Notes under the pieces: model-generated | Databases searched by the model: none | What the model was told of the DNA's origin: nothing | The model's input: the letters and a program-made list of their open reading frames with translations, nothing else | In this document: positions 1-64,000 of the stretch, piece after piece | Numbering within the stretch: position 1 is the first letter of the stretch | How the letters are laid out: every line of letters starts with the position of its first letter | Made by a program: the position numbers and the translations under genes | NCBI GenBank assembly: GCA_020720045.1 | Contig: DYPH01000003.1 | Coordinates: 30,767 to 94,766, forward strand | Length of the DNA: 64,000 nucleotides | Direction: 5' to 3' | Source: Sorangium cellulosum | GTDB lineage: Bacteria > Myxococcota_A > Polyangia > Polyangiales > Polyangiaceae

Positions 1-205
1 GTCCGGCCTCCGCGCGGCCCCGCCCCGTCGGAACGGTCCGCTTCGGCCGAGCGGAGTTACCAGCGCTCGGTCCGTCCGAACGAAGTGAGGGGGACGGCCG
101 AGCGGAAACACCCGCACTCGGTTCGGTCGCCCCCTCGGCGCTTGCAGGAGGCGCGGCCGCAGAAACCGACGAAGACACAGAAGCAGAAGATTTCCGGGCG
201 GCCAT
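1..205 (-). CDS. 5' fragment of an unidentified Ser/Ala/Pro-rich protein (runs off the window)
   Basis: Reading the minus strand from an ATG at 205, the frame stays open to the window edge, giving about 68 residues. The visible part is low complexity, rich in Ser, Ala, Pro, Arg and Gly. It contains an imperfect repeat, PSAGVSARP then PSAGNSARP, matched by a repeated cggccgagcgga at DNA level. No domain can be recognised. It may be the disordered N-terminus of a larger protein. Lack of stops in GC-rich DNA is weak evidence, so the call is tentative. Confidence 0.4.
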   Translation of the reverse strand, partial: MAARKSSASVSSSVSAAAPPASAEGATEPSAGVSARPSPSLRSDGPSAGNSARPKRTVPTGRGRAEAG

Positions 206-302
206 GGCGCGCTCCTAGCCCGACTTCCTAGCGCTGTATACGCCGCGCAGGCTTTACGGCCGCGCCGCGATCTCCTAGACCGCCGGGCGTCGCAAGACGC
301 TC

Positions 303-376
303 GCTCCTGTAGCTCAGTTGGATAGAGCACCGTCCTTCTAAGTCGGTGGTCGCTGGTTCGAGTCCAGCCAGGGGTG
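303..376 (+). tRNA. tRNA-Arg (anticodon UCU)
   Basis: A 74-base cloverleaf can be folded by eye. The acceptor stem pairs 303-309 with 369-375, the D stem is GCTC/GAGC, the anticodon loop at 335-341 reads CTTCTAA with TCT at 337-339, and the T arm is GCTGG-TTCGAGT-CCAGC. The discriminator base is G376, followed by CC but no A, so CCA is not fully encoded. The anticodon stem has a T-T mismatch (333/343). It should decode AGA, a rare codon in GC-rich genomes. The short variable loop excludes Ser and Leu. Confidence 0.93.
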
Positions 377-484
377 CCTTTGCTTTCGTGAACGATTCCG
401 GGAAGCTTGTTCACGCGCCCGCGCAATCCGAGCGCGGCCGTTTTCGCCGTGGTCCTCGCGAGGGGCCTCAGGTAGCGTGGCGCC

Positions 485-1222
485 ATGAAGGGTCTGATCG
501 TCATCCCGGCTTACAACGAAGAGGCCAATATCGCCCGCACGATCCTGCGCGTTCGGGATGCGGAAGCAAGCGAAGAACTCCTCGTTGTCAACGATGGTTC
601 CAAAGACGGAACCTCCCGCGTTCTTGACGAGCTCGGCGTCTTTCACATCACCCACGAAAAGAACAAAGGCTACCTCGGTGCGCTCCGCACTGGGATGAAC
701 CACGCGCGGGCAAAAAACTACGATTACGTTGTGTTTTTCGACGCCGACGGCCAGCACGATGCCGGCGATCTCGTCCGCTTCCGCGAGAAACTCCGCGCCC
801 CCACTGCGCCCGATATTGTGACCGGAAGTCGCTTTGTTCCGAGCGCCGACCGTCGCCACCCCGACTACAAAGCCCCCCTCGGCCGCAAGGCAGGGATGCT
901 CCTGTTTTCGCATATGACCGGCTGGTTCTCCGGGCAACGCATCTACGACACAACCTGCGGCTTTAAGGCGCTGACTCGCCGCGCGCTCGACCTCGTCTAC
1001 GACAAGGAGTTCGGGGACTTCCACGCGGAGATGCTGATTTTCTGCATCGTCGCTGGGCTCCGCATCGAAGAGATTCCGGTGGTCGTCCACGAGCGCGTCG
1101 CCGGCGATTCCATGTATGATCTCGCCGCCTCGCTCAAGTACCCGTTCCGCACCATGAAGGCGATCGCGAAGCTCTACCCGGCCGCCCGCCGCCACCGCCG
1201 AACCGGTCGGGACCGAGCGTGA
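485..1222 (+). CDS. Family 2 glycosyltransferase (dolichol-phosphate-mannose synthase type)
   Basis: The 245-residue protein begins directly with the GT-A fold. IPAYNEE near residue 8 and VVNDGSKDGT near residue 35 form the nucleotide-sugar site, and DADGQHD near residue 87 is the metal-binding DxD motif. There is no C-terminal membrane segment, so it is a soluble or peripheral enzyme of the DPM1/polyprenyl-phosphate glycosyltransferase type. It would transfer a sugar from an NDP-sugar to a polyprenyl phosphate for cell-envelope glycans. The ATG at 485 is the first plausible start and begins right at the fold. The TGA stop at 1220-1222 overlaps a GTG at 1219. The sugar specificity cannot be read from sequence. 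Confidence 0.88.
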   Translation: MKGLIVIPAYNEEANIARTILRVRDAEASEELLVVNDGSKDGTSRVLDELGVFHITHEKNKGYLGALRTGMNHARAKNYDYVVFFDADGQHDAGDLVRFREKLRAPTAPDIVTGSRFVPSADRRHPDYKAPLGRKAGMLLFSHMTGWFSGQRIYDTTCGFKALTRRALDLVYDKEFGDFHAEMLIFCIVAGLRIEEIPVVVHERVAGDSMYDLAASLKYPFRTMKAIAKLYPAARRHRRTGRDRA

Positions 1223-1357
1223 GCGCCTTTCTCCTCGCCGGCCCCTTCGTGGTTCCGGTCGGGAATCGCGTGCGAATTCAGGTTTACACGCAGGTTCGGC
1301 TATTTCGATCCGGAAAATCCCCAGCCGGTCGCCGAGTCGATTGTCGTCGAAGATCTC

Positions 1358-1573
1358 GTGACCGGCGCGCGCTTCGTCCCGCACGCCTTCCACGGAGAGA
1401 CGCGGATCACGACGGCGGTGCTCACGAAAATTGAAAAGCGCCTTTCGTCACTCCCGTCGACGCGAGACGTCACCGGTCGCGTCGAATCCTGCACGGTCGT
1501 GACCGGCACGAACGGCAACCTTCACACGGTGCTCGTCGTCCACGAAGAGGCCGACGCCGGCCCCTACCGCTAG
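1358..1573 (+). CDS. Small hypothetical protein, possibly the 3' part of a frameshifted gene
   Basis: From a GTG at 1358 this frame encodes 71 residues. The same frame stays open upstream to the glycosyltransferase stop, and the segment before 1358 (FGYFDPENPQPVAESIVVED) reads like real protein but has no ordinary start codon. A GTG at 1219, overlapping the glycosyltransferase stop, opens a different frame with a hydrophobic start that turns Arg-rich after about 1290. The gene may therefore run 1219-1573 with a frameshift near 1280-1300. No family is recognised. Confidence 0.4.
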   Translation: MTGARFVPHAFHGETRITTAVLTKIEKRLSSLPSTRDVTGRVESCTVVTGTNGNLHTVLVVHEEADAGPYR

Positions 1574-1599
1574 TTTCGGCGCGCCCGGCGGCCGGGCAG

Positions 1600-3138
1600 C
1601 TAGCGGATCGAAGGCGGCGGAATGCTTCGATTTCCGCCACGGAGCGACGGCGGCGGCCCGTCGTCGCGGGTGTGGTGGTTCGGGTTGGGGATCGGCTCCG
1701 GCGTCTTCATCTTGGCGGCGTCGTCGACGATCTTCGCCGCCATCGCCGCCCGCTTCGCCTGGCTCGTGAGCGTCTCGTTGTCGACGACGGCGTGCCCCTC
1801 CAGGAGGTCGAGGTAGTCGAGGTCGAGCACGCCCCCCGACGGCAGAATAAACACGCCAAACAAATGGGCCTGCTTCCGCACTTCGGCCACGAGCTGGCGC
1901 GGTACGTGGAGCGCGGCGTGCGTGATCAAATGGACGACCGGGTCCCGCGCATCCCGCTGGCGGAGGATCGCGAGCTCGGTCGCGAGCTGGGCAAACACCC
2001 GCGCCGGATTTCGCCCACGCTCCCCCTTGAAACCGAGCAAGTACGCGGCGGGGAAGTTCCCCTGGCGAGCACGCTGGACGTCATACAAACGGGAGTCGAA
2101 GAAGCGAAGGATCACCTCTTCCCCTTGCAATTGCAGTTTTTTTCCGAGGGCAATCGCCAATCCCCGCGCAAAGACCTGGCGGTCGCCACGCATCGACGCC
2201 GAAGCATCCACGAGGAGACAATGCACCCGTTTCGCCTCGTCTTGGGCCTGCTCCCGCGAGTAGTAGAGGATTTCATTCTCGATCATGCGCCGCGCGAACT
2301 CCTGGTCGTCCCAGGCGAGTTCGGTGAGCACCATCGAGTCGAGAGAGCCCTTTGTACCGAGCCCCGCATAGCCATGAATCGCGTGGGTGCCGGTCGCCTT
2401 GTTGCGCGTCGTCTCGAGGATCGATGGCAGGAGCTCCAGCGAGAAATTCACGATGTCGTTCGCCGCCGGCGACGAGAGCGCGGCGAGCAGATCGACGTGG
2501 GCGAGCGCCCCCGCCGCCGACGACTCCGGTCCGAGCATGCCGAGGAGCCGGAGCGTGTCGAGATCGAGGGCGTCGGCCTGGGTCATCACGTGGAGGCGCG
2601 CGCGGTGCATCGCCTCCAGGGCCGCCAGCTCCCATTGGCGAGGTTGCTCAAGAAACAAACGGACCAGATCGCCATCGAGATCGCGCAACAATTCGGGATC
2701 CATCGGGAGTGCCGCCGGGTACGGCGCCTTGCCGACGCGCACCATCAAGCTGCCGAGCATCCGCGCAAGGACGACGACGATAAGGTCGTCAGAGAGGCGT
2801 AAAGTCCTTGCTTTTGCAGAAGCTTCGCTCTCACCGACGTCGTCCAAGAGCTGCTTGTAACTTGCAGCCAGCTCGCCGGCGCGCGGGAAGCGGGCGAGGA
2901 TCCCTTCGGCGCCGGGGCGGCCGACAAACTCCAACTGTTCACGCGGAGCTGCGTAGAGAAGTCCCAAATCGTGGACGATAAAGAAGGGCAAATGAATGCC
3001 GAGACGCGCGAGGTCCCGGTACCATTTGGCGGCCCGCACGACGAGCATCGGCGACGTCGTCCGGATGCGGGCGAGCGCGAGGCTCCCAAGAGGGCCACGA
3101 ATCGCCGGATCCTTGCTTTGCGCGGGGGTGACAGGCAC
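1600..3138 (-). CDS. von Willebrand factor A (VWA) domain protein
   Basis: This is a cytoplasmic-looking protein of about 512 residues with no signal peptide. The N-terminal two thirds are helical and of unknown type. The C-terminal VWA domain has the MIDAS motif DASASM (D-x-S-x-S) just after the hydrophobic strand HCLLV. It ends in a Pro/Asn/His-rich tail. VWA proteins of this layout often act with MoxR-type AAA+ ATPases, but none is encoded nearby. The start is uncertain: the frame is open to 3234, which would overlap the divergent gene at 3216. The GTG at 3138 is preferred and an ATG at 3048 is possible. Neither has a clear ribosome binding site. Confidence 0.75.
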   Translation of the reverse strand: MPVTPAQSKDPAIRGPLGSLALARIRTTSPMLVVRAAKWYRDLARLGIHLPFFIVHDLGLLYAAPREQLEFVGRPGAEGILARFPRAGELAASYKQLLDDVGESEASAKARTLRLSDDLIVVVLARMLGSLMVRVGKAPYPAALPMDPELLRDLDGDLVRLFLEQPRQWELAALEAMHRARLHVMTQADALDLDTLRLLGMLGPESSAAGALAHVDLLAALSSPAANDIVNFSLELLPSILETTRNKATGTHAIHGYAGLGTKGSLDSMVLTELAWDDQEFARRMIENEILYYSREQAQDEAKRVHCLLVDASASMRGDRQVFARGLAIALGKKLQLQGEEVILRFFDSRLYDVQRARQGNFPAAYLLGFKGERGRNPARVFAQLATELAILRQRDARDPVVHLITHAALHVPRQLVAEVRKQAHLFGVFILPSGGVLDLDYLDLLEGHAVVDNETLTSQAKRAAMAAKIVDDAAKMKTPEPIPNPNHHTRDDGPPPSLRGGNRSIPPPSIR

Positions 3139-3215
3139 GGCGGCTACGCTAACGCAGGTGACGCGATCGGCGCGAGACTTGCCGTAATGCGTCGTCCCGA
3201 GTAACCGCCGCGGAC

Positions 3216-4553
3216 ATGGTGGACACAGCCACAAAAACCGCAGGAAATGCGCAGCGGGCCGGCCTCTTCGGCACCGTCGCCTCCGTGCTCGGCCTCTTTT
3301 TCTCGGGGTTCTCGGTACACGACTACACCGCCCACCTCGACCGCCAGCTCCACGGCGCCCACTGCTCGTTCATCCCTGGCCTCACCGGCGTCGAAGCGGG
3401 GGCCAACGCCTGCACGGCGGCGATGTACAGCCCCTGGTCGGCCCTCTTCCGCGGCAGCTATTGGGGCGGCATTCCGATCGCCCTTTTCGCCTTCGGTTCC
3501 TACGCGTTCTTCCTCGCGTTTTCGCTCTATCTCCTCCTCGCGAAGGGGGAGTCCTCGCGGCCGGCGCGCCTCGGCTTCGCGGCTGCGACCGCCTTCCCGC
3601 TCGTCGCCACGGTCGCGATGTTCACGATCTCGCTCACCCAGCTCGGCGCTTTCTGCAAGCTGTGCGTGGGGATGTACGTCTCGAGCGTGCTCCTCGGAAT
3701 CGGCGGCTTCTTCGCCTTCTCGGCATGGCGCGAAGCGGGCACCACGACGGCCGGCAAGCGGGCGCCCGGAGGAACCCTGATTGAGTCGCGCCCCCAGCAA
3801 TTTGGCGGCCCCGACGACAACGTCGCCACGGCCCGTGACGGCGCCCCGGCGACCGGCACCGGCGGCAACCCGTTCCCGATCGTCCTCGCCTCGTTGGTCG
3901 TCCTCGGCATCGCGGCGGTCCTCCCGGCCGGCGTCTACGCCGCCTCCCTCCCCGACTACCGCCCCTACTTGGGTGGCTGCGGGAAGCTCGTCGAGAAAGA
4001 GGAGAAGCACAAGGCGCTCCTCGTGATGCCGACGACGGCCGGAAAACGCGCCGCTACCTTCTTTGAAGACCCCCTCTGCCCGACGTGTAAAGGCTTTCAC
4101 GAACGACTCGTTTCGGACGGAATTTACGATCGCCTCACCGTGCAATCGTCGATGTTCCCCCTCGATTCCGACTGCAACTGGATGATCGATCGCTCCCTCC
4201 ATCCGGGCGCCTGCGTGCTCGCAAAGGCGATCATTTGTGGTGATAAGTCTTCAAAAGCACGACAGGTTCTTGAGTGGGCCTACGACGAGCAAGAGGACCT
4301 GACAAACCTGGGCAAGACCAACAAGGATGCCCTCCGCGCCAAGATCAAAGGTCGTTTCCCTGATATTGATTCCTGCATCGACTCGAAGGAGACGAAGCAA
4401 CGCCTCGACCAGATGCTCCAGTTCGCCGTCACGAACAAGATCGCTGTCTCGACGCCTCAATTCTTCCTCGGTGACTCCCGCGTCTGCGACGAAGACACCG
4501 ATCTCGGCCTCAAGTACACGCTGACTCAAATCGCGCCGGAGGTGGTTCCGTGA
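3216..4553 (+). CDS. Vitamin K epoxide reductase (VKOR) fused to a thioredoxin-like domain
   Basis: This 445-residue inner-membrane protein starts with a VKOR domain of several membrane segments (about 15-170). The loop cysteines are C50 and C66, the conserved serine stretch is YSPWS, and the active-site pair is C147-x-x-C150 (FCKLC). A linker and one more membrane segment lead to a periplasmic thioredoxin/DsbA-like domain with C288-P-T-C291. Such fusions pass electrons from exported thiols to quinone and so oxidise Cys pairs to disulfides. Its stop overlaps the next start (GTGA at 4550-4553). It begins a three-gene operon with an OmpA-like protein and a TlpA-like lipoprotein, which supports an extracytoplasmic redox role. 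Confidence 0.9.
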   Translation: MVDTATKTAGNAQRAGLFGTVASVLGLFFSGFSVHDYTAHLDRQLHGAHCSFIPGLTGVEAGANACTAAMYSPWSALFRGSYWGGIPIALFAFGSYAFFLAFSLYLLLAKGESSRPARLGFAAATAFPLVATVAMFTISLTQLGAFCKLCVGMYVSSVLLGIGGFFAFSAWREAGTTTAGKRAPGGTLIESRPQQFGGPDDNVATARDGAPATGTGGNPFPIVLASLVVLGIAAVLPAGVYAASLPDYRPYLGGCGKLVEKEEKHKALLVMPTTAGKRAATFFEDPLCPTCKGFHERLVSDGIYDRLTVQSSMFPLDSDCNWMIDRSLHPGACVLAKAIICGDKSSKARQVLEWAYDEQEDLTNLGKTNKDALRAKIKGRFPDIDSCIDSKETKQRLDQMLQFAVTNKIAVSTPQFFLGDSRVCDEDTDLGLKYTLTQIAPEVVP

Positions 4554-5260
4554 GTTCGAAGACGCCCCTTTTCGTCGGCGGCGGCGCCCTTGGCGCCCTC
4601 GTCGCGTTCACCTCGATCTTCGTCGCCAGCGAAGTCGGCGCCGCGAAGAACCGCCTCGCCCACCCGGAGCTCGCCGCCACGGCGGCCCCCGTCGCCGCGA
4701 TCGCCGATCACGCGGAAGCCCCCTACTGCACGCCCCAATTCAAACAGGTGTTGCAGCGGGTCCTCAATGCCTGCGGGCTCGTCGGCAGCGAGTCGCGCCG
4801 CGGCTGCCAACCGGCCGACGTAAAGACCTTCGCGAGCATCGATGACAACGACTTCAATGCGCTCTTCACGCCGCTGAAAGATCGCGGCGGCATCGTCCTC
4901 TTCGACGAAGCGAAGGACGCCCTCGACGAGCCGGCCAAGAAGCTCGTCCGCGACCTCTGGGAGGACCGCCGCGGCGCCCGCTACTTCTTCATCGTCGCCC
5001 GCGCCTCAAAGACGGGGACCGTCGAGAACAACCGCGCGCTCTCCCACAAACGCGCAAACTCCGTGCAGTTCTTCCTCCAGGAAGAGACGAAAGATCCCGA
5101 CCTCGACAAACAGGTCGGCATGCTGTGGCTCGGCAAGGAATTCGCCCAGCTCAGCAAAGACACCTGCGAAGGCTGGAAGACGTCACGCCCCGGGAAAAAC
5201 TGCACGGAAGAGGCCGTAAACCGCTCCGCGTTTGCCTCTTGGGTCGACTGCCGCCTCTGA
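4550..5260 (+). CDS. Membrane-anchored protein with a divergent OmpA-like C-terminal domain
   Basis: This 236-residue protein starts at a GTG that overlaps the VKOR-fusion stop by four bases, implying coupled translation. An N-terminal hydrophobic segment (about 7-30) is a signal or anchor. The rest is periplasmic and Cys-containing. Residues about 125-180 resemble the OmpA/MotB peptidoglycan-binding fold: a strand ending in ARASKTG, then NRALSHKRANSVQFF, which matches the usual N-x-x-L-S-x-x-R-A pattern. The match is divergent and assigned by pattern only. Several Cys residues (PYCTPQ, NACG, RGCQP, DTCEG, KNCTE, DCRL) make it a candidate substrate of the neighbouring thiol oxidase. Confidence 0.75.
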   Translation: MSSKTPLFVGGGALGALVAFTSIFVASEVGAAKNRLAHPELAATAAPVAAIADHAEAPYCTPQFKQVLQRVLNACGLVGSESRRGCQPADVKTFASIDDNDFNALFTPLKDRGGIVLFDEAKDALDEPAKKLVRDLWEDRRGARYFFIVARASKTGTVENNRALSHKRANSVQFFLQEETKDPDLDKQVGMLWLGKEFAQLSKDTCEGWKTSRPGKNCTEEAVNRSAFASWVDCRL

Positions 5261-5271
5261 AAGATCTCGGA

Positions 5272-5982
5272 ATGAAGACGAAACTCCTCTCTTTGAGCAT
5301 CCCGGTCCTTTTCGCTTTGATCGCCTGCGATTCGGCGAAGAAGCCCGATGCATCTGGCGGGCCGACCCGCGGCGAAGTGGTCGCGGCGAGCGCCGCCGTG
5401 CAGACCGTCGAAACCAAGAAGCCGGAGGCCCACGTCGACGCCAAACCGGCGACGAAGCGAAAGCTCTGCGACAAGGCGCCCGCCCAGAAAGGGAAGCGCC
5501 TCGATGGCGCGAACGTCGACCGGATCGGCAACGCGAAGAGCCTTGATTGCGCTGGCAAAATGGGGGTCGAGGCCTGCAACCGGAAGCCGATCGCGACGAA
5601 GCCGAATACGGTCACCTGGGTCAACGCCTGGGCCGGTTGGTGCGCCCCCTGCAAGGAGGAGATCCCCCGGCTCCTCAGCTGGGAAAAGAAGCTCCAGGCG
5701 GCCGGAAAGAAGTTTGAAATCGCGTTTGTGAGCGTCGACGACGACCTCCGTCAGGCGGAAGCCTTCTTCACCACCGCGCCAGCGGGGGGGCTCAAGGGGA
5801 GCTACCACCTGGCCGACGGCGAGCCGCGCACCACCTTCTTCACGCGCTTCGGCGTCAAGGCCGACCCGGAACTCCCGATCCACCTGATTTTCGACGGAAA
5901 AGGGGAGCTCTCCTGCGTCGTCGAGGGGGCGATCGACGACGGCGACTACGCGGAAGTCGAGCGGATCGCTTCGGGGCTCTAA
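5272..5982 (+). CDS. TlpA/ResA-like thioredoxin lipoprotein
   Basis: The ATG at 5272 gives 236 residues with a lipoprotein signal (LFALIAC, lipidated C19). The frame is open further upstream, but only this start produces an export signal. After a linker comes a TlpA-like thioredoxin fold with WCAPC at 123-127, followed by a strand and helix typical of the family and a cis-Pro region near LPIHLIFDG. TlpA/ResA proteins usually act as thiol reductants outside the cytoplasm, for example in cytochrome maturation. This one follows a VKOR fusion and an OmpA-like gene by 11 bases. Its substrate is unknown. A strong hairpin terminator follows. Confidence 0.87.
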   Translation: MKTKLLSLSIPVLFALIACDSAKKPDASGGPTRGEVVAASAAVQTVETKKPEAHVDAKPATKRKLCDKAPAQKGKRLDGANVDRIGNAKSLDCAGKMGVEACNRKPIATKPNTVTWVNAWAGWCAPCKEEIPRLLSWEKKLQAAGKKFEIAFVSVDDDLRQAEAFFTTAPAGGLKGSYHLADGEPRTTFFTRFGVKADPELPIHLIFDGKGELSCVVEGAIDDGDYAEVERIASGL

Positions 5983-5997
5983 GCCCCTTCAACCAAA

Positions 5998-6039
5998 GAA
6001 AAACCGCCGCACCCTTCGTTGGGGCACCGGCGGTTTTTC
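5998..6039. terminator. Bidirectional intrinsic terminator between convergent genes
   Basis: The 11-bp stem pairs AAAAACCGCCG (5999-6009) with CGGCGGTTTTT (6028-6038), with an 18-base loop that can itself pair CCC with GGG. A-rich and T-rich flanks make it work in both directions. It lies between the TlpA-like gene (ends 5982) and gcvP (ends 6058 on the other strand). Confidence 0.9.
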
Positions 6040-6057
6040 TGTTTGTCCGAGGAGCTC

Positions 6058-8931
6058 TCAGGCGGTCTGGTAGCTCTCGATAGGCGGGCAGGTGCAAATG
6101 AGCTTGCGATCGCCGAGGGCATTGTTGAGGCGGCCCACGAAGGGGAAAAACTTCCGATCGCGGGTTGCGGCCGTCGGGAACGCCGCGAGCTCCCGGCTGT
6201 AGGGGTGATTCCAATCGGCGCGGGTGACCTCACCGATGGTGTGGGGGGCGTTCTTGAGCGGGTTGTCCTCCTTCGGGAGGCGACCGTCTTCAACGGCCCG
6301 GATCTCTTCGCGAATGGCGATCATCGCCTCGCAGAAGCGATCGAGCTCGCCGAGCGACTCGGACTCGGTCGGCTCGATCATGAGCGTACCGGGGATCGGG
6401 AAGCTCATCGTCGGCGCGTGGAAGCCGTAGTCCATGAGCCGCTTGGCGATGTCGTCGACTTCAATGCCGGCACTCTTCTTGAACGGGCGCATGTCCAAGA
6501 TGCATTCGTGGGCAACGCGACCGTGGGTCCCCTTGTAGACGACCGGGAAATGGGGGGCGAGGCGCGCCGCGATGTAGTTGGCATTCGCGATGGCGATCTT
6601 GGTCGCATCGGTGAGGCCATCGGCCCCCATCATTTGAATGTAGGCCCAGGAGATGAGCAAAATGCTCGCGCTGCCGTAGGGGGCCGCGCTGACCGCGCCG
6701 ACGCGGATTCCGTCCTCTTCCGCGATTTGCGTGAGCTTCGGGAGGAAGGGCGTCAGGTGCTCCGCGACGCAAATCGGGCCCATTCCGGGGCCGCCGCCGC
6801 CGTGGGGGATGCAGAAGGTCTTGTGGAGGTTCAAATGGCAAACATCGGCGCCGATGTGGCCGGGGCCGGTAAGGCCGACTTGCGCGTTCATGTTGGCGCC
6901 GTCCATGTAGACCTGGCCGCCACGTGCATGAATCTCTGCGCAAATCTCCTTCACGGCCTCTTCGAAGACGCCGTGGGTCGACGGGTAGGTGATCATCAAG
7001 GCGCCGAGGCGATCCTTGTATTGATCGGCCTTCGCCTTGAGGTCGGTGACGTCGACGTTGCCGTTGGCGTCGCAGGCGACAACGACGACTTCAAAGCCGG
7101 CGATGACGGCGCTGGCCGGGTTCGTCCCATGGGCGGAAGAGGGAATGAGGCAGACGTTGCGGTGCCCCTCGTTCCGCGATTCGTGGAAGCGTTTGATGAC
7201 GAGGAGCCCCGCGTACTCGCCCTGGGCGCCGGCGTTCGGCTGGAGGGAGACTCCGTGGAAGCCGGTGATCGTCGCGAGCCACTGGGAAAGCTCTTCAAAA
7301 ACAACCTGATAGCCGCGCGCCTGATCGACGGGCACGTAGGGGTGCAGGCGGTTCCAGGGGGCGTCGGTGATCGGCATCATCTCCGCGGTGGCGTTCAGCT
7401 TCATCGTGCAGGAGCCGAGCGGGATCATGCTGTGGCAGAGGCTGAGGTCGCGCCCTTCGAGCTTGCGGAGGTAGCGGAGCATTTCCGTCTCGCTCCGGTG
7501 GGCGTGGAAGATCGGGTGGCTCAGGATCTCGCCGGTGCGCGCGGCGAAGGCGGGGATCGCGGCGTCGGTCGTGGCGGCGAGGGCGGCCGGATCGATGGCG
7601 CCGAGGCCGAAGACCGTGAAGAGTACACGCAGTTCGTCGAGGCCGGTCGTCTCGTCGATGGCGATGGCGAGGCGTGTCCCAGAAACCTTGCGGAAGTTCA
7701 CCCCGTGGGTGAGGCCGGTCGCGTGCCACCCAGCAATTTCGCTGGCGGAACCTTCCACGACGAGGGTGTCAAAGAAGGCGGTCGTGATGACGTTCTTCCC
7801 GCCGTCGCGGAGGGCGCGGGCGAGGACGGCGGTCGTTCCGTGTACTTTCTCGGCGATTCCGCGGAGCCCTTCCGGGCCGTGGTAGACGGCGTACATGCCG
7901 GCGACGATGGCGAGGAGCGCCTGCGCCGTGCAGATGTTGCTCGTCGCCTTTTCGCGGCGGATGTGTTGCTCGCGGGTCTGCAGCGCCATGCGGAGCGCCG
8001 GCTTGCCGTGGGCATCCTGGGAGACGCCGATGATGCGGCCGGGCATCTTGCGCAAGTAGTCGTTTTTCGTCGCAAAAAACGCTGCGTGCGGGCCGCCGTA
8101 GCCGAGGGGGACGCCGAAGCGCTGGCTCGAACCGACGCAGACATCGGCGCCGAAGGAGCTCGGCGGCGCAAGGAGGACGAGGGCGAGGAGGTCGGCGGCG
8201 ACTACGAAAAGAGCCCCGGCCGCGTGGACCTTCTCCCCGAAGGCCTTGTAATCGATGACGTCGCCGAAGGTCGTCGGGTACTGAACGAGGGCGCCGAAGA
8301 CGCCGTCCAGGTTCGCTTCAACGACGGAACCGACCCGCACTTCAAAGCCCAAAGCTTCCGCGCGCGTGCGGATCACTTCCAGCGACTGGGGGTGGACGTC
8401 GTCGGCGACGAAGAAGGCGTTTTTCGCGTCCGACCCTGCAAATCCGTGGGCGAGGTACATCGCCTCCGCGGCCGCCGTCGCCTCGTCGAGGAGGGAGGCG
8501 TTGGCGATCTCCAGACCGGTGAGGTCGGTGATCATCGTTTGATAATTGAGGAGCGCTTCGAGGCGCCCCTGGGCGATCTCCGCCTGGTAGGGCGTGTACT
8601 GGGTGTACCAGCCCGGGTTCTGTACGATGTTCCGGAGGATCACCGGCGGCGTGATCGTGTCCGAGTAGCCCTGGCCGATGTAGCTGCGGAATACACGGTT
8701 CTCCCCACCGAGCTTGGCGGCGCGAGCGAGGAGCTCGGCCTCGCTGAGGGCGGCGAAGCCGAGGTCCATCGGCGCGGCGAGCCGGATCGAGGCCGGGACG
8801 GTCTCTTCGATGAGCCGGTCGAGGGAGGGGGCGCCGAGCGTCTCCAGCATGCGCGCGAGGTCTGCGGAGCCGGGCGTCGGGCCGAGGTGGCGGGAGACGA
8901 AGCGGTCGGGGTGCGAGAGACGAACGGACAT
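6058..8931 (-). CDS. gcvP: Glycine dehydrogenase (decarboxylating), P protein of the glycine cleavage system
   Basis: The 957-residue protein equals the usual length of single-chain GcvP. This cytoplasmic PLP enzyme decarboxylates glycine and passes the aminomethyl group to the lipoyl arm of GcvH. It opens with FVSRHLGP, as in the family. The N-terminal and C-terminal halves are both present. The PLP lysine lies in [16 protein letters not shown] in the second half. It stands alone: gcvT and gcvH are not adjacent, and no glycine riboswitch is visible in the roughly 200 bases upstream. It converges on the TlpA-like gene across a shared terminator. Confidence 0.97.
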
Positions 8932-9133
8932 CGGGGCTCCTAAAAGGGGGATCGCCGGACGAGCGCCGGGGATGGGCGCGGCCTAGCGAAAATCCGCGAA
9001 AATGGCGAGTGTGAAGGGCGATTTGCCCGAGCGCACGAGCGCCGGATCGCGGCGTTTTGAGATGGACGTATGGCCCCGATTTCCGTAACGTTTGCCGGTG
9101 GGTGGGGAATTTGTCGCTGAACGTAGAGGTTTT

Positions 9134-11278
9134 ATGAAATACTATAAGGTCTTGTCAGCATTTACGGTCCCGTTTCTTTTGGTGGCGCTCACCCAGTCCG
9201 CGTGCACGAGCGTCACGCCTGACAACGCAGCCGCCATTCGCGTCTCCGAAGACGGGCTAGTTCGTGACGTTCCTTACCATTCGGAAGCGCTCGACGAGGA
9301 CGTCGTGCTCCACAAGACGGTGGCCGAACAGGTTGCCATACGTACCGATGGCTCCCGAGAACCTATGTCGGCCTTTCGTGCACGCGAGAGGGCTGCACAC
9401 CTCGCGAAATTCGGGAAGTTCGATGCGGATGACGGCCGGCGCGTCGCCCGCGCGGCGGACGACGAAGTGCTCTTCGTCGGGGGAACGTTTCATGCGGACC
9501 TGAGCGAGATCCGCGCTCGTAGTTTCGTTCGGCGTCACGTGCACTGGCGCGAAACCCTCGCCGAGCACCAAGCGACGGATGTGACCTTATCGTCCGACTA
9601 CCCCGTCGTGACGTTTCGGATCCGTGCTGTCGACCTTCGCCGCGTATGGCGGGATGACCTCTTCGACGGGCTCACCCTGGTTGATGGGGTCGTCACTGGG
9701 AACGCCCTGCCCGAAGCGGTTACCGACGCACCGCAGGCATTTTCGGGCATCGACCCGGCCGGCTACGCACTCGGCGTTACCGGGGAGACCCAAAAAATCG
9801 GGCTCGTTGACGTTGCGGCGCGCGTGAGCACCGGGCGGCAGTGCCGTGTGCTGGAAACACACGGGGTTTGGAACACACCCGTCACTTACCTTCGACCGGA
9901 GCCTGCGCAATCGTGTAGCGCGAATTCTGATTGCATTGCTGCGTGCGGAGAGGGGAACTGCGTTGGCGGAAAATGTGTGGACGGCCACGGCCACACAACG
10001 GCAAGCATTATTCCGCAAATCGCGCCAAAAGCGTCCATTTACTATACGAGCATTGACATATACTCTGGACGCCCTGAGGCAGATCTAATTGCTCAGCATG
10101 CTGACAATTTTGCTCGCTTCAAGAAAGCGGAAGTGAAGATCATCAATGAGAGCTACCGCTCTCCTGAGTATCGCTCGAAGTGGTTTGGAGTCTTTGAAGA
10201 CCGCGCGGCGCGTTTCGACGATACTTTCATCACCGTCTCTGCGGGCAACAACGGTGGCGTAGAGGAGGGCGATGAACCGGCCTGCCCATTCATTCTCAAC
10301 GCACTTTGCGTAGGCTCGCACACACGCAACCTTCGCCAGTCGTGCTTTTCCGACTACCGAAACCCCGGATTCCGTGACTATTTCCCCGCTGCAAAGGATC
10401 GAGAAGAGCCCGACATTCTCGCGTTCGGCGGCCAAAGACGTCCGGTTAACATGAAAGCCACCGCGTGTGCCTCTGGAGAAACGTCAGTACCTCTCGAACA
10501 GGTGCGCGTGGCGAGTCCATCGTCGTCCACTGCATATGTCGGTTCGGAGGGTACGAGTTACGCTGCACCGAATGCAGCGGCTCATGCGAGTCTTCTTCAA
10601 GAGTACTGCACGTCGCAGAAGCGACCTCTCTCTGCGCTTGAACTGCGAGCCCTTCTGATGGCGGGCGCGGACCGGAACGCGGAACGTTCGCGGTATTCAA
10701 CGTTGTTGCTGTCGAGCGTGGATGAAAAGCAGGGGGACGGGGCAGGTATCCTCAGCATTGTCACGGCAATGAATGCCTGCAATCCACGTCCCCCGTCGGG
10801 AGATTTTCCGAACCTGACAATCGTAAGCGATACCGTCAACACCAAGTCGGGTGATCCGATGCCGCAGGCAAAAGAGGAGAAACCTCGGTTCGAGGTCCCT
10901 CCGGAGGTGCACATAAACAATCAAGCACGCGCGCCGGGCAGCGCTGATGGGCGCCTCGGAAAATCCTACTTCTCGTACCCAGGATTGGTTGCCGGTTCGC
11001 GCATTCGGGCAGTACTATCCTGGAATGGATGTGCCGGAAACACGGCGCCGAATACCATCGGGACCGACTTTGACCTGTTCCTCTACAACAAGTCCAAGCA
11101 ACAATACTATTTCGCCTCTCAGAGCAATGACGACAACAATGAAGGTTTCGACGTCGACGTCCTGCCGGGCTACGAGGGGGACTACGAGGTGATCGTCGCG
11201 TGGCCGAATGGCGCGCCCGGGTGCCCGGGTGAGGGCGGAAATGAGCCGTTCACGGTGATCGCAGGAGCACGTAAGTGA
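9134..11278 (+). CDS. Subtilisin-like (S8) serine protease lipoprotein
   Basis: The ATG at 9134 has AGAGG just upstream and begins a signal peptide ending in a lipobox-like SAC; the frame opens further upstream without a signal. Of 714 residues, the first 210 or so form a probable prodomain. The S8 catalytic residues are inferred as D226 (GLVDVAA), H285 (GHGHTTAS), N372 (SAGNNGG) and S475 (GTSYAAPNA). A Cys-rich insert of about 35 residues sits just before H285, which is unusual. The last 110 residues resemble a PPC-type beta domain. The stop overlaps the next lipoprotein start (GTGA). Codon use is less GC-rich than in flanking genes, a possible sign of transfer. Confidence 0.9.
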   Translation: MKYYKVLSAFTVPFLLVALTQSACTSVTPDNAAAIRVSEDGLVRDVPYHSEALDEDVVLHKTVAEQVAIRTDGSREPMSAFRARERAAHLAKFGKFDADDGRRVARAADDEVLFVGGTFHADLSEIRARSFVRRHVHWRETLAEHQATDVTLSSDYPVVTFRIRAVDLRRVWRDDLFDGLTLVDGVVTGNALPEAVTDAPQAFSGIDPAGYALGVTGETQKIGLVDVAARVSTGRQCRVLETHGVWNTPVTYLRPEPAQSCSANSDCIAACGEGNCVGGKCVDGHGHTTASIIPQIAPKASIYYTSIDIYSGRPEADLIAQHADNFARFKKAEVKIINESYRSPEYRSKWFGVFEDRAARFDDTFITVSAGNNGGVEEGDEPACPFILNALCVGSHTRNLRQSCFSDYRNPGFRDYFPAAKDREEPDILAFGGQRRPVNMKATACASGETSVPLEQVRVASPSSSTAYVGSEGTSYAAPNAAAHASLLQEYCTSQKRPLSALELRALLMAGADRNAERSRYSTLLLSSVDEKQGDGAGILSIVTAMNACNPRPPSGDFPNLTIVSDTVNTKSGDPMPQAKEEKPRFEVPPEVHINNQARAPGSADGRLGKSYFSYPGLVAGSRIRAVLSWNGCAGNTAPNTIGTDFDLFLYNKSKQQYYFASQSNDDNNEGFDVDVLPGYEGDYEVIVAWPNGAPGCPGEGGNEPFTVIAGARK

Positions 11279-11640
11279 GGCTGATCCTTAACAGCGTTGT
11301 CCTAAGTCTGGCTCTTGCACTTATCGGGTGTGGGGCCGTGCAAACCAACAACGAGGACCCGTGCAATGGACAGCCGAATGCGACTTGCGAGATGCTCCAT
11401 GACAGTTCGGGAACGAGTGTTTGCGGACTTAGCTTGAAAAGATCTTTGTTGGACAGCCCCGATCACGGTCCGCGGGTAACGATCGATGACTATGCATGCG
11501 AAGCGATTTGCGATCCGAAAGCGCCGCGGTGCGCTGATGGGCTCGAATGTCGCAGTGCGCAAGGATATTCGTGCAACGGCGGTGCATGTGTGGACGGGTT
11601 CGTCGGCTTCGATTCTTGCCAACTCCCGGAGACCAAATGA
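11275..11640 (+). CDS. Small Cys-rich lipoprotein, coupled to the protease gene
   Basis: The GTG start overlaps the protease stop by four bases. The 121 residues begin with a signal peptide and lipobox (LALIGC). The mature part has about ten Cys, in patterns such as CNGQPNATC, CEAICDPKAPRC and CNGGACVDG. These resemble the Cys-rich insert of the upstream protease. No domain is recognised. Coupled translation suggests it works with the protease, perhaps as a partner, inhibitor or substrate; that is inference. Confidence 0.75.
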   Translation: MRLILNSVVLSLALALIGCGAVQTNNEDPCNGQPNATCEMLHDSSGTSVCGLSLKRSLLDSPDHGPRVTIDDYACEAICDPKAPRCADGLECRSAQGYSCNGGACVDGFVGFDSCQLPETK

Positions 11641-11879
11641 ACGTTTCGAACGCACTCTTGATCAGCACTTCGTTGGCGCTCTTTGCGTGTTCCTCCGAAA
11701 GCACGCCCCAGACCGTCGATGCCGGCGCAGATAGCGGGGTCGGCGTCGATGCCTCTTCCGGCGACGCAGGGGCTTGCCAAAAGGGGCCCAACATCCGCTT
11801 TGACGGGCCACCATGCTGCGACGGCAAATCGCTCTCTTGCTTCGGCTTCCAGGACCAGCAAACCTGTAGCTGCGATTGA
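11637..11879 (+). CDS. Very small Cys-rich lipoprotein, third gene of the protease operon
   Basis: The ATG at 11637 overlaps the previous stop (ATGA). It encodes 80 residues: a signal peptide with lipobox LALFAC, an Asp/Ala/Gly/Ser linker (DAGADSGVGVDASSGDAG), and a C-terminal knot of Cys (GPPCCDGKSLSC, QTCSCD). No family is recognised. The start was chosen because the longer open frame lacks a signal peptide. A hairpin terminator at 11901 closes the operon. Confidence 0.7.
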   Translation: MNVSNALLISTSLALFACSSESTPQTVDAGADSGVGVDASSGDAGACQKGPNIRFDGPPCCDGKSLSCFGFQDQQTCSCD

Positions 11880-11900
11880 GGAGCCGATCTGAGTCGGCAA

Positions 11901-11938
11901 CGCCCGCGGCCCGCTTGGGGTTCGCGGGCGCTTCTTTT
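11901..11938 (+). terminator. Intrinsic terminator of the protease-lipoprotein operon
   Basis: CGCCCGCG (11901-11908) pairs with CGCGGGCG (11923-11930) around a 14-base loop. CTTCTTTT follows, so the hairpin plus T-rich tail fits factor-independent termination on the plus strand. Confidence 0.75.
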
Positions 11939-12037
11939 GGAGCCAGTGCGGCACCGTTTGATGCACTCTGCAGGCAATTTGCCCTCAGGGGTGCCGGTTT
12001 CTTTCGTGGGTCGGCAATCTTTGGTAGATGAGCGCCC

Positions 12038-12568
12038 ATGAAGTTCCGCGCCCACCCCCTTGCCGCTCTCCCGTTGACCCTCGCCCTTGCGCTTTCGAGC
12101 GTCGCCTGTGGTGGCGGCACGCCGAAGGCGGCTACCGCGAATGTCGTGGCGGGGGCGATGCCCGAAGGGGAATCGTGGAATGGTGTATATTACAACACCA
12201 TCTTCGGGAACCTCCACATGAAGCAGGAGGGGGAGCACATCGTCGGCCGCTGGAAGCGCACCGATCAGTCGGCCTGGGGGGAGCTTGATGGCTCCGTGAA
12301 GGATAACCTCGTGAAATTCGAGTGGAAAGAGCACAAGATCGGGCTCGTCGGCCCCGCCGCCGAGGTCCACGGCAAGGGCTACTTCGTCTACTCGAAGGTG
12401 GCCGACGAGAAGTTCCCCAAGCTCGCCGGCGAGTTCGGCCAGAACGAAGACGAAGTCGGCGGGAAGTGGGACTGCGTGAAGCAGCTCAACGTGAAGCTCG
12501 ACCTCAACAGCATCAACGGCGACACCGGCGCCGTCTCGGCCCCCGCGGGGGACACCGGCTGGCAGTGA
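12038..12568 (+). CDS. Hypothetical lipoprotein
   Basis: The 176-residue protein has a signal peptide and lipobox (LSSVAC). The mature part looks like a small beta-rich domain, with a strand pattern around WNGVYYNTIFGNLHMKQ and IVGRWKR, and has a single further Cys (WDCVK). This resembles the many 'extracellular beta-sandwich' lipoproteins of delta-type bacteria, but no named family fits. The ATG at 12038 is the only start giving the signal peptide. It is followed directly by a strong terminator. Confidence 0.75.
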   Translation: MKFRAHPLAALPLTLALALSSVACGGGTPKAATANVVAGAMPEGESWNGVYYNTIFGNLHMKQEGEHIVGRWKRTDQSAWGELDGSVKDNLVKFEWKEHKIGLVGPAAEVHGKGYFVYSKVADEKFPKLAGEFGQNEDEVGGKWDCVKQLNVKLDLNSINGDTGAVSAPAGDTGWQ

Positions 12569-12585
12569 GCGGTCGGCGCGAAAGC

Positions 12586-12621
12586 AAAGGCCCGAATCTT
12601 TCCTAGATTCGGGCCTTTTTC
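12586..12621. terminator. Strong bidirectional terminator
   Basis: A 14-bp stem pairs AAAGGCCCGAATCT (12586-12599) with AGATTCGGGCCTTT (12605-12618), with a five-base loop and a following T run. The A run on the left serves the opposite strand. It separates the lipoprotein (plus) from the rhodanese fusion (minus, ends 12642). Confidence 0.93.
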
Positions 12622-12641
12622 TTTGGTGATTCCTAAACGTC

Positions 12642-14050
12642 TCAACCAGGAATTCGCCCCCGCTCCTCCACTTCCACGAGCCCGTGGGGGGAGAGGACGA
12701 CGTCGAAGACCGGTAGCCCCTTGGCGATGCGGCCGAGGGTCGCCTTGAGCTGGAGGCGGGCGAGGTGCTCCATCTCGATCTGGAGGTCGAGGGGGCTCGG
12801 CGGGCGCGGGAAGATGTCGCGCTGCATGACGAGGAAGTCGGCGAGCTGGCGCCGCAGGTAGGATGCGACCTGGGGATGGTTTACGAAGGCCTGCACGCTC
12901 CCGACCGAGGGGGAAACGAGCGGGATCATCGAGAAGGACTTCACATCCATCTCCAGGCGGATGTTGAGGACGGCCGCCTCGCCGTGGGAGCCGCCCAGCG
13001 GCACGTAGTCGGTGTGGGCGTCGTCGGCCCAACGGGTGCGGAAGAAGGCTCGTAGAAGTGCTTGAGAAAGCTCCTTTCGGACGCCGTACTCTTCCCCATT
13101 GAGGAGCGCGTTTTTAATGTGCCCGCAGCCGATATGATTCGGGTCGCTCGCGATGCCGAGGAGCGTGTGATGGAGCTCCACCGGCGGGCGCCCCCAGAAG
13201 TTTCGCCAGTCGGTCTGCGAGGAGAAGCCGGCGGTCGCCGCCTTGGCGCGCGGGTCGGCCTGGACGGCGGCGTTGGCGTGGTCGGCGGCGTGGGTGTCGG
13301 TGTGGAGGTAGAAGTCGCCGAAGACGTCAATACGTCGAGAAAGCAGCGTTTTTAGCTGGTCTTCCCGGAGCGGTTTGCGGGTGAGGTGCTCGAGGGCCGA
13401 GAGCGCGAGGAGGAACTCGCCGGCGTCACCGCCGGGGGTGCTGATGAGGCCGCTGTCGTCGCGGCCGTCGACGCAGGAGACGTGGCTGTGGACGAGGAGG
13501 GCGGCGAGCTTGATCCAGCGCACGGTGAGCGGGTCGCCAACGTGCTGCTCGACGTCGCTCTTCGTCAGGTACCGGGCGCCGCTGTTCTGGACCCACGACT
13601 TCAAATCGCGGAGCACCCCTTCCCGCTCGAGGATCCCCTGCTCGCGGATCGTCGCGTAGCCGAGGTCGCGCCAGGCGAGGATCCCGCCGAGCATCGCCGA
13701 AACACGTTTAAATCCACGCGCTTCTAGCGCACGCGTCGCCTCCACAGCCCGCTCGCTGCCCCGCGAGATCACGACGATCGGGTCCCCCGGCTGGAGCTGG
13801 GCGGCGGCATGCTGGAGGCGCCGCGCAGGCACCCAGTCGGAGCCGGGGACGTGCCCGAGCGGCCCCACGAGTTCGTCGGCTTCGCGCACATCAAGGAGGC
13901 GCACCGGCGCCCCTGCTGGACAACGAAGTCCGGTTTGACCAGGGAGACACCGAAGGCCGATCGCCGGGCATTCTCGTCCCAGTTTAGCTGGAAGAGTCGC
14001 TCGTCTTCATTCGGGAGGGGTTCGCCTTCGGGGTGCGTCGTTTCGGGCAT
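12642..14050 (-). CDS. Inactive rhodanese-like domain fused to a Cys/His domain; apparent frameshift
   Basis: The main frame (12642-13904, GTG start, 420 residues; numbering below follows it) begins in the middle of a rhodanese fold, VRLLDVREADE. The missing N-terminus is found in another frame from an ATG at 14050, reading to FVVQQG. Adding one G to the GGGG run at 13910-13913 joins them cleanly. The active-site loop reads VISRGSERA, so the catalytic Cys is Ser (S47) and sulfur transfer is not expected. The C-terminal 290 residues carry C144-x-D-x-R148, STPGGDAGE, and H257-x-x-C260-G, a pattern like the zinc site of beta/theta-type carbonic anhydrases. The frameshift may be a sequencing error or a real mutation. 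Confidence 0.7.
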
Positions 14051-14130
14051 AAGTTCGGTTATACCTGAGTCACCAAAAGAGGAAGTTCTTTCACATACTC
14101 CGCCAACAGTGGTCGAAAGGCGGAAGCGCC

Positions 14131-15030
14131 TCAGAAGAGCGGTTCGCAGAAATTCCGCGTCGGAAAATCTGGGTCGGGCGTGCAGATATAGTTCTTCGGG
14201 CAGGTGCCGCGGCACCCTTTCTCGCCGAGACCACACCCTTGATCGACGAAACCGCAGCCGGCCGGACAGGCGTTCGGGCGGCACTCGGCGCCGCTGAAAC
14301 AAACGGTGCCGGCGGTGACCGCCCCACAGGCGAACGTCCCCCCGCAGCCGTCAGCGACCGTCTGACAAGGCTTGCCTGCGCAGGCGGTCGCCTGGGCGAT
14401 TTTCGTGCAACCACAAATGTTTGCGGCGCCACCGCCCCCGCAGCTGCTGGGGGCTTTGCAGCCACCGCAGTCCCAGGTGCCGCCGCAGCCATCGGGGAGC
14501 GCCGCGCACTTCCCCGCGCAGACGGTCGTCTGAGGCGTCTTTGTGCAGCCGCAGACATTGGCGACGCCGCCACCGCCGCACTTGTTCACGCCGCTGCAAA
14601 GTCCGCAGTCGAGGTTCTGTCCACAATTGTTGGGTACACTGCCGCAGTTCTTGCCGAGATCGGTACAAGAACTGCAATTGGGCGCTCGCACCTTACAGGC
14701 GAAAATATTGTTTGCAAAAACGCAGTCCTCGTTGGTCGCACAACCCCCGCATGAGAGAGTCCCGCCGCAGCCGTCGGGGGCGTTTCCACATTTGTTGGCA
14801 CCGCAGACGGCCGCTGCCGATTTGGGAACGCAGGTCGCTGCGTCGGTCGCGACGTCGCGGTCTTCCACAAACGCGTCGATGGGCTGCCCGCCGCCATCGA
14901 AGCTCGCCGTCGCATCGCTGCGCTCCTCGTAGGTGACCGACGTTTCATCGAGCCCGAGGACTGCGGCGCAACCCCCGAGCGCAAGAAGCGGCAACGCCGC
15001 GAGCAAACGACGGCAGACCGCTGCTTTCAT
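14131..15030 (-). CDS. Cys-rich repeat lipoprotein, paralogue 2 of a tandem pair
   Basis: The ATG at 15030 overlaps the upstream gene's stop (ATGA), so the two are translationally coupled. The 299-residue product has a signal peptide with lipobox (LALGGC), an acidic Asp/Ala linker, then repeated Cys modules built on CGxxPDGCGGTxxCGGC, CGCTK, CAGK and NCSSC. Nearly every Cys has a counterpart in the upstream paralogue. It resembles the Cys-rich surface lipoproteins of myxobacteria, where the many disulfides make a compact rod. Function unknown. Confidence 0.8.
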   Translation of the reverse strand: MKAAVCRRLLAALPLLALGGCAAVLGLDETSVTYEERSDATASFDGGGQPIDAFVEDRDVATDAATCVPKSAAAVCGANKCGNAPDGCGGTLSCGGCATNEDCVFANNIFACKVRAPNCSSCTDLGKNCGSVPNNCGQNLDCGLCSGVNKCGGGGVANVCGCTKTPQTTVCAGKCAALPDGCGGTWDCGGCKAPSSCGGGGAANICGCTKIAQATACAGKPCQTVADGCGGTFACGAVTAGTVCFSGAECRPNACPAGCGFVDQGCGLGEKGCRGTCPKNYICTPDPDFPTRNFCEPLF

Positions 15031-15944
15031 TGAAGATCCCCAATCACGCAACGGTTTCGCGTCGCTGTGTAGAAGTCACAGACGCGACCGGCGGGGCACG
15101 TCCCCTCGCAGGGAATTTCGCCGAGGCCGCACCCTTGATCGACGAAGCCGCAGACGGTCCCGCATTTGGCAGGCGCGCACTCCACCCCGTTGAAGCAAAC
15201 CTTGGTGCCGGTCGCTGGGCACGCATAATTCTTTCCGCAATTGTTGGGGGCCGTCTGGCACGCTTTCCCCGCACATGCGACGGCGAGTGGCGTCGGCGAG
15301 CACCCGCAAACATTTGCAATTCCGGCCCCCCCACAGGTCGACGGGGCCGTGCAGCCGCCGCAGTCCCAGGTGCCGCCGCAGCCATCAGCGACGGCGCCGC
15401 ACTTTCCCGCGCAGGCGTTCGCCTGAGGAGTTTTCGTGCAACCACAAACATTTGCGGCACCACCGCCGCCGCAGCTGTTCGGGAGCTTGCAGAGGCCGCA
15501 GTCGAGGTTCTGCCCGCAGTTCTTGGCGACCGTCCCGCAATTCTTTGCGAGATCGGTGCAGGAACTGCAATTGGGAGCTCGCAGCTTGCAGGCAAAGGTA
15601 TTGTTGGAGAAGACGCAATCTTCCGTCGGCGCGCACGCCCCGCAAGAGACGGTGCCATTGCATCCGTCGGGGGCATTTCCACATTTGTTTGCGCCGCACG
15701 CGACCGCCGCCGCCTTTGGAACACAGGCAGGTCCGCCATCGCCGCTTGGCGGTGCGGCATCGCCGCCGTCGACCACCGGCGCCGAGGCCTCCGCCGGCGG
15801 GAGGGCACCGTCCGGGGTCGGCGTCGTCGCGTCGGCGGCTTCCAGCGTCGCCGAGGACTCCTCGATGCCGATAAGGGCGCCGCACGCAGTGAAGGCGAGC
15901 GCAGGCAGGAGGACGAGCATCGGACGCAAAATCTTCGTTCTCAT
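15027..15944 (-). CDS. Cys-rich repeat lipoprotein, paralogue 1 of a tandem pair
   Basis: The ATG at 15944 starts a signal peptide with lipobox ALAFTAC; the longer open frame to 16016 has no export signal. The 305 residues include an Ala/Pro/Asp linker (about 30-75) and then the same Cys modules as the downstream gene, with shared stretches such as KCGNAPDGC, RAPNCSSCTDL and GFVDQGCGLGE. The pair arose by tandem duplication. The modules average one Cys per 6-7 residues, so correct folding should depend on disulfide formation outside the cytoplasm. Confidence 0.8.
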   Translation of the reverse strand: MRTKILRPMLVLLPALAFTACGALIGIEESSATLEAADATTPTPDGALPPAEASAPVVDGGDAAPPSGDGGPACVPKAAAVACGANKCGNAPDGCNGTVSCGACAPTEDCVFSNNTFACKLRAPNCSSCTDLAKNCGTVAKNCGQNLDCGLCKLPNSCGGGGAANVCGCTKTPQANACAGKCGAVADGCGGTWDCGGCTAPSTCGGAGIANVCGCSPTPLAVACAGKACQTAPNNCGKNYACPATGTKVCFNGVECAPAKCGTVCGFVDQGCGLGEIPCEGTCPAGRVCDFYTATRNRCVIGDLQ

Positions 15945-16051
15945 GGTTTTTCCCCGAATCGCAGCTTCCCGCAAGACTGTCGCACTTTTCCCGCGATTGC
16001 CGCAAAAATGTCCCATTCCCAGGCAGACGATCTCCGGGCACGGTTGCCGCC

Positions 16052-17167
16052 ATGAAGCAGCCCCCCCGTGCGCTCCCCCTGCTCCCCCTCCCCCTCGTCC
16101 TCGCCGTCGCCTGCGGCGGTCAAACGCAGGCCCCTACTCGGCGGACAGCCCCGCCACCGCCGGCGCCGCAGGCCAGTGCGCCGCCCGCGCCGCCAAAGTC
16201 GGTCACCGCCGGGCGCGTCGCGGTCGTCGAGCCGCCGTCTCGAATCGCTTGTCGTTTTGAACACATGGGTCCCCTTCCCGGGACGTGGAAGCTCCGACTG
16301 AACCCCTCCTCGGGCGCTCCCCCCTACGCGTCGATCGCCGCTGCGAAGCGGGCATCGATCGCCTTTCCGGTCGGCCCTTTTGCAAGTGCTTTCGTGAAGA
16401 TCGGCGTCGGTCCGGCGACGGTGGAGGGGTGGATCGACGCAGCAGACGCCCCCCTCTACCCGCAGAAGGCGGAGGTCCTTGGCGGTGGGGTCATCCCGAT
16501 GGGGGAGAGCGCGGTGACGGTTCTCGAAGGCGCCGTCGACAGCGTCCACTTCCGCGCTTCTCTCAATGAGCACGCGAAACTTTCCGCCATTGAGAGCACG
16601 CTCCCCTGTGCCTATTTCGGAACGACGCCAGGGGGGTTTGACGCGACGAGCGCCCTCCCCGCCGGCCAAAGAAGTCGCGTTGCGGTGCGGGTCGGACCGC
16701 GCCCCCTCTACAAAGAGGCGACCGGCGAAGCGACCCTCGGCACGCTCGTCGGCGACACCGCAGCGCCCTACGCATTCTCGATCGGGGCGAGCGCATCCCG
16801 CGCGGTTGTGGCATGGCCGGTCGGCCCATCGCTTGTGTTTGGCTACATGGAACGGAAAGACGTCGCCCTCGCGACGGAGACGAAGACCGACGTAGCGGCG
16901 GGGCCGAAGCCGGCGATCAAAGCGCCCCCCCATCGGGAAACGGGCGTGGCGACCTTTCGTGAAATCCGGTGCACGGCAGACCTCCCACTTGTCGCAGAAG
17001 TTGACGGAAACAAACGGGAAATCGGGGCCATCTCCAACGGGGAACTTTTTCAAGTAGGCCCCGACTTGAACGGATTTAGCCTCGTCGCCTTTCCCAGTTC
17101 CGACTTGCTCACGAGCGACGCCGGCAAGCTCCTCGTCGCCACGACGAACCTTGCATCCTGCAAGTAG
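16052..17167 (+). CDS. Hypothetical lipoprotein with Pro-rich linker
   Basis: The 371-residue protein has a signal peptide ending in the lipobox LAVAC, then a Pro/Ala-rich linker (about 25-50). The mature part shows two similar halves of hydrophobic strands separated by another Pro/Lys-rich linker near 295, but no known domain. It diverges from the Cys-rich lipoprotein pair, sharing about 107 bases of intergenic DNA. It ends before a strong hairpin shared with secA on the other strand. Confidence 0.72.
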   Translation: MKQPPRALPLLPLPLVLAVACGGQTQAPTRRTAPPPPAPQASAPPAPPKSVTAGRVAVVEPPSRIACRFEHMGPLPGTWKLRLNPSSGAPPYASIAAAKRASIAFPVGPFASAFVKIGVGPATVEGWIDAADAPLYPQKAEVLGGGVIPMGESAVTVLEGAVDSVHFRASLNEHAKLSAIESTLPCAYFGTTPGGFDATSALPAGQRSRVAVRVGPRPLYKEATGEATLGTLVGDTAAPYAFSIGASASRAVVAWPVGPSLVFGYMERKDVALATETKTDVAAGPKPAIKAPPHRETGVATFREIRCTADLPLVAEVDGNKREIGAISNGELFQVGPDLNGFSLVAFPSSDLLTSDAGKLLVATTNLASCK

Positions 17168-17188
17168 TCGTCTCGGCACGCACGCCAC

Positions 17189-17240
17189 AAAAAGAGAGAG
17201 CCTTCGCCCGCAGCTAGCAGGGCAAAGGCTCTTTCTTTTT
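17189..17240. terminator. Bidirectional terminator between a lipoprotein gene and secA
   Basis: AAAAGAGAGAGCCTTCGCCC pairs imperfectly with GGGCAAAGGCTCTTTCTTTTT; the core is AGAGCCTT-x-GCCC with GGGC-x-AAGGCTCT. The loop is about ten bases and the flanks are A- and T-rich, so it suits both convergent genes. Confidence 0.88.
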
Positions 17241-17254
17241 GAATTCCCGAAGGT

Positions 17255-20200
17255 TCAGACGGAAGCGTCGTCGTCGTCGAGGAACTCACCGTGGCACTTC
17301 CGGAAGAGCTCCCCCGATCCGCAGGGGCAGACTTCATTCCGTTGAACCGCAGGCTTCTCCGGCTCAGGGATCGGCTCCGGGGCCGGCGGCCGCAGCGACC
17401 GGGCGGCGTCGTCCCCTTCGTACTCCTCACCGCCGGCCAGGAGGTGGAGCTCCTGCTGGCGGACGCGCGCCGCTTCGATTGCCTCGCGCTCGGCAGCGGC
17501 GATGTCATCTTCGCGGCGGAATTTCACGGAGAAGAGCTGGGTCACTGCGCTCGACGTGACCGAAGCCATCATCGTCACGAAGAGGTCGTAGCCCTCTTTC
17601 TTGTATTCCTGCTTCGGGTCGCGTTGGCCGTAGCCGCGGAGCCCGATGCCGTCCCGGAGATGCTCCATGTTCGTGAGGTGTTCGACCCACTGCTGGTCGA
17701 TCTCCGTCACATAGTAATGGCGGAAGACGCGGAGGAACAGTTCGGTTCCCGCCTCTTTTTCGCGATCCAAGAAGGCGACTTCCGCCTGCTTGTAGAGTTC
17801 GTGAGCAAGGTCAAAGAGATCGCCAATTTCGCTGTAATTGCCGGTCGGTTTGATGCCGAAGTGCTCAATGAAGCCCTGGCGGAGGCCCTTCCAGTCCCAG
17901 TCTTCGAAGGGTTTGTTGCGCGGGCAACATTCTTCAATGATGGCACCGATGCAGCCGTCCATGATGTCGAGGGCGCGTTCGCGCTGTTCGGTGAGGCTCT
18001 GCGCGATTTCGGCGACGAGGCGCTCGTGGAGCCCCTTCGGATCGTCCGCTTCCGACTCCTTGTAGGTCGTCTTGAAACCGTAAAATTCGTAGATCTCCCG
18101 CTGAACGCTCTCCAGGCTCTCGACGGTGGCGGCGTCGTCGAGCTTTGAGGGGCGCGGTGCGCCGCGAAAGGTCGCCGCATCGTTGCCGGTGCGGGTCTCT
18201 TTGCTCGTGCAGAACGCGAGCACCATCTGGGCGACGGTGTCCTTCACTTGATCGCGAAGGTGCGGAAGTTCCTTGATTTCCCGGCGGCGGCCCGTCGGCT
18301 TGCCTTCGTCGTCAAGGATCTCGGGGGCGTAGGTGCCAGCGAGGAGCGACTGACGGATGTCGTAGACCGTCTTCCGCTGCTGGTTCATGACGTCGTCGTA
18401 CTCAAGGACGTTCTTGCGCATGTCGAAGTTGCGCGCCTCGACCTTCCCCTGGGCGTCGACGATGCTCTTCGTCACCCACGGGTGCTCGATCGGCTCGTCG
18501 TCGGGGAGGCCCATGCGTTCCATGAGGACCTTCACGCGGTCGCCGCCGAAGATGCGCATGAGGTCGTCTTCGAGGCTGAGGAAGAAGCGGCTCGAACCAG
18601 GATCCCCCTGGCGGCCGGCGCGGCCACGGAGCTGGTTGTCGATGCGGCGGGAATCGTGGCGTTCGGTGCCGACGATGTGAAGACCGCCAAGTTCGCGAAC
18701 TTCTTCCCCTTCTGCCTTGCAGGAGCCTTCGTATTTTTCAACGGTCTCCTGGAAGGCCTCCGGCTCGGCGTCGGGATCGCGGTTCTGCTCTTTGAACTCA
18801 AGCTTCGCAAGCATCTCCGCGTTGCCGCCGAGGATGATGTCGGTGCCGCGGCCGGCCATGTTCGTCGAGACGGTGATCGCCCCTTTGCGCCCCGCCTGAG
18901 CGACGACGAAGGCTTCCTTCTCGTGCTGCTTGGCGTTCAACACCGCATAGGGGATCTTGCGACGGCGAAGAATGCTCGCAACGACCTCGCTCTTTTGCAC
19001 ATTCGTCGTGCCGACGAGCACTGGTTGTCCGCGCTCGTGGTACTCGAGGATTTCCTTCGCAACCGCGTCGAACTTTTCCCGCTCCGTCTTGTAGACGACG
19101 TCTTCAACGTCTTTTCGCTGGATCGGTTTGTTCGTCGGAATGACGACGACGTTCAAGTTGTAGGTCGAGTGGAACTCGGCCGCTTCCGTCTCAGCGGTAC
19201 CGGTCATCCCCCCGAGTTTCTTGTACAATCGGAAGAGGTTCTGGAAGGTAATCGTCGCGACGGTGCGCGATTCCTCCTGAATGCGGACGCCTTCCTTCGC
19301 TTCGACGGCCTGGTGAAGACCGTCACTCCAGCGGCGTCCGGGGAGGGCTCGACCGGTGAACTCGTCGACGATCATGACCTTCCCTTCGGAGGTCACGAGG
19401 TAGTTTACGTCGCGGACGAAGAGCGTATTCGCCTTCAGACACTGATTGAGAATATGCAGCGACTCGAGATTGACCGGGTCGAAGAGGTTCGCAAAGCCAA
19501 GGAGGCGCTGGGCGGCATCAATGCCGTCTTCCGTGAGCGAAACAGAGTGCCCTTTTTCGTCAACGACGTAGTGCTCATCCTTCTTGAGCTTCGGAATGAT
19601 CTCGGTAATGATCCGATACTTATCCGAAGATTCTTGCTGCTGACCGCTGATGATGAGCGGCGTGCGAGCTTCGTCGATGAGGATCGAGTCGGCCTCGTCG
19701 ATGATGGCGAAATTCAGCGGCCGCTGGACGTACTCCAGCGCAGAACGCTTCATATTATCGCGGAGATAGTCGAAGCCGAACTCGTTGTTCTGGCCGTAGG
19801 TGATGTCTGCTTGATAGGCGCCGCGCTTGTCCCCTTCATCCTGGGAATTGACGACGACGCCGGTCTTCAAACCGAGAAAGCCGTAAAGCTTCCCCATCAC
19901 TTCCGCGTCACGACGGGCGAGGTAGTCGTTGACGGTAACGACGTGAACGCCCTTTCCATCGAGGGCATTCAAATAGGAAGGGAGCGTCGCGACGAGCGTC
20001 TTCCCTTCGCCGGTACGCATTTCGGCGATATTCCCGCGGTGGAGCGTCATCCCGCCGATGAGCTGGACGTCGTAGTGGCGCATGCGAAGAACGCGCTTCG
20101 CCCCTTCCCGACACACAGCGAACGCCTCGGGAAGGAGGTCATCAAGAGACGCTCCGTTCTCGATTTTTTGACGGAATTCAGGCGTTTTCGCCTGCAGCTC

Positions 20201-20323
20201 CGCGTCCGACAGCTTCGCAAAGCGGGCGTCGTACTTGTTGATCTCTTCAACGAGGGGTTGGAGCTTCTTGAGCTCGCGCTCGTTGGAAGTTCCGAGAAGC
20301 TTCTTGAGGGCCCAGGCGAACAT
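17255..20323 (-). CDS. secA: Preprotein translocase ATPase SecA
   Basis: SecA drives unfolded preproteins through SecYEG by ATP hydrolysis. Walker A (TGEGKT) lies at 104-109, and the DEAD-type Walker B is in FAIIDEADSILIDEARTP. The preprotein cross-linking, helical wing and scaffold regions follow in order. The last residues form the SEC-C zinc motif CPCGSGELFRKCH used to bind SecB or the ribosome. At 1022 residues it is about 100 longer than the E. coli protein; the extra length lies in the C-terminal half and the Pro/Glu-rich linker before the zinc motif. The ATG at 20323 gives the standard N-terminus. No neighbour is a secretion gene. Confidence 0.97.
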   Translation of the reverse strand: MFAWALKKLLGTSNERELKKLQPLVEEINKYDARFAKLSDAELQAKTPEFRQKIENGASLDDLLPEAFAVCREGAKRVLRMRHYDVQLIGGMTLHRGNIAEMRTGEGKTLVATLPSYLNALDGKGVHVVTVNDYLARRDAEVMGKLYGFLGLKTGVVVNSQDEGDKRGAYQADITYGQNNEFGFDYLRDNMKRSALEYVQRPLNFAIIDEADSILIDEARTPLIISGQQQESSDKYRIITEIIPKLKKDEHYVVDEKGHSVSLTEDGIDAAQRLLGFANLFDPVNLESLHILNQCLKANTLFVRDVNYLVTSEGKVMIVDEFTGRALPGRRWSDGLHQAVEAKEGVRIQEESRTVATITFQNLFRLYKKLGGMTGTAETEAAEFHSTYNLNVVVIPTNKPIQRKDVEDVVYKTEREKFDAVAKEILEYHERGQPVLVGTTNVQKSEVVASILRRRKIPYAVLNAKQHEKEAFVVAQAGRKGAITVSTNMAGRGTDIILGGNAEMLAKLEFKEQNRDPDAEPEAFQETVEKYEGSCKAEGEEVRELGGLHIVGTERHDSRRIDNQLRGRAGRQGDPGSSRFFLSLEDDLMRIFGGDRVKVLMERMGLPDDEPIEHPWVTKSIVDAQGKVEARNFDMRKNVLEYDDVMNQQRKTVYDIRQSLLAGTYAPEILDDEGKPTGRRREIKELPHLRDQVKDTVAQMVLAFCTSKETRTGNDAATFRGAPRPSKLDDAATVESLESVQREIYEFYGFKTTYKESEADDPKGLHERLVAEIAQSLTEQRERALDIMDGCIGAIIEECCPRNKPFEDWDWKGLRQGFIEHFGIKPTGNYSEIGDLFDLAHELYKQAEVAFLDREKEAGTELFLRVFRHYYVTEIDQQWVEHLTNMEHLRDGIGLRGYGQRDPKQEYKKEGYDLFVTMMASVTSSAVTQLFSVKFRREDDIAAAEREAIEAARVRQQELHLLAGGEEYEGDDAARSLRPPAPEPIPEPEKPAVQRNEVCPCGSGELFRKCHGEFLDDDDASV

Positions 20324-20385
20324 GTCGGCGGGACCGTAATACGTCGGCGCCGATTTAGTAGAGTCTTCGGCGCGCTTTTCGCACG

Positions 20386-20709
20386 TTACTTGCTGAAGCC
20401 GCTCGGGCCGAGGGCGAACCAGGCGATCGCGAGGAGGAGGACGACCGTGAGCGCCACAAGAATCACGTTTGACGGGCGCGTCGCGACCGACCAGCCGTCC
20501 CCGTAGAACTTCCCCTTCGAGCGCTGACGGAGCTTCGTCTGCACTCCTTGAAGGATTTCGCCCTCTTCCGGCGCTGCCGGGGCGGCGAGCGCCTCGCGAA
20601 GGAGCGCCTTGTACTGGGCGCTGTCGGGCATGGCATCCGGGTCGAAGTCGTCTTCCGGGGCGTCGGGTGCGTTCTGCTTCGTGGGGGCCTGCTTGTCGGT
20701 CTCACTCAT
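20386..20709 (-). CDS. Small tail-anchored membrane protein downstream of an ECF sigma gene
   Basis: The 107-residue protein is acidic and soluble for 75 residues, then has one membrane helix (about 82-101, VILVALTVVLLLAIAWFAL) and a short tail. There is no zinc-binding H-x-x-x-C-x-x-C motif of classical ZAS anti-sigma factors. It starts three bases after the sigma-factor stop, so the two are surely co-transcribed. Position and topology make an anti-sigma or sigma-linked sensor role plausible, but no family match is seen. Confidence 0.75.
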   Translation of the reverse strand: MSETDKQAPTKQNAPDAPEDDFDPDAMPDSAQYKALLREALAAPAAPEEGEILQGVQTKLRQRSKGKFYGDGWSVATRPSNVILVALTVVLLLAIAWFALGPSGFSK

Positions 20710-20712
20710 GGC

Positions 20713-21456
20713 TTATTTCCGCTTCTCCGGCACATCCCCCCGAAGACCCCCATTGGGACCGAGTTCTTTTTCCAGGATCTCTTTGAGGATTCCGCGGGCG
20801 CGAAAAATCCGCGATTTGACCGTCCCCTCATTGATCTCAAGAATCACTGCAATCTCTTCGTAGGAGAGCTCTTCGACGTCGCGCAGAATCAGTGCTTCCC
20901 GATAGACTACGTCGATACGCGCCATCGCCGCCTGGACAATTCCGATCATCTGTCGGCTTGAGGTCGCTTCGTCGGGCCGCGGAATCGATGCGACGACGAC
21001 GCCCGCTTGCGTCCCCCCGTCGAGGCGCTCTTGGATTTCCTCGTACTCGCGCTGCTTCGATTCTTTCCGCACACGACCGTAGGCCATGCGGTTCTTCGTA
21101 ACATTGATCGCGATGCGGTAAATCCACGTAGAAAGCTTCGAATCACCGCGAAATTCATGAATGTGTTTGAAGACGCGAATGAAGACCTCTTGGGTGATCT
21201 CTTTCGCGTCTTCCGGCTTCCCGATCATGCGGCAGACGAGCACGTAAATGCGGCGCTCGTAGAGCCGAACCAGCTTGCTAAATGCGCGCTCGTCCCGCGC
21301 CACAAGGCGGGCGAGGTAGGCGCTTTCCGGTTCGTCGTCAGGCTGAGACAAGGGGTCTACGATCGGGCGTAAAAGGGAATCTTCGGGCGGTGGGCCGTCG
21401 TCGGCTGTCGACTCGGCAACGTACGGCACCATGGCCGAATCGCGAAAGCCATTCAT
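20713..21456 (-). CDS. ECF-type RNA polymerase sigma factor (sigma-70 family)
   Basis: The 247-residue protein has a nonconserved N-terminus of about 45 residues. Region 2 follows (about 50-120; AFSKLVRLYERRIYVLV, then EDAKEITQEVFIRVFKHI, then KLSTWIYRIAINVTKNR), with region 4 near 175-235 (REALILRDVEELSYEEIA, then EGTVKSRIFRARGIL). This two-region layout defines group 4 sigma factors. It binds core RNA polymerase and directs stress or envelope genes. The next gene encodes a single-span membrane protein. A GGAAC-type promoter candidate lies just upstream. An alternative start is the ATG at 21432. Confidence 0.92.
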   Translation of the reverse strand: MNGFRDSAMVPYVAESTADDGPPPEDSLLRPIVDPLSQPDDEPESAYLARLVARDERAFSKLVRLYERRIYVLVCRMIGKPEDAKEITQEVFIRVFKHIHEFRGDSKLSTWIYRIAINVTKNRMAYGRVRKESKQREYEEIQERLDGGTQAGVVVASIPRPDEATSSRQMIGIVQAAMARIDVVYREALILRDVEELSYEEIAVILEINEGTVKSRIFRARGILKEILEKELGPNGGLRGDVPEKRK

Positions 21457-21467
21457 TGCGGGGCGGC

Positions 21468-21495
21468 GCAGACCGGGGGTGCCCCGTTCCGTTCC
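21468..21495 (-). promoter_or_regulatory. Candidate ECF (RpoE-type) promoter for autoregulation
   Basis: On the minus strand GGAACGG (21495-21489) is followed 16 bases later by TCTGC (21472-21468), close to the RpoE-type pattern GGAAC-N16-TCTGA. It lies 11 bases before the ATG at 21456, which would leave a very short leader unless translation starts at 21432. Found by eye only. Confidence 0.3.
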
Positions 21496-21569
21496 GGCGA
21501 AGATCGGTGCGAGCGTCGATTTCCCGAGCGGACGCCGTCCACTTCGCGCAAGAAGGGGCCCGACTCCCG

Positions 21570-21716
21570 ATGGACGACTCCGCCGAACCCGTCAAACCGA
21601 CTCCTGACATCGCGCCCCCGCGGTCGTGGTGGGCGCGCGTGCCTCGCTGGGCGTGGGTCTCGGCGTCGGGACCGATCGCCTACGTGCTTTTTTACGTCGT
21701 CTGGCGGCTCGCCTAG
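21570..21716 (+). CDS. Small single-span membrane protein
   Basis: The ATG at 21570 opens 48 residues: an acidic/Pro-rich N-terminus, then an aromatic-rich helix (about 22-45, with WWARVPRWAW before it). It would be a tiny inner-membrane protein. A purine-rich stretch (AGAAGGGG) precedes the start by about 10 bases. It diverges from the sigma factor and converges on a lipoprotein gene seven bases away. The evidence is only the start context and clean topology. Confidence 0.45.
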   Translation: MDDSAEPVKPTPDIAPPRSWWARVPRWAWVSASGPIAYVLFYVVWRLA

Positions 21717-21723
21717 GCTTCGC

Positions 21724-22380
21724 TCAGCGGTCGAGCGTCGGTCCGCGCACAATTTCCCCGGTAAGTCCAAGGGCATAGACGCGTAGTGACTTCCCCGGTT
21801 TCGCGGCGGAATCGGCAGGGATGTACAGGCGAACGGTGCGTGTGCCGTTCTTGAAGGTGCCCGTTGGGAGCGCGCCGTTGGCCCCGTTGAGGCGGGTCTC
21901 CCCCTCGAAGACCGCGATTCCTGCTGTCTTTCCGCCTTGATAGGCGAGGGCGAGCTCGCCCGGCTGGAATTCTTTTCCGGTCAACGTGTCGGCCTGGAAG
22001 GCGCCGCTCGCCCCTCCGCGCGCATCGACGGCGGCGACAAAGAGGGCGGTGACCGCCCCCTCAAGGGTGACGTCGAAGGAGAGGTCGTTCTTCCCATCTG
22101 GGGAAAACTCGCCGTCTTTTTCACCGATGCGGTCGACGACTCCCGAATCCGAAGCGCGGGTAAACTTTAGGATTTTTGCATCTTGAGGCGGCGCTTCGAC
22201 CGGTACTGCGGTAGCGCTGCGGCTGGGTGCGTTTGTCTCCGCGGGCGAGGCCGAAGGGGCACCTCCGTCGAGTGGCTCCCCGCTCGCCGACGGATGGGCG
22301 GCTCCCCCCTTCGTCGGCGACGAACAGGCGGCTAGGCCGACAAGGAACGGTGCGACCAGAATCACGGACGATCGTGCCAT
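21724..22380 (-). CDS. Hypothetical lipoprotein
   Basis: The ATG at 22380 gives 218 residues with a signal peptide and lipobox (LVGLAAC); the longer frame to 22449 is less likely because it hides the signal. A Ser/Ala/Pro/Gly linker (about 20-65) follows. The folded part (about 70-218) looks all-beta with no further Cys, and alternates hydrophobic strands such as DLSFDVTLEG and TVRLYIPAD. No family is recognised. A hairpin in its leader separates it from the upstream lipoprotein gene. Confidence 0.72.
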   Translation of the reverse strand: MARSSVILVAPFLVGLAACSSPTKGGAAHPSASGEPLDGGAPSASPAETNAPSRSATAVPVEAPPQDAKILKFTRASDSGVVDRIGEKDGEFSPDGKNDLSFDVTLEGAVTALFVAAVDARGGASGAFQADTLTGKEFQPGELALAYQGGKTAGIAVFEGETRLNGANGALPTGTFKNGTRTVRLYIPADSAAKPGKSLRVYALGLTGEIVRGPTLDR

Positions 22381-22397
22381 GCGGCCTACCGAAACAG

Positions 22398-22436
22398 AAA
22401 GCGGGCCTCCGCGCAAGATTTGCGGGGCCCGCTTTT
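22398..22436 (-). terminator. Hairpin terminator upstream of the 21724-22380 gene
   Basis: AAAGCGGGCC (22398-22407) pairs with GGCCCGCTTT (22426-22435) around an 18-base loop. It lies after the stop of the YPQGQQ lipoprotein gene (minus strand, ends 22488). The T tract on that strand is short (TTTCTGTTT). Confidence 0.65.
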
Positions 22437-22487
22437 CGTAAAGATTCAAGGATTACTGGTATTTAACCAGCACATCCTTGTTTGCGA

Positions 22488-23300
22488 TCACTTCGAGTAG
22501 AGCTGGGCGGCCGCCATGCCGGCGCCCTTCGACATCGTCACGACGACCTTGGCCGTGAGCGGCAGCGGCGACATCGTCTTGACGCAGTTCTTGCCGCCGA
22601 GAACGACCTTCGAGCCGGTCATCGACGGGGTGCCCGAGGCGCTGTTCGCCGGGAGCTGCATGCCAGGGACGACCGTCGTGATGATGATCTGCGCATCGAG
22701 CTGGGAGCCGGGGCCGATGCTGTCGCCAACGACCGAGTAGCACTTGCCCGGCTGGAGGTTGAAGGTCTGCTCAAGGGTCTGGCCGGTCTGGAAATTACCG
22801 GAGATCACAGCACCATCGGCGCTTCCGGCCGATTCTGCGGCGGCGGTCTGGCCGAGGAGCGAGGTGGCTGCGGCGGCGACGTTCGGGTCGAGGGGCTGGG
22901 CGGTTCCGCCCGTGGCGCCGCCAGCCGTTGCACCGGTGCCGCCTGCCTGGCCGCCAGCCGGGAAGCCGGGGAAGTTCCAGCCGGCGGGGGCGGTGCCGGT
23001 GCCTGCCGGGGCCGCCGTGCCGGTTGCGGCCGGCTGCGTGTACGTGCCCTGCTGGCCCTGCGGATACTGCTGGCCCTGCGGATACTGCTGGCCCTGCGGA
23101 TACTGCTGGCCTTGCGGGTACTGACCCTGCTGGCCTTGCGGGTACTGACCCTGCTGGCCCTGCGGGTACTGGCCCTGCTGACCTTGCGGATACTGCTGGT
23201 TCACGTTCTGGGCCGTGTTCGGAGGAGTCTCCTCTTTGCCGCACGCGGCGCTGGAGACGGAAAGGACCACGAGCGGAAGCAGGTACAGAGAGTATTTCAC
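22488..23300 (-). CDS. Repeat-containing lipoprotein (YPQGQQ repeats)
   Basis: The GTG at 23300 has GGAG upstream and begins a signal peptide with lipobox (SVSSAAC). The 270-residue product continues with about eight YPQGQQ or YPQGQQGQ units (about 37-88), then a Gly/Ala/Thr/Pro stretch. The C-terminal domain of about 130 residues contains LQPGKCYSVVGDS and a second Cys (GGKNCVK), probably disulfide-linked. The C-terminal domain looks like a compact beta domain; its family is not recognised. The repeat length probably varies between strains. Confidence 0.75.
   Translation of the reverse strand: MKYSLYLLPLVVLSVSSAACGKEETPPNTAQNVNQQYPQGQQGQYPQGQQGQYPQGQQGQYPQGQQYPQGQQYPQGQQYPQGQQGTYTQPAATGTAAPAGTGTAPAGWNFPGFPAGGQAGGTGATAGGATGGTAQPLDPNVAAAATSLLGQTAAAESAGSADGAVISGNFQTGQTLEQTFNLQPGKCYSVVGDSIGPGSQLDAQIIITTVVPGMQLPANSASGTPSMTGSKVVLGGKNCVKTMSPLPLTAKVVVTMSKGAGMAAAQLYSK
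23049..23196 (-). repeat. Tandem coding repeat (18- and 24-bp units, YPQGQQ)
   Basis: Three 18-bp units (TGCTGGCCCTGCGGATAC on the plus strand) are followed by 24-bp variants with an extra Gly-Gln. The units differ slightly at synonymous sites, so they are not a recent slippage array throughout. Confidence 0.88.
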
Positions 23301-23529
23301 GGAAGACTCCTTAGGACGTTCGGGCTCGGCGGTCCGAGCGTAGGCGGGCAAAGAAGACGACTACGCTCGGAAAATACGCGAGGAGCCGTCCGGGATTCGG
23401 CAAGGGCCACCGCGCGGTTGAGAGCGAGGCAGACCTTAGCCGCACCTTCGACGGAGCGGAACCGAGATCCTTATGTAAAGAATCGGCGGCTTCCGCCCCG
23501 ACCTTACAGCGGTGACCGGCGTTTGGCGC

Positions 23530-24633
23530 CTAAACCGCGGGCGCCGGCGGAAGGAGAATCGTGAAGGCGGCCCCGCCTTCTGGGGCGTTTCGTCCGGTGA
23601 CGCTGCCGCCGTGGGCCTCAACGATGCGTTTCACCAAGGCGAGGCCCAACCCGGTGCTGGGGCCGTCCGGTGTGGGGGATCCTTCGCGGACGGCACTTCG
23701 ATAAAAGGGCTCAAATACGCGCTCTTCATCGCCGTTTCGGAGGCCGGGCCCCCGATCGTGGACGGTAAAGGCAACGCCGTTGCCGTTGGCGGCGGCGACC
23801 ACGGAGAATGTGGCGACACCGCCCCCATGACGGCGGGCATTCTGAAGGAGGTTCGCGAGGGCGCGGACGACGAGGGTGAGGTCGACAGAGAGCTCGGGGA
23901 GGTCTTCGTCGACGGAGAGAACTTCTGGAGGAGTTTCCGCCGCTTCGAGGGCGCTCGTTGCCAGTTCGGCGGCGGTGTGAACGCTCCGCGTGAGGGCGCC
24001 GAAATCGATTCGGGAACCGGCAAGGAGATCGCCGACAAGCCGGTCGACGGCGGCGACCTCGTCATCGACGGCGGCGAGGTGGGTCGTTGTCGTCGCGGCA
24101 TCGGCCTCGCGGGCGAGCTCGGTGTGCAGGCGAATTCGGGCGAGAGGCGAGCGAATCTCGTGGGATACCGTCGCGAGGAGGGCGCGCTGGTCGGCGACTT
24201 GGCGCTCGATGCGGGCCGCCATGTCGTTGAAGGTCTTCGCGATCACGAAGGCCTCGCCGTGGCGGGGATGCACGTAAGGGACGCGGACGGAAAGGTCGCC
24301 GCGACCGAAGGCAGCGGCGGCGCGGAGGAGCGCTCCGAGCGGGCGTGTCAGGCGGCGCGCGAGCATGCTGGAGGCGCCCCAGAGGGCCAAAAGCGCAATC
24401 CCGATGGCGAGCCAGGGCGGGCGGTGCCCTTCCCGGTGCTCGAAGATGGCGCCGAGCCCATGGAGAACGAGGGCCGTGATCGCGATCGTCCCGCCGAAGC
24501 CGAAAAAGAGCGCCTTCCGCAGGTGCCACGCGACGTAGCGGGTAACCGGAAGCTTCCACGGCCTACCTCGATGAATTCCTTCGAGATAGGGCGGCTGACG
24601 GTGGGGATGCCGACGCCCACTTCTGGGTCCCAT
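23530..24633 (-). CDS. Sensor histidine kinase (two-component system)
   Basis: The 367-residue protein has two membrane segments (about 40-62 and 73-92) with a very short external loop, then a HAMP-like linker (about 93-145). The H-box is VSHEIRSPLARIRLH with H158 as phosphoryl acceptor. The HATPase core has N box NLLQNARRHG, G1 DRGPGL, and G2 GLGLALVKRIVEAHGG. The tiny sensor loop fits kinases controlled by a periplasmic accessory protein; one is encoded upstream in the same operon (25590-26132). It starts two bases after the response regulator stop. It may start a few codons downstream. Confidence 0.92.
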   Translation of the reverse strand: MGPRSGRRHPHRQPPYLEGIHRGRPWKLPVTRYVAWHLRKALFFGFGGTIAITALVLHGLGAIFEHREGHRPPWLAIGIALLALWGASSMLARRLTRPLGALLRAAAAFGRGDLSVRVPYVHPRHGEAFVIAKTFNDMAARIERQVADQRALLATVSHEIRSPLARIRLHTELAREADAATTTTHLAAVDDEVAAVDRLVGDLLAGSRIDFGALTRSVHTAAELATSALEAAETPPEVLSVDEDLPELSVDLTLVVRALANLLQNARRHGGGVATFSVVAAANGNGVAFTVHDRGPGLRNGDEERVFEPFYRSAVREGSPTPDGPSTGLGLALVKRIVEAHGGSVTGRNAPEGGAAFTILLPPAPAV

Positions 24634-24635
24634 CG

Positions 24636-25319
24636 CTAGACCTCATCCTTGGTGAAGACGTAGCCGACGCCGCGGACCGTCTTGATGCGGCGGGGCGTCT
24701 TCGGATCGTCGCCGAGCTTCTGGCGGAGGTGGGAGATGTGGACGTCGACGGTGCGATCGCCGACAACGACGTCGCTCCGGCCTGCCTCGGCGAGGAGTGT
24801 GTCGCGGGGGACGACGCGCCCCGCCCGTCGCGCGAGGGCGTGGAGGAGGTCGAATTCGAGGCCGGTGAGCTCGATCCGGGCGTCGCCGTCGCGGACTTCG
24901 CGGGTGCCGAGATCGAGGACGAGGGGGCCGACGCGGAGCTCGGCGACGGGGCCGTTTGGGGAGACGCGACGGAGCACCGCACGGAGTCGTGCAAGCAATT
25001 CGCGGGGTCCGAAGGGTTTCGGGAGGTAGTCGTCGGCGCCGACCTCGAGACCAACCACCCGATCGGTCTCGTCCCCTTTTGCGGTCAGCATCACGACGGG
25101 GACGTTCGAGCGGAGGCGGAGGCGCCGGAGCACCTCGAGGCCGTCGATGCCGGGGAGCATGACGTCGAGGATCACGGCGTCGACCGCCTCGGCGGCAAAC
25201 CGGGCGAGCCCCGCTTCGCCGTCGGGCGCTGTGACGACGACGACGCCGTTCCGCGTGAGGTACTCCTCGACGAGGGCGCGGAGACGGAGGTCATCGTCAA
25301 TCAGCAGCACTTTGGGCAT
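24636..25319 (-). CDS. OmpR-family response regulator
   Basis: The ATG at 25319 begins the receiver domain MPKVLLIDDDLRLR. The phosphorylated Asp is in AVILDVMLPG and the conserved Lys in LTAKGDETD. The C-terminal winged helix (about 130-225) has the OmpR/PhoB pattern, ending VRGVGYVF. The 227-residue length is standard. It is co-transcribed with the histidine kinase downstream and two exported-protein genes upstream, and should control envelope or metal stress genes, likely including its own operon. Confidence 0.93.
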   Translation of the reverse strand: MPKVLLIDDDLRLRALVEEYLTRNGVVVVTAPDGEAGLARFAAEAVDAVILDVMLPGIDGLEVLRRLRLRSNVPVVMLTAKGDETDRVVGLEVGADDYLPKPFGPRELLARLRAVLRRVSPNGPVAELRVGPLVLDLGTREVRDGDARIELTGLEFDLLHALARRAGRVVPRDTLLAEAGRSDVVVGDRTVDVHISHLRQKLGDDPKTPRRIKTVRGVGYVFTKDEV

Positions 25320-25593
25320 GGCGGAGGCTTTTAGCGCGCGTCGCCGGGCGGCGTCGCGTTCTCCCCCGCGGATCGCGCTCCCGGGGGGCGCGTTCGCGGT
25401 CACTTCGAGCGTTTTCCGCGGCGCGCACACAGGTCGCGGCGACGCGATCTTCGAAGGTCGGCGCGCGGCCCCCGGCGTGGCAGCCGTGGCGGCGGAGGTC
25501 GTGGAAGCCGGAGGCGAAGCCGGCGACGGTCCCGACGGCGAGGAGGGCCGCGAGCACTTTACGGGCGATTTTCGCGCGGAATTCCGGGTTCAT
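25297..25593 (-). CDS. Small hypothetical protein between a Spy/CpxP-like gene and its response regulator
   Basis: The ATG at 25593 overlaps the upstream stop (ATGA), and the 3' end overlaps the response regulator start by 23 bases. It encodes 98 residues with a hydrophobic segment (about 11-30) and a His/Cys patch (FHDLRRHGCHAGG), then a strongly Arg-rich tail. The patch suggests metal contact; the tail may be partly fortuitous coding. No family recognised. Confidence 0.55.
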   Translation of the reverse strand: MNPEFRAKIARKVLAALLAVGTVAGFASGFHDLRRHGCHAGGRAPTFEDRVAATCVRAAENARSDRERAPRERDPRGRTRRRPATRAKSLRHAQSAAD

Positions 25594-26132
25594 ACATCAC
25601 CTCGAAAGGGGTGCGCGCCGCCGCGACGGCCATTTTCACCAAAGAAGCCGCCACCATCGAGGAGGTCGGCGAGGATCCCACGCTGGCGCACATCGAGGAC
25701 GCGGTGCGCGGTCGCGAGGGCGTCGAGGCCGGCTTTTCGGCCTTCGTCGACGAGCGCTTCGACGCGGGCGGTGAGCGCCCCGGTCTCCTCTTCGTCGAAG
25801 GTCTCCGCGCGAAGCACCGCCGCAAGTTCCCCACGAGCACGTTGCATTTGCTCGCGGCCATTCTCTCGAACTTCCAACATTTTGTCGAAGGCCGCGAGCA
25901 GCTCCTGCTCCTGGGCAACCGTCGTCCCAAGGCGCGCGAAGGCCCAGCGCATACGTCGACGGGGATCGCCGCCGCGGCCGTGATGACGACCGTGCCAGCC
26001 GTGGTGGCCGCCGTGCCAGCCTTGGCCTTGGCCGCCACATCCCCGTTGCCAGCCGCCACCGCCGCAGCGACCGCCGCGGAGTACTTTGATGAGGCCGACG
26101 AGACAGACCGAACCGAGTAAAAATCCGAACAT
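25590..26132 (-). CDS. Spy/CpxP/ZraP-like periplasmic stress or metal sensor
   Basis: The 180-residue protein has an N-terminal hydrophobic segment (MFGFLLGSVCLVGLIKVL), then a Gly/His/Trp-rich stretch (about 25-55) with many His that could bind metal. The rest is an alpha-helical domain (about 60-165) of the LTxxQ/Spy type, including AHRVLDVRQRGILADLL. Proteins of this kind bind misfolded proteins or metals and restrain their partner histidine kinase. Here the kinase is encoded in the same four-gene operon. Assignment rests on helix pattern and context; the classical LTxxQ motif is degenerate. Confidence 0.75.
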   Translation of the reverse strand: MFGFLLGSVCLVGLIKVLRGGRCGGGGWQRGCGGQGQGWHGGHHGWHGRHHGRGGDPRRRMRWAFARLGTTVAQEQELLAAFDKMLEVRENGREQMQRARGELAAVLRAETFDEEETGALTARVEALVDEGRKAGLDALATAHRVLDVRQRGILADLLDGGGFFGENGRRGGAHPFRGDV

Positions 26133-26249
26133 GGGAAACTCCTGGCTGCGAACTCCGCGAGATGCGGAGGCGTGGTCAGGAGAGAAGTTCGTCCCCTTCT
26201 ATGAAGGGAGTTCGCGCACAACGATGAAGAAGTGTGAAGCCGGCCCCGA

Positions 26250-29200
26250 TTACTCGCGACCAGGATTCCGCTTCGACTCGAGGATCTCGCGCGTCGCTTC
26301 CACGTGGAGCGGGTTCAGGTCGAGCAGGAGCTCGTAGTCGTCGATGGCGCCCGATCCTTGGCCGAGCTCGCGACGGACGCGGGCGCGGTACAGAATCACG
26401 CGTTCGAGCTCGGGGCTCGCCGCCAAGATGCGATCGAACACCGAGAGCGCCTGCGGGGCGCGCTTGGGATCGCGACGGGAATGAATCCAGGCCAAAAGCG
26501 CCTGATATTCCTGTTGATTTGGGTCCTTCTCCATCGCCAAGCGGGCGGCGTCTTCGGCGCCGTCGAGGTCCCCCTTTTGGAGGGCGAGGTCGGCGTTGCG
26601 GGCCGCTTGGGCCGCGGCGAGCGCGTCGTCGCCGGTGGCGATAGCGGCGCGTTCCGCCGACGGAGGCGCCGCGGACGGGAGCTTGGGACCCGGCTTCGGA
26701 AGCGGGGCGAGAGGTCGGGCGGCCGTGGGGGCCGGCTTGGGGGCGCTTGGAACCGCCGGGGCCGGCCGGGCAACGGTCGGTATGGCCGGCACAACCGGGA
26801 CCGGCGGACGCGGCGCCGCAGGGACCGGCGGACGGACCAGCGGTGCCCCGGCGGCCGGGCGAACAGCGGGGGCAGCCATCGGGCGAGGCGCCGGGGGTGC
26901 GGCGACGACCGGAGGTGCAGGCGGCGCAGGAGGAGGGGCCGCGACCACCGGCGGCGCAGGAGGCACAGGCGGCGGGGCCGCGACCACCGGCGGCGCAGGG
27001 CGCGCGATCGGGGCACCGGCGGCAGGGCGAATCGCCGGGGCACCCGCGGCGGGACGGATCATCGGCGCGCCGGCTGCGGGCCGAATGGCCGGGGCGGCCG
27101 CAGGGGACGGCTTCGGCGCGATCGGAGACGGCATCGACGGCGCCACGGCGGGGCTGCGGGACGACTCCGCGAGCATGTCCTCGCGGGCGGCCGGCGTATA
27201 GAAGAGGGTGCGGCCGTCGGGATCGTCTTCGTCGTCGAAGGGATCGTCGGCGGGCGGTTCCGGCGGAGGCGCAGCGACGACTGCCGGGGGCGCAGCGACC
27301 ACCGGCGGGAGAACGGCACTGGGCGGCGCATTCCGCGCGCTTCCGGGGCCGTCGTCGAAGGGGGACGGGTAGGTGACCGCGGCCGCGGGGCGCGGCGTGG
27401 CGCCGATCGGTCGAATCTGCGGACGCCGAGAAGCGACCGGGTCGTCGCGGCGGACGGCAGACACGCTCGGTGCCGGCGCCGGGATCGACACGCGGGTCGA
27501 AGGCGGCGATTTCCAGCGGCCAGAAACGACGAGCGGCGGATGAAATTCCCCAGGAACTGCGCCCTTTAGCGGGAGCTTGGTCTGGCCAGATAGCTGGAAC
27601 TGGCGCGTCACGGCGAGGGTGTAAAGGACACGCGCCATGGCGCGAACATCGACCCCCTGCCGGTAGGACCACTCGACGACGGTGGTCGTTCCCGTCCGCA
27701 AGGCAGCGAGCAACGGCGCCTCTTCGGGGGCAAACGAGAAGGCCCCAAGTTCTGCCTCGGGGTGGAGCCGAAGCGGCGCGCGCGCGATGCGATCAAGGGT
27801 CTTTTGGATCTTGTCGTCGTCGGTCCAGGCGCGAACAACGGAAAGAATCGCGTTGAGCGGCGACGTGCGTACCGGCTCCCCCGCAACGGCTTCGAGGAGG
27901 TCAACCCCTTGATAAAATGAGTAATTCGACTCAGAACCGAGTGCCCCAAGCGCCGACAAGCGCTCAACGAGCTGGACGCGGAGCGCGTTCTCCAGCTGAC
28001 CGCGGCTGATCGTCCCTTCACCCACCAAGAACTCACCCAGGAGCACGCCGAGCGGCTTTGCCGCCGCGACCGCTGCCGAGATCGCTGCCTGCGGGACAGC
28101 ACCCATCCGCGCGAGGACGTCCCCAAGGCGGGCCTCACCGGAATTCGTGAATGATTTTACCGGAGTCCCCGATGCGAAGGTGACGAAGGTCTCGCCGCCG
28201 TGGGAATCGGCGAGCAGCAAGGTGCCGTCGAGCTGGTGCTCGAGCATGTAGATGAGGACGTGAGGGAGCGGCGTGCCACCGAGGTCCCCTTCCGCGGTCG
28301 CAGCGGAGGGCCGTGCGATCTGGATCGCCTTCGAGAGCGGCTTCGGTTTGGCGTCCTCGTAGAAGGAACTCGCTTGATAAAGCGTGTTTTCTTCGCGGGG
28401 TGCCGGTTCCGGTTCCGGATCGAAGTGGAGCGGCGGACGGGCCGGCATCGGGGCGATGGGGGCCACCGCGCCACCGACCATCGTCGAGCCGAGGGCGCGG
28501 CGAACGTCGTCGACAGGCGGCTTCGCTGGGCTAGGCGGCGGAAGGTCGAAGGCGGCGTCAAAGGCGTCGTCGGCGACGAGCGGGTCATCGGAAACCAACG
28601 GATCATCCGCGATGAGCGGATCGTCGGAAACAAGCGGGTCGTCGACCACCAGCGGGTCATCGTCGAGGACGAGGTCGTCGATGGCCGCCGACGACGGCAT
28701 TCGCGGGGCCGACGGAATCCCCTCCAACTCGAGCGCGATCGCGTCGGCGACCCGCGGTTTTGGCGGCGTGACCGTCGGCGAATCGCCACCAGGGGCGACC
28801 TGCGCAAGGTGAATAATTGCGGGCGGTTGCCGATCGGGCATTGCGAAGCCGGGCGGCGGAGCCGGCGGCGCTTGCGGACGATCAGAGGACGGCTCGTCGG
28901 AGTCGGGCCCGTGGGGGGAGTCGTCGGTTTCGAAGCTGTCGCCGAGGGAGAGCCCCTTTTGCCAGCCAGTCGTCTCAACGACCCGTTTGATCGAGCGCCC
29001 CAAATCGGTCGAAAGATCGATTTCGATTGGCGAGCGCGGTCGGGCGCCGCGGGCATCGATGACGACTTTGACGACGGGGCGTTCGCCGCGGGAGGTCGGC
29101 CGCTCGACTTCGGCAACTTCTCCGGTAGAGAGTTCGACGACCGACCCCATCGGAACGACGCGGATCGTCTCCGCGAGGACGCGAAGAAGGGTCTTGTCGA

Positions 29201-30365
29201 CCGGATCGGTGAATTCGCGATCGAGGATGGCGATGGCGTAGTCGGGCGCCTTGGGCATCAAGCCCGGCTCGGGAGTCGCCGCGTCGTTAAAACGGCGGGC
29301 CATCGTCACGATACGGGCATGAAGGAGCGGGTCACGGGCGCCGCCGTAGGGCTGGCCGAGATAGAGCTTCCGCCGCAACCACTGAGCTTCAAAGGCAATT
29401 ACGGTGCGATGGATCGACGCTTCGTTAAGGCGCCCCAGCGCGGAGAGCACCGCGGCCGTACCGCGGGGGAGCTCGTCTTCCTGGTCTTCCGAGAGGCTCG
29501 TCGTGCCTGCGCCAAACTCGCCTTGCGCGGCGAGGGCGACGGCGCGCGGACGGGCGACATCGTGAACCAACGCGGCGATGGCCACCTTGGAGAGGACGAC
29601 GGCGTCATTCGTCAGTTTGCGCGCCATGGCGACGGCGAGAATCGCGCTATTTACCGCGCGCCCCGCGTCGTCAAAGTTCGCGTTTCGGGCCTCGGTGACG
29701 CCGAGGAACAGAGGGACGTTCCCCTCAGAAAGATCGACGAGCGTCTGTGCCACGCGCTTGAGGCGTCGCGGGAGCGTGTAATGGCTCTCGGAAAGATCCT
29801 CAAAGAAGCGGCGCATGACGACGACCGCCGAGGCATAACCGCGAACAATTCGCTCTTCCGGCGAGAGCTGCTCAAGTTCGAGCCCGCGAAGACGGGCAGC
29901 ATCTTTCACGGCGCGGAGGCGAAAACGCGGCGTCGGCGAACGGAAGTCGACGCTCGCATTTCGCAGTGCGTTGCCGACCGCTTCCGTGATTTGGTAGAGT
30001 TCTTTCGGCGTAATATCGCGCTCGATGAACACATCGGATCCACCGATTTTGCTCATCATATCGCCAAGTTCTACGGCCGCTTCGTAGACGCTTCGGGAGC
30101 CGCGAAGGAGCTGACCGGCAACGAATACAGCTTTGTGCGCGAAGAGAATGCTCACATCGAGACCGCTCTTGAGCGTGTACTCGGAGATCTTCTGGTGGGC
30201 GCGCTCGAGCTGCTGCAGAAACGCCTGGTTTTGCAGGTCGTGAACGGCCGCCAACTTCAGGAGTTTGTACAATTCAACGACGACGTCGGCGCCAAGCTCG
30301 CGGGCGCGCTCCCGGCGAACGTTTTCGCCGGCGTCGTTGGTCATGATGTCGAGGCGCATCGTCAT
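26250..30365 (-). CDS. Large multidomain protein: HD-like region, PATAN (DUF4388-like) domain, Pro/Ala linker and TPRs
   Basis: The 1371-residue cytoplasmic protein has four parts. Residues 1-400 are helical with a degenerate HD-like motif (LVHDVARP). A linker near 500-700 contains an acidic repeat of DDPLV units. Next comes a PATAN/DUF4388-type domain (about 710-920; LPHVLIYMLEHQLDGTL, then VTFASGTPVKSF), found in regulators of motility and development. A Pro/Ala-rich stretch (about 950-1230) with VVAAPP repeats leads to TPR-like helices at the C-terminus. Its ATG at 30365 overlaps the stop of the upstream Ser/Thr kinase (ATGA), so it is likely a partner or substrate of that kinase. Confidence 0.82.
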   Translation of the reverse strand: MTMRLDIMTNDAGENVRRERARELGADVVVELYKLLKLAAVHDLQNQAFLQQLERAHQKISEYTLKSGLDVSILFAHKAVFVAGQLLRGSRSVYEAAVELGDMMSKIGGSDVFIERDITPKELYQITEAVGNALRNASVDFRSPTPRFRLRAVKDAARLRGLELEQLSPEERIVRGYASAVVVMRRFFEDLSESHYTLPRRLKRVAQTLVDLSEGNVPLFLGVTEARNANFDDAGRAVNSAILAVAMARKLTNDAVVLSKVAIAALVHDVARPRAVALAAQGEFGAGTTSLSEDQEDELPRGTAAVLSALGRLNEASIHRTVIAFEAQWLRRKLYLGQPYGGARDPLLHARIVTMARRFNDAATPEPGLMPKAPDYAIAILDREFTDPVDKTLLRVLAETIRVVPMGSVVELSTGEVAEVERPTSRGERPVVKVVIDARGARPRSPIEIDLSTDLGRSIKRVVETTGWQKGLSLGDSFETDDSPHGPDSDEPSSDRPQAPPAPPPGFAMPDRQPPAIIHLAQVAPGGDSPTVTPPKPRVADAIALELEGIPSAPRMPSSAAIDDLVLDDDPLVVDDPLVSDDPLIADDPLVSDDPLVADDAFDAAFDLPPPSPAKPPVDDVRRALGSTMVGGAVAPIAPMPARPPLHFDPEPEPAPREENTLYQASSFYEDAKPKPLSKAIQIARPSAATAEGDLGGTPLPHVLIYMLEHQLDGTLLLADSHGGETFVTFASGTPVKSFTNSGEARLGDVLARMGAVPQAAISAAVAAAKPLGVLLGEFLVGEGTISRGQLENALRVQLVERLSALGALGSESNYSFYQGVDLLEAVAGEPVRTSPLNAILSVVRAWTDDDKIQKTLDRIARAPLRLHPEAELGAFSFAPEEAPLLAALRTGTTTVVEWSYRQGVDVRAMARVLYTLAVTRQFQLSGQTKLPLKGAVPGEFHPPLVVSGRWKSPPSTRVSIPAPAPSVSAVRRDDPVASRRPQIRPIGATPRPAAAVTYPSPFDDGPGSARNAPPSAVLPPVVAAPPAVVAAPPPEPPADDPFDDEDDPDGRTLFYTPAAREDMLAESSRSPAVAPSMPSPIAPKPSPAAAPAIRPAAGAPMIRPAAGAPAIRPAAGAPIARPAPPVVAAPPPVPPAPPVVAAPPPAPPAPPVVAAPPAPRPMAAPAVRPAAGAPLVRPPVPAAPRPPVPVVPAIPTVARPAPAVPSAPKPAPTAARPLAPLPKPGPKLPSAAPPSAERAAIATGDDALAAAQAARNADLALQKGDLDGAEDAARLAMEKDPNQQEYQALLAWIHSRRDPKRAPQALSVFDRILAASPELERVILYRARVRRELGQGSGAIDDYELLLDLNPLHVEATREILESKRNPGRE

Positions 30366-33277
30366 GAGCGCACCCCGGCGGCAGCGTTCGCCTGGAGGCG
30401 AGCCTTGATGGCATCGACGGCCGCCTGGGCGGCGGCGCGCGTCTCTGAGGACGTGCCCCAGCGGGAGTCGGCGACCTCCTGGAGGGCCCCCATCGTCACC
30501 CGGCTCGTCGAATTCTCGCCGAGGACCTGACAGGCCACAATACGAACGATTTCACGATCATCGGACGTCACGAGACCGCCCTTCTTGGCGATTTCTACGG
30601 CAACGGGCTCCCCGTGTTGGGGGGCGAGAGCCACGAGACCGGTGAGGAGCGCGTACCGCTCTTCGCCGCTCAATTGATGGAGAGGGGCCGTCTTCGCTTT
30701 GCGGGAGATCGCCGGATGGCCCGCCTTCAGCTGGAAGCGGAGGAGGGTCTGCAGGGCGAGCACGCGACGGTCGACCCGGGGATCTTCAAGCATTTGAAGA
30801 AGATCGGGCAGTGCGGCGTCCGGCGAGCCGGCCGCGCGCATCTTCGCTTCGATGGCGACGCCGGGGTCGTCGGTGGAGGCGAGCTGCAATACCGCCTGGC
30901 GGGCCGCAGCCGTGTTGGAACGGGTGAGCATGTCGAGGAGGCGGGCGGAAGCTTCCTTGTCGGCGCCGCGCGTCGCCTGGGCGACCATCTCCTCCAAGCC
31001 TGGCAAATGATGCTGCAAATAGGCGGCGAGCGAGTCGCGAAGCGCTCCGGGGAGCGGGCGCCGGAACGTTTCGAGCATCGTCGGATATTCGTTGCGGCTC
31101 AAGAGCGGAAGGACCGGCCGGAACGCGTGCACATGCTCCGGGGTCGCTTCGAGGCGCCCCAGCGCAAGCTTCAGATTCTCCGCGCCAAACATCGCCGCGG
31201 CGAGGCCGGCGACGAGCTTCAGCCGGTCCTGATCGCTCGGAACAAGCCCGGCAAGGCGCTCGCCAAACGTCTGGAAAAGCTGGAGCGGGACCTCCACACG
31301 CCCGGCGACGAAGAGATCGGCGCAGGATTTCCGGAGCGCTGCGAGGACGAGCGGGGCATCCCGCTGGACGGCAGCATGCAAATAGCCCTGCAAAAACGCG
31401 TCGACGTAGCGCTCGCTGAACTCGTTCGCGTCGATCACGAGGCGGCGCCCGTAGAGGTTCCGCTCGACGTCTTCGAGGGCGAGCGGAGAGACGCCTGTGT
31501 CGTCGGTCAGCACGCCGTCGTTGGTGGCGACGTTCATCGCTTTTGCTTCGACTTCCGAGGTCTTGTCGCGGGCCGCCGCTTTTGCGACGCGCTCCAATTC
31601 GCCGGCTTCATCGTAGAAGGCCTCACGCTCGGTCGCCTCGCCCTCGGCAAAGGCTTCGCAGCATTCCCATTGAACGTGGGTGAGACGGCGTTCCCAGAGA
31701 GCCGACGCGATGTCGTCTTCCGGGGGGAGATCGAGGGCCGGCTCGCACGCGAGCAGCTTCCAGAGCTCGAGGAGTTCCTTGTCGGTGACGCCGCGCTTCA
31801 CCGCGAGACGGCGCACGCCGCAGGCGAACAAGTTGTAGGGGACCGAGTCGAAAGGGGGCCCCGGTTCCCAGATCGTGTGCCCGAAACGGAGCAAGGAATA
31901 CGGGCGGATATCGAGTTCGAAGACGGCAGGATCTTTGGCGAGCGCTTCGCCGAAGGCCTGGGTCATCGTCTGGATGATGCGCTCGGAGGTCGGGTGATTC
32001 CAGCCGTATTGGCGGGCGTTCGGGAGGAGTCGTTCGACGTGCTTGAAGAGATCGCGGAGCGCGACGATGCGGGGGTCGTTGTCGCCGACCTCGAATTCCA
32101 TCGTGTTGCTGACGGCGCCGGAACCGGAGCCGAGCGAGCGACCCGTGTTCGTCTCCGCCTGCGAATTCGAGAAGGCCCCCGTCTGGCGCCCCATCCCGCC
32201 CGGCGCCTGAAAGCCACCGGTTCCCGGGTTCGAACCCTGAAAGCCTCCAGTGCCGCCGGCGTCGTTTACGCCCGAGCCGATGCTCGCCGGCATCATGCTC
32301 GGTGCCCGCGGACGCATCTCCGGCGGCGCAAGCGCAGGTGCCGCCGCAGCGAGTGCGGTGCCCTTCGGTCCGCCGAGCGGCAATGCGCCGAGCTTGGCGA
32401 GACACTCGATCATCGCCTTGCTCATCGCTTCGGCGTTGTCGAAACGATTGCGCCGATCCCAGGCGAGCGCCTTGTCGATGAGTTTGATGACTTCTACCGG
32501 CAAATTCGGGGCGATACGCGCTACCGAGGGGACCGGCTTGGTCGCCGCCATAACGAGCGCTTCTTGCTCGGTACGGCCATTGTTAATTCGCTGACCGGTC
32601 ACGAGGGCGTGCATCATCGCCCCCATGGAGAAAAGGTCCGAACGGCCGTCGAGCTGATCGACGAGCCCCATCGCCTGCTCGGGCGACATGTAGGACGGCG
32701 TTCCGAGGGCCGTTCCCGCCTGGGTGCGCTCGGCGGTGGCATCGCGCATCTGCGCGACGCCGAAGTCGAGGACTTTGACGACCCCCTCCTTCGTCACGAA
32801 GATGTTCGCCGGCTTCAAGTCACGGTGGATGACGCCGATCGCGTGGCAGGAGGCGAGGCAGTCGACGACGCGCTCACAAAGCTGAAGCGCCTGTACGACG
32901 GGCATCGTACGGCCGCACTTCTTCCAGACGTCACGGGCGGTGTCCCCCTCAAGGAGCTCCATGACGATGAACGGCTCACCGGCCTCGGTCATGTCGTCGT
33001 CGAAGACCTGGACCGTCGCAGGATGTCCAATTTTATTGGACACATAGGCTTCGCGAAGAAAGCGGTCTGTGATCCCCTTGTCCCGGGCAAAATCCGCATG
33101 GAGGATTTTGATCGCGGCACGCTGGCCGTTGCGGTGGGAGGCGCCGAACACGGCCGCCATACCACCAACGCCCAGGACGGAATCGAGATGCCACTTCCCG
33201 CGAAGCACCTGACCGATCCGTTCTTCGAACGGATTTTTGGCTGACTTCTTGGGGGTTCCTGCGTCCGCCACGACCAT
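30362..33277 (-). CDS. Ser/Thr protein kinase with a large C-terminal helical-repeat region
   Basis: The 971-residue protein carries an N-terminal Hanks-type kinase domain (about 25-290). The Gly loop is G36-V-G-G-M, the lysine is K57 (AIKIL), the catalytic loop is H151-R-D-L-K-P-A-N and the metal-binding DFG starts at D171. GTPSYMSPEQ completes the activation segment, so it should be active. A Gly-rich linker follows near 310-380. The remaining 590 residues are helical, with HEAT-like repeats near the C-terminus. No membrane segment is seen. It is coupled to the PATAN-protein gene downstream, so the two probably form a signalling module. Confidence 0.93.
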   Translation of the reverse strand: MVVADAGTPKKSAKNPFEERIGQVLRGKWHLDSVLGVGGMAAVFGASHRNGQRAAIKILHADFARDKGITDRFLREAYVSNKIGHPATVQVFDDDMTEAGEPFIVMELLEGDTARDVWKKCGRTMPVVQALQLCERVVDCLASCHAIGVIHRDLKPANIFVTKEGVVKVLDFGVAQMRDATAERTQAGTALGTPSYMSPEQAMGLVDQLDGRSDLFSMGAMMHALVTGQRINNGRTEQEALVMAATKPVPSVARIAPNLPVEVIKLIDKALAWDRRNRFDNAEAMSKAMIECLAKLGALPLGGPKGTALAAAAPALAPPEMRPRAPSMMPASIGSGVNDAGGTGGFQGSNPGTGGFQAPGGMGRQTGAFSNSQAETNTGRSLGSGSGAVSNTMEFEVGDNDPRIVALRDLFKHVERLLPNARQYGWNHPTSERIIQTMTQAFGEALAKDPAVFELDIRPYSLLRFGHTIWEPGPPFDSVPYNLFACGVRRLAVKRGVTDKELLELWKLLACEPALDLPPEDDIASALWERRLTHVQWECCEAFAEGEATEREAFYDEAGELERVAKAAARDKTSEVEAKAMNVATNDGVLTDDTGVSPLALEDVERNLYGRRLVIDANEFSERYVDAFLQGYLHAAVQRDAPLVLAALRKSCADLFVAGRVEVPLQLFQTFGERLAGLVPSDQDRLKLVAGLAAAMFGAENLKLALGRLEATPEHVHAFRPVLPLLSRNEYPTMLETFRRPLPGALRDSLAAYLQHHLPGLEEMVAQATRGADKEASARLLDMLTRSNTAAARQAVLQLASTDDPGVAIEAKMRAAGSPDAALPDLLQMLEDPRVDRRVLALQTLLRFQLKAGHPAISRKAKTAPLHQLSGEERYALLTGLVALAPQHGEPVAVEIAKKGGLVTSDDREIVRIVACQVLGENSTSRVTMGALQEVADSRWGTSSETRAAAQAAVDAIKARLQANAAAGVRS

Positions 33278-33489
33278 AGCCTCGAGGGTGAAGTCCGATG
33301 CAGAGTCCCTGAGTCGACGGTGTCGGTCGGGGGCGCGAGCGATGACTCGCCACGACTGCGATCCATGAAGCTATCGCGCATCGGTGAAAGACAGAAGAAA
33401 GATGATCGTGATCCCGTCATCGAACGTCATTCTTTTTCGCCAGCTTGCGCAGGAATTTTGACGATTCGGCTGGACAACCCACCGCGCGT

Positions 33490-36078
33490 TCAGCGCTTGG
33501 GGAGGGCGTCGGTGGCGGGGAGCCCGCTTGGGGCGGCCGGATCGCGGAGGACGAGCGGAACGGCGATCGCCGCAATCGCCGCGGCGAGGCCTGCCAGGGC
33601 CCCGGGGGCGAGGCCAAAGGAGAGGCCGAGGAGCGCGGCGCCCCCGGGGACGGCGACCGCGAAGAGGGCTCGACGGAAACGACCATCGAAGGATTTCGCG
33701 TGGGCGAGGGCCCAGGCGGCGTTGGCGCCATCGCCATCGTGGACGAGGATCGTCGGTGCAGCCCCCGCGGAAGGCTCACCGAGCCTTCGTACACGGTTGG
33801 AATCCTTGGCGTATTCGGAATTAACTTCGTCGTCACGGCGCCGCGCAAGCCCGGGCCCGAGGAGGACCGCGACGTGGGGCGCGCCGAGCGTCGCTTCGTC
33901 CCACCGCGGACTTCCGACGGCGGCCAAGATGTGCCCCGCCTCCGCCAACCGGGCGACCTCCGCGGCGCGATCGCCGGGGAGGACCTCGGCACGCACGTGA
34001 TCGATACCGATTTGCGTCGCCATCGCCTCGCAAGAGGCGCGCGATTCCCCAGAAAGGAGAATCGGTTCGATCGATGCATCATGCAGCAATGCGATCGTGC
34101 GGTGCGCTTCCGAGGCAAGGCGGTCTTCGAAGCCGAGGAGGCCGATCAAGCGCCCGGCCCGCGCGACGAAAAGTGCCAGCTTTCCGACACTTTCCAGATC
34201 GGTGGCGGCCGCCTCCAGGCGCCCCAACGCGACGCCGTGGCGGAGGAGCAGGGCCCGATTGCCGACGAGGACCGTCTCGCCAGAGGCACGTGCTTCCACG
34301 CCAAGACCTGGAAATTCTTCGCAACGAAGGAGCGGCGCCGGCTGCACGTCCCGGTTTTGGGCGGCGCTACGGATCGCATCGGCCATCGGATGCTTCGAAT
34401 CACGCTCGGCGCCGGCGGCGAGCGCGATCAGCTCCTCATCGGTGACCGAACCATCGGTCAGGAGCGCACACAAAATCGGCGCCCCTTCGAGGACGGCGCC
34501 GCGCGCGCAGAGCACCGCCGCATCGACGCGGGCAGCAAGATCGAAGGCATCGCCGTCGGTGTAGAAGACCCCGCGCAGCACGCCCCGAAGACGGGCGTCG
34601 GCGAGCGCCCTTTCCGTAAGAACAACAAGTGGATACGGCAAAAATGCCGTCGCCCCGGCACAGGCGGCCAGGGTCGTATCCCACTCGTCGGTTCGCCCGG
34701 CAAACGCCGCAAATGCAGCGACGAGGGCGGCGAGCGGCGCCGCGTAAGGGGCGCGATCGACGAGCGCGGCGAAGCGCGGGGAGAGCTCGGGGGCTGCTTC
34801 GTCTTCGGCGGCGTGGAGGAGTTGGGCGTCGGTCGTGAGCGCGTCGACGGCAAGATCGAAGGCGCCTTCCGTGCACTCGGCACCTGCGGCGAGCGTCGTG
34901 ACAACGGTCCGCTCATCGCCGTAGGGGCCGACGGCAACGACCCGTCTTGCTTCGGGAAAGAGATGAACCGCCCCTTCGCCGTCGACGACATGGCCATCGG
35001 CCGCGATCGTATCTCCGGCGGAAACTCGAACGATATCTCCGCGAAACACGCCAGCACCGACCGCCTCGAGACGGTCGCGAAGGGCGCGGACGCGGTTTCG
35101 AGGGTCGGGGACGAGGGCGGCGACCAGATCGCCGATGGCGACCGCAAAGAGAATCGCCGCGGCCAAGGTGACCGTCGCGGCGCTGCGCGCATCTCCGCGT
35201 AACGTTTGAACGATTGCCCCGGCAAGCGCCACCAGCAGCGGCACCCGGGAAAGCGCCCGGAGCGGTGCCCGCGGCGCTTCGCGATCGGTCACGAGGAGCA
35301 CAAGGAGCAGGACGGTGCCGAAGCCGACGGCGCCAAGCGTCAACGAAGCGACGGAAAGCCCCAGAAAAGGAAGGAAAAATGAGAGGAATGCCGCGAGCGC
35401 GGCGAGGGCCGGCAGCCGGTAACCGGGCGGCGCCGCAGCGACGGGGACCGCTCGTCGACGCGCCGGGAGCGCCGTCGGTCGCAGAGGCACGCTCGCCGGG
35501 GCGACGACACCGCCGTCAACGTCGTCCTGTTCATACTCGTCGGCGGGGAAGCCCCGATATTCTTCCGGATTTTCGGTGTCAGCCGGTTCCGGGAGGTCGT
35601 CCTCCTCGGGGCTTCGCCGGGTCTCGGGAGGGGGCTCTTCCGCAGGTACCTCGCGCGAAAGTAGAGCAAGTACGCGGGTATCGTAACGAGGGATCGCGAC
35701 CGGCGCCGCTTCGACCGGTTCCGCAGGCGCAACCGCCACGGTGGGTGCAGGTGCTCGTCCGCCCGGAACCGCCAACGGCGGTGAGGAAACGGCGAGCACG
35801 GATGCGGTCTTTTCCAGCGGGGCATCGATCGGCAAGGTCGCGCGCGGGCGCGATGCCGAAGAGGGGGCCGGAAGTATCGTGAGCGGGGCGGCGAGGGTGA
35901 CCGGGGGAGGGTCGGCGGTCGCCGCTTCTGACGCGACCCGCGCTTCGTAAAAGCGCGATTTGCATGCGCTATTGCAGAAATGGTGGAACGTGCCCCCGAC
36001 GATCGCCACCGGCCCCGCGCGCAGCGGATCGACCGCTTTTCCGCAGGCGGGACAGGTTTTTCCGGGGGGAGCGGCCAT
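33490..36078 (-). CDS. Catalytically dead P-type ATPase homologue with N-terminal zinc-finger-like motif
   Basis: The fold of a heavy-metal P-type ATPase is visible over 862 residues, but key motifs are lost. The phosphorylation motif DKTGTLT is replaced in exact register by CARGAVL, with C524 in place of the Asp. TGD reads SGE and GDGxND reads GSPRWDE. The TM6 CPC metal site reads LPY. The HP motif (KHPMADAI) is kept. The N-terminus holds C9-x-x-C12 and C35-x-x-x-C39, like a YHS/TRASH metal finger. A long acidic, Pro-rich linker (about 60-200) contains an inserted coding repeat. ATP-driven transport is not expected; a metal-binding or regulatory role is inferred. No frameshift or stop interrupts it, so it is under selection or recent. 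Confidence 0.85.
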   Translation of the reverse strand: MAAPPGKTCPACGKAVDPLRAGPVAIVGGTFHHFCNSACKSRFYEARVASEAATADPPPVTLAAPLTILPAPSSASRPRATLPIDAPLEKTASVLAVSSPPLAVPGGRAPAPTVAVAPAEPVEAAPVAIPRYDTRVLALLSREVPAEEPPPETRRSPEEDDLPEPADTENPEEYRGFPADEYEQDDVDGGVVAPASVPLRPTALPARRRAVPVAAAPPGYRLPALAALAAFLSFFLPFLGLSVASLTLGAVGFGTVLLLVLLVTDREAPRAPLRALSRVPLLVALAGAIVQTLRGDARSAATVTLAAAILFAVAIGDLVAALVPDPRNRVRALRDRLEAVGAGVFRGDIVRVSAGDTIAADGHVVDGEGAVHLFPEARRVVAVGPYGDERTVVTTLAAGAECTEGAFDLAVDALTTDAQLLHAAEDEAAPELSPRFAALVDRAPYAAPLAALVAAFAAFAGRTDEWDTTLAACAGATAFLPYPLVVLTERALADARLRGVLRGVFYTDGDAFDLAARVDAAVLCARGAVLEGAPILCALLTDGSVTDEELIALAAGAERDSKHPMADAIRSAAQNRDVQPAPLLRCEEFPGLGVEARASGETVLVGNRALLLRHGVALGRLEAAATDLESVGKLALFVARAGRLIGLLGFEDRLASEAHRTIALLHDASIEPILLSGESRASCEAMATQIGIDHVRAEVLPGDRAAEVARLAEAGHILAAVGSPRWDEATLGAPHVAVLLGPGLARRRDDEVNSEYAKDSNRVRRLGEPSAGAAPTILVHDGDGANAAWALAHAKSFDGRFRRALFAVAVPGGAALLGLSFGLAPGALAGLAAAIAAIAVPLVLRDPAAPSGLPATDALPKR
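35746..35805 (-). repeat. Dispersed in-frame coding repeat, copy in the pseudo-P-type ATPase
   Basis: This 60-bp stretch encodes [16 protein letters not shown] on the minus strand. It matches the 57-bp tandem units at 53797-53944 almost base for base; I count two differences over 60 positions (GCTCGCC/GCTTGCC and ACGAGC/ACAAGC). It sits in the protein's disordered linker. Confidence 0.93.
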
Positions 36079-36099
36079 CGGCGAGCGCCTCTACCACAC

Positions 36100-36126
36100 G
36101 AAAGGGGCCCTTTTCTGGCCCCTTTC
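36100..36126. terminator. Hairpin terminator downstream of the pseudo-ATPase promoter region
   Basis: GAAAGGGGCC (36100-36109) pairs with GGCCCCTTTC (36117-36126) around a seven-base loop. It lies between argD (minus, stop at 36134) and the next start at 36078, so it fits termination after the aminotransferase. The T tail is short. Confidence 0.7.
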
Positions 36127-36133
36127 TCTTCGA

Positions 36134-37342
36134 CTATTTAGCAGCAAGCTCGGCAACAACGGCGCGGACCGCCGCAATTCCCTCGGCGAGCTCGGCCTCG
36201 GTGACGACGAGCGGCGGGCAGAACCGGAGGACGCGGTCGCCGGCGCCGATGACAAGCACGCCTCGCGCAAAAATCTGCGGAACGACGTCACGGGCGACAA
36301 AGCCCTCGCGAACCACAAGGCCACGAAGGAGACCGACGCCGCGTTCCTGTTCGCAAACCTTCGGAAATTCCTCAACAATCGCGCGAAGCCCCTTCGCGAG
36401 GAACTCCCCTTTTTGGGTGGCCGCTTCGGCGAGCTTCTCCTCCTCGACGATCGCGAGGACCGAGAGCGCCGAGGCACAAGCAAGCGAATTTCCACCGTAA
36501 GTCGTGCCGTGGGTCCCCGGCGGGAGGGCGCCGGCGAGCGCCTCCGTCGTCGCGAAAGCGCCGATCGGGAAGCCGCCGCCGAGCCCCTTCGCCATCGCGA
36601 CGGCGTCCGGCTTCACACCGAAGTGTTGGTACCCGAACCAGGAGCCGGTCCGGCCGACGCCGGTCTGCACTTCGTCAAGGAGCAACAAGGCACCATGCGC
36701 ATCGCAAAGCGCCCGCAATCCTTGAAGAAAGCCCTCCGGCGCCGGGAGCACGCCCCCCTCGCCTTGCACCGGCTCGACGAGGATCCCGGCCACATCGGGC
36801 CCCATCGCCGCTTCGACGGCGGCGAGATCGCCGTAGGGCAAGTGGGTCACACCTTCGAGAGAACCGAATCCTTCTCGGTACTTCGGCGTCCCCGTGAGCG
36901 ACAGCGCCCCCATCGTGCGCCCATGAAAGGCGTTGTGGAAGGCGATGAGGCGCTTCTTCTCCGGCTTCCCGAGCCCCCAAAAGTGGTGGCGCGCGAGCTT
37001 CAGGAGCCCTTCGATCGCCTCGGCCCCCGAGTTGCAAAAGAGGACCCGGTCCATGCCGGTGATCGCGGCGAGCTTGTCGGCAAGCTCAATGTTTACGCGA
37101 TTGTAGAACCAGTTCGAGACGTGGGTGAGCGTCGCTGCTTGGTGGGCGATCGCCGCCACATGCTTCGGGTGGGCGTGGCCAACCGCGCAGACGGCGACGC
37201 CGGCGCAGAGGTCGAGGAACCGATTCCCTTCGACGTCCCAAACTTCGCAACCGCGCCCTTTTTCAAGAACAAACGGCGCCTGACGGTAGTTGCCGTAGAG
37301 GTGTTTTTCGGCGATCGCGCGGAAGGCGGCGTTGGCGGACAT
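36134..37342 (-). CDS. argD: Class III aminotransferase (acetylornithine/ornithine aminotransferase type)
   Basis: The 402-residue PLP enzyme matches ArgD/RocD length. The N-terminal VLEKGRGCEVWDVEGNRFLD and NSGAEAIEG (PLP phosphate site) are typical, as are FHGRTMGALS, LLDEVQTGVGRTG with the PLP-binding Asp, and AMAKGLGGGFPIGA with the Schiff-base Lys. The expected reaction is transfer of an amino group between acetylornithine (or ornithine) and 2-oxoglutarate. No other arginine gene is adjacent, so the exact substrate is uncertain. It ends just before a hairpin. Confidence 0.9.
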   Translation of the reverse strand: MSANAAFRAIAEKHLYGNYRQAPFVLEKGRGCEVWDVEGNRFLDLCAGVAVCAVGHAHPKHVAAIAHQAATLTHVSNWFYNRVNIELADKLAAITGMDRVLFCNSGAEAIEGLLKLARHHFWGLGKPEKKRLIAFHNAFHGRTMGALSLTGTPKYREGFGSLEGVTHLPYGDLAAVEAAMGPDVAGILVEPVQGEGGVLPAPEGFLQGLRALCDAHGALLLLDEVQTGVGRTGSWFGYQHFGVKPDAVAMAKGLGGGFPIGAFATTEALAGALPPGTHGTTYGGNSLACASALSVLAIVEEEKLAEAATQKGEFLAKGLRAIVEEFPKVCEQERGVGLLRGLVVREGFVARDVVPQIFARGVLVIGAGDRVLRFCPPLVVTEAELAEGIAAVRAVVAELAAK

Positions 37343-37351
37343 GCCCCTCGG

Positions 37352-38158
37352 CTAGCACGCCGGCGTTCGAGCGGCGACAAGGCGATCCACCAGCTCGACG
37401 AAGCCGGCCCCGCGGGGCGCTTTCGTCAAATAACGCGGCAAGATGGCGAGGCGCGCCTGGTGAAGATTCGCAACGCCGACTCCGACGCGGAAGACGTTAA
37501 AGCAAGGGGTGTCGTTCCCGCTGTCGCCGACGAAGGCCCAACGGAGCGGAACCACCCCCGGATCGACGCCCAAACGCTCGGAAAGAAAGGCCGCGGCGCC
37601 GGTCGCCTTGTCGTGGCCGTCGAAGGTCGCGTGGAGGTGCACGCTCGACGTGCGGACCTTCGCGCCACGATCTTCAAGAAAGTTGGTCACTTCCGCGATC
37701 ATTTCCGGCGAAACCATCGAGAACTCGCCGACGTCCCAGGCCCGATCGCTGACGCGCCCGTGACCATCGTCAGCGACGGCAAGCGCGGGGAACACGCGTG
37801 TCATTTCACGAACGATTTCATCGAGTTTTGCCACACGCTCCCGGCGAAGCTCCGGGGGGACCGGGTCCCACCGTTGCAGGCGGGTACGCCCGTTCGCGGC
37901 GGGGGTGACATACCAGCCGAGCGCGCCGTTTTCAGCGACGCACCCGGCGAGCGGGAAGAGCCGTGCCGCGACTTCCGCCCAGTTTGACGGGCGCCCGGTG
38001 AGTCCCACCGCGGAAATTCCGGCCTCGCGAAGCCGAAAGAGGGCCCGGTAGGTCGCTTCGTGGAGGGCGCCGTGGTCGAGGAAGGTGTCGTCGAGGTCAA
38101 AAAGGAGCCCCTCGACCTTCCCAGCAACGTCATCGGGGAGCGCAGCGAGCGGCTTCAT
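37352..38158 (-). CDS. HAD-superfamily (type IIB, mannosyl-3-phosphoglycerate phosphatase-like) hydrolase
   Basis: The 268-residue protein has HAD motif I LLFDLDDTFLD with the nucleophilic Asp and acid/base Asp, motif II around VGLTGRPSNW, and motif IV near VGDSGNDTPCF. The C2-type cap lies between II and IV. The family acts on sugar phosphates or phosphoglycerates. It overlaps the upstream RlmI-like gene by four bases (ATGA), and ends 9 bases before argD begins. Substrate not determinable. Confidence 0.85.
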   Translation of the reverse strand: MKPLAALPDDVAGKVEGLLFDLDDTFLDHGALHEATYRALFRLREAGISAVGLTGRPSNWAEVAARLFPLAGCVAENGALGWYVTPAANGRTRLQRWDPVPPELRRERVAKLDEIVREMTRVFPALAVADDGHGRVSDRAWDVGEFSMVSPEMIAEVTNFLEDRGAKVRTSSVHLHATFDGHDKATGAAAFLSERLGVDPGVVPLRWAFVGDSGNDTPCFNVFRVGVGVANLHQARLAILPRYLTKAPRGAGFVELVDRLVAARTPAC

Positions 38159-39342
38159 TTGGCATCGATCCGTGCAATGAGCGCTTTGAGATAGAGCCCT
38201 TCCGGCATCGCGGCGGGGACCGGGTGATCGCCCCCCTGAAAATGCCGTTCAAGGACGGTCGCGCGCACATTGGCACGGGTCGCCCCTTGGGCGAGAGCGC
38301 GGGTCAGCGCGTTGACGTCAACGGCGGCCGAGCATGAGCAAAACACAAGAAATCCGCCAGGTTTCACCGCACGCGCGCCGAGTTCCGCTACGCGCGCGTA
38401 GGCAGCGAGCGCCTGATCCCGGTTGGCCCGCGTCGGCGAGAGGCGCGGCGGATCGACCACGGCAAGATCGTATTTCCCGCGCGAGGCAGTGAGTGCCTCT
38501 TTCGCGTCGATACATTCGTAGGAGACGTTCCGATCAAGCTTATTTGCGCGTGCAATTTCTGCAGCCGTTTCAAGAGCAATCGCGCTCGCATCAACCGCGT
38601 GCACGGAAGCGGCCCCACCGCGCGCCGCCGCCAGCGAGAAGCTCCCGACGAAGCTGTAGCAGTCGAGGACCTGCTTCCCCGCCGACAGGCTCTCCACGCG
38701 AGCCCGAAGGCCGCGTTGATCGAAGTAGTAGCCAGTTTTTTGTCCAATTTCCGCGGGGATACGAAACTCGATCCCTCGTTCCCGGAAGGCGAATTCCTTC
38801 GGTGCATCCCCCCAGAGCGGCCCCGTCTTCGGCTCGAAGCTCTCCAGACGCGCCGATTCCTTCGGCGTCCGCTCGAAGATCGTCGACGCCCCAAACGCCT
38901 CGCGGAGCGCCGCGACGAGCATCGGCTCACGGATCTTCATCCCACGCGTGAGGAACTGAACGACGAGCGCCCCTCCAAAATGATCGACGACGAGGCCGGG
39001 TAGGTCGTCCCCTTCCGCGTGCACGAGCCGGTAGCCGGTGTTTTCTGGCGTCGCGATTCCGAGATCGCGACGGAGCGCGGCCGCCGCTTGGAGGCGCTTC
39101 ACAAAAAACGGCAGGTCGAGGGGCGTCGTCTCGTCGCGCACCAAGATGCGCACGGCGAGCGCCGATCCGGGCGTCCAATAGCCGCGACCGAGGAAATTCC
39201 CACGCGGATCGACGACGCGAATCTCATCGCCGGGGGCCGGTGAACCCTCCACCTTGGCGATCGCCTGCGCAAATACCCAGGGGTGACCGTGAAAGAGCGG
39301 TTGTACGTGGCCGGGCGCGAGCCGTACGAGAGGGAGAGCCAT
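38155..39342 (-). CDS. RlmI-like class I SAM-dependent rRNA methyltransferase with PUA domain
   Basis: The 395-residue protein has an N-terminal PUA domain (about 1-85; PLVRLAPGHVQPLFHGHPWVF), a middle EEHEE-like region, and a Rossmann methyltransferase. The SAM motif is LDCYSFVGSFSLAAA and the catalytic motif VVDPPRLS, then FCSCSAAV near the C-terminus. This matches RlmI, which makes m5C at 23S rRNA position 1962 in E. coli. It is the first gene of a three-gene minus-strand run with the HAD phosphatase and argD, with ATGA coupling to the first of these. Confidence 0.9.
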   Translation of the reverse strand: MALPLVRLAPGHVQPLFHGHPWVFAQAIAKVEGSPAPGDEIRVVDPRGNFLGRGYWTPGSALAVRILVRDETTPLDLPFFVKRLQAAAALRRDLGIATPENTGYRLVHAEGDDLPGLVVDHFGGALVVQFLTRGMKIREPMLVAALREAFGASTIFERTPKESARLESFEPKTGPLWGDAPKEFAFRERGIEFRIPAEIGQKTGYYFDQRGLRARVESLSAGKQVLDCYSFVGSFSLAAARGGAASVHAVDASAIALETAAEIARANKLDRNVSYECIDAKEALTASRGKYDLAVVDPPRLSPTRANRDQALAAYARVAELGARAVKPGGFLVFCSCSAAVDVNALTRALAQGATRANVRATVLERHFQGGDHPVPAAMPEGLYLKALIARIDAK

Positions 39343-39494
39343 AGATGGTACGGCTTGTTAACCCGATTTCCGTGAACGAGGCGCTACACTCGACGGCGCT
39401 TGCTTCTCGATCGCCCGATCTCGTTGCGAAGCTGCGTGGCACGACGGTTGCTCAGTGCATCACGCCGCGCTCGCCGCGAAGGAGACCCGACGCC

Positions 39495-40484
39495 ATGTCC
39501 AGCCGCCCCCTGATTGCCGCCACGTTCGCCCTCCCCGTCCTTTTTGCCGCCGGGGACGCGCTCGCCCAGAATTGCCCGCCGGGCTCTTGGTTTTGCGCTG
39601 ATGCGCGGGCCGGAGCCTCGGTGACCGTCGGCGGTGGCGTTGTCGCCCCGCCCGTGGTTGCCCCACCGGTGGTTGCGCCGCCGGTCATCGTTGCGCCCCC
39701 AGTGGTCGCACCGCCGGTGATCGTCGCGCCGCCGGCGCCGGTCTATCCCCAGTACCCCCAGCAGCCGGTCTATCCCCAGTACCCCCAGCAGCCGGTTTAT
39801 CCCCAGCAGCCATACCAGCAGCCGGGCACCACCCGCGTCGTCATCGTCCCCGGCAACCGGCAGACGAACTACTACCAGCCCGCGCCCCAGCAGCCGCCGC
39901 AACCGGGCCTGTACGTCCGCACGAACAACGTCCGCCCGCGCTTTCAGCGGGAGTGGGGCTTGAACCTTCACCTCCAGGGAGTTGGCCTCGGCGGAAAAGG
40001 GGCAATGAGCGGCGCAGGTGCCGGTCTTCGTTACCGTTTTGACCGTTCCTTCGCCGTCGAAGGCAACGTCGATGTGTTCGCCGGAACCGACTACAACGGC
40101 CTGTCCCGCGCCGAGTCGGCCGTCTCCTTCAACGCCCTCTGGTTCCTCAACCCGGGCTCCAACTTCCAGTACTACCTGCTCGGCGGCATCGGCTGGTCGG
40201 CGGCGAGTGCGGAAGGGCAGCACCCCTACTGGGACCGCGGGACGACGTCGAACCCCTACGGAACGACGAGCTCCTACAGCTACGGCTACTTCGGCGGGCA
40301 GGCCGGCTTCGGTGCCGAGTGGCGCCTCGGTCGTTCGCTCGCCGTCAACGGCGACTTCCGCCTCTTCCTTCGCGATCGCATCGACGGGAATACCTACCAG
40401 GCCGAGTTTGTCGATGGGAACGGCCGGACGACGAACAAGTCGGGCGGCGGACTCTTCACCCTCGGCGCCACGCTCTACCTCTGA
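39495..40484 (+). CDS. Outer-membrane beta-barrel protein with Pro-rich N-terminal repeats
   Basis: The ATG at 39495 follows AAGGAG with 10-base spacing and gives a signal peptide ending ALA-QN; the upstream ATG at 39345 does not. Of 329 residues, about 45-95 form PPVV(V/I)APP repeats and YPQYPQQP units. The C-terminal 170 residues have alternating aromatic strands (RFDRSFAVEGNVDVF, YYLLGGIGW, FGAEWRLGRSLAVNGDFRLF), as in OmpA/OprF-type or porin-like barrels. The last residues (LGATLYL) resemble an outer-membrane sorting end. It precedes lnt. Confidence 0.78.
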   Translation: MSSRPLIAATFALPVLFAAGDALAQNCPPGSWFCADARAGASVTVGGGVVAPPVVAPPVVAPPVIVAPPVVAPPVIVAPPAPVYPQYPQQPVYPQYPQQPVYPQQPYQQPGTTRVVIVPGNRQTNYYQPAPQQPPQPGLYVRTNNVRPRFQREWGLNLHLQGVGLGGKGAMSGAGAGLRYRFDRSFAVEGNVDVFAGTDYNGLSRAESAVSFNALWFLNPGSNFQYYLLGGIGWSAASAEGQHPYWDRGTTSNPYGTTSSYSYGYFGGQAGFGAEWRLGRSLAVNGDFRLFLRDRIDGNTYQAEFVDGNGRTTNKSGGGLFTLGATLYL

Positions 40485-40585
40485 ACTTTCCACGCATTTT
40501 TGCTCGCTTCGTCGACCGGCTCGGTCCCCTCGTTTGGGATCGGGCCGTTCTCGTTACGCCGACCGCCAAGGACAACCGGCTCCCG

Positions 40586-42115
40586 GTGACGGGGGTGCTC
40601 GGTGGGGCCGTCCTGGCGGCCGGTGGGCTCTATGCGGGGCCGCTGCGGCCGCTGGCGCCACTCATTGCGCTCACGCTCTTCGCACAGGCGCTTGGCGACG
40701 CGAAGAGCGTGAGGCGCGGCGCGGCGATCGGTTTCGCCTTTGGGGCGACGGCGCAGGCGGTGGCGCTGGCGTTTGTGGCGACGACGGCAATGCGCTTTTC
40801 GTCGGTCGGCCTCCTCGGCGGCGCGGCAGCAGTCCTCCTCACGGCAGCGGCGCAAGCGCTCCCGTATCTGGCGGTCGGGGCGGTCTTCGTGCGGTTCCGC
40901 CCGCGCTCGCCTGCTGGGTCGATCGCCGCGTTCTCTATTTTACTGCACCTTGCAACGTTTGCTCCCGGGCTCTTCCCGTGGACCGCCGCGGTTCCGCTCG
41001 CGCACCTTCCAGAAGCAATTCAACTTGCTGCTTTTTTTGGTGAACGCGGCCTTGTATTTGCCCTTGGAGCTAACGCGATGGCGCTTGCGTCGTCGCGGCG
41101 GGGGAACCTTTCGCCGCTGGCGTTCGCGAGCGGCCTGCTGGTGGCGGCGGCCACCTTCGGCACGTGGCGCGTGCGGGCCGTCGAGGGGGAGCGCCGAACA
41201 GCGCCCGCGTTTCCGGTGGCTCTCGTCGACGCGCGTGTCGACGCCCGCGGCCGATGGGCAGCGGGGACCGAACGGGGGCTCCTGGATGCTCTCCAGACGG
41301 CCACCCGCGCGCGCACAAAGCCCGGCGCCCTCGTCGTCTGGCCGGAGGCCGCCTACCCGTTTGTGCTCCCGCGCGGCACCCGCCGTGAGCCGATCGGCGC
41401 CTTTGCGATTCTCCCGACCGGTGAGAGCACGCCTATCCTAACCGGTTTATTTCTTTCCACAAAACAGGGGACGCGCACGAACGCCGCCGTCGTCGCCGCC
41501 CCGGACGGAACGCTCTCCACGGCCTCGGAAAAGCGCCACCTGGTCCTCTTTGGCGAGCAGGTCCCTTTCGTGGCCACGTTCCCGGTGCTCCGGCGCTGGT
41601 TTGGGCTCGGCCTCGGCATCGAGCCGGGGGGACCGCCGGTGACGATTTCCGTGCAGAACGCAAACATCGGAACGCTCGTCTGCTTCGAGGACACGCTGCC
41701 GGCAGCCGGTCGCGAACTGTTTCAGGCGGACAAAATCCCGAATTTACTTGTAAATATCACAAACGACGCCTGGTTTACCGGTACCGCGGAGCCCGACCTC
41801 CACCTGGCGGCGGCGACGTTTCGCGCCGTCGAGCTTGGGCGCGATCTCGTGCGCGCCGTCAACGGCGGGACGAGCGCTCACGTCACTGCGAGCGGGCGGT
41901 GGGCAGCGACGCGGAACGAGGCGGTCGGCGGCACCCTGGAAGCGACGCCGGTGCTTCTCGAAAAACGCACAATTTACGAGCAGTTCGGCGATGGGCCCTT
42001 GCTCGTCGTCGATGCACTCCTCGCCGGCGGACTCCTGTTTCGGCGACGGCGCACAAAACGGAACGAGGCGCCGACGCATGTCGACACCTCGCTGCGAGGG
42101 GCGCAGGACTGCTAG
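40586..42115 (+). CDS. lnt: Apolipoprotein N-acyltransferase
   Basis: Lnt adds the third acyl chain to lipoproteins at the inner membrane. The protein has about seven hydrophobic segments (the first near 7-25), then a nitrilase-type domain. Its catalytic residues are E254 (VWPEAAYP), K316 (EKRHLVLFGE) and C366 (LVCFEDT). It ends with one more membrane segment. From the GTG at 40586 it is 509 residues, close to the E. coli length of 512. The frame is open upstream, through a CTG at 40481 overlapping the outer-membrane gene stop, and the preceding residues look coding, so a nonstandard or earlier start is possible. It fits the lipoprotein-rich gene content here. Confidence 0.92.
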   Translation: MTGVLGGAVLAAGGLYAGPLRPLAPLIALTLFAQALGDAKSVRRGAAIGFAFGATAQAVALAFVATTAMRFSSVGLLGGAAAVLLTAAAQALPYLAVGAVFVRFRPRSPAGSIAAFSILLHLATFAPGLFPWTAAVPLAHLPEAIQLAAFFGERGLVFALGANAMALASSRRGNLSPLAFASGLLVAAATFGTWRVRAVEGERRTAPAFPVALVDARVDARGRWAAGTERGLLDALQTATRARTKPGALVVWPEAAYPFVLPRGTRREPIGAFAILPTGESTPILTGLFLSTKQGTRTNAAVVAAPDGTLSTASEKRHLVLFGEQVPFVATFPVLRRWFGLGLGIEPGGPPVTISVQNANIGTLVCFEDTLPAAGRELFQADKIPNLLVNITNDAWFTGTAEPDLHLAAATFRAVELGRDLVRAVNGGTSAHVTASGRWAATRNEAVGGTLEATPVLLEKRTIYEQFGDGPLLVVDALLAGGLLFRRRRTKRNEAPTHVDTSLRGAQDC

Positions 42116-42139
42116 CAGGCCCGCGCGGCCGCTAGCGGC

Positions 42140-42457
42140 TCAGAGGACGGCGTCTTTGAGGGCCTTGAGGGCGCTGACGCGGATGCGCTTCGACTTCGGC
42201 TTCGCCGCGATCGTGATCGGCTCGCCGGTCTGCGGGTTCTTGCCGAGGCGTTCCTTGGTCGCCTTCTTCTCGACGACGCGGACCTTGAGGAGGCCCGGGA
42301 GGACGAACTCACCGGCGCCGCGGTTGCCGAGCTGACCCTTCATCAGGTCGAAAAGCGAGTCGAAGACACGGTTCACGCTCTTCTTGTCGAGTTCGGCCTT
42401 CTCCGCGATGTCCGTGACGATCTGAGCCTTGGTCAAACGCTTCTTGTTCGCAGCCAT
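42140..42457 (-). CDS. HU-family DNA-binding protein
   Basis: The ATG at 42457 has GGAGG seven bases upstream and encodes 105 residues. The fold is classic HU: LTKAQIVTDIAEKAELDKKSV at the N-terminus, GEFVLPGLLKVRVVEKKATK leading into the arm, and GKNPQTGEPITIAAKPKSKRI at the tip. It binds and bends DNA nonspecifically as a nucleoid protein. The tip keeps the P of the family. It lies downstream of ybeY with 368 bases between. Confidence 0.93.
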   Translation of the reverse strand: MAANKKRLTKAQIVTDIAEKAELDKKSVNRVFDSLFDLMKGQLGNRGAGEFVLPGLLKVRVVEKKATKERLGKNPQTGEPITIAAKPKSKRIRVSALKALKDAVL

Positions 42458-42825
42458 CGGTAAATCCTCCTGCCAGGTCAACGGCAAAGTGTTCCGGAGA
42501 TTTCAATCGGGGTTCGCCCCTGCGCGCAGGTGGGTTCCAACCTGAGGATCGCGGCGGGTGAGCCTCGTCTTTGAGCGGCGCTGCAGCGAATTCCGCGGCC
42601 CCGTTCGGATGTGCACCACGGCTACACGGGCTTTTTCGGCCTCGCAAGCAAAATTCTCCGCCGATCTCGCGAAAAAAGACCGGTCGCGACCGCTGGAACC
42701 GCACTCTAGACGCCACAAGAGCCCTTTCGACAGCGGTCACGGCGCGAGCAAATCGCGCGTTGAGCAGCAAATTTGCTCGCCACAGACCGCAATTGTCCCT
42801 TCGGCCGGGCTCGAGGGACGCGCGC
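42458..42825. other. Intergenic stretch between ybeY and the HU gene
   Basis: No convincing gene lies here; the open frames seen are on GC-rich noncoding DNA. On the minus strand it holds the 3' end of the ybeY transcript and the HU gene leader, with a strong SD (AGGAGGATTTACCG before the ATG). I cannot pick out a clear sigma-70 promoter or hairpin by eye. Confidence 0.5.
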
Positions 42826-43527
42826 TCAGACCATCGCTTTCTTCTTGGATTTTTTCACTTTTTCAACTTCCGCCGTCGCCTTTTTTGCGACGGTTTTCGC
42901 AGCGCTCCCCTTCTTCGGAGGGGTGGCGATCGCGCGCGTCGCGTCGCGGCCGCGGTCCGACGTCGTCCCCACCTTCGAAGCGGTCGCCTTCTTCGCCACC
43001 GGCGCCCCCTTCGCCGGCGCAGCCCCTTTGGGCCCGACAACGGCCTTAGCTGCCGATTTCACCGGGGGATCTGCGGTCGGTGCTACCGGAGGGACACCGA
43101 TGGCGAGGAGCAGGCGATCGGTCTCTGCGCGCATCAAACGATCTTTCTTTGCCGTTTCATGGTCCCACCCGAGGAGGTGAAGAGTGCCATGAACGAGGAG
43201 CATAGCGAGCTCCTGGAATGGCGTTTTTCCTACCTCTTCTGCCTGCCGAAGGGTCGTATCGACGCTGATCACCACGTCGCCAAGGAGGTCGCCGGCGAGG
43301 TCTCCGAATTCCCCTTCCGAAAGGGCGAAGGCAAGAACGTCGGTCGGTTTGTCTTTGTGGCGAAAGTCGCGATTGAGTGCGTGGATGGTCTCATCGTCGC
43401 AGAGTACGATTGAGAGTTCACGGTCCTCGATCGAGAGTTCTTTCATCAGGCTTCGCGCGGCCTTCCGAATTTCGAGCTTCGAGAGGGTCTTCGGGAGCGG
43501 AACACGGACGTCAAGCGCGAAAGGCAT
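42826..43527 (-). CDS. ybeY: YbeY endoribonuclease (rRNA maturation factor) with a Lys/Ala-rich tail
   Basis: The core of about 155 residues has the YbeY zinc motif HGTLHLLGWDH, and NRDFRHKDKPTDVLAF earlier. YbeY takes part in 16S rRNA 3' processing and ribosome quality control. The C-terminal 75 or so residues (from about 160) are an unusual extension, rich in Lys, Ala, Pro and Thr, with AAK, PKG and KKATA units like histone H1 tails. E. coli YbeY has no such tail; it may add RNA or DNA binding. No ribosome genes are adjacent. Confidence 0.92.
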   Translation of the reverse strand: MPFALDVRVPLPKTLSKLEIRKAARSLMKELSIEDRELSIVLCDDETIHALNRDFRHKDKPTDVLAFALSEGEFGDLAGDLLGDVVISVDTTLRQAEEVGKTPFQELAMLLVHGTLHLLGWDHETAKKDRLMRAETDRLLLAIGVPPVAPTADPPVKSAAKAVVGPKGAAPAKGAPVAKKATASKVGTTSDRGRDATRAIATPPKKGSAAKTVAKKATAEVEKVKKSKKKAMV

Positions 43528-43640
43528 AGGATCCTTCAGGGGGGTGGAGTGGGGGAGAAAGCGGCTTTCTTCCTAGCGAGGTCGGCGGAAGGTCGCGCAG
43601 CAATTTGGCCCCGGGGTGGCGGTCGTGCGCGAATAGCGGC

Positions 43641-44006
43641 ATGAGCGAACGGAACGGAAGCTACCAAGGGCCCGATCGGCGACGCCACCGCGTATATGTC
43701 ACGCGCAACACCGAATATCACTTTCGGGACGGCGTCTGCGTAGCGGTCCGTGACCGCCGAAAAGGGGAGTTTCTTCAAGGACATCTCGCGATCGGTCGAC
43801 GCTCACAGGGGTCCCTCAAGTTCCTCCGGGGCGGCGGTTTCTTCCCGAACGTCGGCGAGCCGGGGGCCGGTGAAGCGCTCTTTTTCGGCGCCGACGGCCG
43901 CGAACTGCTGACGAGCCCCATCGAGCGCGTCGAGCGCCCGGTGGCGGAGGTGGTGCGCGCCTACCCGAAGCGCCCCGCCCGCCCGAGCCAGAGCCGCAGC
44001 GCCTGA
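43641..44006 (+). CDS. Hypothetical protein
   Basis: The ATG at 43641 gives 121 residues; a longer frame from 43605 is possible but has no better start. The protein is basic, with GPDRRRHRVYVTRNTEYHFRDGVCVAVRDR at residues about 9-38 (an RRR patch often seen in PilZ-like or CheW-adjacent proteins), then small beta-strand patterns. It lacks a signal peptide or membrane segment. I do not recognise the family. It diverges from ybeY and precedes a GNAT. Confidence 0.55.
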   Translation: MSERNGSYQGPDRRRHRVYVTRNTEYHFRDGVCVAVRDRRKGEFLQGHLAIGRRSQGSLKFLRGGGFFPNVGEPGAGEALFFGADGRELLTSPIERVERPVAEVVRAYPKRPARPSQSRSA

Positions 44007-44050
44007 AGCGTGCGGAGTTCTGCTAGCGTGCCGAGACCTTGATTCTCCCC

Positions 44051-44668
44051 ATGCTCGCGATCCCGTCGCGGAGTGAGCTCCGGCTTCGCCCCCTGCTCAC
44101 CCCGCGGCTTGCGCTCACGCCCCTCGAGGCGGCCGATGCCCGCGATGCCTTCGCGGCGATCCAGCCCTCGCGGAAGTCGCTTGAGCCGTGGCTGCCCTGG
44201 GTGCCGTTTACGAGCGATGAGGAATCGACGCTCCGCTACGCCGACGCAAGCGCCACCGACTGGGATTCCGGTCGGGCGACACGCCTGGCGATCCGCAAGC
44301 GAGAGCGGCCGGCGGGGGGGATCGGTCGCTTTCTCGGCGTTGTCGGCCTCGAAAACCTGGTCGCGCTCCACCGCCGTGGAGACCTCGGCTACTGGCTCCG
44401 CGACGACGTCGTCGGCCAGGGGTTGATGACGGAGGCCTGTGCGGGGGTGCTCGAATTCGCCTTTGAGCGAATGCGTGTTCATCGGATTCACGTCGCCGCT
44501 GCGACCGACAACCACCGGTCCCTCGCCGTCATTCGTCGCCTCGGGTTCCGCATGGAAGGGATCGCCCGCCAGGCGGAGAACTGCGGAGGCCGCTGGCTCG
44601 ATCACGTGCAGTTTGGCTTACTTACGAGTGACCCTCGGCCGAGACCGCGCTATCAGCCGCGCGTGTAA
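44051..44668 (+). CDS. GNAT-family N-acetyltransferase (RimJ/RimL type)
   Basis: The 205-residue protein shows the RimJ/RimL layout: TPRLALTPLEAADARDAF at the start, GYWLRDDVVGQGLMTEA for the acetyl-CoA loop, then HRIHVAAATDNHRSLAVIRRLGFRMEG, the conserved N-x-x-S motif near the end. It acetylates an N-terminal or small-molecule amine using acetyl-CoA. The ATG at 44051 is preferred; TTG at 44039 is an alternative. It follows the preceding gene by 44 bases. Confidence 0.9.
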   Translation: MLAIPSRSELRLRPLLTPRLALTPLEAADARDAFAAIQPSRKSLEPWLPWVPFTSDEESTLRYADASATDWDSGRATRLAIRKRERPAGGIGRFLGVVGLENLVALHRRGDLGYWLRDDVVGQGLMTEACAGVLEFAFERMRVHRIHVAAATDNHRSLAVIRRLGFRMEGIARQAENCGGRWLDHVQFGLLTSDPRPRPRYQPRV

Positions 44669-44910
44669 CCGACAGACGGCTACACCTCCGTCAACGGTGG
44701 TTAACGATCGGGAGGGCGCCAACGCCGTGCGCGCGTGGGCAGAGTACGCCGCGCCGTCCGATCCGGCGTCTCGCCCGTTCTCCGGTCCGGCGTCTCGCCG
44801 GGCGGAGACATACTCGTGGACCGCATGACGCCGCGCAGCACGGAACGGCACGCGATTTGCCGGCGGAGGCAACCGCGATCGCGAATCGATCCGGAAATAG
44901 GAAAAAGAAT

Positions 44911-45387
44911 ATGCCTTCTAAGCTCTTTGCCGCTGCGACCTTCACTTCACTCTTCGTTTTCGCCGCCTGCTCGGATTCCGGCGGGAGCGGCTCCGGGTCC
45001 GGATCGGACGCCGGGACCGGTTCCGGGAGCGACGGTGGGTCGAGCAGCACCACGTATGGCTGCTGCATCGGAACGGACGACTTCAGCTGCGAAACCGAAG
45101 AAGCTGCGCAATCATGCGCCCAGCAGGGGTCACCGGGAACCTGCAAGAAATCGGGCTCCTGCGGGTCGGGCTCGAAGCCGGATGCCGGCGGCGGCGGCGG
45201 TAGCGGCGCGATCGGGGATACGTGTTCCTTCGACGTCGACTGCGAGTCGAACATTTGCGTCAAAAAAACGGGTGCTTCGGAAGGAGTCTGCTCGAAGACC
45301 TGTGACGCGTCGCTCGATTGCCCGAGTCTATGGACGTGTACGAGCGTAGCCGGGCGCTCCGGCGAACACTGCGTCCCGGAGCCTTGA
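44911..45387 (+). CDS. Cys-rich lipoprotein
   Basis: The ATG at 44911 (purine-rich AGGAAAAAGAAT before it) begins a signal peptide with lipobox (FVFAAC). The 158-residue product has a Gly/Ser/Asp linker (about 22-47) and then Cys-rich segments (YGCCIGTDDFSC, ESCAQQ-like AAQSCAQQ, GTCKKSGSCGSG, DTCSFDVDCESNICVKK). The C-terminal CSKTCDASLDCPSLWTC is like a disulfide-rich repeat. About 14 Cys in all. Function unknown. Before it (44669-44910) lies only a short direct repeat of CCGGCGTCTCGCC (two copies near 44762 and 44788). Confidence 0.72.
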   Translation: MPSKLFAAATFTSLFVFAACSDSGGSGSGSGSDAGTGSGSDGGSSSTTYGCCIGTDDFSCETEEAAQSCAQQGSPGTCKKSGSCGSGSKPDAGGGGGSGAIGDTCSFDVDCESNICVKKTGASEGVCSKTCDASLDCPSLWTCTSVAGRSGEHCVPEP

Positions 45388-45457
45388 CCGCCACGCTCGG
45401 AGGGCCTCCGTCGGGAGCGTCCGGGCCGAGCCTCTTGGCTTCCTAGCGGTCTGCGTT

Positions 45458-45499
45458 GGTGGCCTCGAAAGCGTCCTAGGGGCGCGGTTCGAGGCCACC
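45458..45499. terminator. Long hairpin between convergent genes (terminator candidate)
   Basis: GGTGGCCTCGAA (45458-45469) pairs perfectly with TTCGAGGCCACC (45488-45499). Inside, GCGTCC (45471-45476) can pair with GGGCGC (45480-45485), giving an extended stem. No T tract follows, so intrinsic termination is uncertain; it lies between the lipoprotein (ends 45387) and the SBP gene (ends 45556). Confidence 0.6.
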
Positions 45500-45555
45500 G
45501 TGCTTTCGATGACCGACATCCAATTACAAAGTGTTTTCAGCACGATAGAACATCT

Positions 45556-46551
45556 TCATGCGCCGCGCGTTGCCCGCCAGAGCTGGACTTCGTCGCGGAG
45601 ACGGTCGATGCCATCAATGGCGCGATCGCCGTACCAGGAGAGGTCTTTTCCATCGCAAAAGACGACCTGCGCGCGGGTAGCGGTCGTCGCTTCGGTGGCG
45701 GCGGCGATGGCGCGGAAGCCGTTGGCGTCCTCCTCCGAGAACGGGTGGGGCTCGCTCGGGAGCACGAAGATCTCCGGCGCACGGGCGAGGAGCTCCTCTT
45801 CGGCGATGCGCGGGTAGCGGACGTCGCGCCCTTCCGTCGTCCCGTCGAGGAGGACCGCCGGCGCCACGATTTCGGGGGCCCGTCCGTTCGCGCCCGCGAA
45901 CGGATTTGGTGACGGCGTTGCCGCTTGGGCGCGCCCGAAGGCGAGGTCGGCGGCGAGCGGATAGCGGCGCTCCCGGTCGGCGAAGACGTTCTGAATACCT
46001 ACAAGATCAAGCATATCGCTGATGTAGGTCGACCCGTGGATCGTCATCAGCGGCTTCGCCCAGATCGGGCAGAAGCCTCGCAGCGGGATCGTCTCTTTGC
46101 GGGCCGCTTCCGCGCGGCGGAGGGCGTCGTAGCCCTGCTTCATGCGGCTCCGCACCGCCGGATCGCTCGCGACGTGGAAAATACGCGCGAGGCGGGCCAT
46201 GTGGGCGAGGCCGTCGGCGACGCGCTTCGGGAAGGCGATAAAGACGCGAAATCCCTGCTGAGCGAGCGCTTCGAGGTCGCTCCGTGAGTTCTCTTCCTGG
46301 TTGGCGAGGATGAGATCGGGGTTGAGGTCGACGATGTCGGCGACGCGCGGGTTCTTCGTGCCGCCGATCGTCGGGATGCCGGCGACGAGCGCTTCCGGGA
46401 GCTCGCAATAGTCGGTTCGCCCGACGAGGGCGCCGCCGCAGCCGAGAGCAGCGAGCGTGAGGGTGTCGCTCGGGACGAGGGAGACGACGCGCTTCGGCGC
46501 TGAGAAAAAGCTGAGTTCCCGATGGCGGTCGTCAAAAACAGTGAAGGACAT
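45556..46551 (-). CDS. BtuF-like (helical-backbone) periplasmic-binding-fold protein lacking a signal peptide
   Basis: The 331-residue protein has the BtuF/FhuD bilobal fold: KRVVSLVPSDTLTLAALGCG, then VDLNPDLILANQEEN, and the helical backbone and second lobe with PEIFVLPSEPHPF. Family members bind cobalamin, heme or siderophores for an ABC importer. The ATG at 46551 starts directly at the fold with no signal peptide, and no upstream codon supplies one. No BtuC or BtuD genes are adjacent. It may be cytoplasmic, or an orphan binding protein; the role is unclear. Confidence 0.8.
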   Translation of the reverse strand: MSFTVFDDRHRELSFFSAPKRVVSLVPSDTLTLAALGCGGALVGRTDYCELPEALVAGIPTIGGTKNPRVADIVDLNPDLILANQEENSRSDLEALAQQGFRVFIAFPKRVADGLAHMARLARIFHVASDPAVRSRMKQGYDALRRAEAARKETIPLRGFCPIWAKPLMTIHGSTYISDMLDLVGIQNVFADRERRYPLAADLAFGRAQAATPSPNPFAGANGRAPEIVAPAVLLDGTTEGRDVRYPRIAEEELLARAPEIFVLPSEPHPFSEEDANGFRAIAAATEATTATRAQVVFCDGKDLSWYGDRAIDGIDRLRDEVQLWRATRGA

Positions 46552-46604
46552 AGGCGACCTCAATCCCGAAAAAAACGTGCATAGTACCTACGAAGCCCGA
46601 CCGA

Positions 46605-46979
46605 TCAGGGGTCGTCGCTGTCGTCGTCGGGGTCGGCAAACGCAGGGGGTGCCGGCGGGCCGCCGTTCGCGTAGGGGCCGACTTTCGCGCCGCACTCGGC
46701 AAAGACGCGGTCTCCGCAGCCTTTCTCCGCGGTCTTTTGCGCAGCGACGCAGGCGACGACCTTCGGCCCTTCCCGCTCGACGAGGCGGTCGAGGGAGAAG
46801 CGACACCCGCGGACGCAGTCGGACTCCGTGCAGACTGCAGCGGCATCCCGGTGGCAGCGATCTTCGCAGTCGGCGAGGACCCGGTTCTTCGGGGCGACCG
46901 CCGCACAGCCGACGAAGGCCGGCGCGAAGAGGGGCACGGCGACGACAAGACCGATTCCGAAAAGCCAGCGGCGCTCCAT
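46605..46979 (-). CDS. Small Cys-rich lipoprotein coupled to a VKOR fusion gene
   Basis: The ATG at 46979 overlaps the VKOR-fusion stop (TGATG arrangement); a GTG at 46982 is an alternative. The 124-residue product has a signal peptide with lipobox (APAFVGC). The mature part carries about nine Cys (DCEDRCHRD, CTESDCVRGC, VACVAAQ, GCGDRVFAECG), and a Pro/Asp tail. It is a probable substrate of, or partner for, the coupled thiol oxidase. No family recognised. Confidence 0.72.
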   Translation of the reverse strand: MERRWLFGIGLVVAVPLFAPAFVGCAAVAPKNRVLADCEDRCHRDAAAVCTESDCVRGCRFSLDRLVEREGPKVVACVAAQKTAEKGCGDRVFAECGAKVGPYANGGPPAPPAFADPDDDSDDP

Positions 46980-48139
46980 CACGGCGTCCCTACCACGGTC
47001 GTCGGGTTCCGTTTCGCGGCGTCGCCGCCGGCCCGTTTCGCGGCGTCGCCGCCGGCCCGTTTCGCAGCGTCGCCGCCGGCGACGACAAGCTCGTCGCGGA
47101 CGGTGCGTGCGAGGTCGGCGTCGTCGGCGTCCCCCTCGATGCGGACACGCCCGATGAACAGCAGCGGGAGCCCGAAGCCGCCCGCTTTTGTGAAGAGGGC
47201 GGCGTGATCGGCGAGGGTCTGCTCGGTGGCGGCATCAAGGAGGCAGGCGGAGAACGCCGCTTTAGGCACGCCGAATTCCTCAGCAACTCTCGTCAGATTC
47301 ACCGTATTGAGGGCGCTGTCTTCCGTCTCGAAGAGGCGGTGGGCGAAGCGCTCGGCGCCGTCCGCTTGCGGGGCGAGGCGGCCGACGCAGACGTGGGCGC
47401 GGGCGGCGTCACGGGCGTGGGGGTGCATGCGGAGCGGCTTATCGATGCGGAATACACGGATCTGGTCCCGGTAGGGGGCGATCGCCGCTTCGAGCTTCGG
47501 GTGGAGGGCCCGACAATAGGGGCATTCAAAATCGGTGAAGACGACGATCGCGAGCGATTTTTGCGGCGCCGTCGCTTCGAGCTCGCGGATCACCGTCGGC
47601 GCGCGGGGCGGCCTCGCGAGGCCAAAACCGACGGGACCGACCGCCGCGAGCACCACCAGCGCGGGGGCGGCCCGGCGGAAGCGCCCCGCAATTCCGGCCG
47701 CGGCGAGGTCGCCCCCCTGCCAGGCGCGGAGAACGGCGAGCGGCCCGAGGGCGACGGCGACGACGTCGACCACCAGGCAGTAGGTGCAAAATGCATGAAT
47801 AAAGAAGGCCTGGAGGCCGATGAGCACGAGGGCGATCGTCGCGCCGAGCGAAGCGACGATCGCGTGAGCAACCCGTGCTTTTTTCCCGGGAAGCAGCGCG
47901 AACACGGCGAGCACAGCAAACGCTCCAACGCCGATCGCCGGGAAAGGGATCCCGCTCATCGTCGCCCAGGCACGCACCTTCGCGCAGCCGCCATCTTCCG
48001 CGCAATACACGGCGGCACGTCGCGTGTAGTCTGCAAGGAGTGCCGAGGAGGCAGCCGCCCCGACGAGCGCGGCGAGAAGGGCGATCGCCGGAACCGCGCC
48101 GGCACGTGAAGGGGGAGTTTCCGTAGCTTCGTGGGGCAC
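46979..48139 (-). CDS. VKOR-thioredoxin (DsbA-like) fusion, second copy
   Basis: This 386-residue inner-membrane protein resembles the fusion at 3216-4553. The VKOR part (about 15-175) has loop cysteines C46 and C52 and the active-site pair C118-x-x-C121 (FCTYC). The periplasmic DsbA-like domain has C206-P-Y-C209 (FECPYC) and an insertion of helices, then a cis-Pro region (GFGLPLLFIG). The C-terminus ends in three GGDAAKRA units, a tandem repeat tail. It should oxidise exported Cys pairs. It is divergent from RNase R and coupled to a Cys-rich lipoprotein gene. Confidence 0.92.
   Translation of the reverse strand: MPHEATETPPSRAGAVPAIALLAALVGAAASSALLADYTRRAAVYCAEDGGCAKVRAWATMSGIPFPAIGVGAFAVLAVFALLPGKKARVAHAIVASLGATIALVLIGLQAFFIHAFCTYCLVVDVVAVALGPLAVLRAWQGGDLAAAGIAGRFRRAAPALVVLAAVGPVGFGLARPPRAPTVIRELEATAPQKSLAIVVFTDFECPYCRALHPKLEAAIAPYRDQIRVFRIDKPLRMHPHARDAARAHVCVGRLAPQADGAERFAHRLFETEDSALNTVNLTRVAEEFGVPKAAFSACLLDAATEQTLADHAALFTKAGGFGLPLLFIGRVRIEGDADDADLARTVRDELVVAGGDAAKRAGGDAAKRAGGDAAKRNPTTVVGTP
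47010..47081 (-). repeat. Three 24-bp coding repeats at the 3' end of the VKOR-fusion gene
   Basis: Three copies of a 24-bp unit (CGTTTCGCGGCGTCGCCGCC plus GGCC on the plus strand) encode three GGDAAKRA units (…GGDAAKRAGGDAAKR). Copies 1 and 2 look identical and the third has one change. This looks like recent slippage expansion. Confidence 0.88.
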
Positions 48140-48188
48140 GGGGCCGGTCTACTCGTTTTTTTGGCGACGCACGTGGTAACCCGATTCC

Positions 48189-50933
48189 ATGACGTTGCCT
48201 GCGCGCGAAGCCGTACTGGACCTCCTCGAAGAATATCCGCGCGGGCTCTCCCTCCATGAAATCGCCGAGCAACTCGGCGTCCCCCCCGGCCGACGGCGGG
48301 CGCTCCTCGGCCTCCTCGATTCCCTCGTGTTTGACGGCCAGCTCCACGGCCTCCACGGCGACGTCTTCGGCCTCCCGCCCAAGAAAAAGCCCGACCCGGT
48401 CCGCGCCCGCGGCCCGATGCCGTCGACGGTCCTCCCCGGGAAGGGGCTCCGCCAAGACCGGCAAGAGCGCCAAGACCGTCAAGAACCGACGATGCCCGGC
48501 TTCTCGGTCGCCGGCGACTCAAACCCTCGTACTTCCAAAGGAAAGAGCGCCGGACCTGAGAACTTCTCGCGCGGCGCGAAGCCGGTTCCCCAAGAGCGCG
48601 TGAAGGAGCCGGTCAAGAAGGGCCTCCCGTGGAACACCATCCAGACGCCAGGTCCTGCGGCAGGCGCCCGCCCGCGGGCCGCGAGCGGTGATCTTCGTAC
48701 CGGTCTCGTGTCTGTAAATGCACGAGGATTCGGGTTTGTTTCCGCGCCTGAGTTTGCCGGCGACGACGTATTCATCCCCGCCGAATCGCTCGGTGGCGCG
48801 ATGCACGGGGACCGCGTCGACGTGCGCATCGTCGGCCGTTCCAGCCGCGGCTCCGAGGGGGTCGTCGTTGCGATCGCCCAGCGGAGCGCGATGCGAATCG
48901 CAGGAATTTTGCGTCGTTCCAAGGGGGGCCGCGCCGCAGCGTGGGTCGAGCCCGAGGACACGCGCGTCCGCGGACCGATCGTGCTCACCGGCATCGACGC
49001 CCTCGGCGCCGAAGGGAACAGCGGCGACGATGGCGACCTCTGTGTCGTCATCATTACGCGGCACCCGGAAGACCCGAATGAAAACCCGGAAGGGAAGCTC
49101 GTCGCCGTCCTTGGGCGCCCGGGCACGCTCGCCGTTGAAACGCAGAAGTTGCTGATTCTTGGCAACATTCAAGAGACCCACTCCGACCAGGCAATCGCGG
49201 AAGCGGAGAGTTACGGCGTCGAAGTCCCGGCGACGCTGTTCGTCGGTCGCGAAGATCTGACCCACATTCCGCTGCCGACCATCGACCCGGAAGACGCCCG
49301 CGACCACGACGACGCCGTCTGGGTCGAGCGGACGAAGCAGGGGGGCTACAAGGCCTGGATCGCGATCGCCGACGTGTCTAGCTACGTCCGCCCGGGGACC
49401 GCTCTTGACGAAGAGGCGAAGGTCCGCGGGTGCTCGGTCTACCTGCCCGAGCGCGCGATTCCGATGCTGCCGCGCGCTCTCTCGTCGAATCTTTGCTCTT
49501 TGTTGCCCGACGTCATCCGCCTTTGTCTCTGCGCGGAAGTCGAATTGGACACGAAGGGGGACGTCACTTCGTACCGATTGATCCGCGGCTTCATGAAGAG
49601 CGCCGCGAAGCTCACCTACGGCAGCGTCGCCCGCGCCCTCGATCTTTCCCTCGTTCCGCCCCAGGATCCGAAGGCGGAGGCGATGAAGGAAGACCTGAAG
49701 GTCGCCTACGAACTCTCCCGCATTCTACGCGGCAAACGCCTCTCTCGCGGCGCCCTCGACTTCGAATTGCCCGAGCCGAAGATCATCTTTGACGACGCAA
49801 AAGTCCCGACGGACGTAAAGAAGCGCAGCCAAGATCCGGGAATGAAGAAGGCCTATCAGCTCATTGAAGAGCTGATGCTTCTCGGCAATGAGATCGTCGC
49901 CCGGTACCTCGTGGAGCGCACGACCCCCGGCATCTTCCGCGTCCACCTTCGGCCCGACGAAGCGAAGCTCGCTCGCCTTGCGGCGATGTGCACGGCGCTC
50001 GGCGTCCCCTTTGATCTCGACGAGACGAAGGACCCGAAGGCGCTTTCGTTGCTGCTCAAACGATTCCGCGATCTCCCCCAGGCGAGCGTGCTCAACATGC
50101 TCCTCCTGCGCAGCATGAAGCAGGCGACCTACGAGCCTGAAAATCAAGGGCATTTCGGCCTCGCCTCCGACGCCTACCTCCACTTTACGTCGCCGATCCG
50201 TCGCTACCCGGACGTCGTCGTCCACCGCGCCGTCCACCATCTTGTGCAGAGTGCAAAGATCGATCGGAGCGAGCAGGCGAAGGAAATGATCGCCGACGCC
50301 GCCCGCATGGCCTCCCAGGCGGAGCGCCGGGCGATGGAGGTCGAGCGCGGCGTCACCGATCTTTACCGCGCCTTCGTGATGAAGGACCGCCTCGGCGAGA
50401 CCTACACGGGGGCCGTCACGGCGATCGTCGGCAGCGGTGTCTTCGTCGCCCTCGATGACCCCTTCGTCGAAGTGCTCGTCCGCTCGGAAGATCTCGGCCA
50501 CGAGCCCTTCGAGCAGGACGACGACGGCCTCTTCCTCGTCGGCGCCCGGAGCGGCGATCGCATCGGCCTCGGCGACCTGATGACGGTGGAAATTCGGGAA
50601 GTTTCCCTCTCGCGCCACACCGTCTATGCCCGCCGCTTGAGCGCGGAAGGGGTCGTCCTCGGCACCGGCGGTGGGAGCCGCACGCCGAAGCGCCGCGTCC
50701 CGTTTGCGGCGCCGATCGAGGAGCCGGGCCGCGCCTCCAAGGGCAAGGCGGCGAAGGTGCCGAGCCGCGATCCCGACGGGAAGAAGAAGGCCCGTGCCGG
50801 CGCGCGGAAGATCGAGAAGGTCGTCGCGAAGAACCTCGCGAAGGCAGGGAAGCCGGAAGCGCCGGCGAAGGCGGGGAAGAAGCCTTCCACGAAAGCCGGT
50901 TTGAAGACCAAAGGGAAACGCCCGAAGCGCTGA
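48189..50933 (+). CDS. rnr: Ribonuclease R (3'-5' exoribonuclease)
   Basis: The 914-residue protein starts with a winged-helix region (about 1-65; GLSLHEIAEQLGV). A non-conserved insert of about 90 residues follows (about 70-165), rich in Gln/Arg/Asp with QDRQERQDRQE. Next are two cold-shock-like regions, and the RNB catalytic domain with DPEDARDHDDA (about 364-374, the metal-binding Asp cluster). An S1 domain lies near 735-815. The C-terminal 90 residues are Lys/Ala/Pro-rich. RNase R degrades structured RNA and helps ribosomal RNA turnover. E. coli RNase R is 813 residues, so the insert and tail account for the excess. Confidence 0.95.
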   Translation: MTLPAREAVLDLLEEYPRGLSLHEIAEQLGVPPGRRRALLGLLDSLVFDGQLHGLHGDVFGLPPKKKPDPVRARGPMPSTVLPGKGLRQDRQERQDRQEPTMPGFSVAGDSNPRTSKGKSAGPENFSRGAKPVPQERVKEPVKKGLPWNTIQTPGPAAGARPRAASGDLRTGLVSVNARGFGFVSAPEFAGDDVFIPAESLGGAMHGDRVDVRIVGRSSRGSEGVVVAIAQRSAMRIAGILRRSKGGRAAAWVEPEDTRVRGPIVLTGIDALGAEGNSGDDGDLCVVIITRHPEDPNENPEGKLVAVLGRPGTLAVETQKLLILGNIQETHSDQAIAEAESYGVEVPATLFVGREDLTHIPLPTIDPEDARDHDDAVWVERTKQGGYKAWIAIADVSSYVRPGTALDEEAKVRGCSVYLPERAIPMLPRALSSNLCSLLPDVIRLCLCAEVELDTKGDVTSYRLIRGFMKSAAKLTYGSVARALDLSLVPPQDPKAEAMKEDLKVAYELSRILRGKRLSRGALDFELPEPKIIFDDAKVPTDVKKRSQDPGMKKAYQLIEELMLLGNEIVARYLVERTTPGIFRVHLRPDEAKLARLAAMCTALGVPFDLDETKDPKALSLLLKRFRDLPQASVLNMLLLRSMKQATYEPENQGHFGLASDAYLHFTSPIRRYPDVVVHRAVHHLVQSAKIDRSEQAKEMIADAARMASQAERRAMEVERGVTDLYRAFVMKDRLGETYTGAVTAIVGSGVFVALDDPFVEVLVRSEDLGHEPFEQDDDGLFLVGARSGDRIGLGDLMTVEIREVSLSRHTVYARRLSAEGVVLGTGGGSRTPKRRVPFAAPIEEPGRASKGKAAKVPSRDPDGKKKARAGARKIEKVVAKNLAKAGKPEAPAKAGKKPSTKAGLKTKGKRPKR

Positions 50934-50977
50934 GCACCTAGCGCTTCCGGCGCGTTTGAGGGGCGTTTGTTGGGCCC

Positions 50978-51919
50978 TCAGAGAGAAAGGTCGGCGCGCA
51001 CCTCTTCGGTGTCGAAGGCCTTCATGCTCTCAAAGAGGGCGGTCAGCGCCGGGTCGTCGCTCTTGGGGAGCTGAACGGCATAGGTCACAAACATATCGCC
51101 CGGTTCCCGCCCCTTCCGGGCGACGCCTTTGCCCCGAAGGCGGACGACGGTGCCGCTCTGGGTGCGCGGTGGCACCGTGAGCGTGACCGAACCTTCGAGG
51201 GTCGGCACGCGCACTTTCGCGCCGAAGAAGGCTTCCGTGGCGGTGAGCTTCAAATCGAGGAGAAGGTTGTCCCCTTCCCGCTTGAATTGAACATGTGCGC
51301 CGACGTGAATGACGAGAACGAGGTCCCCTCGGGGGCCGCCGGCGGGGCTCGGGGCCCCCTTGCTGGCGACGCGGAGGCGGTTCCCCTCTTCGGCGCCGGC
51401 GGGGATGCGGACGGTGATCGTCTCCCCTTGGACGCGTAGATCGACGCTCGTCCCTCGACAGGCAGCGGCAAAATCAATGCGAACTTCGGCTTCGAGATCG
51501 CTCCCTTTGATCGGTGCGCGTCGACCGCCACCACCGCCGCCGCCAAACGGGTTCCCGCCGAACATGGAGAACAGGTCCTCCAGGGGGACGCCGCCAGCGC
51601 CGCCAAAATTCACGCCGCCGCCGCCGCCGCCGCCACCGCCACCGCCACCGCCGCCGCCACGTCGCGCGTAGCGCATACGCTCGGCGTCGAAGCCTTCGCG
51701 GAGGCCGTCTTCGCCAAATTCGTCATAGAGGGCGCGCTTTTTCTCGTTTGAGAGCACCTCGAAGGCGTGATTGACCTCCTTGAATCGCGCTTCCGCTTTC
51801 GCATCGCCGGGGTTTCGATCGGGGTGCAGGTCCTTCGCCAGCTTGCGATAGGTCTTCTTGAGGGTCGCTTCATCGACCCCCTTCTGCACACCGAGGACTT
51901 GGTAAAGATCTTGCGCCAT
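50978..51919 (-). CDS. Curved-DNA-binding/DnaJ-type chaperone (CbpA-like, no zinc finger)
   Basis: The 313-residue Hsp40 has a J domain (1-70) with the HPD motif at H32-P33-D34, which stimulates the ATPase of DnaK. A Gly-rich linker (about 90-130, mostly polyglycine) follows, then the two C-terminal beta-sandwich domains (about 145-300). It lacks the four CxxCxGxG zinc fingers of DnaJ, so it is type II, like CbpA. Length fits CbpA (306 residues). It converges with RNase R. Confidence 0.93.
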   Translation of the reverse strand: MAQDLYQVLGVQKGVDEATLKKTYRKLAKDLHPDRNPGDAKAEARFKEVNHAFEVLSNEKKRALYDEFGEDGLREGFDAERMRYARRGGGGGGGGGGGGGGGVNFGGAGGVPLEDLFSMFGGNPFGGGGGGGRRAPIKGSDLEAEVRIDFAAACRGTSVDLRVQGETITVRIPAGAEEGNRLRVASKGAPSPAGGPRGDLVLVIHVGAHVQFKREGDNLLLDLKLTATEAFFGAKVRVPTLEGSVTLTVPPRTQSGTVVRLRGKGVARKGREPGDMFVTYAVQLPKSDDPALTALFESMKAFDTEEVRADLSL

Positions 51920-52011
51920 GGGGACGCCGCGAAGCTAAGGCGCCGATTCGCCGGCGCAAGCAAAGTCGCGGCCAAGGCGCAAGCCATTAAAATCGAAACG
52001 ACTTCCTGGCC

Positions 52012-52533
52012 TTAGAGGCCACCATCGCGACGGGCGAGCGGCGGGACCGCCGGCAAGAAGGGCTCGATCTTCCAGCCGTCGTCTTCGCGGACGGCGTGGA
52101 TCGTCGCCGGGGCGCGGGCGAGGGTCGCCCGCGAAGGGTCTGCGGAGGCGGGGCGCTCGTCGTCAAAACGGACGGTCACGTCGGCCTCTTTCCCAGTGAT
52201 TCGAGCGACGTAGCTCGTCGGCGTCGCGAGGGCGACGCTTCGCCCGTCGGTCATCATTTCCCAGGGGTCGACGCGGCGCCCCTGCATCTTGCCGGCCCGC
52301 TCGGCGCGCTCTTTCAAGTTGTCGCGGGCGTCCGGTCCGAGGAATCCGTAGGCTTTTTTCAGAGCGCGCGGGTCCGAAGGGGCGACGTCCATCGCCTCGA
52401 CAAAGGCGGCCACGGCCCCCTCCGGCGTCGCGTTCGGCGCGGGGCGCGTGCATCCTGCAAGCACCCCTGCAAGTACCCCGGCCAGCCCGCCGGCGCCGAG
52501 CACAAACGCCGCCGAGCGCCACGGGGCGTTCAT
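52012..52533 (-). CDS. Hypothetical lipoprotein
   Basis: The 173-residue product has a signal peptide ending GVLAGC (lipobox). The mature domain resembles the NTF2-like/DUF4878 type of small lipoprotein, with a helix-strand pattern beginning ATPEGAVAAFVEAM and ending with an exposed strand EDDGWKIEPFLP. Its ATG overlaps the trpS stop by four bases, so the two are coupled. The NTF2-like assignment is by pattern only. Confidence 0.72.
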   Translation of the reverse strand: MNAPWRSAAFVLGAGGLAGVLAGVLAGCTRPAPNATPEGAVAAFVEAMDVAPSDPRALKKAYGFLGPDARDNLKERAERAGKMQGRRVDPWEMMTDGRSVALATPTSYVARITGKEADVTVRFDDERPASADPSRATLARAPATIHAVREDDGWKIEPFLPAVPPLARRDGGL

Positions 52534-53579
52534 CGCGGGAGACCGCAGCCGAGCCCCATCGACTCACGAACTTCGCGGATCGTCTCTTGGGCAATCTCGC
52601 GCGCCTTTTTGCTGTTTTCGTGGAGCGCTTCGCGGACTTCAATCACGTTAAGCGACTTCCGCTTCTCGCGGAGCGGTGCCACTTCCTTCTCGAAGTTGGC
52701 GTGGAGGAGCATCTTGCAATCGTAGCAACCCCACCCGGCGGTGGTGCAGTTCTTCACGACGCTCTCTTGCTCTTCCGCGGTGGAGAGCTCTTTGTGCATC
52801 GTGTAGATGTTGCAGATTTCCGGGTTGCCGGGATCTTCGCGCCCCTTGCGGTTCGGATCGGTGAAGGCGCCTTGGAGCTTTTTCCAGAAGGCCTTCGGCT
52901 CGTCGAAGAGGGGGATCGTATTCCCCTTCGATTTCGACATCTTCCCGTCGCCATCGAGGCCCATGATCCGCGTCGCTTTCGTGAGGAGCGGCTGCGGTTC
53001 CGGGAAGATGCCGCCGAAGCGATGATTGAAGCGGCGAGAAGTCTCGCGCGCGAGCTCCAGGTGCTGCAACTGATCGTCGCCGACGGGGACCTCGGTCGCC
53101 TTGTAGAGGAGGATGTCGGCCGACATCAGAATCGGGTAGGTAAAAAGGGCGGTCGAGACGAAGTCTTTGCCGTCGCTTTTGTCTTTGAACTGGGTCATCC
53201 GACCGAGGTCCCCCATCGGGGTCGCTGCGGCGAGATACCAGGCAAGTTCCATATGTTCGGGGACATCGCTCTGTACAAAAAGCGTATGTTCCCGGGGATC
53301 AATCCCGCAGGCGACGAGGTCGAGGGCGAGCTCGTCGATGCGGGTACGGAGGTCCTTCGGCTCGTAGGGGACGGTGATCGCGTGGGCGTCGACGACGCAG
53401 AAGAAGGCGTCTTTCCCCGACTCCTTCGCCGCATTCCCAAGGGCGACCCAGTTCCGGACCGCGCCGAGCCAGTTCCCGATATGGAAACCACCCGTCGGCT
53501 GAATTCCTGAGAAAATGCGGGGTTTTGCGACGACGCGCTTGCGACGATCTTTGGAGCTCATGGGAATCGGAGGGACCAT
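52530..53579 (-). CDS. trpS: Tryptophanyl-tRNA synthetase
   Basis: This class I enzyme charges tRNA-Trp. The HIGH-type motif is HIGNWLGAV and the KMSKS motif is GDGKMSKSKGN. TYPILMSADILLYKA and GDDQLQHLELAR are typical of TrpRS, as is the FSGIQPTG start. The ATG at 53579 has AAAGG five bases upstream and gives 349 residues; TTG at 53603 and ATG at 53561 are alternatives. The 3' half keeps a Cys pair (WGCYDCK). It is coupled to the lipoprotein gene. Confidence 0.95.
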   Translation of the reverse strand: MVPPIPMSSKDRRKRVVAKPRIFSGIQPTGGFHIGNWLGAVRNWVALGNAAKESGKDAFFCVVDAHAITVPYEPKDLRTRIDELALDLVACGIDPREHTLFVQSDVPEHMELAWYLAAATPMGDLGRMTQFKDKSDGKDFVSTALFTYPILMSADILLYKATEVPVGDDQLQHLELARETSRRFNHRFGGIFPEPQPLLTKATRIMGLDGDGKMSKSKGNTIPLFDEPKAFWKKLQGAFTDPNRKGREDPGNPEICNIYTMHKELSTAEEQESVVKNCTTAGWGCYDCKMLLHANFEKEVAPLREKRKSLNVIEVREALHENSKKAREIAQETIREVRESMGLGCGLPR

Positions 53580-53682
53580 CGCAGCCTTTGCGAACGGGCG
53601 CAACGCTTCGAACTTCGTGCGGGGCTAGAGGCGAGCGCGGCAAACTTGCCCACTCACACCTACATCTACTTACCATGCGCCG

Positions 53683-54876
53683 GTGACCCGAACTGCCGCC
53701 GCTAAAGTGCTCGTTTCCGTCGACCCGGCTCCGAAGCTGACCTGGCCGGGGAAGCCGTCGTTCGGTCCCGAACCGGCACGAGCGGTGGCGCCGCCCGCAC
53801 CTGCATCCGTGCTTGCCGTTTCCTCACCGCCGTTGGCGGTTCCGGGCGGACAAGCACCTGCATCCGTGCTTGCCGTTTCCTCACCGCCGTTGGCAGTTCC
53901 GGGCGGACAAGCACCTGCATCCGTGCTCGCCGCACCTGCATCCGACCTGCTGCAGAATGCACTGATCGTCGGCGACAACGGGGAGGCGCTGGAGGCGCTC
54001 CTCGAGACCCATCGGGGGACGGTCACGCTCGCCTACCTCGATCCGCCGTTTTTTACGCAGCGGGCGTTCACGACGAACAGCGGCGCCGCGGCGCGGGGCG
54101 AGACCGCCTTCGACGACCACTGGTCTTCGCGTGCGGAATACATGGAATTTCTGGCCCGTCGCCTGATGCTCGTCCGCGAGCTGCTGGCGCCGTGGGGCTC
54201 CGTCGTGCTGCACGTCGATCCGAAGACGAGCCACTATTTGCGTGTACTCTGCGACGAAATCTTCGGCGAAGACGCCTTCGCGAGCGAGATCGTCTGGCGT
54301 TACCGGCGCTGGCCCTCGAAACAGGAGAATTTTCAGCGGGTTCACGACGTGCTCCTCCGCTACCGGAAGGACCCGACGACCAAAGGGCGCTGGAACCAAC
54401 TCTACGAGCCGCTCGCGGCTTCGACCCAGAAAACATGGGGAACTTCCAAGCAAAAAGCGGTGGTGAACGACGAGGGGAAGCGGGCGCGCTCCTCGAAGAC
54501 GGAAGACGCCTCGCCGGGCGTGCCGCTCGGGGACGTCTGGGACATCAGCGTGATCGCGCCGGTCGCGAAAGAGCGGACCGGCTACCCGACCCAGAAGCCG
54601 GAGGCGCTCCTCAACCGCCTCATCGATGCGCTGAGCGACCCCGGCGACCTCGTCCTCGACTGCTTCGCCGGCAGCGGCACCACCCTCGCCTGCGCCGCCG
54701 AGCGCCAGCGCCGCTTCTTGGGGGTCGACGCGAGCCCGGTCTCCGTCGCGACGATCACCCGGCGCTTCGCGGCCAAAGGGGTGCCGCTCGCCTGCGTGCC
54801 GCTCGCCGACCTCACGAGCATCCCGGCGCCGCCCGACAGCACAACGCGCCTCCGCCTCGACGGTCGCGGGCGATGA
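53683..54876 (+). CDS. Site-specific DNA methyltransferase (beta class, N6-adenine or N4-cytosine)
   Basis: Motif IV, D120-P-P-F123 (LAYLDPPF), comes before motif I FAGSGTT (F328), the beta-class order found in Mod subunits and orphan MTases. Between them lies the target recognition region. The N-terminal 85 or so residues are an odd Pro/Ala-rich extension made largely of tandem repeat units (53797-53944). Translation from the GTG at 53683 gives 397 residues; a shorter start inside the repeats cannot be excluded. No restriction enzyme is adjacent, so it may be an orphan regulator. Its stop overlaps the chemoreceptor gene start (ATGA). Confidence 0.88.
53797..53944 (+). repeat. Tandem 57-bp coding repeat (dispersed element) in the methyltransferase N-terminus
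   Basis: Two full 57-bp units (53797-53853, 53854-53910) encode [20 protein letters not shown] partial third unit (from 53911) and a fourth short start (53932) follow. The first unit matches 35746-35805 nearly base for base. Being a multiple of three, the units keep the frame. Confidence 0.93.
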
Positions 54877-56513
54877 GTCGCCTCGACCAAAAAAGTCTGG
54901 TGGCGGCTGCAGTTGCGGCAGGTGCCGTCCTCGCAGTCACGCGCGCCCCCCAGGGGCAGGAGACGACGGTCGCCATCGCTGCGGCGTTTGCGTCTTTCGT
55001 CGCGGTGCTTTGGGGGGCGAGCCAAACGCGGGAAATCGCGCCGATTCTCGGCGCCGTCCGGCGGGCGGGCCTCGGGGAGACGGTGCGCCCCCCCGAGGGG
55101 AGCGACGACGAAACACGTCGTGTATTTGATGAGTTGGCCGCGCTTGCCGAGCGCCAGCGCCACGAGTCCGAGCGGGCTGCCCAGAAGGGGGGCGACCTCG
55201 AAGCGAGCCTCGACCGGTCCCTCGAGCATGTGCAGAAGGCGGCGATCAGCCTCGATGAACAGGCGGCGCGCGCCTCCGAGCTGCTTCGGACGGCGACGGA
55301 AATGGTGCGGATGATCCGCGAAGCCGATGGGCGCGCGGCGCGCCTTCATGATCAGGTTTCCCTCGCAGACAGTGGGGCTAATGAGCTCCGAAGTGCCCTC
55401 GAAGGGCAGCAGAAGACCTGGGCCGATCTAAACCCGGCTGTTGGCACGTTGATCGCCGCGGCACGCGCCCACGCGACCGCGACCGCCGCCGGCCGCCACC
55501 GGCTCGACGCGCTTGGTGAACTCGCCGAGGAGACCCGCGAAAGCCTTGCAGAAGCAGCTACTTCTGCTCGGGAGACCGAGCGTCGACTCACCGTCGCCCG
55601 CGATCACGCCACAGCAACGGCGACGGAAGCGGAGCGGGGGGACGGGGCCCTCAGCGCGACGCTCGACGAGCTCGCAAAACTGCGAAGCGCGACGCGAGAA
55701 GCGGCGGTGATCCTTACGACCCTGGAAGGGCGAACGCAGGCGATCGGGCAGATTGTTTCGGTCATTGATGATGTCGGTGAACAGACGAACCTTCTTGCAT
55801 TGAATGCCGCCATTATCGCCGCGCAGGCCGGCGAGCAGGGGAAGGGGTTCGCCGTCGTCGCCGAGGAGATCAAGGAGCTCGCCGAACGGGCGACGGCGAG
55901 CACGCGGGAGATCGCCGAGCTTGTGCGGACCGTGCAGACCGAGTCGAAGAACGCGACGGCGGCCGTCGAACGGGGGACGGCGCGCCTCGATCGCGGACTC
56001 GCCGCCGGGGCCGACACCAAGCAAGTTCTTCAGCGAATTCGAGAAGCTAGCGCGCATGCGAGCGCGGGCCTGGAGGAGGTCGTCCGTGCCGTCGACGATC
56101 AGGAGCGCGGCGCGCGGCGCGCAGAAGGGCAGCTCGAGAAGATTTCGAATGCCCTTCGGGCCCACGGCGACGCCATCGCCGAGCAGGCGACCGGTCATGG
56201 CGAGGCGCTCCGGGCGGCGGAGCGGGCCGCCGATGCGAGCAAAGATCTCGAGCGGGCGGCGACGGTCGTCGATCGGAGCGCGGCGAAGAGCGGACAAGAT
56301 GTCGTCCAACTACGCGTATTGCTTTCCGAACTTTCGAGCACCGAGCGCGCACTTCTCGGGCGCAGCGAGGATCTGTTCCGCGCCCTGGAGCGCCTCGAAG
56401 AGAGCTCGAAGACCCAGCGGACCCAGCTCGATCGGGTCACGAGTCAGGTGCTGAAGACCCGCCAATCGCGGCGCCCCGCCCGGGAAATCCCGAGCAACAA
56501 GGACGATTTATGA
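54873..56513 (+). CDS. Methyl-accepting chemotaxis protein, no external sensor domain
   Basis: The 546-residue receptor starts at an ATG overlapping the methyltransferase stop. Two membrane segments (about 8-25 and 33-47) have only a short loop between, so there is no periplasmic ligand domain. The rest is one long coiled coil with adaptation regions and the signalling tip (about 290-345; [38 protein letters not shown]). It should signal through CheA/CheW encoded elsewhere. The C-terminal half repeats Glu/Arg/Lys heptads. Lack of a sensor domain suggests detection of internal or membrane state. Confidence 0.9.
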
Positions 56514-57205
56514 CGGAAAGTCGGGACGTTCGTTCGGCGGCGCTCCTCGATGCCCTCGTCGTCGCGTTGGCGGCGCTTCTCGCTCCGTTTGCGCTTCGTG
56601 CGATCCCCCTCGGGGCGCTCCCGGCCGCCTACCGGCTTTCGGCGAGCGTGGTCCTGCTGGGGATTTTGCTCGGGGGCGTCGCCTTCGCGCGGGCCCGTCG
56701 GACGGGAGAGGGCCGCCTTGCCGCATTTGGGCTCGCGAGCGATCGCCCGCTGCTTGGGGAAGTGGTCCTCGGCGTCGGGATCGCCGCAGGCATTCTGGGG
56801 GCCAATGGGCTGCTTTTGCTACTTTTTTCGAAGCTTCAACCGCAGGCCTTTGCCCAGGCCTCGGAAGCGCGAGAGAGCTCCATCGAGGCGCTTGCCGCGG
56901 TACCTCTCCCCCTTGCCCTTGGGACGTCCCTCTTCGCCGGCGTCTACGAAGAGCTTGTATTTCGTGGCTTTTTGCTCGGGCGCCTCCGCGTGGCGCTGCC
57001 GGGGAAGACGGCGTTCGTCGTGATCGGGCAGGCGTTTGTGTTCGCCGTGGGGCATGGGTGGCAGGGGCCGATCGGCGTAGTGCAGTCCTTCGTCGTCGGC
57101 CTCCTCTTTGGGGCGCTCGCCGCCTGGCGCGGGGTCCGCGTCGGCATCGCCGCCCACGCGACCATCGACGCCGCGAGCTTCGCGCTCCTGCATACGCTGC
57201 GGTAG
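56510..57205 (+). CDS. CPBP-family intramembrane metalloprotease (Rce1/CAAX type)
   Basis: The 231-residue protein has about seven membrane helices. The family motifs are E147-E-L-V-F-R152 (EExxxR), FAVGH in a later helix, and HATIDA near the C-terminus. The ATG overlaps the chemoreceptor stop (ATGA), so all three genes from 53683 are coupled. Bacterial CPBP proteases act on membrane proteins or peptides, often in immunity or modification of secreted peptides. The substrate here is unknown. Confidence 0.9.
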
Positions 57206-57264
57206 CGATTCGCGAGCGACATTTGCCACTTGAACCTCTTCCGGCGCTCCTGGAAAGTGGCCCG

Positions 57265-58260
57265 ATGCCCAAGCTCCCGTTTCGCGCGCTCGTCGCCCCA
57301 GGAATTTTGCTCGCCCTCGCCGCTCCGGCGTTCACCGTGGTCGCCTGCGGCGACGACGACCTGACCGACCCCCCTGCCGATGCTGGCGAGATCTTGGACG
57401 GCACCATCCAACGCCCCGATTCCGGCGGGTTCGACGCCGGCCCCGACACCGGAAGCAAGCCGGACGGCGGCCCCGTAGACAGTGGCCGCGTCGATAGCGG
57501 CCCGGTAGACGGCGGCCCGGTAGACGGCGGCCCCGTAGACAGCGGCCCGGTAGACAGCGGCGCTCCGTGCTCGCTCCCCTATGGCTGCTCGGCCTACCTC
57601 TGCTCGGCGACCCCGCCGACCGCTTACGCGACCAACGCCGTTTCCGCGCCGGGCCCGATTGTCGCGGCGAACGGCGCGTATACGTTCACGAATGGGCAAG
57701 TGCTCGTCGGTCAAATCGTCGGAGGGGCCCCTCAGGGGGCGACCGCACGTACGCTAGCGCTGTGGGTGAAGACAACCGCCGCTCCGACCTCCCAGTCGCT
57801 CTTCACCTACGGGAGCTTCGCGGTGGGCAAACAGTTCGGCCTGCTCACGTCGGCGAACAACGCGTATTTCGTCGGGTTCGGTCCAGATGTGCCGTCGTCG
57901 AAGAACATCACCGACAACGCCTGGCACCACGTCGCCGCGACCTACGACGGCGCCCAGCTCGGCCTGTACGTGGATGGCGTCCAGGTCGCCACGAAGAGCA
58001 TCGTCCTCGACACGACCGGGACCGACTTCGCGATCGGGCAGTCGATTTCCCAGCCAGGGCGCGAGCCGTTCGCCGGCTCCCTCTCCGATGTCCGCATCTA
58101 CAACCGCGTGCTGACCGCCGCGGAACTGACGGCAGCGGCGTCGCTCGGCGCCAACGGGAACCCGGAAACGCTACGAAATTCGATGACCGGCCTCCAGTTC
58201 TGGCTCCCGCTCATCGGCGGAACGGCGAGCGAAAACGACCGCTGCGCCGTCTCGCGCTGA
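57265..58260 (+). CDS. LamG-type lipoprotein (concanavalin-like domain)
   Basis: The ATG at 57265 starts a signal peptide with lipobox (TVVAC); the frame is open further upstream without a signal. After an Asp/Gly/Pro linker with repeated (V)DSGPVDGGP units (about 58-100) comes a C-terminal LamG/concanavalin-like domain (about 115-320). Typical features are TLALWVKTT, ITDNAWHHVAATYDGAQLGLYVDG and the SDVRIYNRVLTAAEL end. This kind of domain binds glycans or peptides at the cell surface. The product has 331 residues. Confidence 0.85.
   Translation: MPKLPFRALVAPGILLALAAPAFTVVACGDDDLTDPPADAGEILDGTIQRPDSGGFDAGPDTGSKPDGGPVDSGRVDSGPVDGGPVDGGPVDSGPVDSGAPCSLPYGCSAYLCSATPPTAYATNAVSAPGPIVAANGAYTFTNGQVLVGQIVGGAPQGATARTLALWVKTTAAPTSQSLFTYGSFAVGKQFGLLTSANNAYFVGFGPDVPSSKNITDNAWHHVAATYDGAQLGLYVDGVQVATKSIVLDTTGTDFAIGQSISQPGREPFAGSLSDVRIYNRVLTAAELTAAASLGANGNPETLRNSMTGLQFWLPLIGGTASENDRCAVSR
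57474..57566 (+). repeat. Degenerate tandem coding repeat (VDSGP/VDGGP)
   Basis: About six 15-bp units of the type GACGGCGGCCCGGTA encode VD(S/G)G(R/P) repeats in the lipoprotein linker, with small base differences. This is a typical Asp/Ser/Gly linker grown by slippage. Confidence 0.75.
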
Positions 58261-58263
58261 GCT

Positions 58264-58291
58264 GCGCGTCCAGGACGTGAGCAGGACGCGC
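58264..58291. terminator. Hairpin between convergent genes
   Basis: GCGCGTCC (58264-58271) pairs with GGACGCGC (58284-58291) around a 12-base loop, just between the LamG lipoprotein stop and the kinase stop (58293). No T tract, so terminator status is uncertain. Confidence 0.45.
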
Positions 58292-58292
58292 G

Positions 58293-59822
58293 TTAGCTCA
58301 CCGCGAGGAGCGCCGCTTCAAACTCGGCGAAGGTAGGGAACCGCTGGTTCTTGTCCTTCGCGAGGGCGCGGGCGAAGAAGGCGTCGAGGCCCGGCGGGAC
58401 CGGCCGCTGGGCCACAGAAGCGACCGGCGGCACCGGCTGCGTGAGGACGGCGACGGTGAGCTCGGCCATCGACTCGGCGGGGAACGGCCCCTTCCCGGCA
58501 ACGAGTTGGTAAAGCACCGTCGCGAGCGCCCAGACGTCGGCGCGCCCATCGACGCCATCTCCCCGAAATTGCTCGGGTGCCATGTACATCGGCGTGCCGA
58601 TCGGGGCGCCGGTCCGCGTGAGGGACATCGCCTTCGGCTCGTCGGCGGTCTTTACGACGCCGAAGTCGAGGACGACGATGCGCTCGCTGCCGCTGCCATC
58701 CTGGGCGAGGAAGAGGTTCCCCGGCTTGATGTCTCGGTGGACGAGCCCCTTTTCGTGGGCAACGGCGAGGGCGCGGGCCGCTTCGACGACCCACTGGCGC
58801 GCCGCCAAGTAGGGGACGCTCCCAAGCCGCTCAAGACGGCTGTCGAGGGGCTCGCCGTCGAGGAGGTCCATGACGAGGTAGGGGGAGCCGTCGGCGGCGC
58901 GGTCGTAGTCGTGAACTTGAACAATTCCGGGGTGTCGGAGGCCGCTGACGGTGAGCGCCTCCCGTTCGAAGCGGGCGACCGCCTGCTCGGAGCGGGCGCC
59001 GTCGCCGAGGATGACCTTGAGCGCGTATTTCTTGGCAGTTCGGGTGTGAGCGACGACAAAGACCGCCCCCATGCCCCCCTCACCGAGGAGGCGCTCGATG
59101 CGCCAACGATCGGCGAGGACGGTGCCGGGGACGAAGGCGACCGGCTGCGCGGCAAAACCGCCGTGGAGCGGTGTCGCCGGCATCGCCGAGCCGACGGGGC
59201 CGCTCGCCACCGGCGAATTTCCGGAAGAGGCCGGCTGACCGTACGGGGGCGGCACCCACGGACCGCCCTGACCGGGAAACGGCGTATTTGCCATCGCCAT
59301 CGCCGTCGCCGGGATCGGGCCGGCGACCGGTACCGGGACGGGGACCGGGTTCGGCGCGAAGCCGAAGTTCGGGTTCCCCATGCCTAACGCCGGGGCGGGT
59401 GCCGCCGCTTGGGCGGGGCGCGAACCGAGGTCGTAGAACCAACCTTGCCGCTGCATATTCGCAAGAAATTGCAGGACATGTCCGCGCCCTTGCGCGACGC
59501 GCTGGACGGCGTCGGCGACGGGGAGCGTCGCGTCGAGGGTCGCGAGATCGAGGAGGGCACGCCCCGCCCCCACCTCCGCCGACGCGCGCTGGAAGGCGCG
59601 AAAGCACGGATAGGCGATCGCAAAGAAGGGGACGGTCAGGAAAATGAACGACACGAGCGCGACGCCGATGCCGCCGTCCTTCCGATCGAAAGCCATCGCG
59701 ACCGTGACCGCGAGCATGAAGAGCCCTGGGACAAGCATGGCGAGGGCGATCAGGAGCCACACGGTCCCCGTCCCGCTCCGGCTCTTCAGCGCGGCGTCAA
59801 TCCGGTAGCGGATGATTTCCAC
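58293..59822 (-). CDS. Ser/Thr protein kinase with N-terminal membrane anchor
   Basis: This 509-residue protein has two membrane segments (about 20-45 and 52-75), a helical segment, a Pro/Ala/Gly-rich linker (about 135-230), and a C-terminal Hanks kinase domain (about 238-505). The Gly loop GEGGMGAVF, K269 (ALKV), HRDIKPGNLF, DFGVVK and GTPMYMAPEQF are intact, so it should be active. Having the anchor before the kinase is the reverse of PknB-type receptors. It starts at a GTG two bases after the glmS stop, so it is co-transcribed with glmS and may respond to envelope precursor supply. Confidence 0.92.
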   Translation of the reverse strand: MEIIRYRIDAALKSRSGTGTVWLLIALAMLVPGLFMLAVTVAMAFDRKDGGIGVALVSFIFLTVPFFAIAYPCFRAFQRASAEVGAGRALLDLATLDATLPVADAVQRVAQGRGHVLQFLANMQRQGWFYDLGSRPAQAAAPAPALGMGNPNFGFAPNPVPVPVPVAGPIPATAMAMANTPFPGQGGPWVPPPYGQPASSGNSPVASGPVGSAMPATPLHGGFAAQPVAFVPGTVLADRWRIERLLGEGGMGAVFVVAHTRTAKKYALKVILGDGARSEQAVARFEREALTVSGLRHPGIVQVHDYDRAADGSPYLVMDLLDGEPLDSRLERLGSVPYLAARQWVVEAARALAVAHEKGLVHRDIKPGNLFLAQDGSGSERIVVLDFGVVKTADEPKAMSLTRTGAPIGTPMYMAPEQFRGDGVDGRADVWALATVLYQLVAGKGPFPAESMAELTVAVLTQPVPPVASVAQRPVPPGLDAFFARALAKDKNQRFPTFAEFEAALLAVS

Positions 59823-59824
59823 GG

Positions 59825-61669
59825 CTACTCGACCGTCACAGTTTTCGCGAGGTTACGCGGCTGATCGACGTCGGTCCCCTTGCCGTCGGCCATGAAGTAG
59901 CTGAGCAGCTGAAGCGGAAGGACCGTCAAGAGCGGGAGGATTTCCGGCTCGGCGGCCGGGATCGAGATGACGTCGACGCCCCCCTTCGCCGCGTACTCGG
60001 CGAGCTCGTGGTCGCCGACGGTGCCGACGGCGATCACCTGCCCCTCCCGCGCGCGGACCTCCTGCATGTTGGAGAGGGTCTTCTCGTAGTGGGAGTCCTT
60101 CGGGCAGAGGACGACGACCGGCATCTCCTCGTCGATGAGGGCGATCGGGCCGTGCTTCATCTCGCCCGCCGCATAGCCTTCTGCGTGGATGTAGCTGATT
60201 TCCTTGAGCTTGAGAGCGCCTTCGAGGGCGATGGGGAAGTTCGGTCCGCGGCCCAGGAAGAGCATGTCGCGGGCGCGGAGGTGCTTCTTGGCGACCGCCT
60301 TGAGGGCCGCTTCCTCATCGAGGGCGGTGCGCATAAGGCCGGGCGCGTGCCAAAGGGCTTCGAGGATGCGGCGACCGCCGTCGGCGGAGAGGGTGCCCCG
60401 CTGGCGGCCGAGGTAGACGGCGACGAGCAGGAGGGCGGTGAGCTGGGTCGTGAAGCACTTGGTGCTCGCGACGCCGATTTCGGGGCCGGCATGTGTGTAG
60501 AGAGCGCCGTTGGCGGCGCGGGGGATGGCGCTGTCGAGGACGTTGGCGACGGCAAGTACGCGTGCGCCTTGTGCTTTTGCCGCTTTGACCGCAGCGAGGG
60601 TGTCGAGGGTCTCGCCGCTCTGGCTCACAGCGATGACGAGGTCGTTCGGGAGGAAGACCGGGTCCCGGTAGCGGACTTCGCTGCCGATTTCGACGACGGC
60701 CGGCACGCGGGCGATCTGCTCGACCCAGTAACGGGCCGTCATGGCGGCGTGGGCGCTCGTCCCGCAGGCGACGAAATAGACGCGACCGAGGCTCTGGGCC
60801 GTCTCCGGCGTGATCCCGATCTCGCTCGCGAGGACGTCCCCCCGCTCGAGGTCGATACGTCCGCGAAGGGTGTCTTCCACGGCACGGGGCTGCTCGTGGA
60901 TTTCCTTCAACATAAAGTGCTTGTAGCCCCCCTTCTCCGCCTGGGTCGGCGACCAGTCGATGCGCTTGGTGGCGCGGGTGACCGGCGTGCCGTCGAAGGT
61001 GGTGAGCGTGAAGCCCCCCTTGCGGAGGACCCCCATTTCGCCGTCCTGGAGGAAGAGGACGTCGCGGGTGTGGGCGAGGAGCGCCGGGATGTCGCTGGCG
61101 GCGAAGGTCTCGCCGTCGCCGATGCCGACCACGAGGGGGCTGTCCTGCTTGGCGACGACGATTTCGTCGGGGGCGTCTTTCCAGACGACGGCGATCGCGA
61201 AGGCGCCACGGAGGTGGGTGAGCGACTGGCGAACCGCTTCTTCCAGCGATTTTGCCCCTTTGCGCAGTTTCTCGTCGACGAGGTGGGCGACGATTTCCGT
61301 ATCGGTGTCGCTCGCGAAGACGACGCCACGCCCCTGGAGTTCCTTCCGGAGCTCGACGTGGTTTTCGATGATGCCGTTGTGGACGACGGCGACGGAGCCG
61401 GCCGCGTGGGGGTGCGCGTTCACCTCGCTCGGGCGGCCATGGGTCGCCCAGCGGGTGTGGCCGATGCCGACGGTGCCGGCGAGCGGGTTCTTCGCGAGGG
61501 CGGCGTCGAGGTTCGCGAGCTTGCCGACGGCACGGATGATTTCGATGCCATTTCCGCCATGTACGGCGAGCCCCGCCGAGTCATAGCCCCGGTATTCGAG
61601 GCGCCGAAGCCCCTCGACGAGGAGGGGGGCACAGCTCTTGGTTCCGACGTAGGCAACGATTCCGCACAT
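59825..61669 (-). CDS. glmS: Glutamine-fructose-6-phosphate aminotransferase
   Basis: GlmS makes glucosamine-6-phosphate for peptidoglycan and lipopolysaccharide. After Met removal Cys is the N-terminal nucleophile (MCGIVAYVG). The glutaminase domain has GIGHTRWATHG and NGIIENH. Two SIS domains follow with SQSGETLDT, and the C-terminal LAKTVTVE is the family end with the ring-opening Lys nearby. At 614 residues it matches the usual 609. No glmS ribozyme is visible upstream. It lies upstream of a Ser/Thr kinase with a two-base gap. Confidence 0.96.
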   Translation of the reverse strand: MCGIVAYVGTKSCAPLLVEGLRRLEYRGYDSAGLAVHGGNGIEIIRAVGKLANLDAALAKNPLAGTVGIGHTRWATHGRPSEVNAHPHAAGSVAVVHNGIIENHVELRKELQGRGVVFASDTDTEIVAHLVDEKLRKGAKSLEEAVRQSLTHLRGAFAIAVVWKDAPDEIVVAKQDSPLVVGIGDGETFAASDIPALLAHTRDVLFLQDGEMGVLRKGGFTLTTFDGTPVTRATKRIDWSPTQAEKGGYKHFMLKEIHEQPRAVEDTLRGRIDLERGDVLASEIGITPETAQSLGRVYFVACGTSAHAAMTARYWVEQIARVPAVVEIGSEVRYRDPVFLPNDLVIAVSQSGETLDTLAAVKAAKAQGARVLAVANVLDSAIPRAANGALYTHAGPEIGVASTKCFTTQLTALLLVAVYLGRQRGTLSADGGRRILEALWHAPGLMRTALDEEAALKAVAKKHLRARDMLFLGRGPNFPIALEGALKLKEISYIHAEGYAAGEMKHGPIALIDEEMPVVVLCPKDSHYEKTLSNMQEVRAREGQVIAVGTVGDHELAEYAAKGGVDVISIPAAEPEILPLLTVLPLQLLSYFMADGKGTDVDQPRNLAKTVTVE

Positions 61670-61802
61670 GGTTCAAGTCCTCCAGAGGGAGCCGCAAGGT
61701 AGCAGAACCGAGCGCCCGCGCGTGGTGAACTCCAGGATGAAACGGCCCCGCCGTCTCTCGCGACGCCGCTTCAAGCAATTTAGCGGGCGGTCGCAAACGG
61801 GC

Positions 61803-61824
61803 GGGCCCGATGCAAAACGGGCCC
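61803..61824. other. Perfect inverted repeat upstream of the toxin gene
   Basis: GGGCCCG (61803-61809) and CGGGCCC (61818-61824) flank ATGCAAAA. It lies just before the promoter candidate at 61832, so it could be an operator for the XRE-type antitoxin or a terminator for upstream transcription. Confidence 0.4.
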
Positions 61825-61831
61825 CTGTTGC

Positions 61832-61860
61832 TTGCAAATAGTTCTTTTAACCCCTATTGT
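61832..61860 (+). promoter_or_regulatory. Candidate sigma-70 promoter for the toxin-antitoxin pair
   Basis: TTGCAA (61832-61837), 17 bases, then TATTGT (61855-61860). Each hexamer matches four of six consensus bases. The local DNA is less GC-rich than its surroundings. A start site near 61867 would leave about 20 bases before the TTG start with SD AGGAGG. Confidence 0.5.
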
Positions 61861-61887
61861 AAGACGTCTGGCTGGCAGGAGGTGCGA

Positions 61888-62250
61888 TTGGCTGTCGTTG
61901 TGCTTTTTACGGACGAGTTCAACGCGTGGTACCAAACGCTCACGGAGGCCGATCAGGACCGCGTTGCGTTCACAGTCGGGCTGTTGGAGCAGCGTGGAGT
62001 TGCGCTGCCTTTTCCCTACTCGAGCGCAATTCACGGTGCCGACTTTGCGCTTCGAGAACTTCGAACGCAGTCAGCAGGCGCGCCGCTCCGGACCTTCTAC
62101 GCGTTTGATCCACGTCGAAATGCCGTACTCCTGATCGGTGGAGACAAAACAGGCGACGCCCACTTTTACACGACGATGGTCCCGCTGGCGGGGGGAATTT
62201 GGCAGCAGTATCTGCGTGAGACGGAACAGGACGCGAGTCAAGAACCTTAG
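61888..62250 (+). CDS. HigB/RelE-like toxin of a type II toxin-antitoxin system
   Basis: Translation most likely starts at TTG 61888, five bases after a perfect AGGAGG (61877-61882); the frame is open further upstream. The 120-residue product has the phage-derived Gp49/HigB-like pattern: FTDEFNAWYQTLTEADQDRV, GADFALRELRTQS, PLRTFYAFDPRRNAVLLIGGDK, and a C-terminal helix. Such toxins cleave mRNA on the ribosome. It lies 20 bases before an XRE antitoxin gene, the HigB-first order. Confidence 0.87.
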   Translation: MAVVVLFTDEFNAWYQTLTEADQDRVAFTVGLLEQRGVALPFPYSSAIHGADFALRELRTQSAGAPLRTFYAFDPRRNAVLLIGGDKTGDAHFYTTMVPLAGGIWQQYLRETEQDASQEP

Positions 62251-62270
62251 GAAGATTGGAGAGTACTACG

Positions 62271-62573
62271 ATGAGCGCACGCAACTGGAACTCACTTCGA
62301 GAAAAGATGGCCCCCGAGCGGCGGGATCGGATCGATCGCGAAGTTTCCACCGAGCTGGTCGCGCTTGCTCTTCGAGAGCTTCGCGAGCAAGCGGCGATGA
62401 CGCAAACGGAGGTCGCTTCGGCAGCGGCAATGACGCAAACCGAGCTTTCAAAGTTTGAGCGACGCGAAGACCACCGCGTTTCGACGGTCCGCCGGTACGT
62501 CGAAGCGCTCGGCGGGCAACTCGAAATCGTGGCGGTCTTGGGGGGTCGGCGAATCACCCTCAAAGGCGTTTGA
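62271..62573 (+). CDS. HigA-like XRE-family antitoxin
   Basis: The ATG at 62271 gives 100 residues (GGAG upstream at 62258); a longer start in the same frame at 62256 is possible. The helix-turn-helix is LRELREQAAMTQTEVASAAA, then MTQTELSKFERREDHRVSTV, and the C-terminal RRYVEALGGQLEIVAVLG is typical of HigA-type antitoxins. It should neutralise the upstream toxin and repress the operon promoter. Confidence 0.87.
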   Translation: MSARNWNSLREKMAPERRDRIDREVSTELVALALRELREQAAMTQTEVASAAAMTQTELSKFERREDHRVSTVRRYVEALGGQLEIVAVLGGRRITLKGV

Positions 62574-62615
62574 TGCTCGCTTCGGGCACTTCTTGGGCCC
62601 CAGCGTCTTCGCCCC

Positions 62616-63302
62616 TCAATAGGGTCGTTGGCCGCTCATGTTTCCGCCGGGGCCGTAGTCGCAAATGATCGTGCTCGGGTAACGGAGGTTCGGGCAGTTC
62701 ACGAGGGCGCAGCCGAGCTTCGTCGTGCTCTTCCAGACGACCTGCGTGTAGTGGCCGCAGACCCCCGAGCAGCTGTTCTTCGCGTAATTGTAGTTCTTCT
62801 TCTCCGAAACCCAGCTCGAAACAGCGCCCGGACCGGTGGCGCTGCCGCTGGAGGCGTAGATGTTTTCGCCGACGTAGGTCGGGTAGCCGTTGCTGCGTCC
62901 GGCGTTGTGATCGATCAGCGCGCCATCGTCGCTCTTGCACTGGCTCCCCCAGGCCTTCGCGATGGCGGCGAGGGCCGGGTCCCAGGTGAGCGCCGGGAGG
63001 CCGGCGTTCTCCGCGGCGCGGGCCGTGTTGTGGGCGTCGGTGATTCCGGCGAGCTCGGCCGGCTCCCCCGCGGAGCCCCCGCCGGTTCCCCCTCCCGTGC
63101 CGGTGCTCGCGTCGGTTCCGCCGCCCGTGCCAGAATCCCTGGTTCCAGTGCCGGTGCCGGTACCGGCGTCGTCGCCAGAGCCGGGGAGCTCCCCCGTGCC
63201 GCTGTCTTCGCCGAGGAGGGCCGTGTCGCCGCTCCCGCCCGAGCAGGCGAGGAGGAACAGGAGCGGGGCCGCCGCAACCAGAGAAACTCGCTTCGCGTTC
63301 AT
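62616..63302 (-). CDS. CAP/SCP-domain (PR-1-like) lipoprotein
   Basis: The ATG at 63302 begins a signal peptide with lipobox LFLLAC, then a Gly/Thr/Ser/Asp linker (about 22-75). The CAP domain (about 80-228) has ITDAHNTARAAENAGLPALTWDP, NAGRSNGYPTYVGENIYASS, CGHYTQVVWKST and CALVNCP, all diagnostic signatures of the CAP superfamily. It has four or more Cys, likely disulfide-linked. Bacterial members are surface or secreted with unclear function. The 228-residue start was chosen for the signal. Confidence 0.92.
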   Translation of the reverse strand: MNAKRVSLVAAAPLLFLLACSGGSGDTALLGEDSGTGELPGSGDDAGTGTGTGTRDSGTGGGTDASTGTGGGTGGGSAGEPAELAGITDAHNTARAAENAGLPALTWDPALAAIAKAWGSQCKSDDGALIDHNAGRSNGYPTYVGENIYASSGSATGPGAVSSWVSEKKNYNYAKNSCSGVCGHYTQVVWKSTTKLGCALVNCPNLRYPSTIICDYGPGGNMSGQRPY

Positions 63303-63471
63303 AGAACCTCCCGGAGGGACATGGTCTGTGCGTGACCCACCCAAAACCGCTACGCGCAGTCTCCTTTGGGGCGCAGCTGAGACTCTATCGCGACACTTTT
63401 GCGATGCAACGGTCCGCGCCAGTACTCACCCGTTTGGGAGGAACGTGTGCGCCTACGCGGGGATCGGTGGG

Positions 63472-64000
63472 TCAGCGGTCGTCGCAGGTGAGCGGCGGGA
63501 GTTCGGCGGCGAGGGTGCCGTCACCGATGGCGCGGGCGCGGGCGAAGACGGGGCGGAAGGCGTCGAGGCGGGCCATCACCGAGAGGGCGCGCGTGCTCGG
63601 GTCGTTGTCCATCGCCGAGAGCGAGACGACGCCGATCACCTCCCGCGAGCCGCGGATGCGGACGGGGCCGCCGGAGTCGCCGGGGCAGACGGAGGCTTCG
63701 ACTTCGAAGGTCCCCGGGGTGAGCGCGCGGATACGCCCCCCTTCCCGCTCGTGGCGGTAAATGCCGCCCGGGGAGGCGGCGCAGCGACCGAAGCCGATCG
63801 GGTCGACCGGTTCGCCGAGGGCGGGGGCGGCGTCGAGGCGGACGGCGAGCTGGGCGTGCCCCTTCAATTTGCGATTCAAAACGACAATGGCGAGGTCGCC
63901 GGAGGCCCCGGCGGCGCCGCACGGGGGGGCGACGATCGCCTTGGCACCGAGCGTCCCCCAGGCGAGGTAATCGCCGCCAAATTCGACGCGCAGCGTCGAC
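63472..64000 (-). CDS. Trypsin-like (S1) serine protease, N-terminus outside the window
   Basis: The frame is open from the window edge to the stop at 63472. The catalytic Asp lies in GDLAIVVLN and the Ser in VCPGDSGGPV, near the C-terminal VSLSAM strand. The catalytic His and signal peptide would lie beyond 64000. At least two Cys are present (VAPPCGAAG, GRCAASPGG). It is likely exported like the CAP protein beside it. There are 169 intergenic bases between them and no clear terminator. Confidence 0.87.
   Translation of the reverse strand, partial: STLRVEFGGDYLAWGTLGAKAIVAPPCGAAGASGDLAIVVLNRKLKGHAQLAVRLDAAPALGEPVDPIGFGRCAASPGGIYRHEREGGRIRALTPGTFEVEASVCPGDSGGPVRIRGSREVIGVVSLSAMDNDPSTRALSVMARLDAFRPVFARARAIGDGTLAAELPPLTCDDR

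Follow-up and report, generated by a model that had tools for sequence, protein, structure and literature searches.

A dispersed, genus-specific palindromic element found in frame in two unrelated genes of Sorangium cellulosum

How does the same short segment come to be translated in the same frame in two genes that are unrelated to each other and lie on opposite strands? The question arises from a window of 64,000 nucleotides, by which we mean the whole analysed stretch of Sorangium cellulosum DNA, and it concerns the following features.

33493-36078, minus strand: host gene 1, coding for a P-type-ATPase-like protein of 862 amino acids
35747-35802, minus strand: single element copy in the P-type-ATPase-like gene (covariance-model match of 81.3 bits)
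53683-54876, plus strand: host gene 2, coding for an N6/N4 DNA methyltransferase of 397 amino acids
53797-53861, plus strand: first full unit in the methyltransferase gene, 57 bp plus the closing direct repeat
53854-53918, plus strand: second full unit, in tandem, with direct repeats at 53854-53861 and 53911-53918
53911-53939, plus strand: remnant of a third unit, 21 bp, ending with ATCCGTGCTCGCC and then GCACCTGC and lacking the hairpin centre

A 56-nt pattern, written with IUPAC code at three variable positions, occurs without any mismatch at 35750-35805 on the minus strand and at 53803-53858 and 53860-53915 on the plus strand, compared with 0.00 matches expected from dinucleotide shuffles, and a search for repeats aligns 35743-35805 with 53803-53865 (95% over 63 nt). 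The recurrence of the unit in the ATPase-like gene on the opposite strand, as claimed by the original prediction, is thus confirmed, and its estimate of about two changes in 60 bases agrees with the two differences counted in 56 between the ATPase copy and the first methyltransferase copy. The two bases pair with each other in the stem, as C-G in one copy and as T-A in the other (alignment columns 9/47). As to the array predicted at 53797-53944, the two full tandem 57-bp units are indeed present, while its extent has to be corrected to 53797-53939, the full units being followed by the 21-bp remnant. The 8-mer GCACCTGC is found at 53797-53804 and again at 53854-53861 around the first unit, the second unit carries one stem change (GGCGG to GGCAG), and the ATPase copy has GCACCTGC as its right-hand 8-mer with no recognisable 8-mer copy at the left junction. 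The translations agree, so the element is read in the same frame in both genes, and the proposed location in linkers also holds, since both positions are low-complexity linkers: that of the ATPase-like protein separates the membrane part from a TRASH-like domain at the N-terminus, and that of the methyltransferase is the N-terminal linker ahead of the catalytic domain (Pfam match from residue 114). The window contains no other strong copy, as had been stated, the next covariance-model match scoring 14.9 bits versus 73-81 bits for the copies listed. As judged from its sequence, the P-type-ATPase-like protein is probably not a working pump, because LCARG is found at the expected place of the DKTG phosphorylation motif. 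Another predicted protein of the window (46982-48139, minus strand) ends with tandem GGDAAKRA repeats.

Outside the window the segment proves to be one member of a large family. A 32-nt core is found within three mismatches in at least 177 copies in the same genome (6.34 Mb in 357 contigs; G000), where the reversed control pattern gives 0 matches, and a covariance model derived from 38 copies yields at least 160 matches; these copy numbers are lower bounds, because both genomes carrying the element are fragmented assemblies in which several contigs end in element arrays. The genome-wide search suggested by the original prediction therefore excludes a restriction to the two genes. Among 184 genomes of the order, the element is present only in this genome (177 copies) and in that of its only congener among them (69 copies; G001, in the following the sister species), and the 182 others contain no copies. 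Among about 85,000 named species scanned, the exact core occurs only in Myxococcales bacterium bin76 (JAAFHJ01), which is taken to be the same assembly as that of the sister species. A phage or plasmid origin was rejected, as the viral contigs and the phage and plasmid records searched contain no match, and an interpretation as structured RNA was dropped for want of an Rfam match. The following description is based on 89 stretches retrieved around listed copies, which contain 121 sites with 163 units.

The consensus of 86 single-copy sites reads GCAGCTGC-ATYCG-TGCKCGCC-GTTTCCTCACCGCC-NNN-GGCGGTTCCGGGCGG-ACGMGCA-GCTGC and is 65 nt long, corresponding to 57 nt plus the second copy of an 8-mer, with conservation stopping sharply on both sides. 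The element is therefore an imperfect hairpin bracketed by 8-bp direct repeats of the consensus GCAGCTGC, and its strand folds into a two-tier structure, in which the stem TGCKCG/CGMGCA is set 5 nt inward from the left direct repeat and shares sequence with the right one. Support for the hairpin comes from 38 distinct copies, in which 97.1% of the pair cells are paired and four pairs are altered on both sides, including a change from U-A to G-C at columns 8/48; the signal is lost when the pairing is slid by 1 to 3 columns. Tandem units are spaced by 57 bp in 35 of 42 cases and otherwise by 59, 56 or 61 bp. The left and right 8-mers of one site agree at 4.96 of 8 positions, compared with 4.25 after shuffling between sites (the largest value of 2000 shuffles being 4.51), and this excess is largely restricted to the 8-mer positions; note that the right-hand 8-mers are nearer to the consensus than the left-hand ones, and that some of the apparent duplication could be element sequence because part of the right 8-mer belongs to the stem. 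Seven loci (L072, L089, L123, L129, L142, L148 and L215) contain half-elements which break off at the hairpin loop or close to it, in keeping with a cut or a template switch at the tips of hairpins.

Insertion becomes visible by comparison with the sister species, which along the long aligned stretches shares 92-95% identity with the window. Its ATPase orthologue lacks 51 bp at the element site and its methyltransferase orthologue lacks 138 bp at the array, so that the comparison of orthologues proposed with the original prediction excludes a shared ancestral linker. Together with six further pairs of empty and filled sites, namely 57-bp insertions at L075/L222, L142, L151, L140 and L083 and one of 72 bp at L120, there are eight measured insertions of 51, 57 (five times), 72 and 138 bp, all of which (8/8) are multiples of three. 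At L142 and L151 the target 8-mer is single in the empty state (GCAGATGC and GCAGGTGC, respectively) and the same variant stands on both sides of the filled one, and at L140 and L075 an 8-mer found once when empty is found twice when filled, with diverged copies; clean single-8-mer empty sites are thus confined to four pairs, two of them with one side diverged. The junctions are not always clean, as exemplified by the 51 bp in the ATPase gene, which lack the left 8-mer copy, and the 72 bp at L120. Three more candidate pairs (L104, L134 and L141) were rejected as empty sites, their junctions being too diverged to be read. About 12 other sites are filled at the same place in both species, some of them with different numbers of units (2 versus 4, 3 versus 1). 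At two sites filled in both species, L097/L226 and L074/L207, the element sequences diverge more than their flanks, which suggests replacement or repeated insertion. The insertion in the methyltransferase gene is the derived state, because in other genera the N-terminal linker of the orthologues is short and the genomes are devoid of the element; this polarity was assessed with outgroups for the methyltransferase only, and a precise deletion between the 8-mers would leave an identical empty site. In the sister species, the region just upstream of the methyltransferase start (L280, on G001:C690) encodes peptides of the kind seen when element copies are read out of frame; the genome of the window has no copy at this place.

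The original prediction regarded the element as a mobile protein-coding repeat; its distribution does not support this view as worded, the element not being primarily of a coding nature. Only 30-31 of the 121 sites fall within a called gene with a margin of at least 45 nt, compared with 79% of all positions, a count obtained with a purpose-written codon-usage caller that can miss N-terminal copies and did so in the methyltransferase of the window; GCANNTGC-type 8-mers outside elements are genic in 192 of 211 cases (91%). Most copies are free of stop codons in the three sense frames and in one or two antisense frames. Phase 0 is used by 23 of 30 genic copies (15 antisense, 8 sense), compared with 40% of the target 8-mers in genes (p=5e-5), and by 11 of 12 genic copies of the sister species (p=3e-4), some of which occupy sites common to both species and are therefore not independent. 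In both counts the gene caller could prefer certain frames where a case is short or N-terminal. In this phase the unit encodes, in either orientation, a linker of 19 residues rich in Ala, Pro, Gly and Ser, and the consensus peptides contain no aromatic or Cys residues in sense or antisense; the remaining frames of the consensus are Arg-rich, most of them with aromatic or Cys residues. Phase bias and peptide composition fit selection among the surviving insertions. A strict flank-coding test assigned 11 sites as cleanly in frame, 4 as being in the same frame with a stop and 11 as having different frames on one strand; the test did not serve as a count of disruptions, as many sites of the last class can be intergenic between neighbouring genes. 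The assumption that the element spreads while keeping the frame open is correct in that the measured insertions are divisible by three, and has to be modified in that both orientations and occasionally other frames are read. The open frame is better explained by the 57-bp unit together with selection on the survivors than by any gene-directing property.

We therefore consider the segment to represent a short non-autonomous palindromic mobile element of the MITE or RPE (Rickettsia palindromic element) type, which is subject to 8-bp target duplication, tandem expansion and protein-level filtering, and assign this reading a probability of about 0.78. We assume a trans-acting enzyme, a transposase, which would recognise the hairpin and insert the element at GCAGNTGC-like sites, and we infer a staggered insertion duplicating the 8-bp target. 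The flanking 8-mers may then permit expansion and contraction of the units by slippage across the hairpin. Insertions into genes would survive mainly where the codons of the host read the target as GCA-GCT-GC, lengthening a tolerant linker by 19 Ala/Pro/Gly/Ser-rich residues, and the others would be purged. No transposase linked to the element was found; likewise, no parent transposon was recovered, and none of the half-elements in the retrieved parts of the genome was recognised as flanking a transposase gene.

Another candidate for the mode of movement is that of a REP/REPIN-like element whose single-stranded form is mobilised by the Y1 (RAYT-like) transposases amplified in both genomes; the left-hand 8-mer would then be a favoured target and the right-hand one element sequence, without a true target duplication. 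There are 12 matches to such genes in the genome of the window and 14 in the sister species, with only distant ones elsewhere (about 25-39% identity); they show similarity to NCBIfam REP_Tyr_transpos below the cut-off, and both the strong hairpin and the half-elements broken at its loop would suit this mechanism. The transposase copies have conserved ends of their own (left, CCCCTGGCCCGGGCCAGGCAAATTCG; right, AAATCTAGCTGTCAGCTAGATTT), which are unrelated to the element, and a search with the covariance model around two of the genes gave no convincing element copy; on these two grounds a link between the Y1/RAYT-like genes and the element was rejected. Since the element also lacks a GTAG tag and both flanking 8-mers at L142 and L151 are the target's own variant, we regard this explanation as unlikely. 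The Y1/RAYT-like transposase itself is a multi-copy, IS-like gene with conserved hairpin ends (L033:2540-3484, L034:4615-5592 and L243-L262).

A spread that involves no transposition, only recombination or gene conversion among the copies together with slippage in the tandem arrays, could account for array lengths differing between the species and for elements more divergent than their flanks, as at L097/L226 and L074/L207, but it is hardly compatible with more than 120 loci with unrelated flanks and with clean empty sites sharing only 8 bp, and is thus very improbable. An ancestral or convergent low-complexity linker common to both proteins, as might be assumed from the nature of the two positions, is already refuted by these results: most of the other copies lie outside genes and they occur in either orientation, both inserts are absent in the sister species, and the outgroup methyltransferases lack the insert as well.

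The reading as a non-autonomous mobile element implies a comparison with several known systems. RPEs are palindromic elements inserted in frame into unrelated Rickettsia genes (PMC10969869; see also PMC3733652), and intragenic REPs have later been listed in several species, with CGTC-type REPs lacking a known transposase and no dedicated enzyme known for Rickettsia-type in-frame palindromic elements (PMC3733652). The element shares with RPEs that it is palindromic, dispersed over the genome and accompanied by several families, and that it is found in frame in unrelated protein genes, to which it adds a peptide and of which orthologues without the insert exist. It acts like an RPE, and the original prediction of a dispersed, mobile palindromic element of this kind is borne out by the copy number, the empty sites in the sister species and the lengths of the insertions. 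In contrast to RPEs, which measure about 150 bp, it inserts 57 bp, forms head-to-tail tandem arrays, is flanked by 8-bp direct repeats and resides in a myxobacterial host. With the REP/REPIN elements and their RAYTs (PMC3116915, PMC3733652) it has in common the high copy number, the GC-rich hairpin, the narrow range, the predominantly extragenic location and the presence of Y1 transposases in the genome, but the consensus has no terminal GTAG, no copy of the element flanks the two Y1 loci searched, and it occurs in head-to-tail tandems, which are reported as absent or under-represented for REPs, with about a quarter of the sites well inside genes. The terminal unpaired CGTC tag (PMC3733652) is also missing, as the element ends are GCAGCTGC-like and CGTC is confined to the minus strand, where it lies in the stem region. 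Like bacterial MITEs, the element is short, carries no gene of its own and has inverted-repeat arms and direct repeats acting as target duplication, the 8-bp duplication being observed in four empty/filled pairs and as a statistical excess, and not cleanly at the ATPase site; unlike MITEs (70-300 bp, PMC3733652), it is smaller and its arms make up nearly the whole element. Finally, PARCELs (PMC2996958) are likewise coding repeats with dyad symmetry and tandem arrays, but they encode amphipathic domains of 25 residues in ORFs and occur sporadically in many clades, whereas the element has a 19-residue unit, is mostly extragenic and is confined to one genus. No earlier description was found in the open literature, and the family is a new and genus-specific representative of a known kind of element.

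In-frame palindromic insertion is best known from Rickettsia, and here a single genus provides more than 100 sites. Because these many sites come with empty sites in a sister genome, and because the 8-bp target duplication can be seen and the codon-phase filter measured, two old questions become testable: the way in which such elements move, and the kinds of insertion that proteins will tolerate.

Frequent 14-mers in the retrieved DNA reveal at least three further palindromic families. The most abundant of them, with the core CGCGCCGTCTCCCGCTTCGCGGACGGACGCG, has 235 copies in the genome of the window and 91 in the sister species, a tandem period of 45 bp and no copies in the other genera searched; examples are found in the left flank of L137, at G000:C40:40462-40672 and at G001:C385:2943-3063. 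Apart from this most abundant family, one shows a single tandem spacing of 39 bp; the cores CGTCGCGAGAGACGGCGGGCCC and TCCGCCCGGCGAAGCGCCGGATCGGAGAACG, from loci L072-L160, mark the two further families. The recurrence of multiples of three across the families (57, 45 and 39 bp) is suggestive only. It is conceivable, though we would not yet favour it, that at least four palindromic families reside together in the genus, three of them with multiple-of-three tandem units (57, 45 and, from the single observation, 39 bp), perhaps sharing one machinery and jointly writing short, frame-compatible protein linkers throughout the genome.

Follow-up and report, generated by a model that had tools for sequence, protein, structure and literature searches.

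P-type ATPases are textbook pumps, and their catalytic aspartate is treated as a hallmark of the superfamily. A gene of Sorangium cellulosum that resembles the heavy-metal pumps of this superfamily and lacks that residue raises the question of whether it encodes an unorthodox pump, a relic, or a pump fold put to another use. It lies in a stretch of 64,000 nucleotides (assembly GCA_020720045.1, contig DYPH01000003.1, positions 30,767 to 94,766 of the forward strand; henceforth the window), in which it forms an unbroken frame of 862 codons with an ATG start (33490-36078, minus strand). An initial annotation, made from the letters of the DNA, had regarded the product as a P-type ATPase homologue with every catalytic motif lost, as uninterrupted, unlike a decaying pseudogene, and as a possible sensor or scaffold, and had drawn attention to a Cys in register with the missing Asp. 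Orthologues with an intact DKTGT motif, or a mis-assembled locus, would have spoken against it.

The kinship of the window protein with the pumps is borne out by several kinds of comparison. Its best NCBIfam match is the 'heavy metal translocating P-type ATPase', below the cut-off of that model; TIGR01525 is matched with an E-value of 1.9e-42 (145.9 bits against a cut-off of 346) and LpCopA (PDB: 3rfu) with one of 1e-32. An AlphaFold2 model built from 57 family sequences (mean pLDDT 78.8; 461 residues at 90 or above) matches the CopA-type structure 7r0g_B over residues 211-850 (Z 28.4, 4.7 Å over 593 residues), and its P and N domains match those of CopA with bound ADP-Mg (PDB: 3a1d; Z 25.5, 1.9 Å over 264 residues). 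Because profile, sequence and predicted-fold matches concur, the homology to P1B ATPases is not due to chance. The model predicts that the protein keeps the P-type fold, with A, P and N domains and eight membrane helices (Table 1).

Table 1. Features of the pseudo-pump gene and its immediate neighbours (window coordinates)
Feature	Residues	Position	Strand	Basis or remark
Pseudo-P1B-type ATPase gene	862 aa	33490..36078	-	ORF, profile and sequence matches, predicted fold
TRASH/YHS-like four-Cys finger (C9, C12, C35, C39; DPLRA motif)	8-45	35944..36057	-	Pfam, alignment
Disordered Pro/Ala-rich linker	47-210	35449..35940	-	pLDDT mostly <50, dN/dS, composition
Interspersed-repeat copy within linker		35765..35799	-	Without counterpart in the sister species' orthologue
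First four membrane helices	218-322	35113..35427	-	Predicted structure, fold match
Actuator (A) domain, TGE lost	346-430	34789..35043	-	Predicted structure, alignment
Membrane helices M3-M4	434-501	34576..34779	-	Predicted structure
Former CPC metal site, now LPY	480-482	34633..34641	-	Alignment
Former DKTGTLT motif, now CARGAVL	524-530	34489..34509	-	Alignment
Nucleotide-binding (N) domain	546-640	34159..34443	-	E558, H563, G591, G593 present; R608 family-invariant
P domain, second part	641-745	33844..34158	-	S676, R704, D727 in register; first GDGxND Asp lost
Last two membrane helices	784-844	33547..33729	-	Predicted structure
argD, acetylornithine transaminase		36134..37342	-	Upstream, 55-nt gap; TIGR00707 above cut-off; conserved neighbour
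Protein kinase-domain gene		30362..33277	-	Downstream; Fur-family regulator in its place in many relatives

Searches with the window protein yielded matches, pumps included, in 57 of 59 related genomes, and the best hits of 29 of them (L004-L032) lack DKTGT. A family profile composed of the window protein and 24 of these best hits was run on a collection of named genomes and retrieved 80 loci, of which 62 scored 423-1040 bits, all without DKTGT, and the remaining 18 scored 135-262 bits, all with it. The 62 named members, which include Sorangium cellulosum, Polyangium fumosum, Minicystis rosea, Labilithrix and Byssovorax, are labelled as myxobacterial, deltaproteobacterial or unresolved, with one metagenome-assembled genome labelled Proteobacteria. 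Within the order to which the window's genome belongs, the gene was found in 149 of 183 genomes (E <= 1e-85; family scores 305-1040 bits), as one match in 148 of these and as two pieces in the other. The remaining 34 genomes, 15 of them of high quality, gave no match, and in some lineages of the order the gene is either dispensable or scores too low to pass the threshold. Genus g12 is listed with three genomes (G012, G106 and G107), none of which has the gene at this threshold, two of them at a completeness of 97-98, and this genus is possibly a natural loss lineage.

Outside the order the picture is one of pumps. All 30 positive genomes in a phylum-wide sample of 235 fall within the window's order, and in a class-wide sample of 144 genomes the best protein from another order reached 269 bits; of the listed proteins of this kind, eight were inspected, and each is a complete pump that possesses DKTGT, GDGxND, CPC and TGES. 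Three of these eight (L188, L189 and L193) bear a YHS-type finger near the N terminus, and such a finger on a pump is plausibly the ancestral design. No orthologue with an intact DKTGT motif came to light in the 111 readable family rows of our alignment, the Asp-bearing proteins inspected being ordinary pumps. The family was collected with Asp-less queries, and a pump that keeps the finger could score lower and be missed; the gap in scores and the syntenic position argue against this.

The alignment comprises a window-side set of 72 rows (71 readable at position 524), an outer set of 40 rows and 20 pump controls, and the family rows are kin, so that the counts given here are not independent of one another. 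The individual motifs are as first read, namely C524 in CARGAVL, SGE at 676-678, GSPRWDE at 722-728, LPY at 480-482 and the cysteines C9, C12, C35 and C39. Asp stands at position 524 in 0 of 71 readable window-side rows and 0 of 40 outer rows as against 20 of 20 controls, and it is found nowhere between 522 and 526 in the family rows aligned. In its stead the window-side rows have Cys (58), Ser (7), Leu (2), Met, Ala, Asn and Gln (1 each) and a gap (1), and the outer rows Cys (20), Ser (11), Ala (3), Leu and Val (2 each), Phe and Pro (1 each); altogether Cys occupies the position in 78 of 111 readable rows and another residue in 33. The CPx motif of M4 is likewise gone, with Cys at 480 in just 2 of 72 window-side rows versus 19 of 20 controls. 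A further loss, beyond those listed initially, is that of the A-domain TGE, absent from the 14 family rows inspected and present in the 5 control rows inspected. The first Asp of GDGxND has been replaced, mostly by His or Arg, and survives in one outer row. Judged by its aligned residues, then, the family has lost the Asp nucleophile, TGE, the first GDGxND Asp and CPC, and it is a pseudo-P1B-ATPase family of one bacterial order, descended from metal pumps and devoid of the residues of a phosphoenzyme pump. The window protein is almost certainly not a pump.

The view that every catalytic motif is lost nevertheless goes too far, in that a set of residues is still in register. Among the HAD motifs I-IV, the nucleophile of motif I is lost, the Ser of motif II (S676; 66 of 71 window-side rows, 22 of 40 outer) and a basic residue in motif III (R704, Arg in place of Lys; 69 of 71 and 35 of 40) are kept, and motif IV is half kept, its second Asp (D727) being present in 70 of 70 and 38 of 40 rows; all 57 members match the HAD profile PF00702 at E up to 0.01. 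The Thr that follows DK in pumps (position 526) has become Arg in 70 of 71 readable window-side rows and 21 of 40 outer ones. In the N domain we find E558 (61 of 72 and 33 of 40), G591 (70 of 71 and 38 of 40) and G593 (71 of 71 and 37 of 40) kept, with H563 kept less (54 of 72 and 23 of 40); judging by the alignment, these four correspond to the ATP-binding residues of CopA. Since H563 is retained in only these proportions, ATP binding in the usual mode is not assured. Arg 608 is invariant in the family (71 of 71 and 40 of 40) and occurs in 6 of 20 controls. In pumps, mutation of the phosphorylation site can strengthen ATP binding. Some very divergent members, L144 and L145 (genomes G121 and G122) and L152 (G179), sit on branches of 1.6-1.7 and have the SGD motif changed to SED or SGN; in L144 and L145 the GxG motif is altered as well. 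The head in these lineages is perhaps degenerating or undergoing a further change.

The gene is under purifying selection. Comparison with the orthologue of the sister species (L038) gives a dN/dS of 0.093 over the whole gene. By region, the value is 0.028 in the A domain, 0 and 0.01 in the two parts of the P domain, 0 in the finger, where sites are few, and 0.22 in the linker (residues 51-215); argD has 0.054. Across the window-side set, mean column identity is 0.53-0.66 in the P domain, 0.56 in the N domain and 0.32-0.42 in the membrane helices, which are the least conserved part of the family apart from the linker. In the pump controls, helices M3-M6 are highest (0.54-0.55) and the N domain, at 0.35, is lowest after the linker. 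By this measure conservation is reversed relative to the pumps, and constraint has shifted away from the transport path and towards the cytosolic head and the finger. In a tree, a branch with a support of 100 separates all 69 family rows from all 19 controls, and the inner clades largely match our family codes, which fits a single early loss followed by vertical descent. The stem leading to the window's genus is long, at 1.69 changes per column, which makes the window copy an extreme member and leaves room for a function unlike that of its relatives.

Outside the pump fold proper, the N-terminal finger has the four metal-coordinating residues of a TRASH/YHS domain, as CxxC plus CxxxC. The match of PF24273 to it is weak (E 2.3e-5; 24.9 bits, below the cut-off of 27), and at E up to 0.01 this profile is matched by 4 of 57 members and DUF7576 by 16 of 57. 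The cysteines themselves are nearly universal: where rows are readable, C9 and C12 are present in all 64 on the window side and all 38 of the outer set, C35 and C39 in 63 of 65 on the window side, and each of the four in 37-38 of the 38 of the outer set. The linker that follows had been called long and acidic. Long it is, but it is mainly rich in Pro and Ala (31 and 30 of 164 residues), and acidic only around residues 140-190, with 19 acidic against 4 basic residues. At around residues 90-107 the linker includes one copy of a short interspersed repeat that both genomes of the genus share, with a 35-base core, a unit of about 57 bases and 16 protein letters in one frame. Allowing up to 3 mismatches, there are 9 copies in the window's genome and 8 in the sister genome, with 0 for a reversed control. 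The copy in the pseudo-pump linker is in frame and missing from the sister orthologue; two tandem copies lie within 53797-53932 of the window (site 53809-53900, plus strand), and further loci are L196-L212. The repeat has the look of an interspersed element whose insertion into coding sequence can be tolerated.

The neighbours of the pseudo-pump gene are lineage-specific. Of the 50 named loci whose upstream DNA extends far enough, 47 have argD within 1.3 kb upstream on the same strand (the exceptions being L060, L074 and L089), and argF is close upstream in 20. A possible start codon lies within 50 nt of the stop of the arginine gene in 42 of 51 loci with readable spacing, and an overlap of 8 nt recurs. 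Among the 55 loci testable on the downstream side, 23 have a Fur-family gene on the same strand and 5 have one on the other strand, 13 resemble the window in having a kinase-domain gene at no more than 400 nt, and 13 have neither within 1.6 kb. In the outer families, argH is directly downstream on the same strand in 16 of 40 loci, with gaps of 10-189 nt and often with lysA next. Family f6 and most f3 loci are without an arginine neighbour, and four f6 loci have frr in place of the arginine genes. These counts come from scripted gene calls by GC3, which may miss or misplace genes and in the window itself missed both argD and the pseudo-pump gene. One representative each of argD (that of the window), argF, argH, lysA and frr scores above its NCBIfam cut-off, and the Fur-family neighbour falls under all NCBIfam cut-offs, so that it may be a Fur, a Zur or a PerR. 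Since two different arginine-gene contexts occur, both tightly spaced, the arrangement suggests that the gene is tied to arginine metabolism. A single ancestral argF-argH operon as the source of both contexts receives no support, since in the outer genomes checked argF has another location. The kinase gene of the window is directly followed by a gene (26250-30365, minus strand) for a 1371-aa protein with Pro/Ala-rich repeats and a weak DUF4388 match, below cut-off; several related loci have a similar pair.

That the gene persists as something other than a pump is well supported, because it is present in most of an order, single-copy and under purifying selection, and because no DKTGT orthologue was found; the window protein is very probably retained and functional. 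This much of the original suggestion of a repurposed sensor or scaffold stands firmly. A sensor or scaffold is the most plausible form of the new role, on the strength of domain content, conservation and neighbourhood. As the pump fold appears to be kept, the pumping residues are lost, selection is evident and the setting is often that of an apparent arginine operon, a receptor or scaffold is probable, and the best explanation overall, to which we give moderate confidence, is that the pseudo-pump would act as a membrane-anchored receptor or scaffold. In such a scheme, the TRASH/YHS-type finger would bind a transition metal, and the N/P head might bind a nucleotide or another phosphorylated ligand without turnover, in a pocket made up of most of the N-domain nucleotide residues, much of the HAD phosphate pocket (S676, R704 and D727) and the new Arg 526. 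Closure of the head upon the ligand, once the pumping stroke, could then be relayed to a partner. As for the pathway in which that partner works, the strongest hint from the genomes would be arginine biosynthesis, since argD-argF or argH apparently share an operon with the gene, and in part of the family a metalloregulator of the Fur family adjoins it. That metal and nucleotide are indeed the inputs of this receptor or scaffold, as domain content, conservation pattern and gene neighbourhood suggest, is a proposition that we place a little short of probable, and a function tied specifically to arginine metabolism is a more tentative one. A fuller scenario, in which the order made a receptor-only protein early from a YHS/TRASH-headed pump, turned the stroke into a switch, dropped catalysis and wired the product into arginine operons as a readout of metal and nucleotide (or acyl-phosphate) at the membrane, is a conjecture and rather unlikely in its entirety.

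Other readings of the same data were weighed. The protein might be a dead subunit that regulates or stabilizes a live P1B pump and adjusts its metal threshold, and the predicted fold shared with CopA, the metal finger and the four other PF00122 matches in the window's genome would be in keeping with this; however, no pump was recognised among the recurrent neighbours examined, and weakly conserved membrane helices fit poorly with a conserved heteromer in the membrane, so that we consider such a subunit improbable. A low probability also attaches to the idea of a membrane platform or regulator of arginine biosynthesis, in which the nucleophile-less HAD pocket holds a phosphorylated metabolite (for example carbamoyl phosphate) or the protein gathers the Arg enzymes. 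The two separate operon-like contexts, the retention of S676, R704 and D727, and the near-constancy of Arg 526 on the window side would speak for it, but Arg 526 is found in just about half of the outer rows, f6 and most f3 loci have no arginine gene alongside, and the metabolite is a guess from the neighbourhood.

The Cys in register with the catalytic Asp, held initially to be notable for a possible thioester or metal ligation, does not bear that emphasis. It prevails on the window side (58 of 71 readable rows) but in only half of the outer rows, and Ser, Ala, Leu, Val, Phe, Pro, Asn, Gln or Met take its place in the 33 others; a thiol nucleophile, thioester or metal ligand at C524 is very unlikely, and as a general function of the family it is rejected, the residue not being conserved. 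Still less can be said for unusual pumping without an aspartyl phosphate: the whole fold is predicted, membrane helices included, but CPC, TGE, the Asp and the first GDG Asp are all gone and the membrane path is weakly conserved, which makes it highly improbable. Decay or mis-assembly has next to no probability. The long stem of the window lineage and the splitting of 2 of the 62 named members into two frames (L043 and L101) might hint at it, but the occurrence in 149 of 183 genomes and the low dN/dS contradict it, the frame is unbroken as first described, and the complete genomes of Sorangium and Minicystis carry the gene.

The case also calls for caution in annotation. The window gene should not be counted as a metal-resistance pump despite its best NCBIfam match, and a stable, single-copy, Asp-less bacterial family present in most of an order offers a natural case of the use of the pump fold without pumping. 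In the open-licence literature that we searched, no description of a prokaryotic pseudo-P-type ATPase was found.

Among known systems, the P1B ATPases of the CopA/ZntA group (TIGR01525) are the closest in predicted fold, domain order, number of membrane helices and N-domain residues, and some Cu-ATPase-like pumps of the class also open with a YHS-type finger, as noted above; they differ from the pseudo-pump family in having the phosphorylated Asp, TGE, first GDGxND Asp and CPC that it lacks, and its score is far below their cut-off. Bacterial Cu-ATPases are reported to carry YHS/TRASH domains, and a cyclase has one that is a probable Cu sensor (PMC4626032). A degenerate P4-ATPase domain is described in the apicomplexan guanylate cyclase PfGC-beta (PMC6592433), which is eukaryotic, of the lipid-flippase type and fused to a cyclase, whereas the pseudo-pump is a stand-alone bacterial P1B protein with a metal finger and no cyclase domain among its Pfam matches. 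The PcrP/PA2803 subfamily, for which a non-catalytic function is reported, shares the HAD fold, but has no P-type membrane part and stands outside the P-type ATPases (PMC12632274). A 2023 review raises the question of whether eukaryotic P1B pumps that bear metal-binding tails ought to count as transceptors (PMC10654040); these resemble the present family in a terminal metal-binding domain that may act as a sensor, but they still pump, whereas in the pseudo-pump family the receptor would persist with the pump abolished. The family would thus be the limiting case of a transceptor, in which the parts of a receptor are kept and transport is removed.
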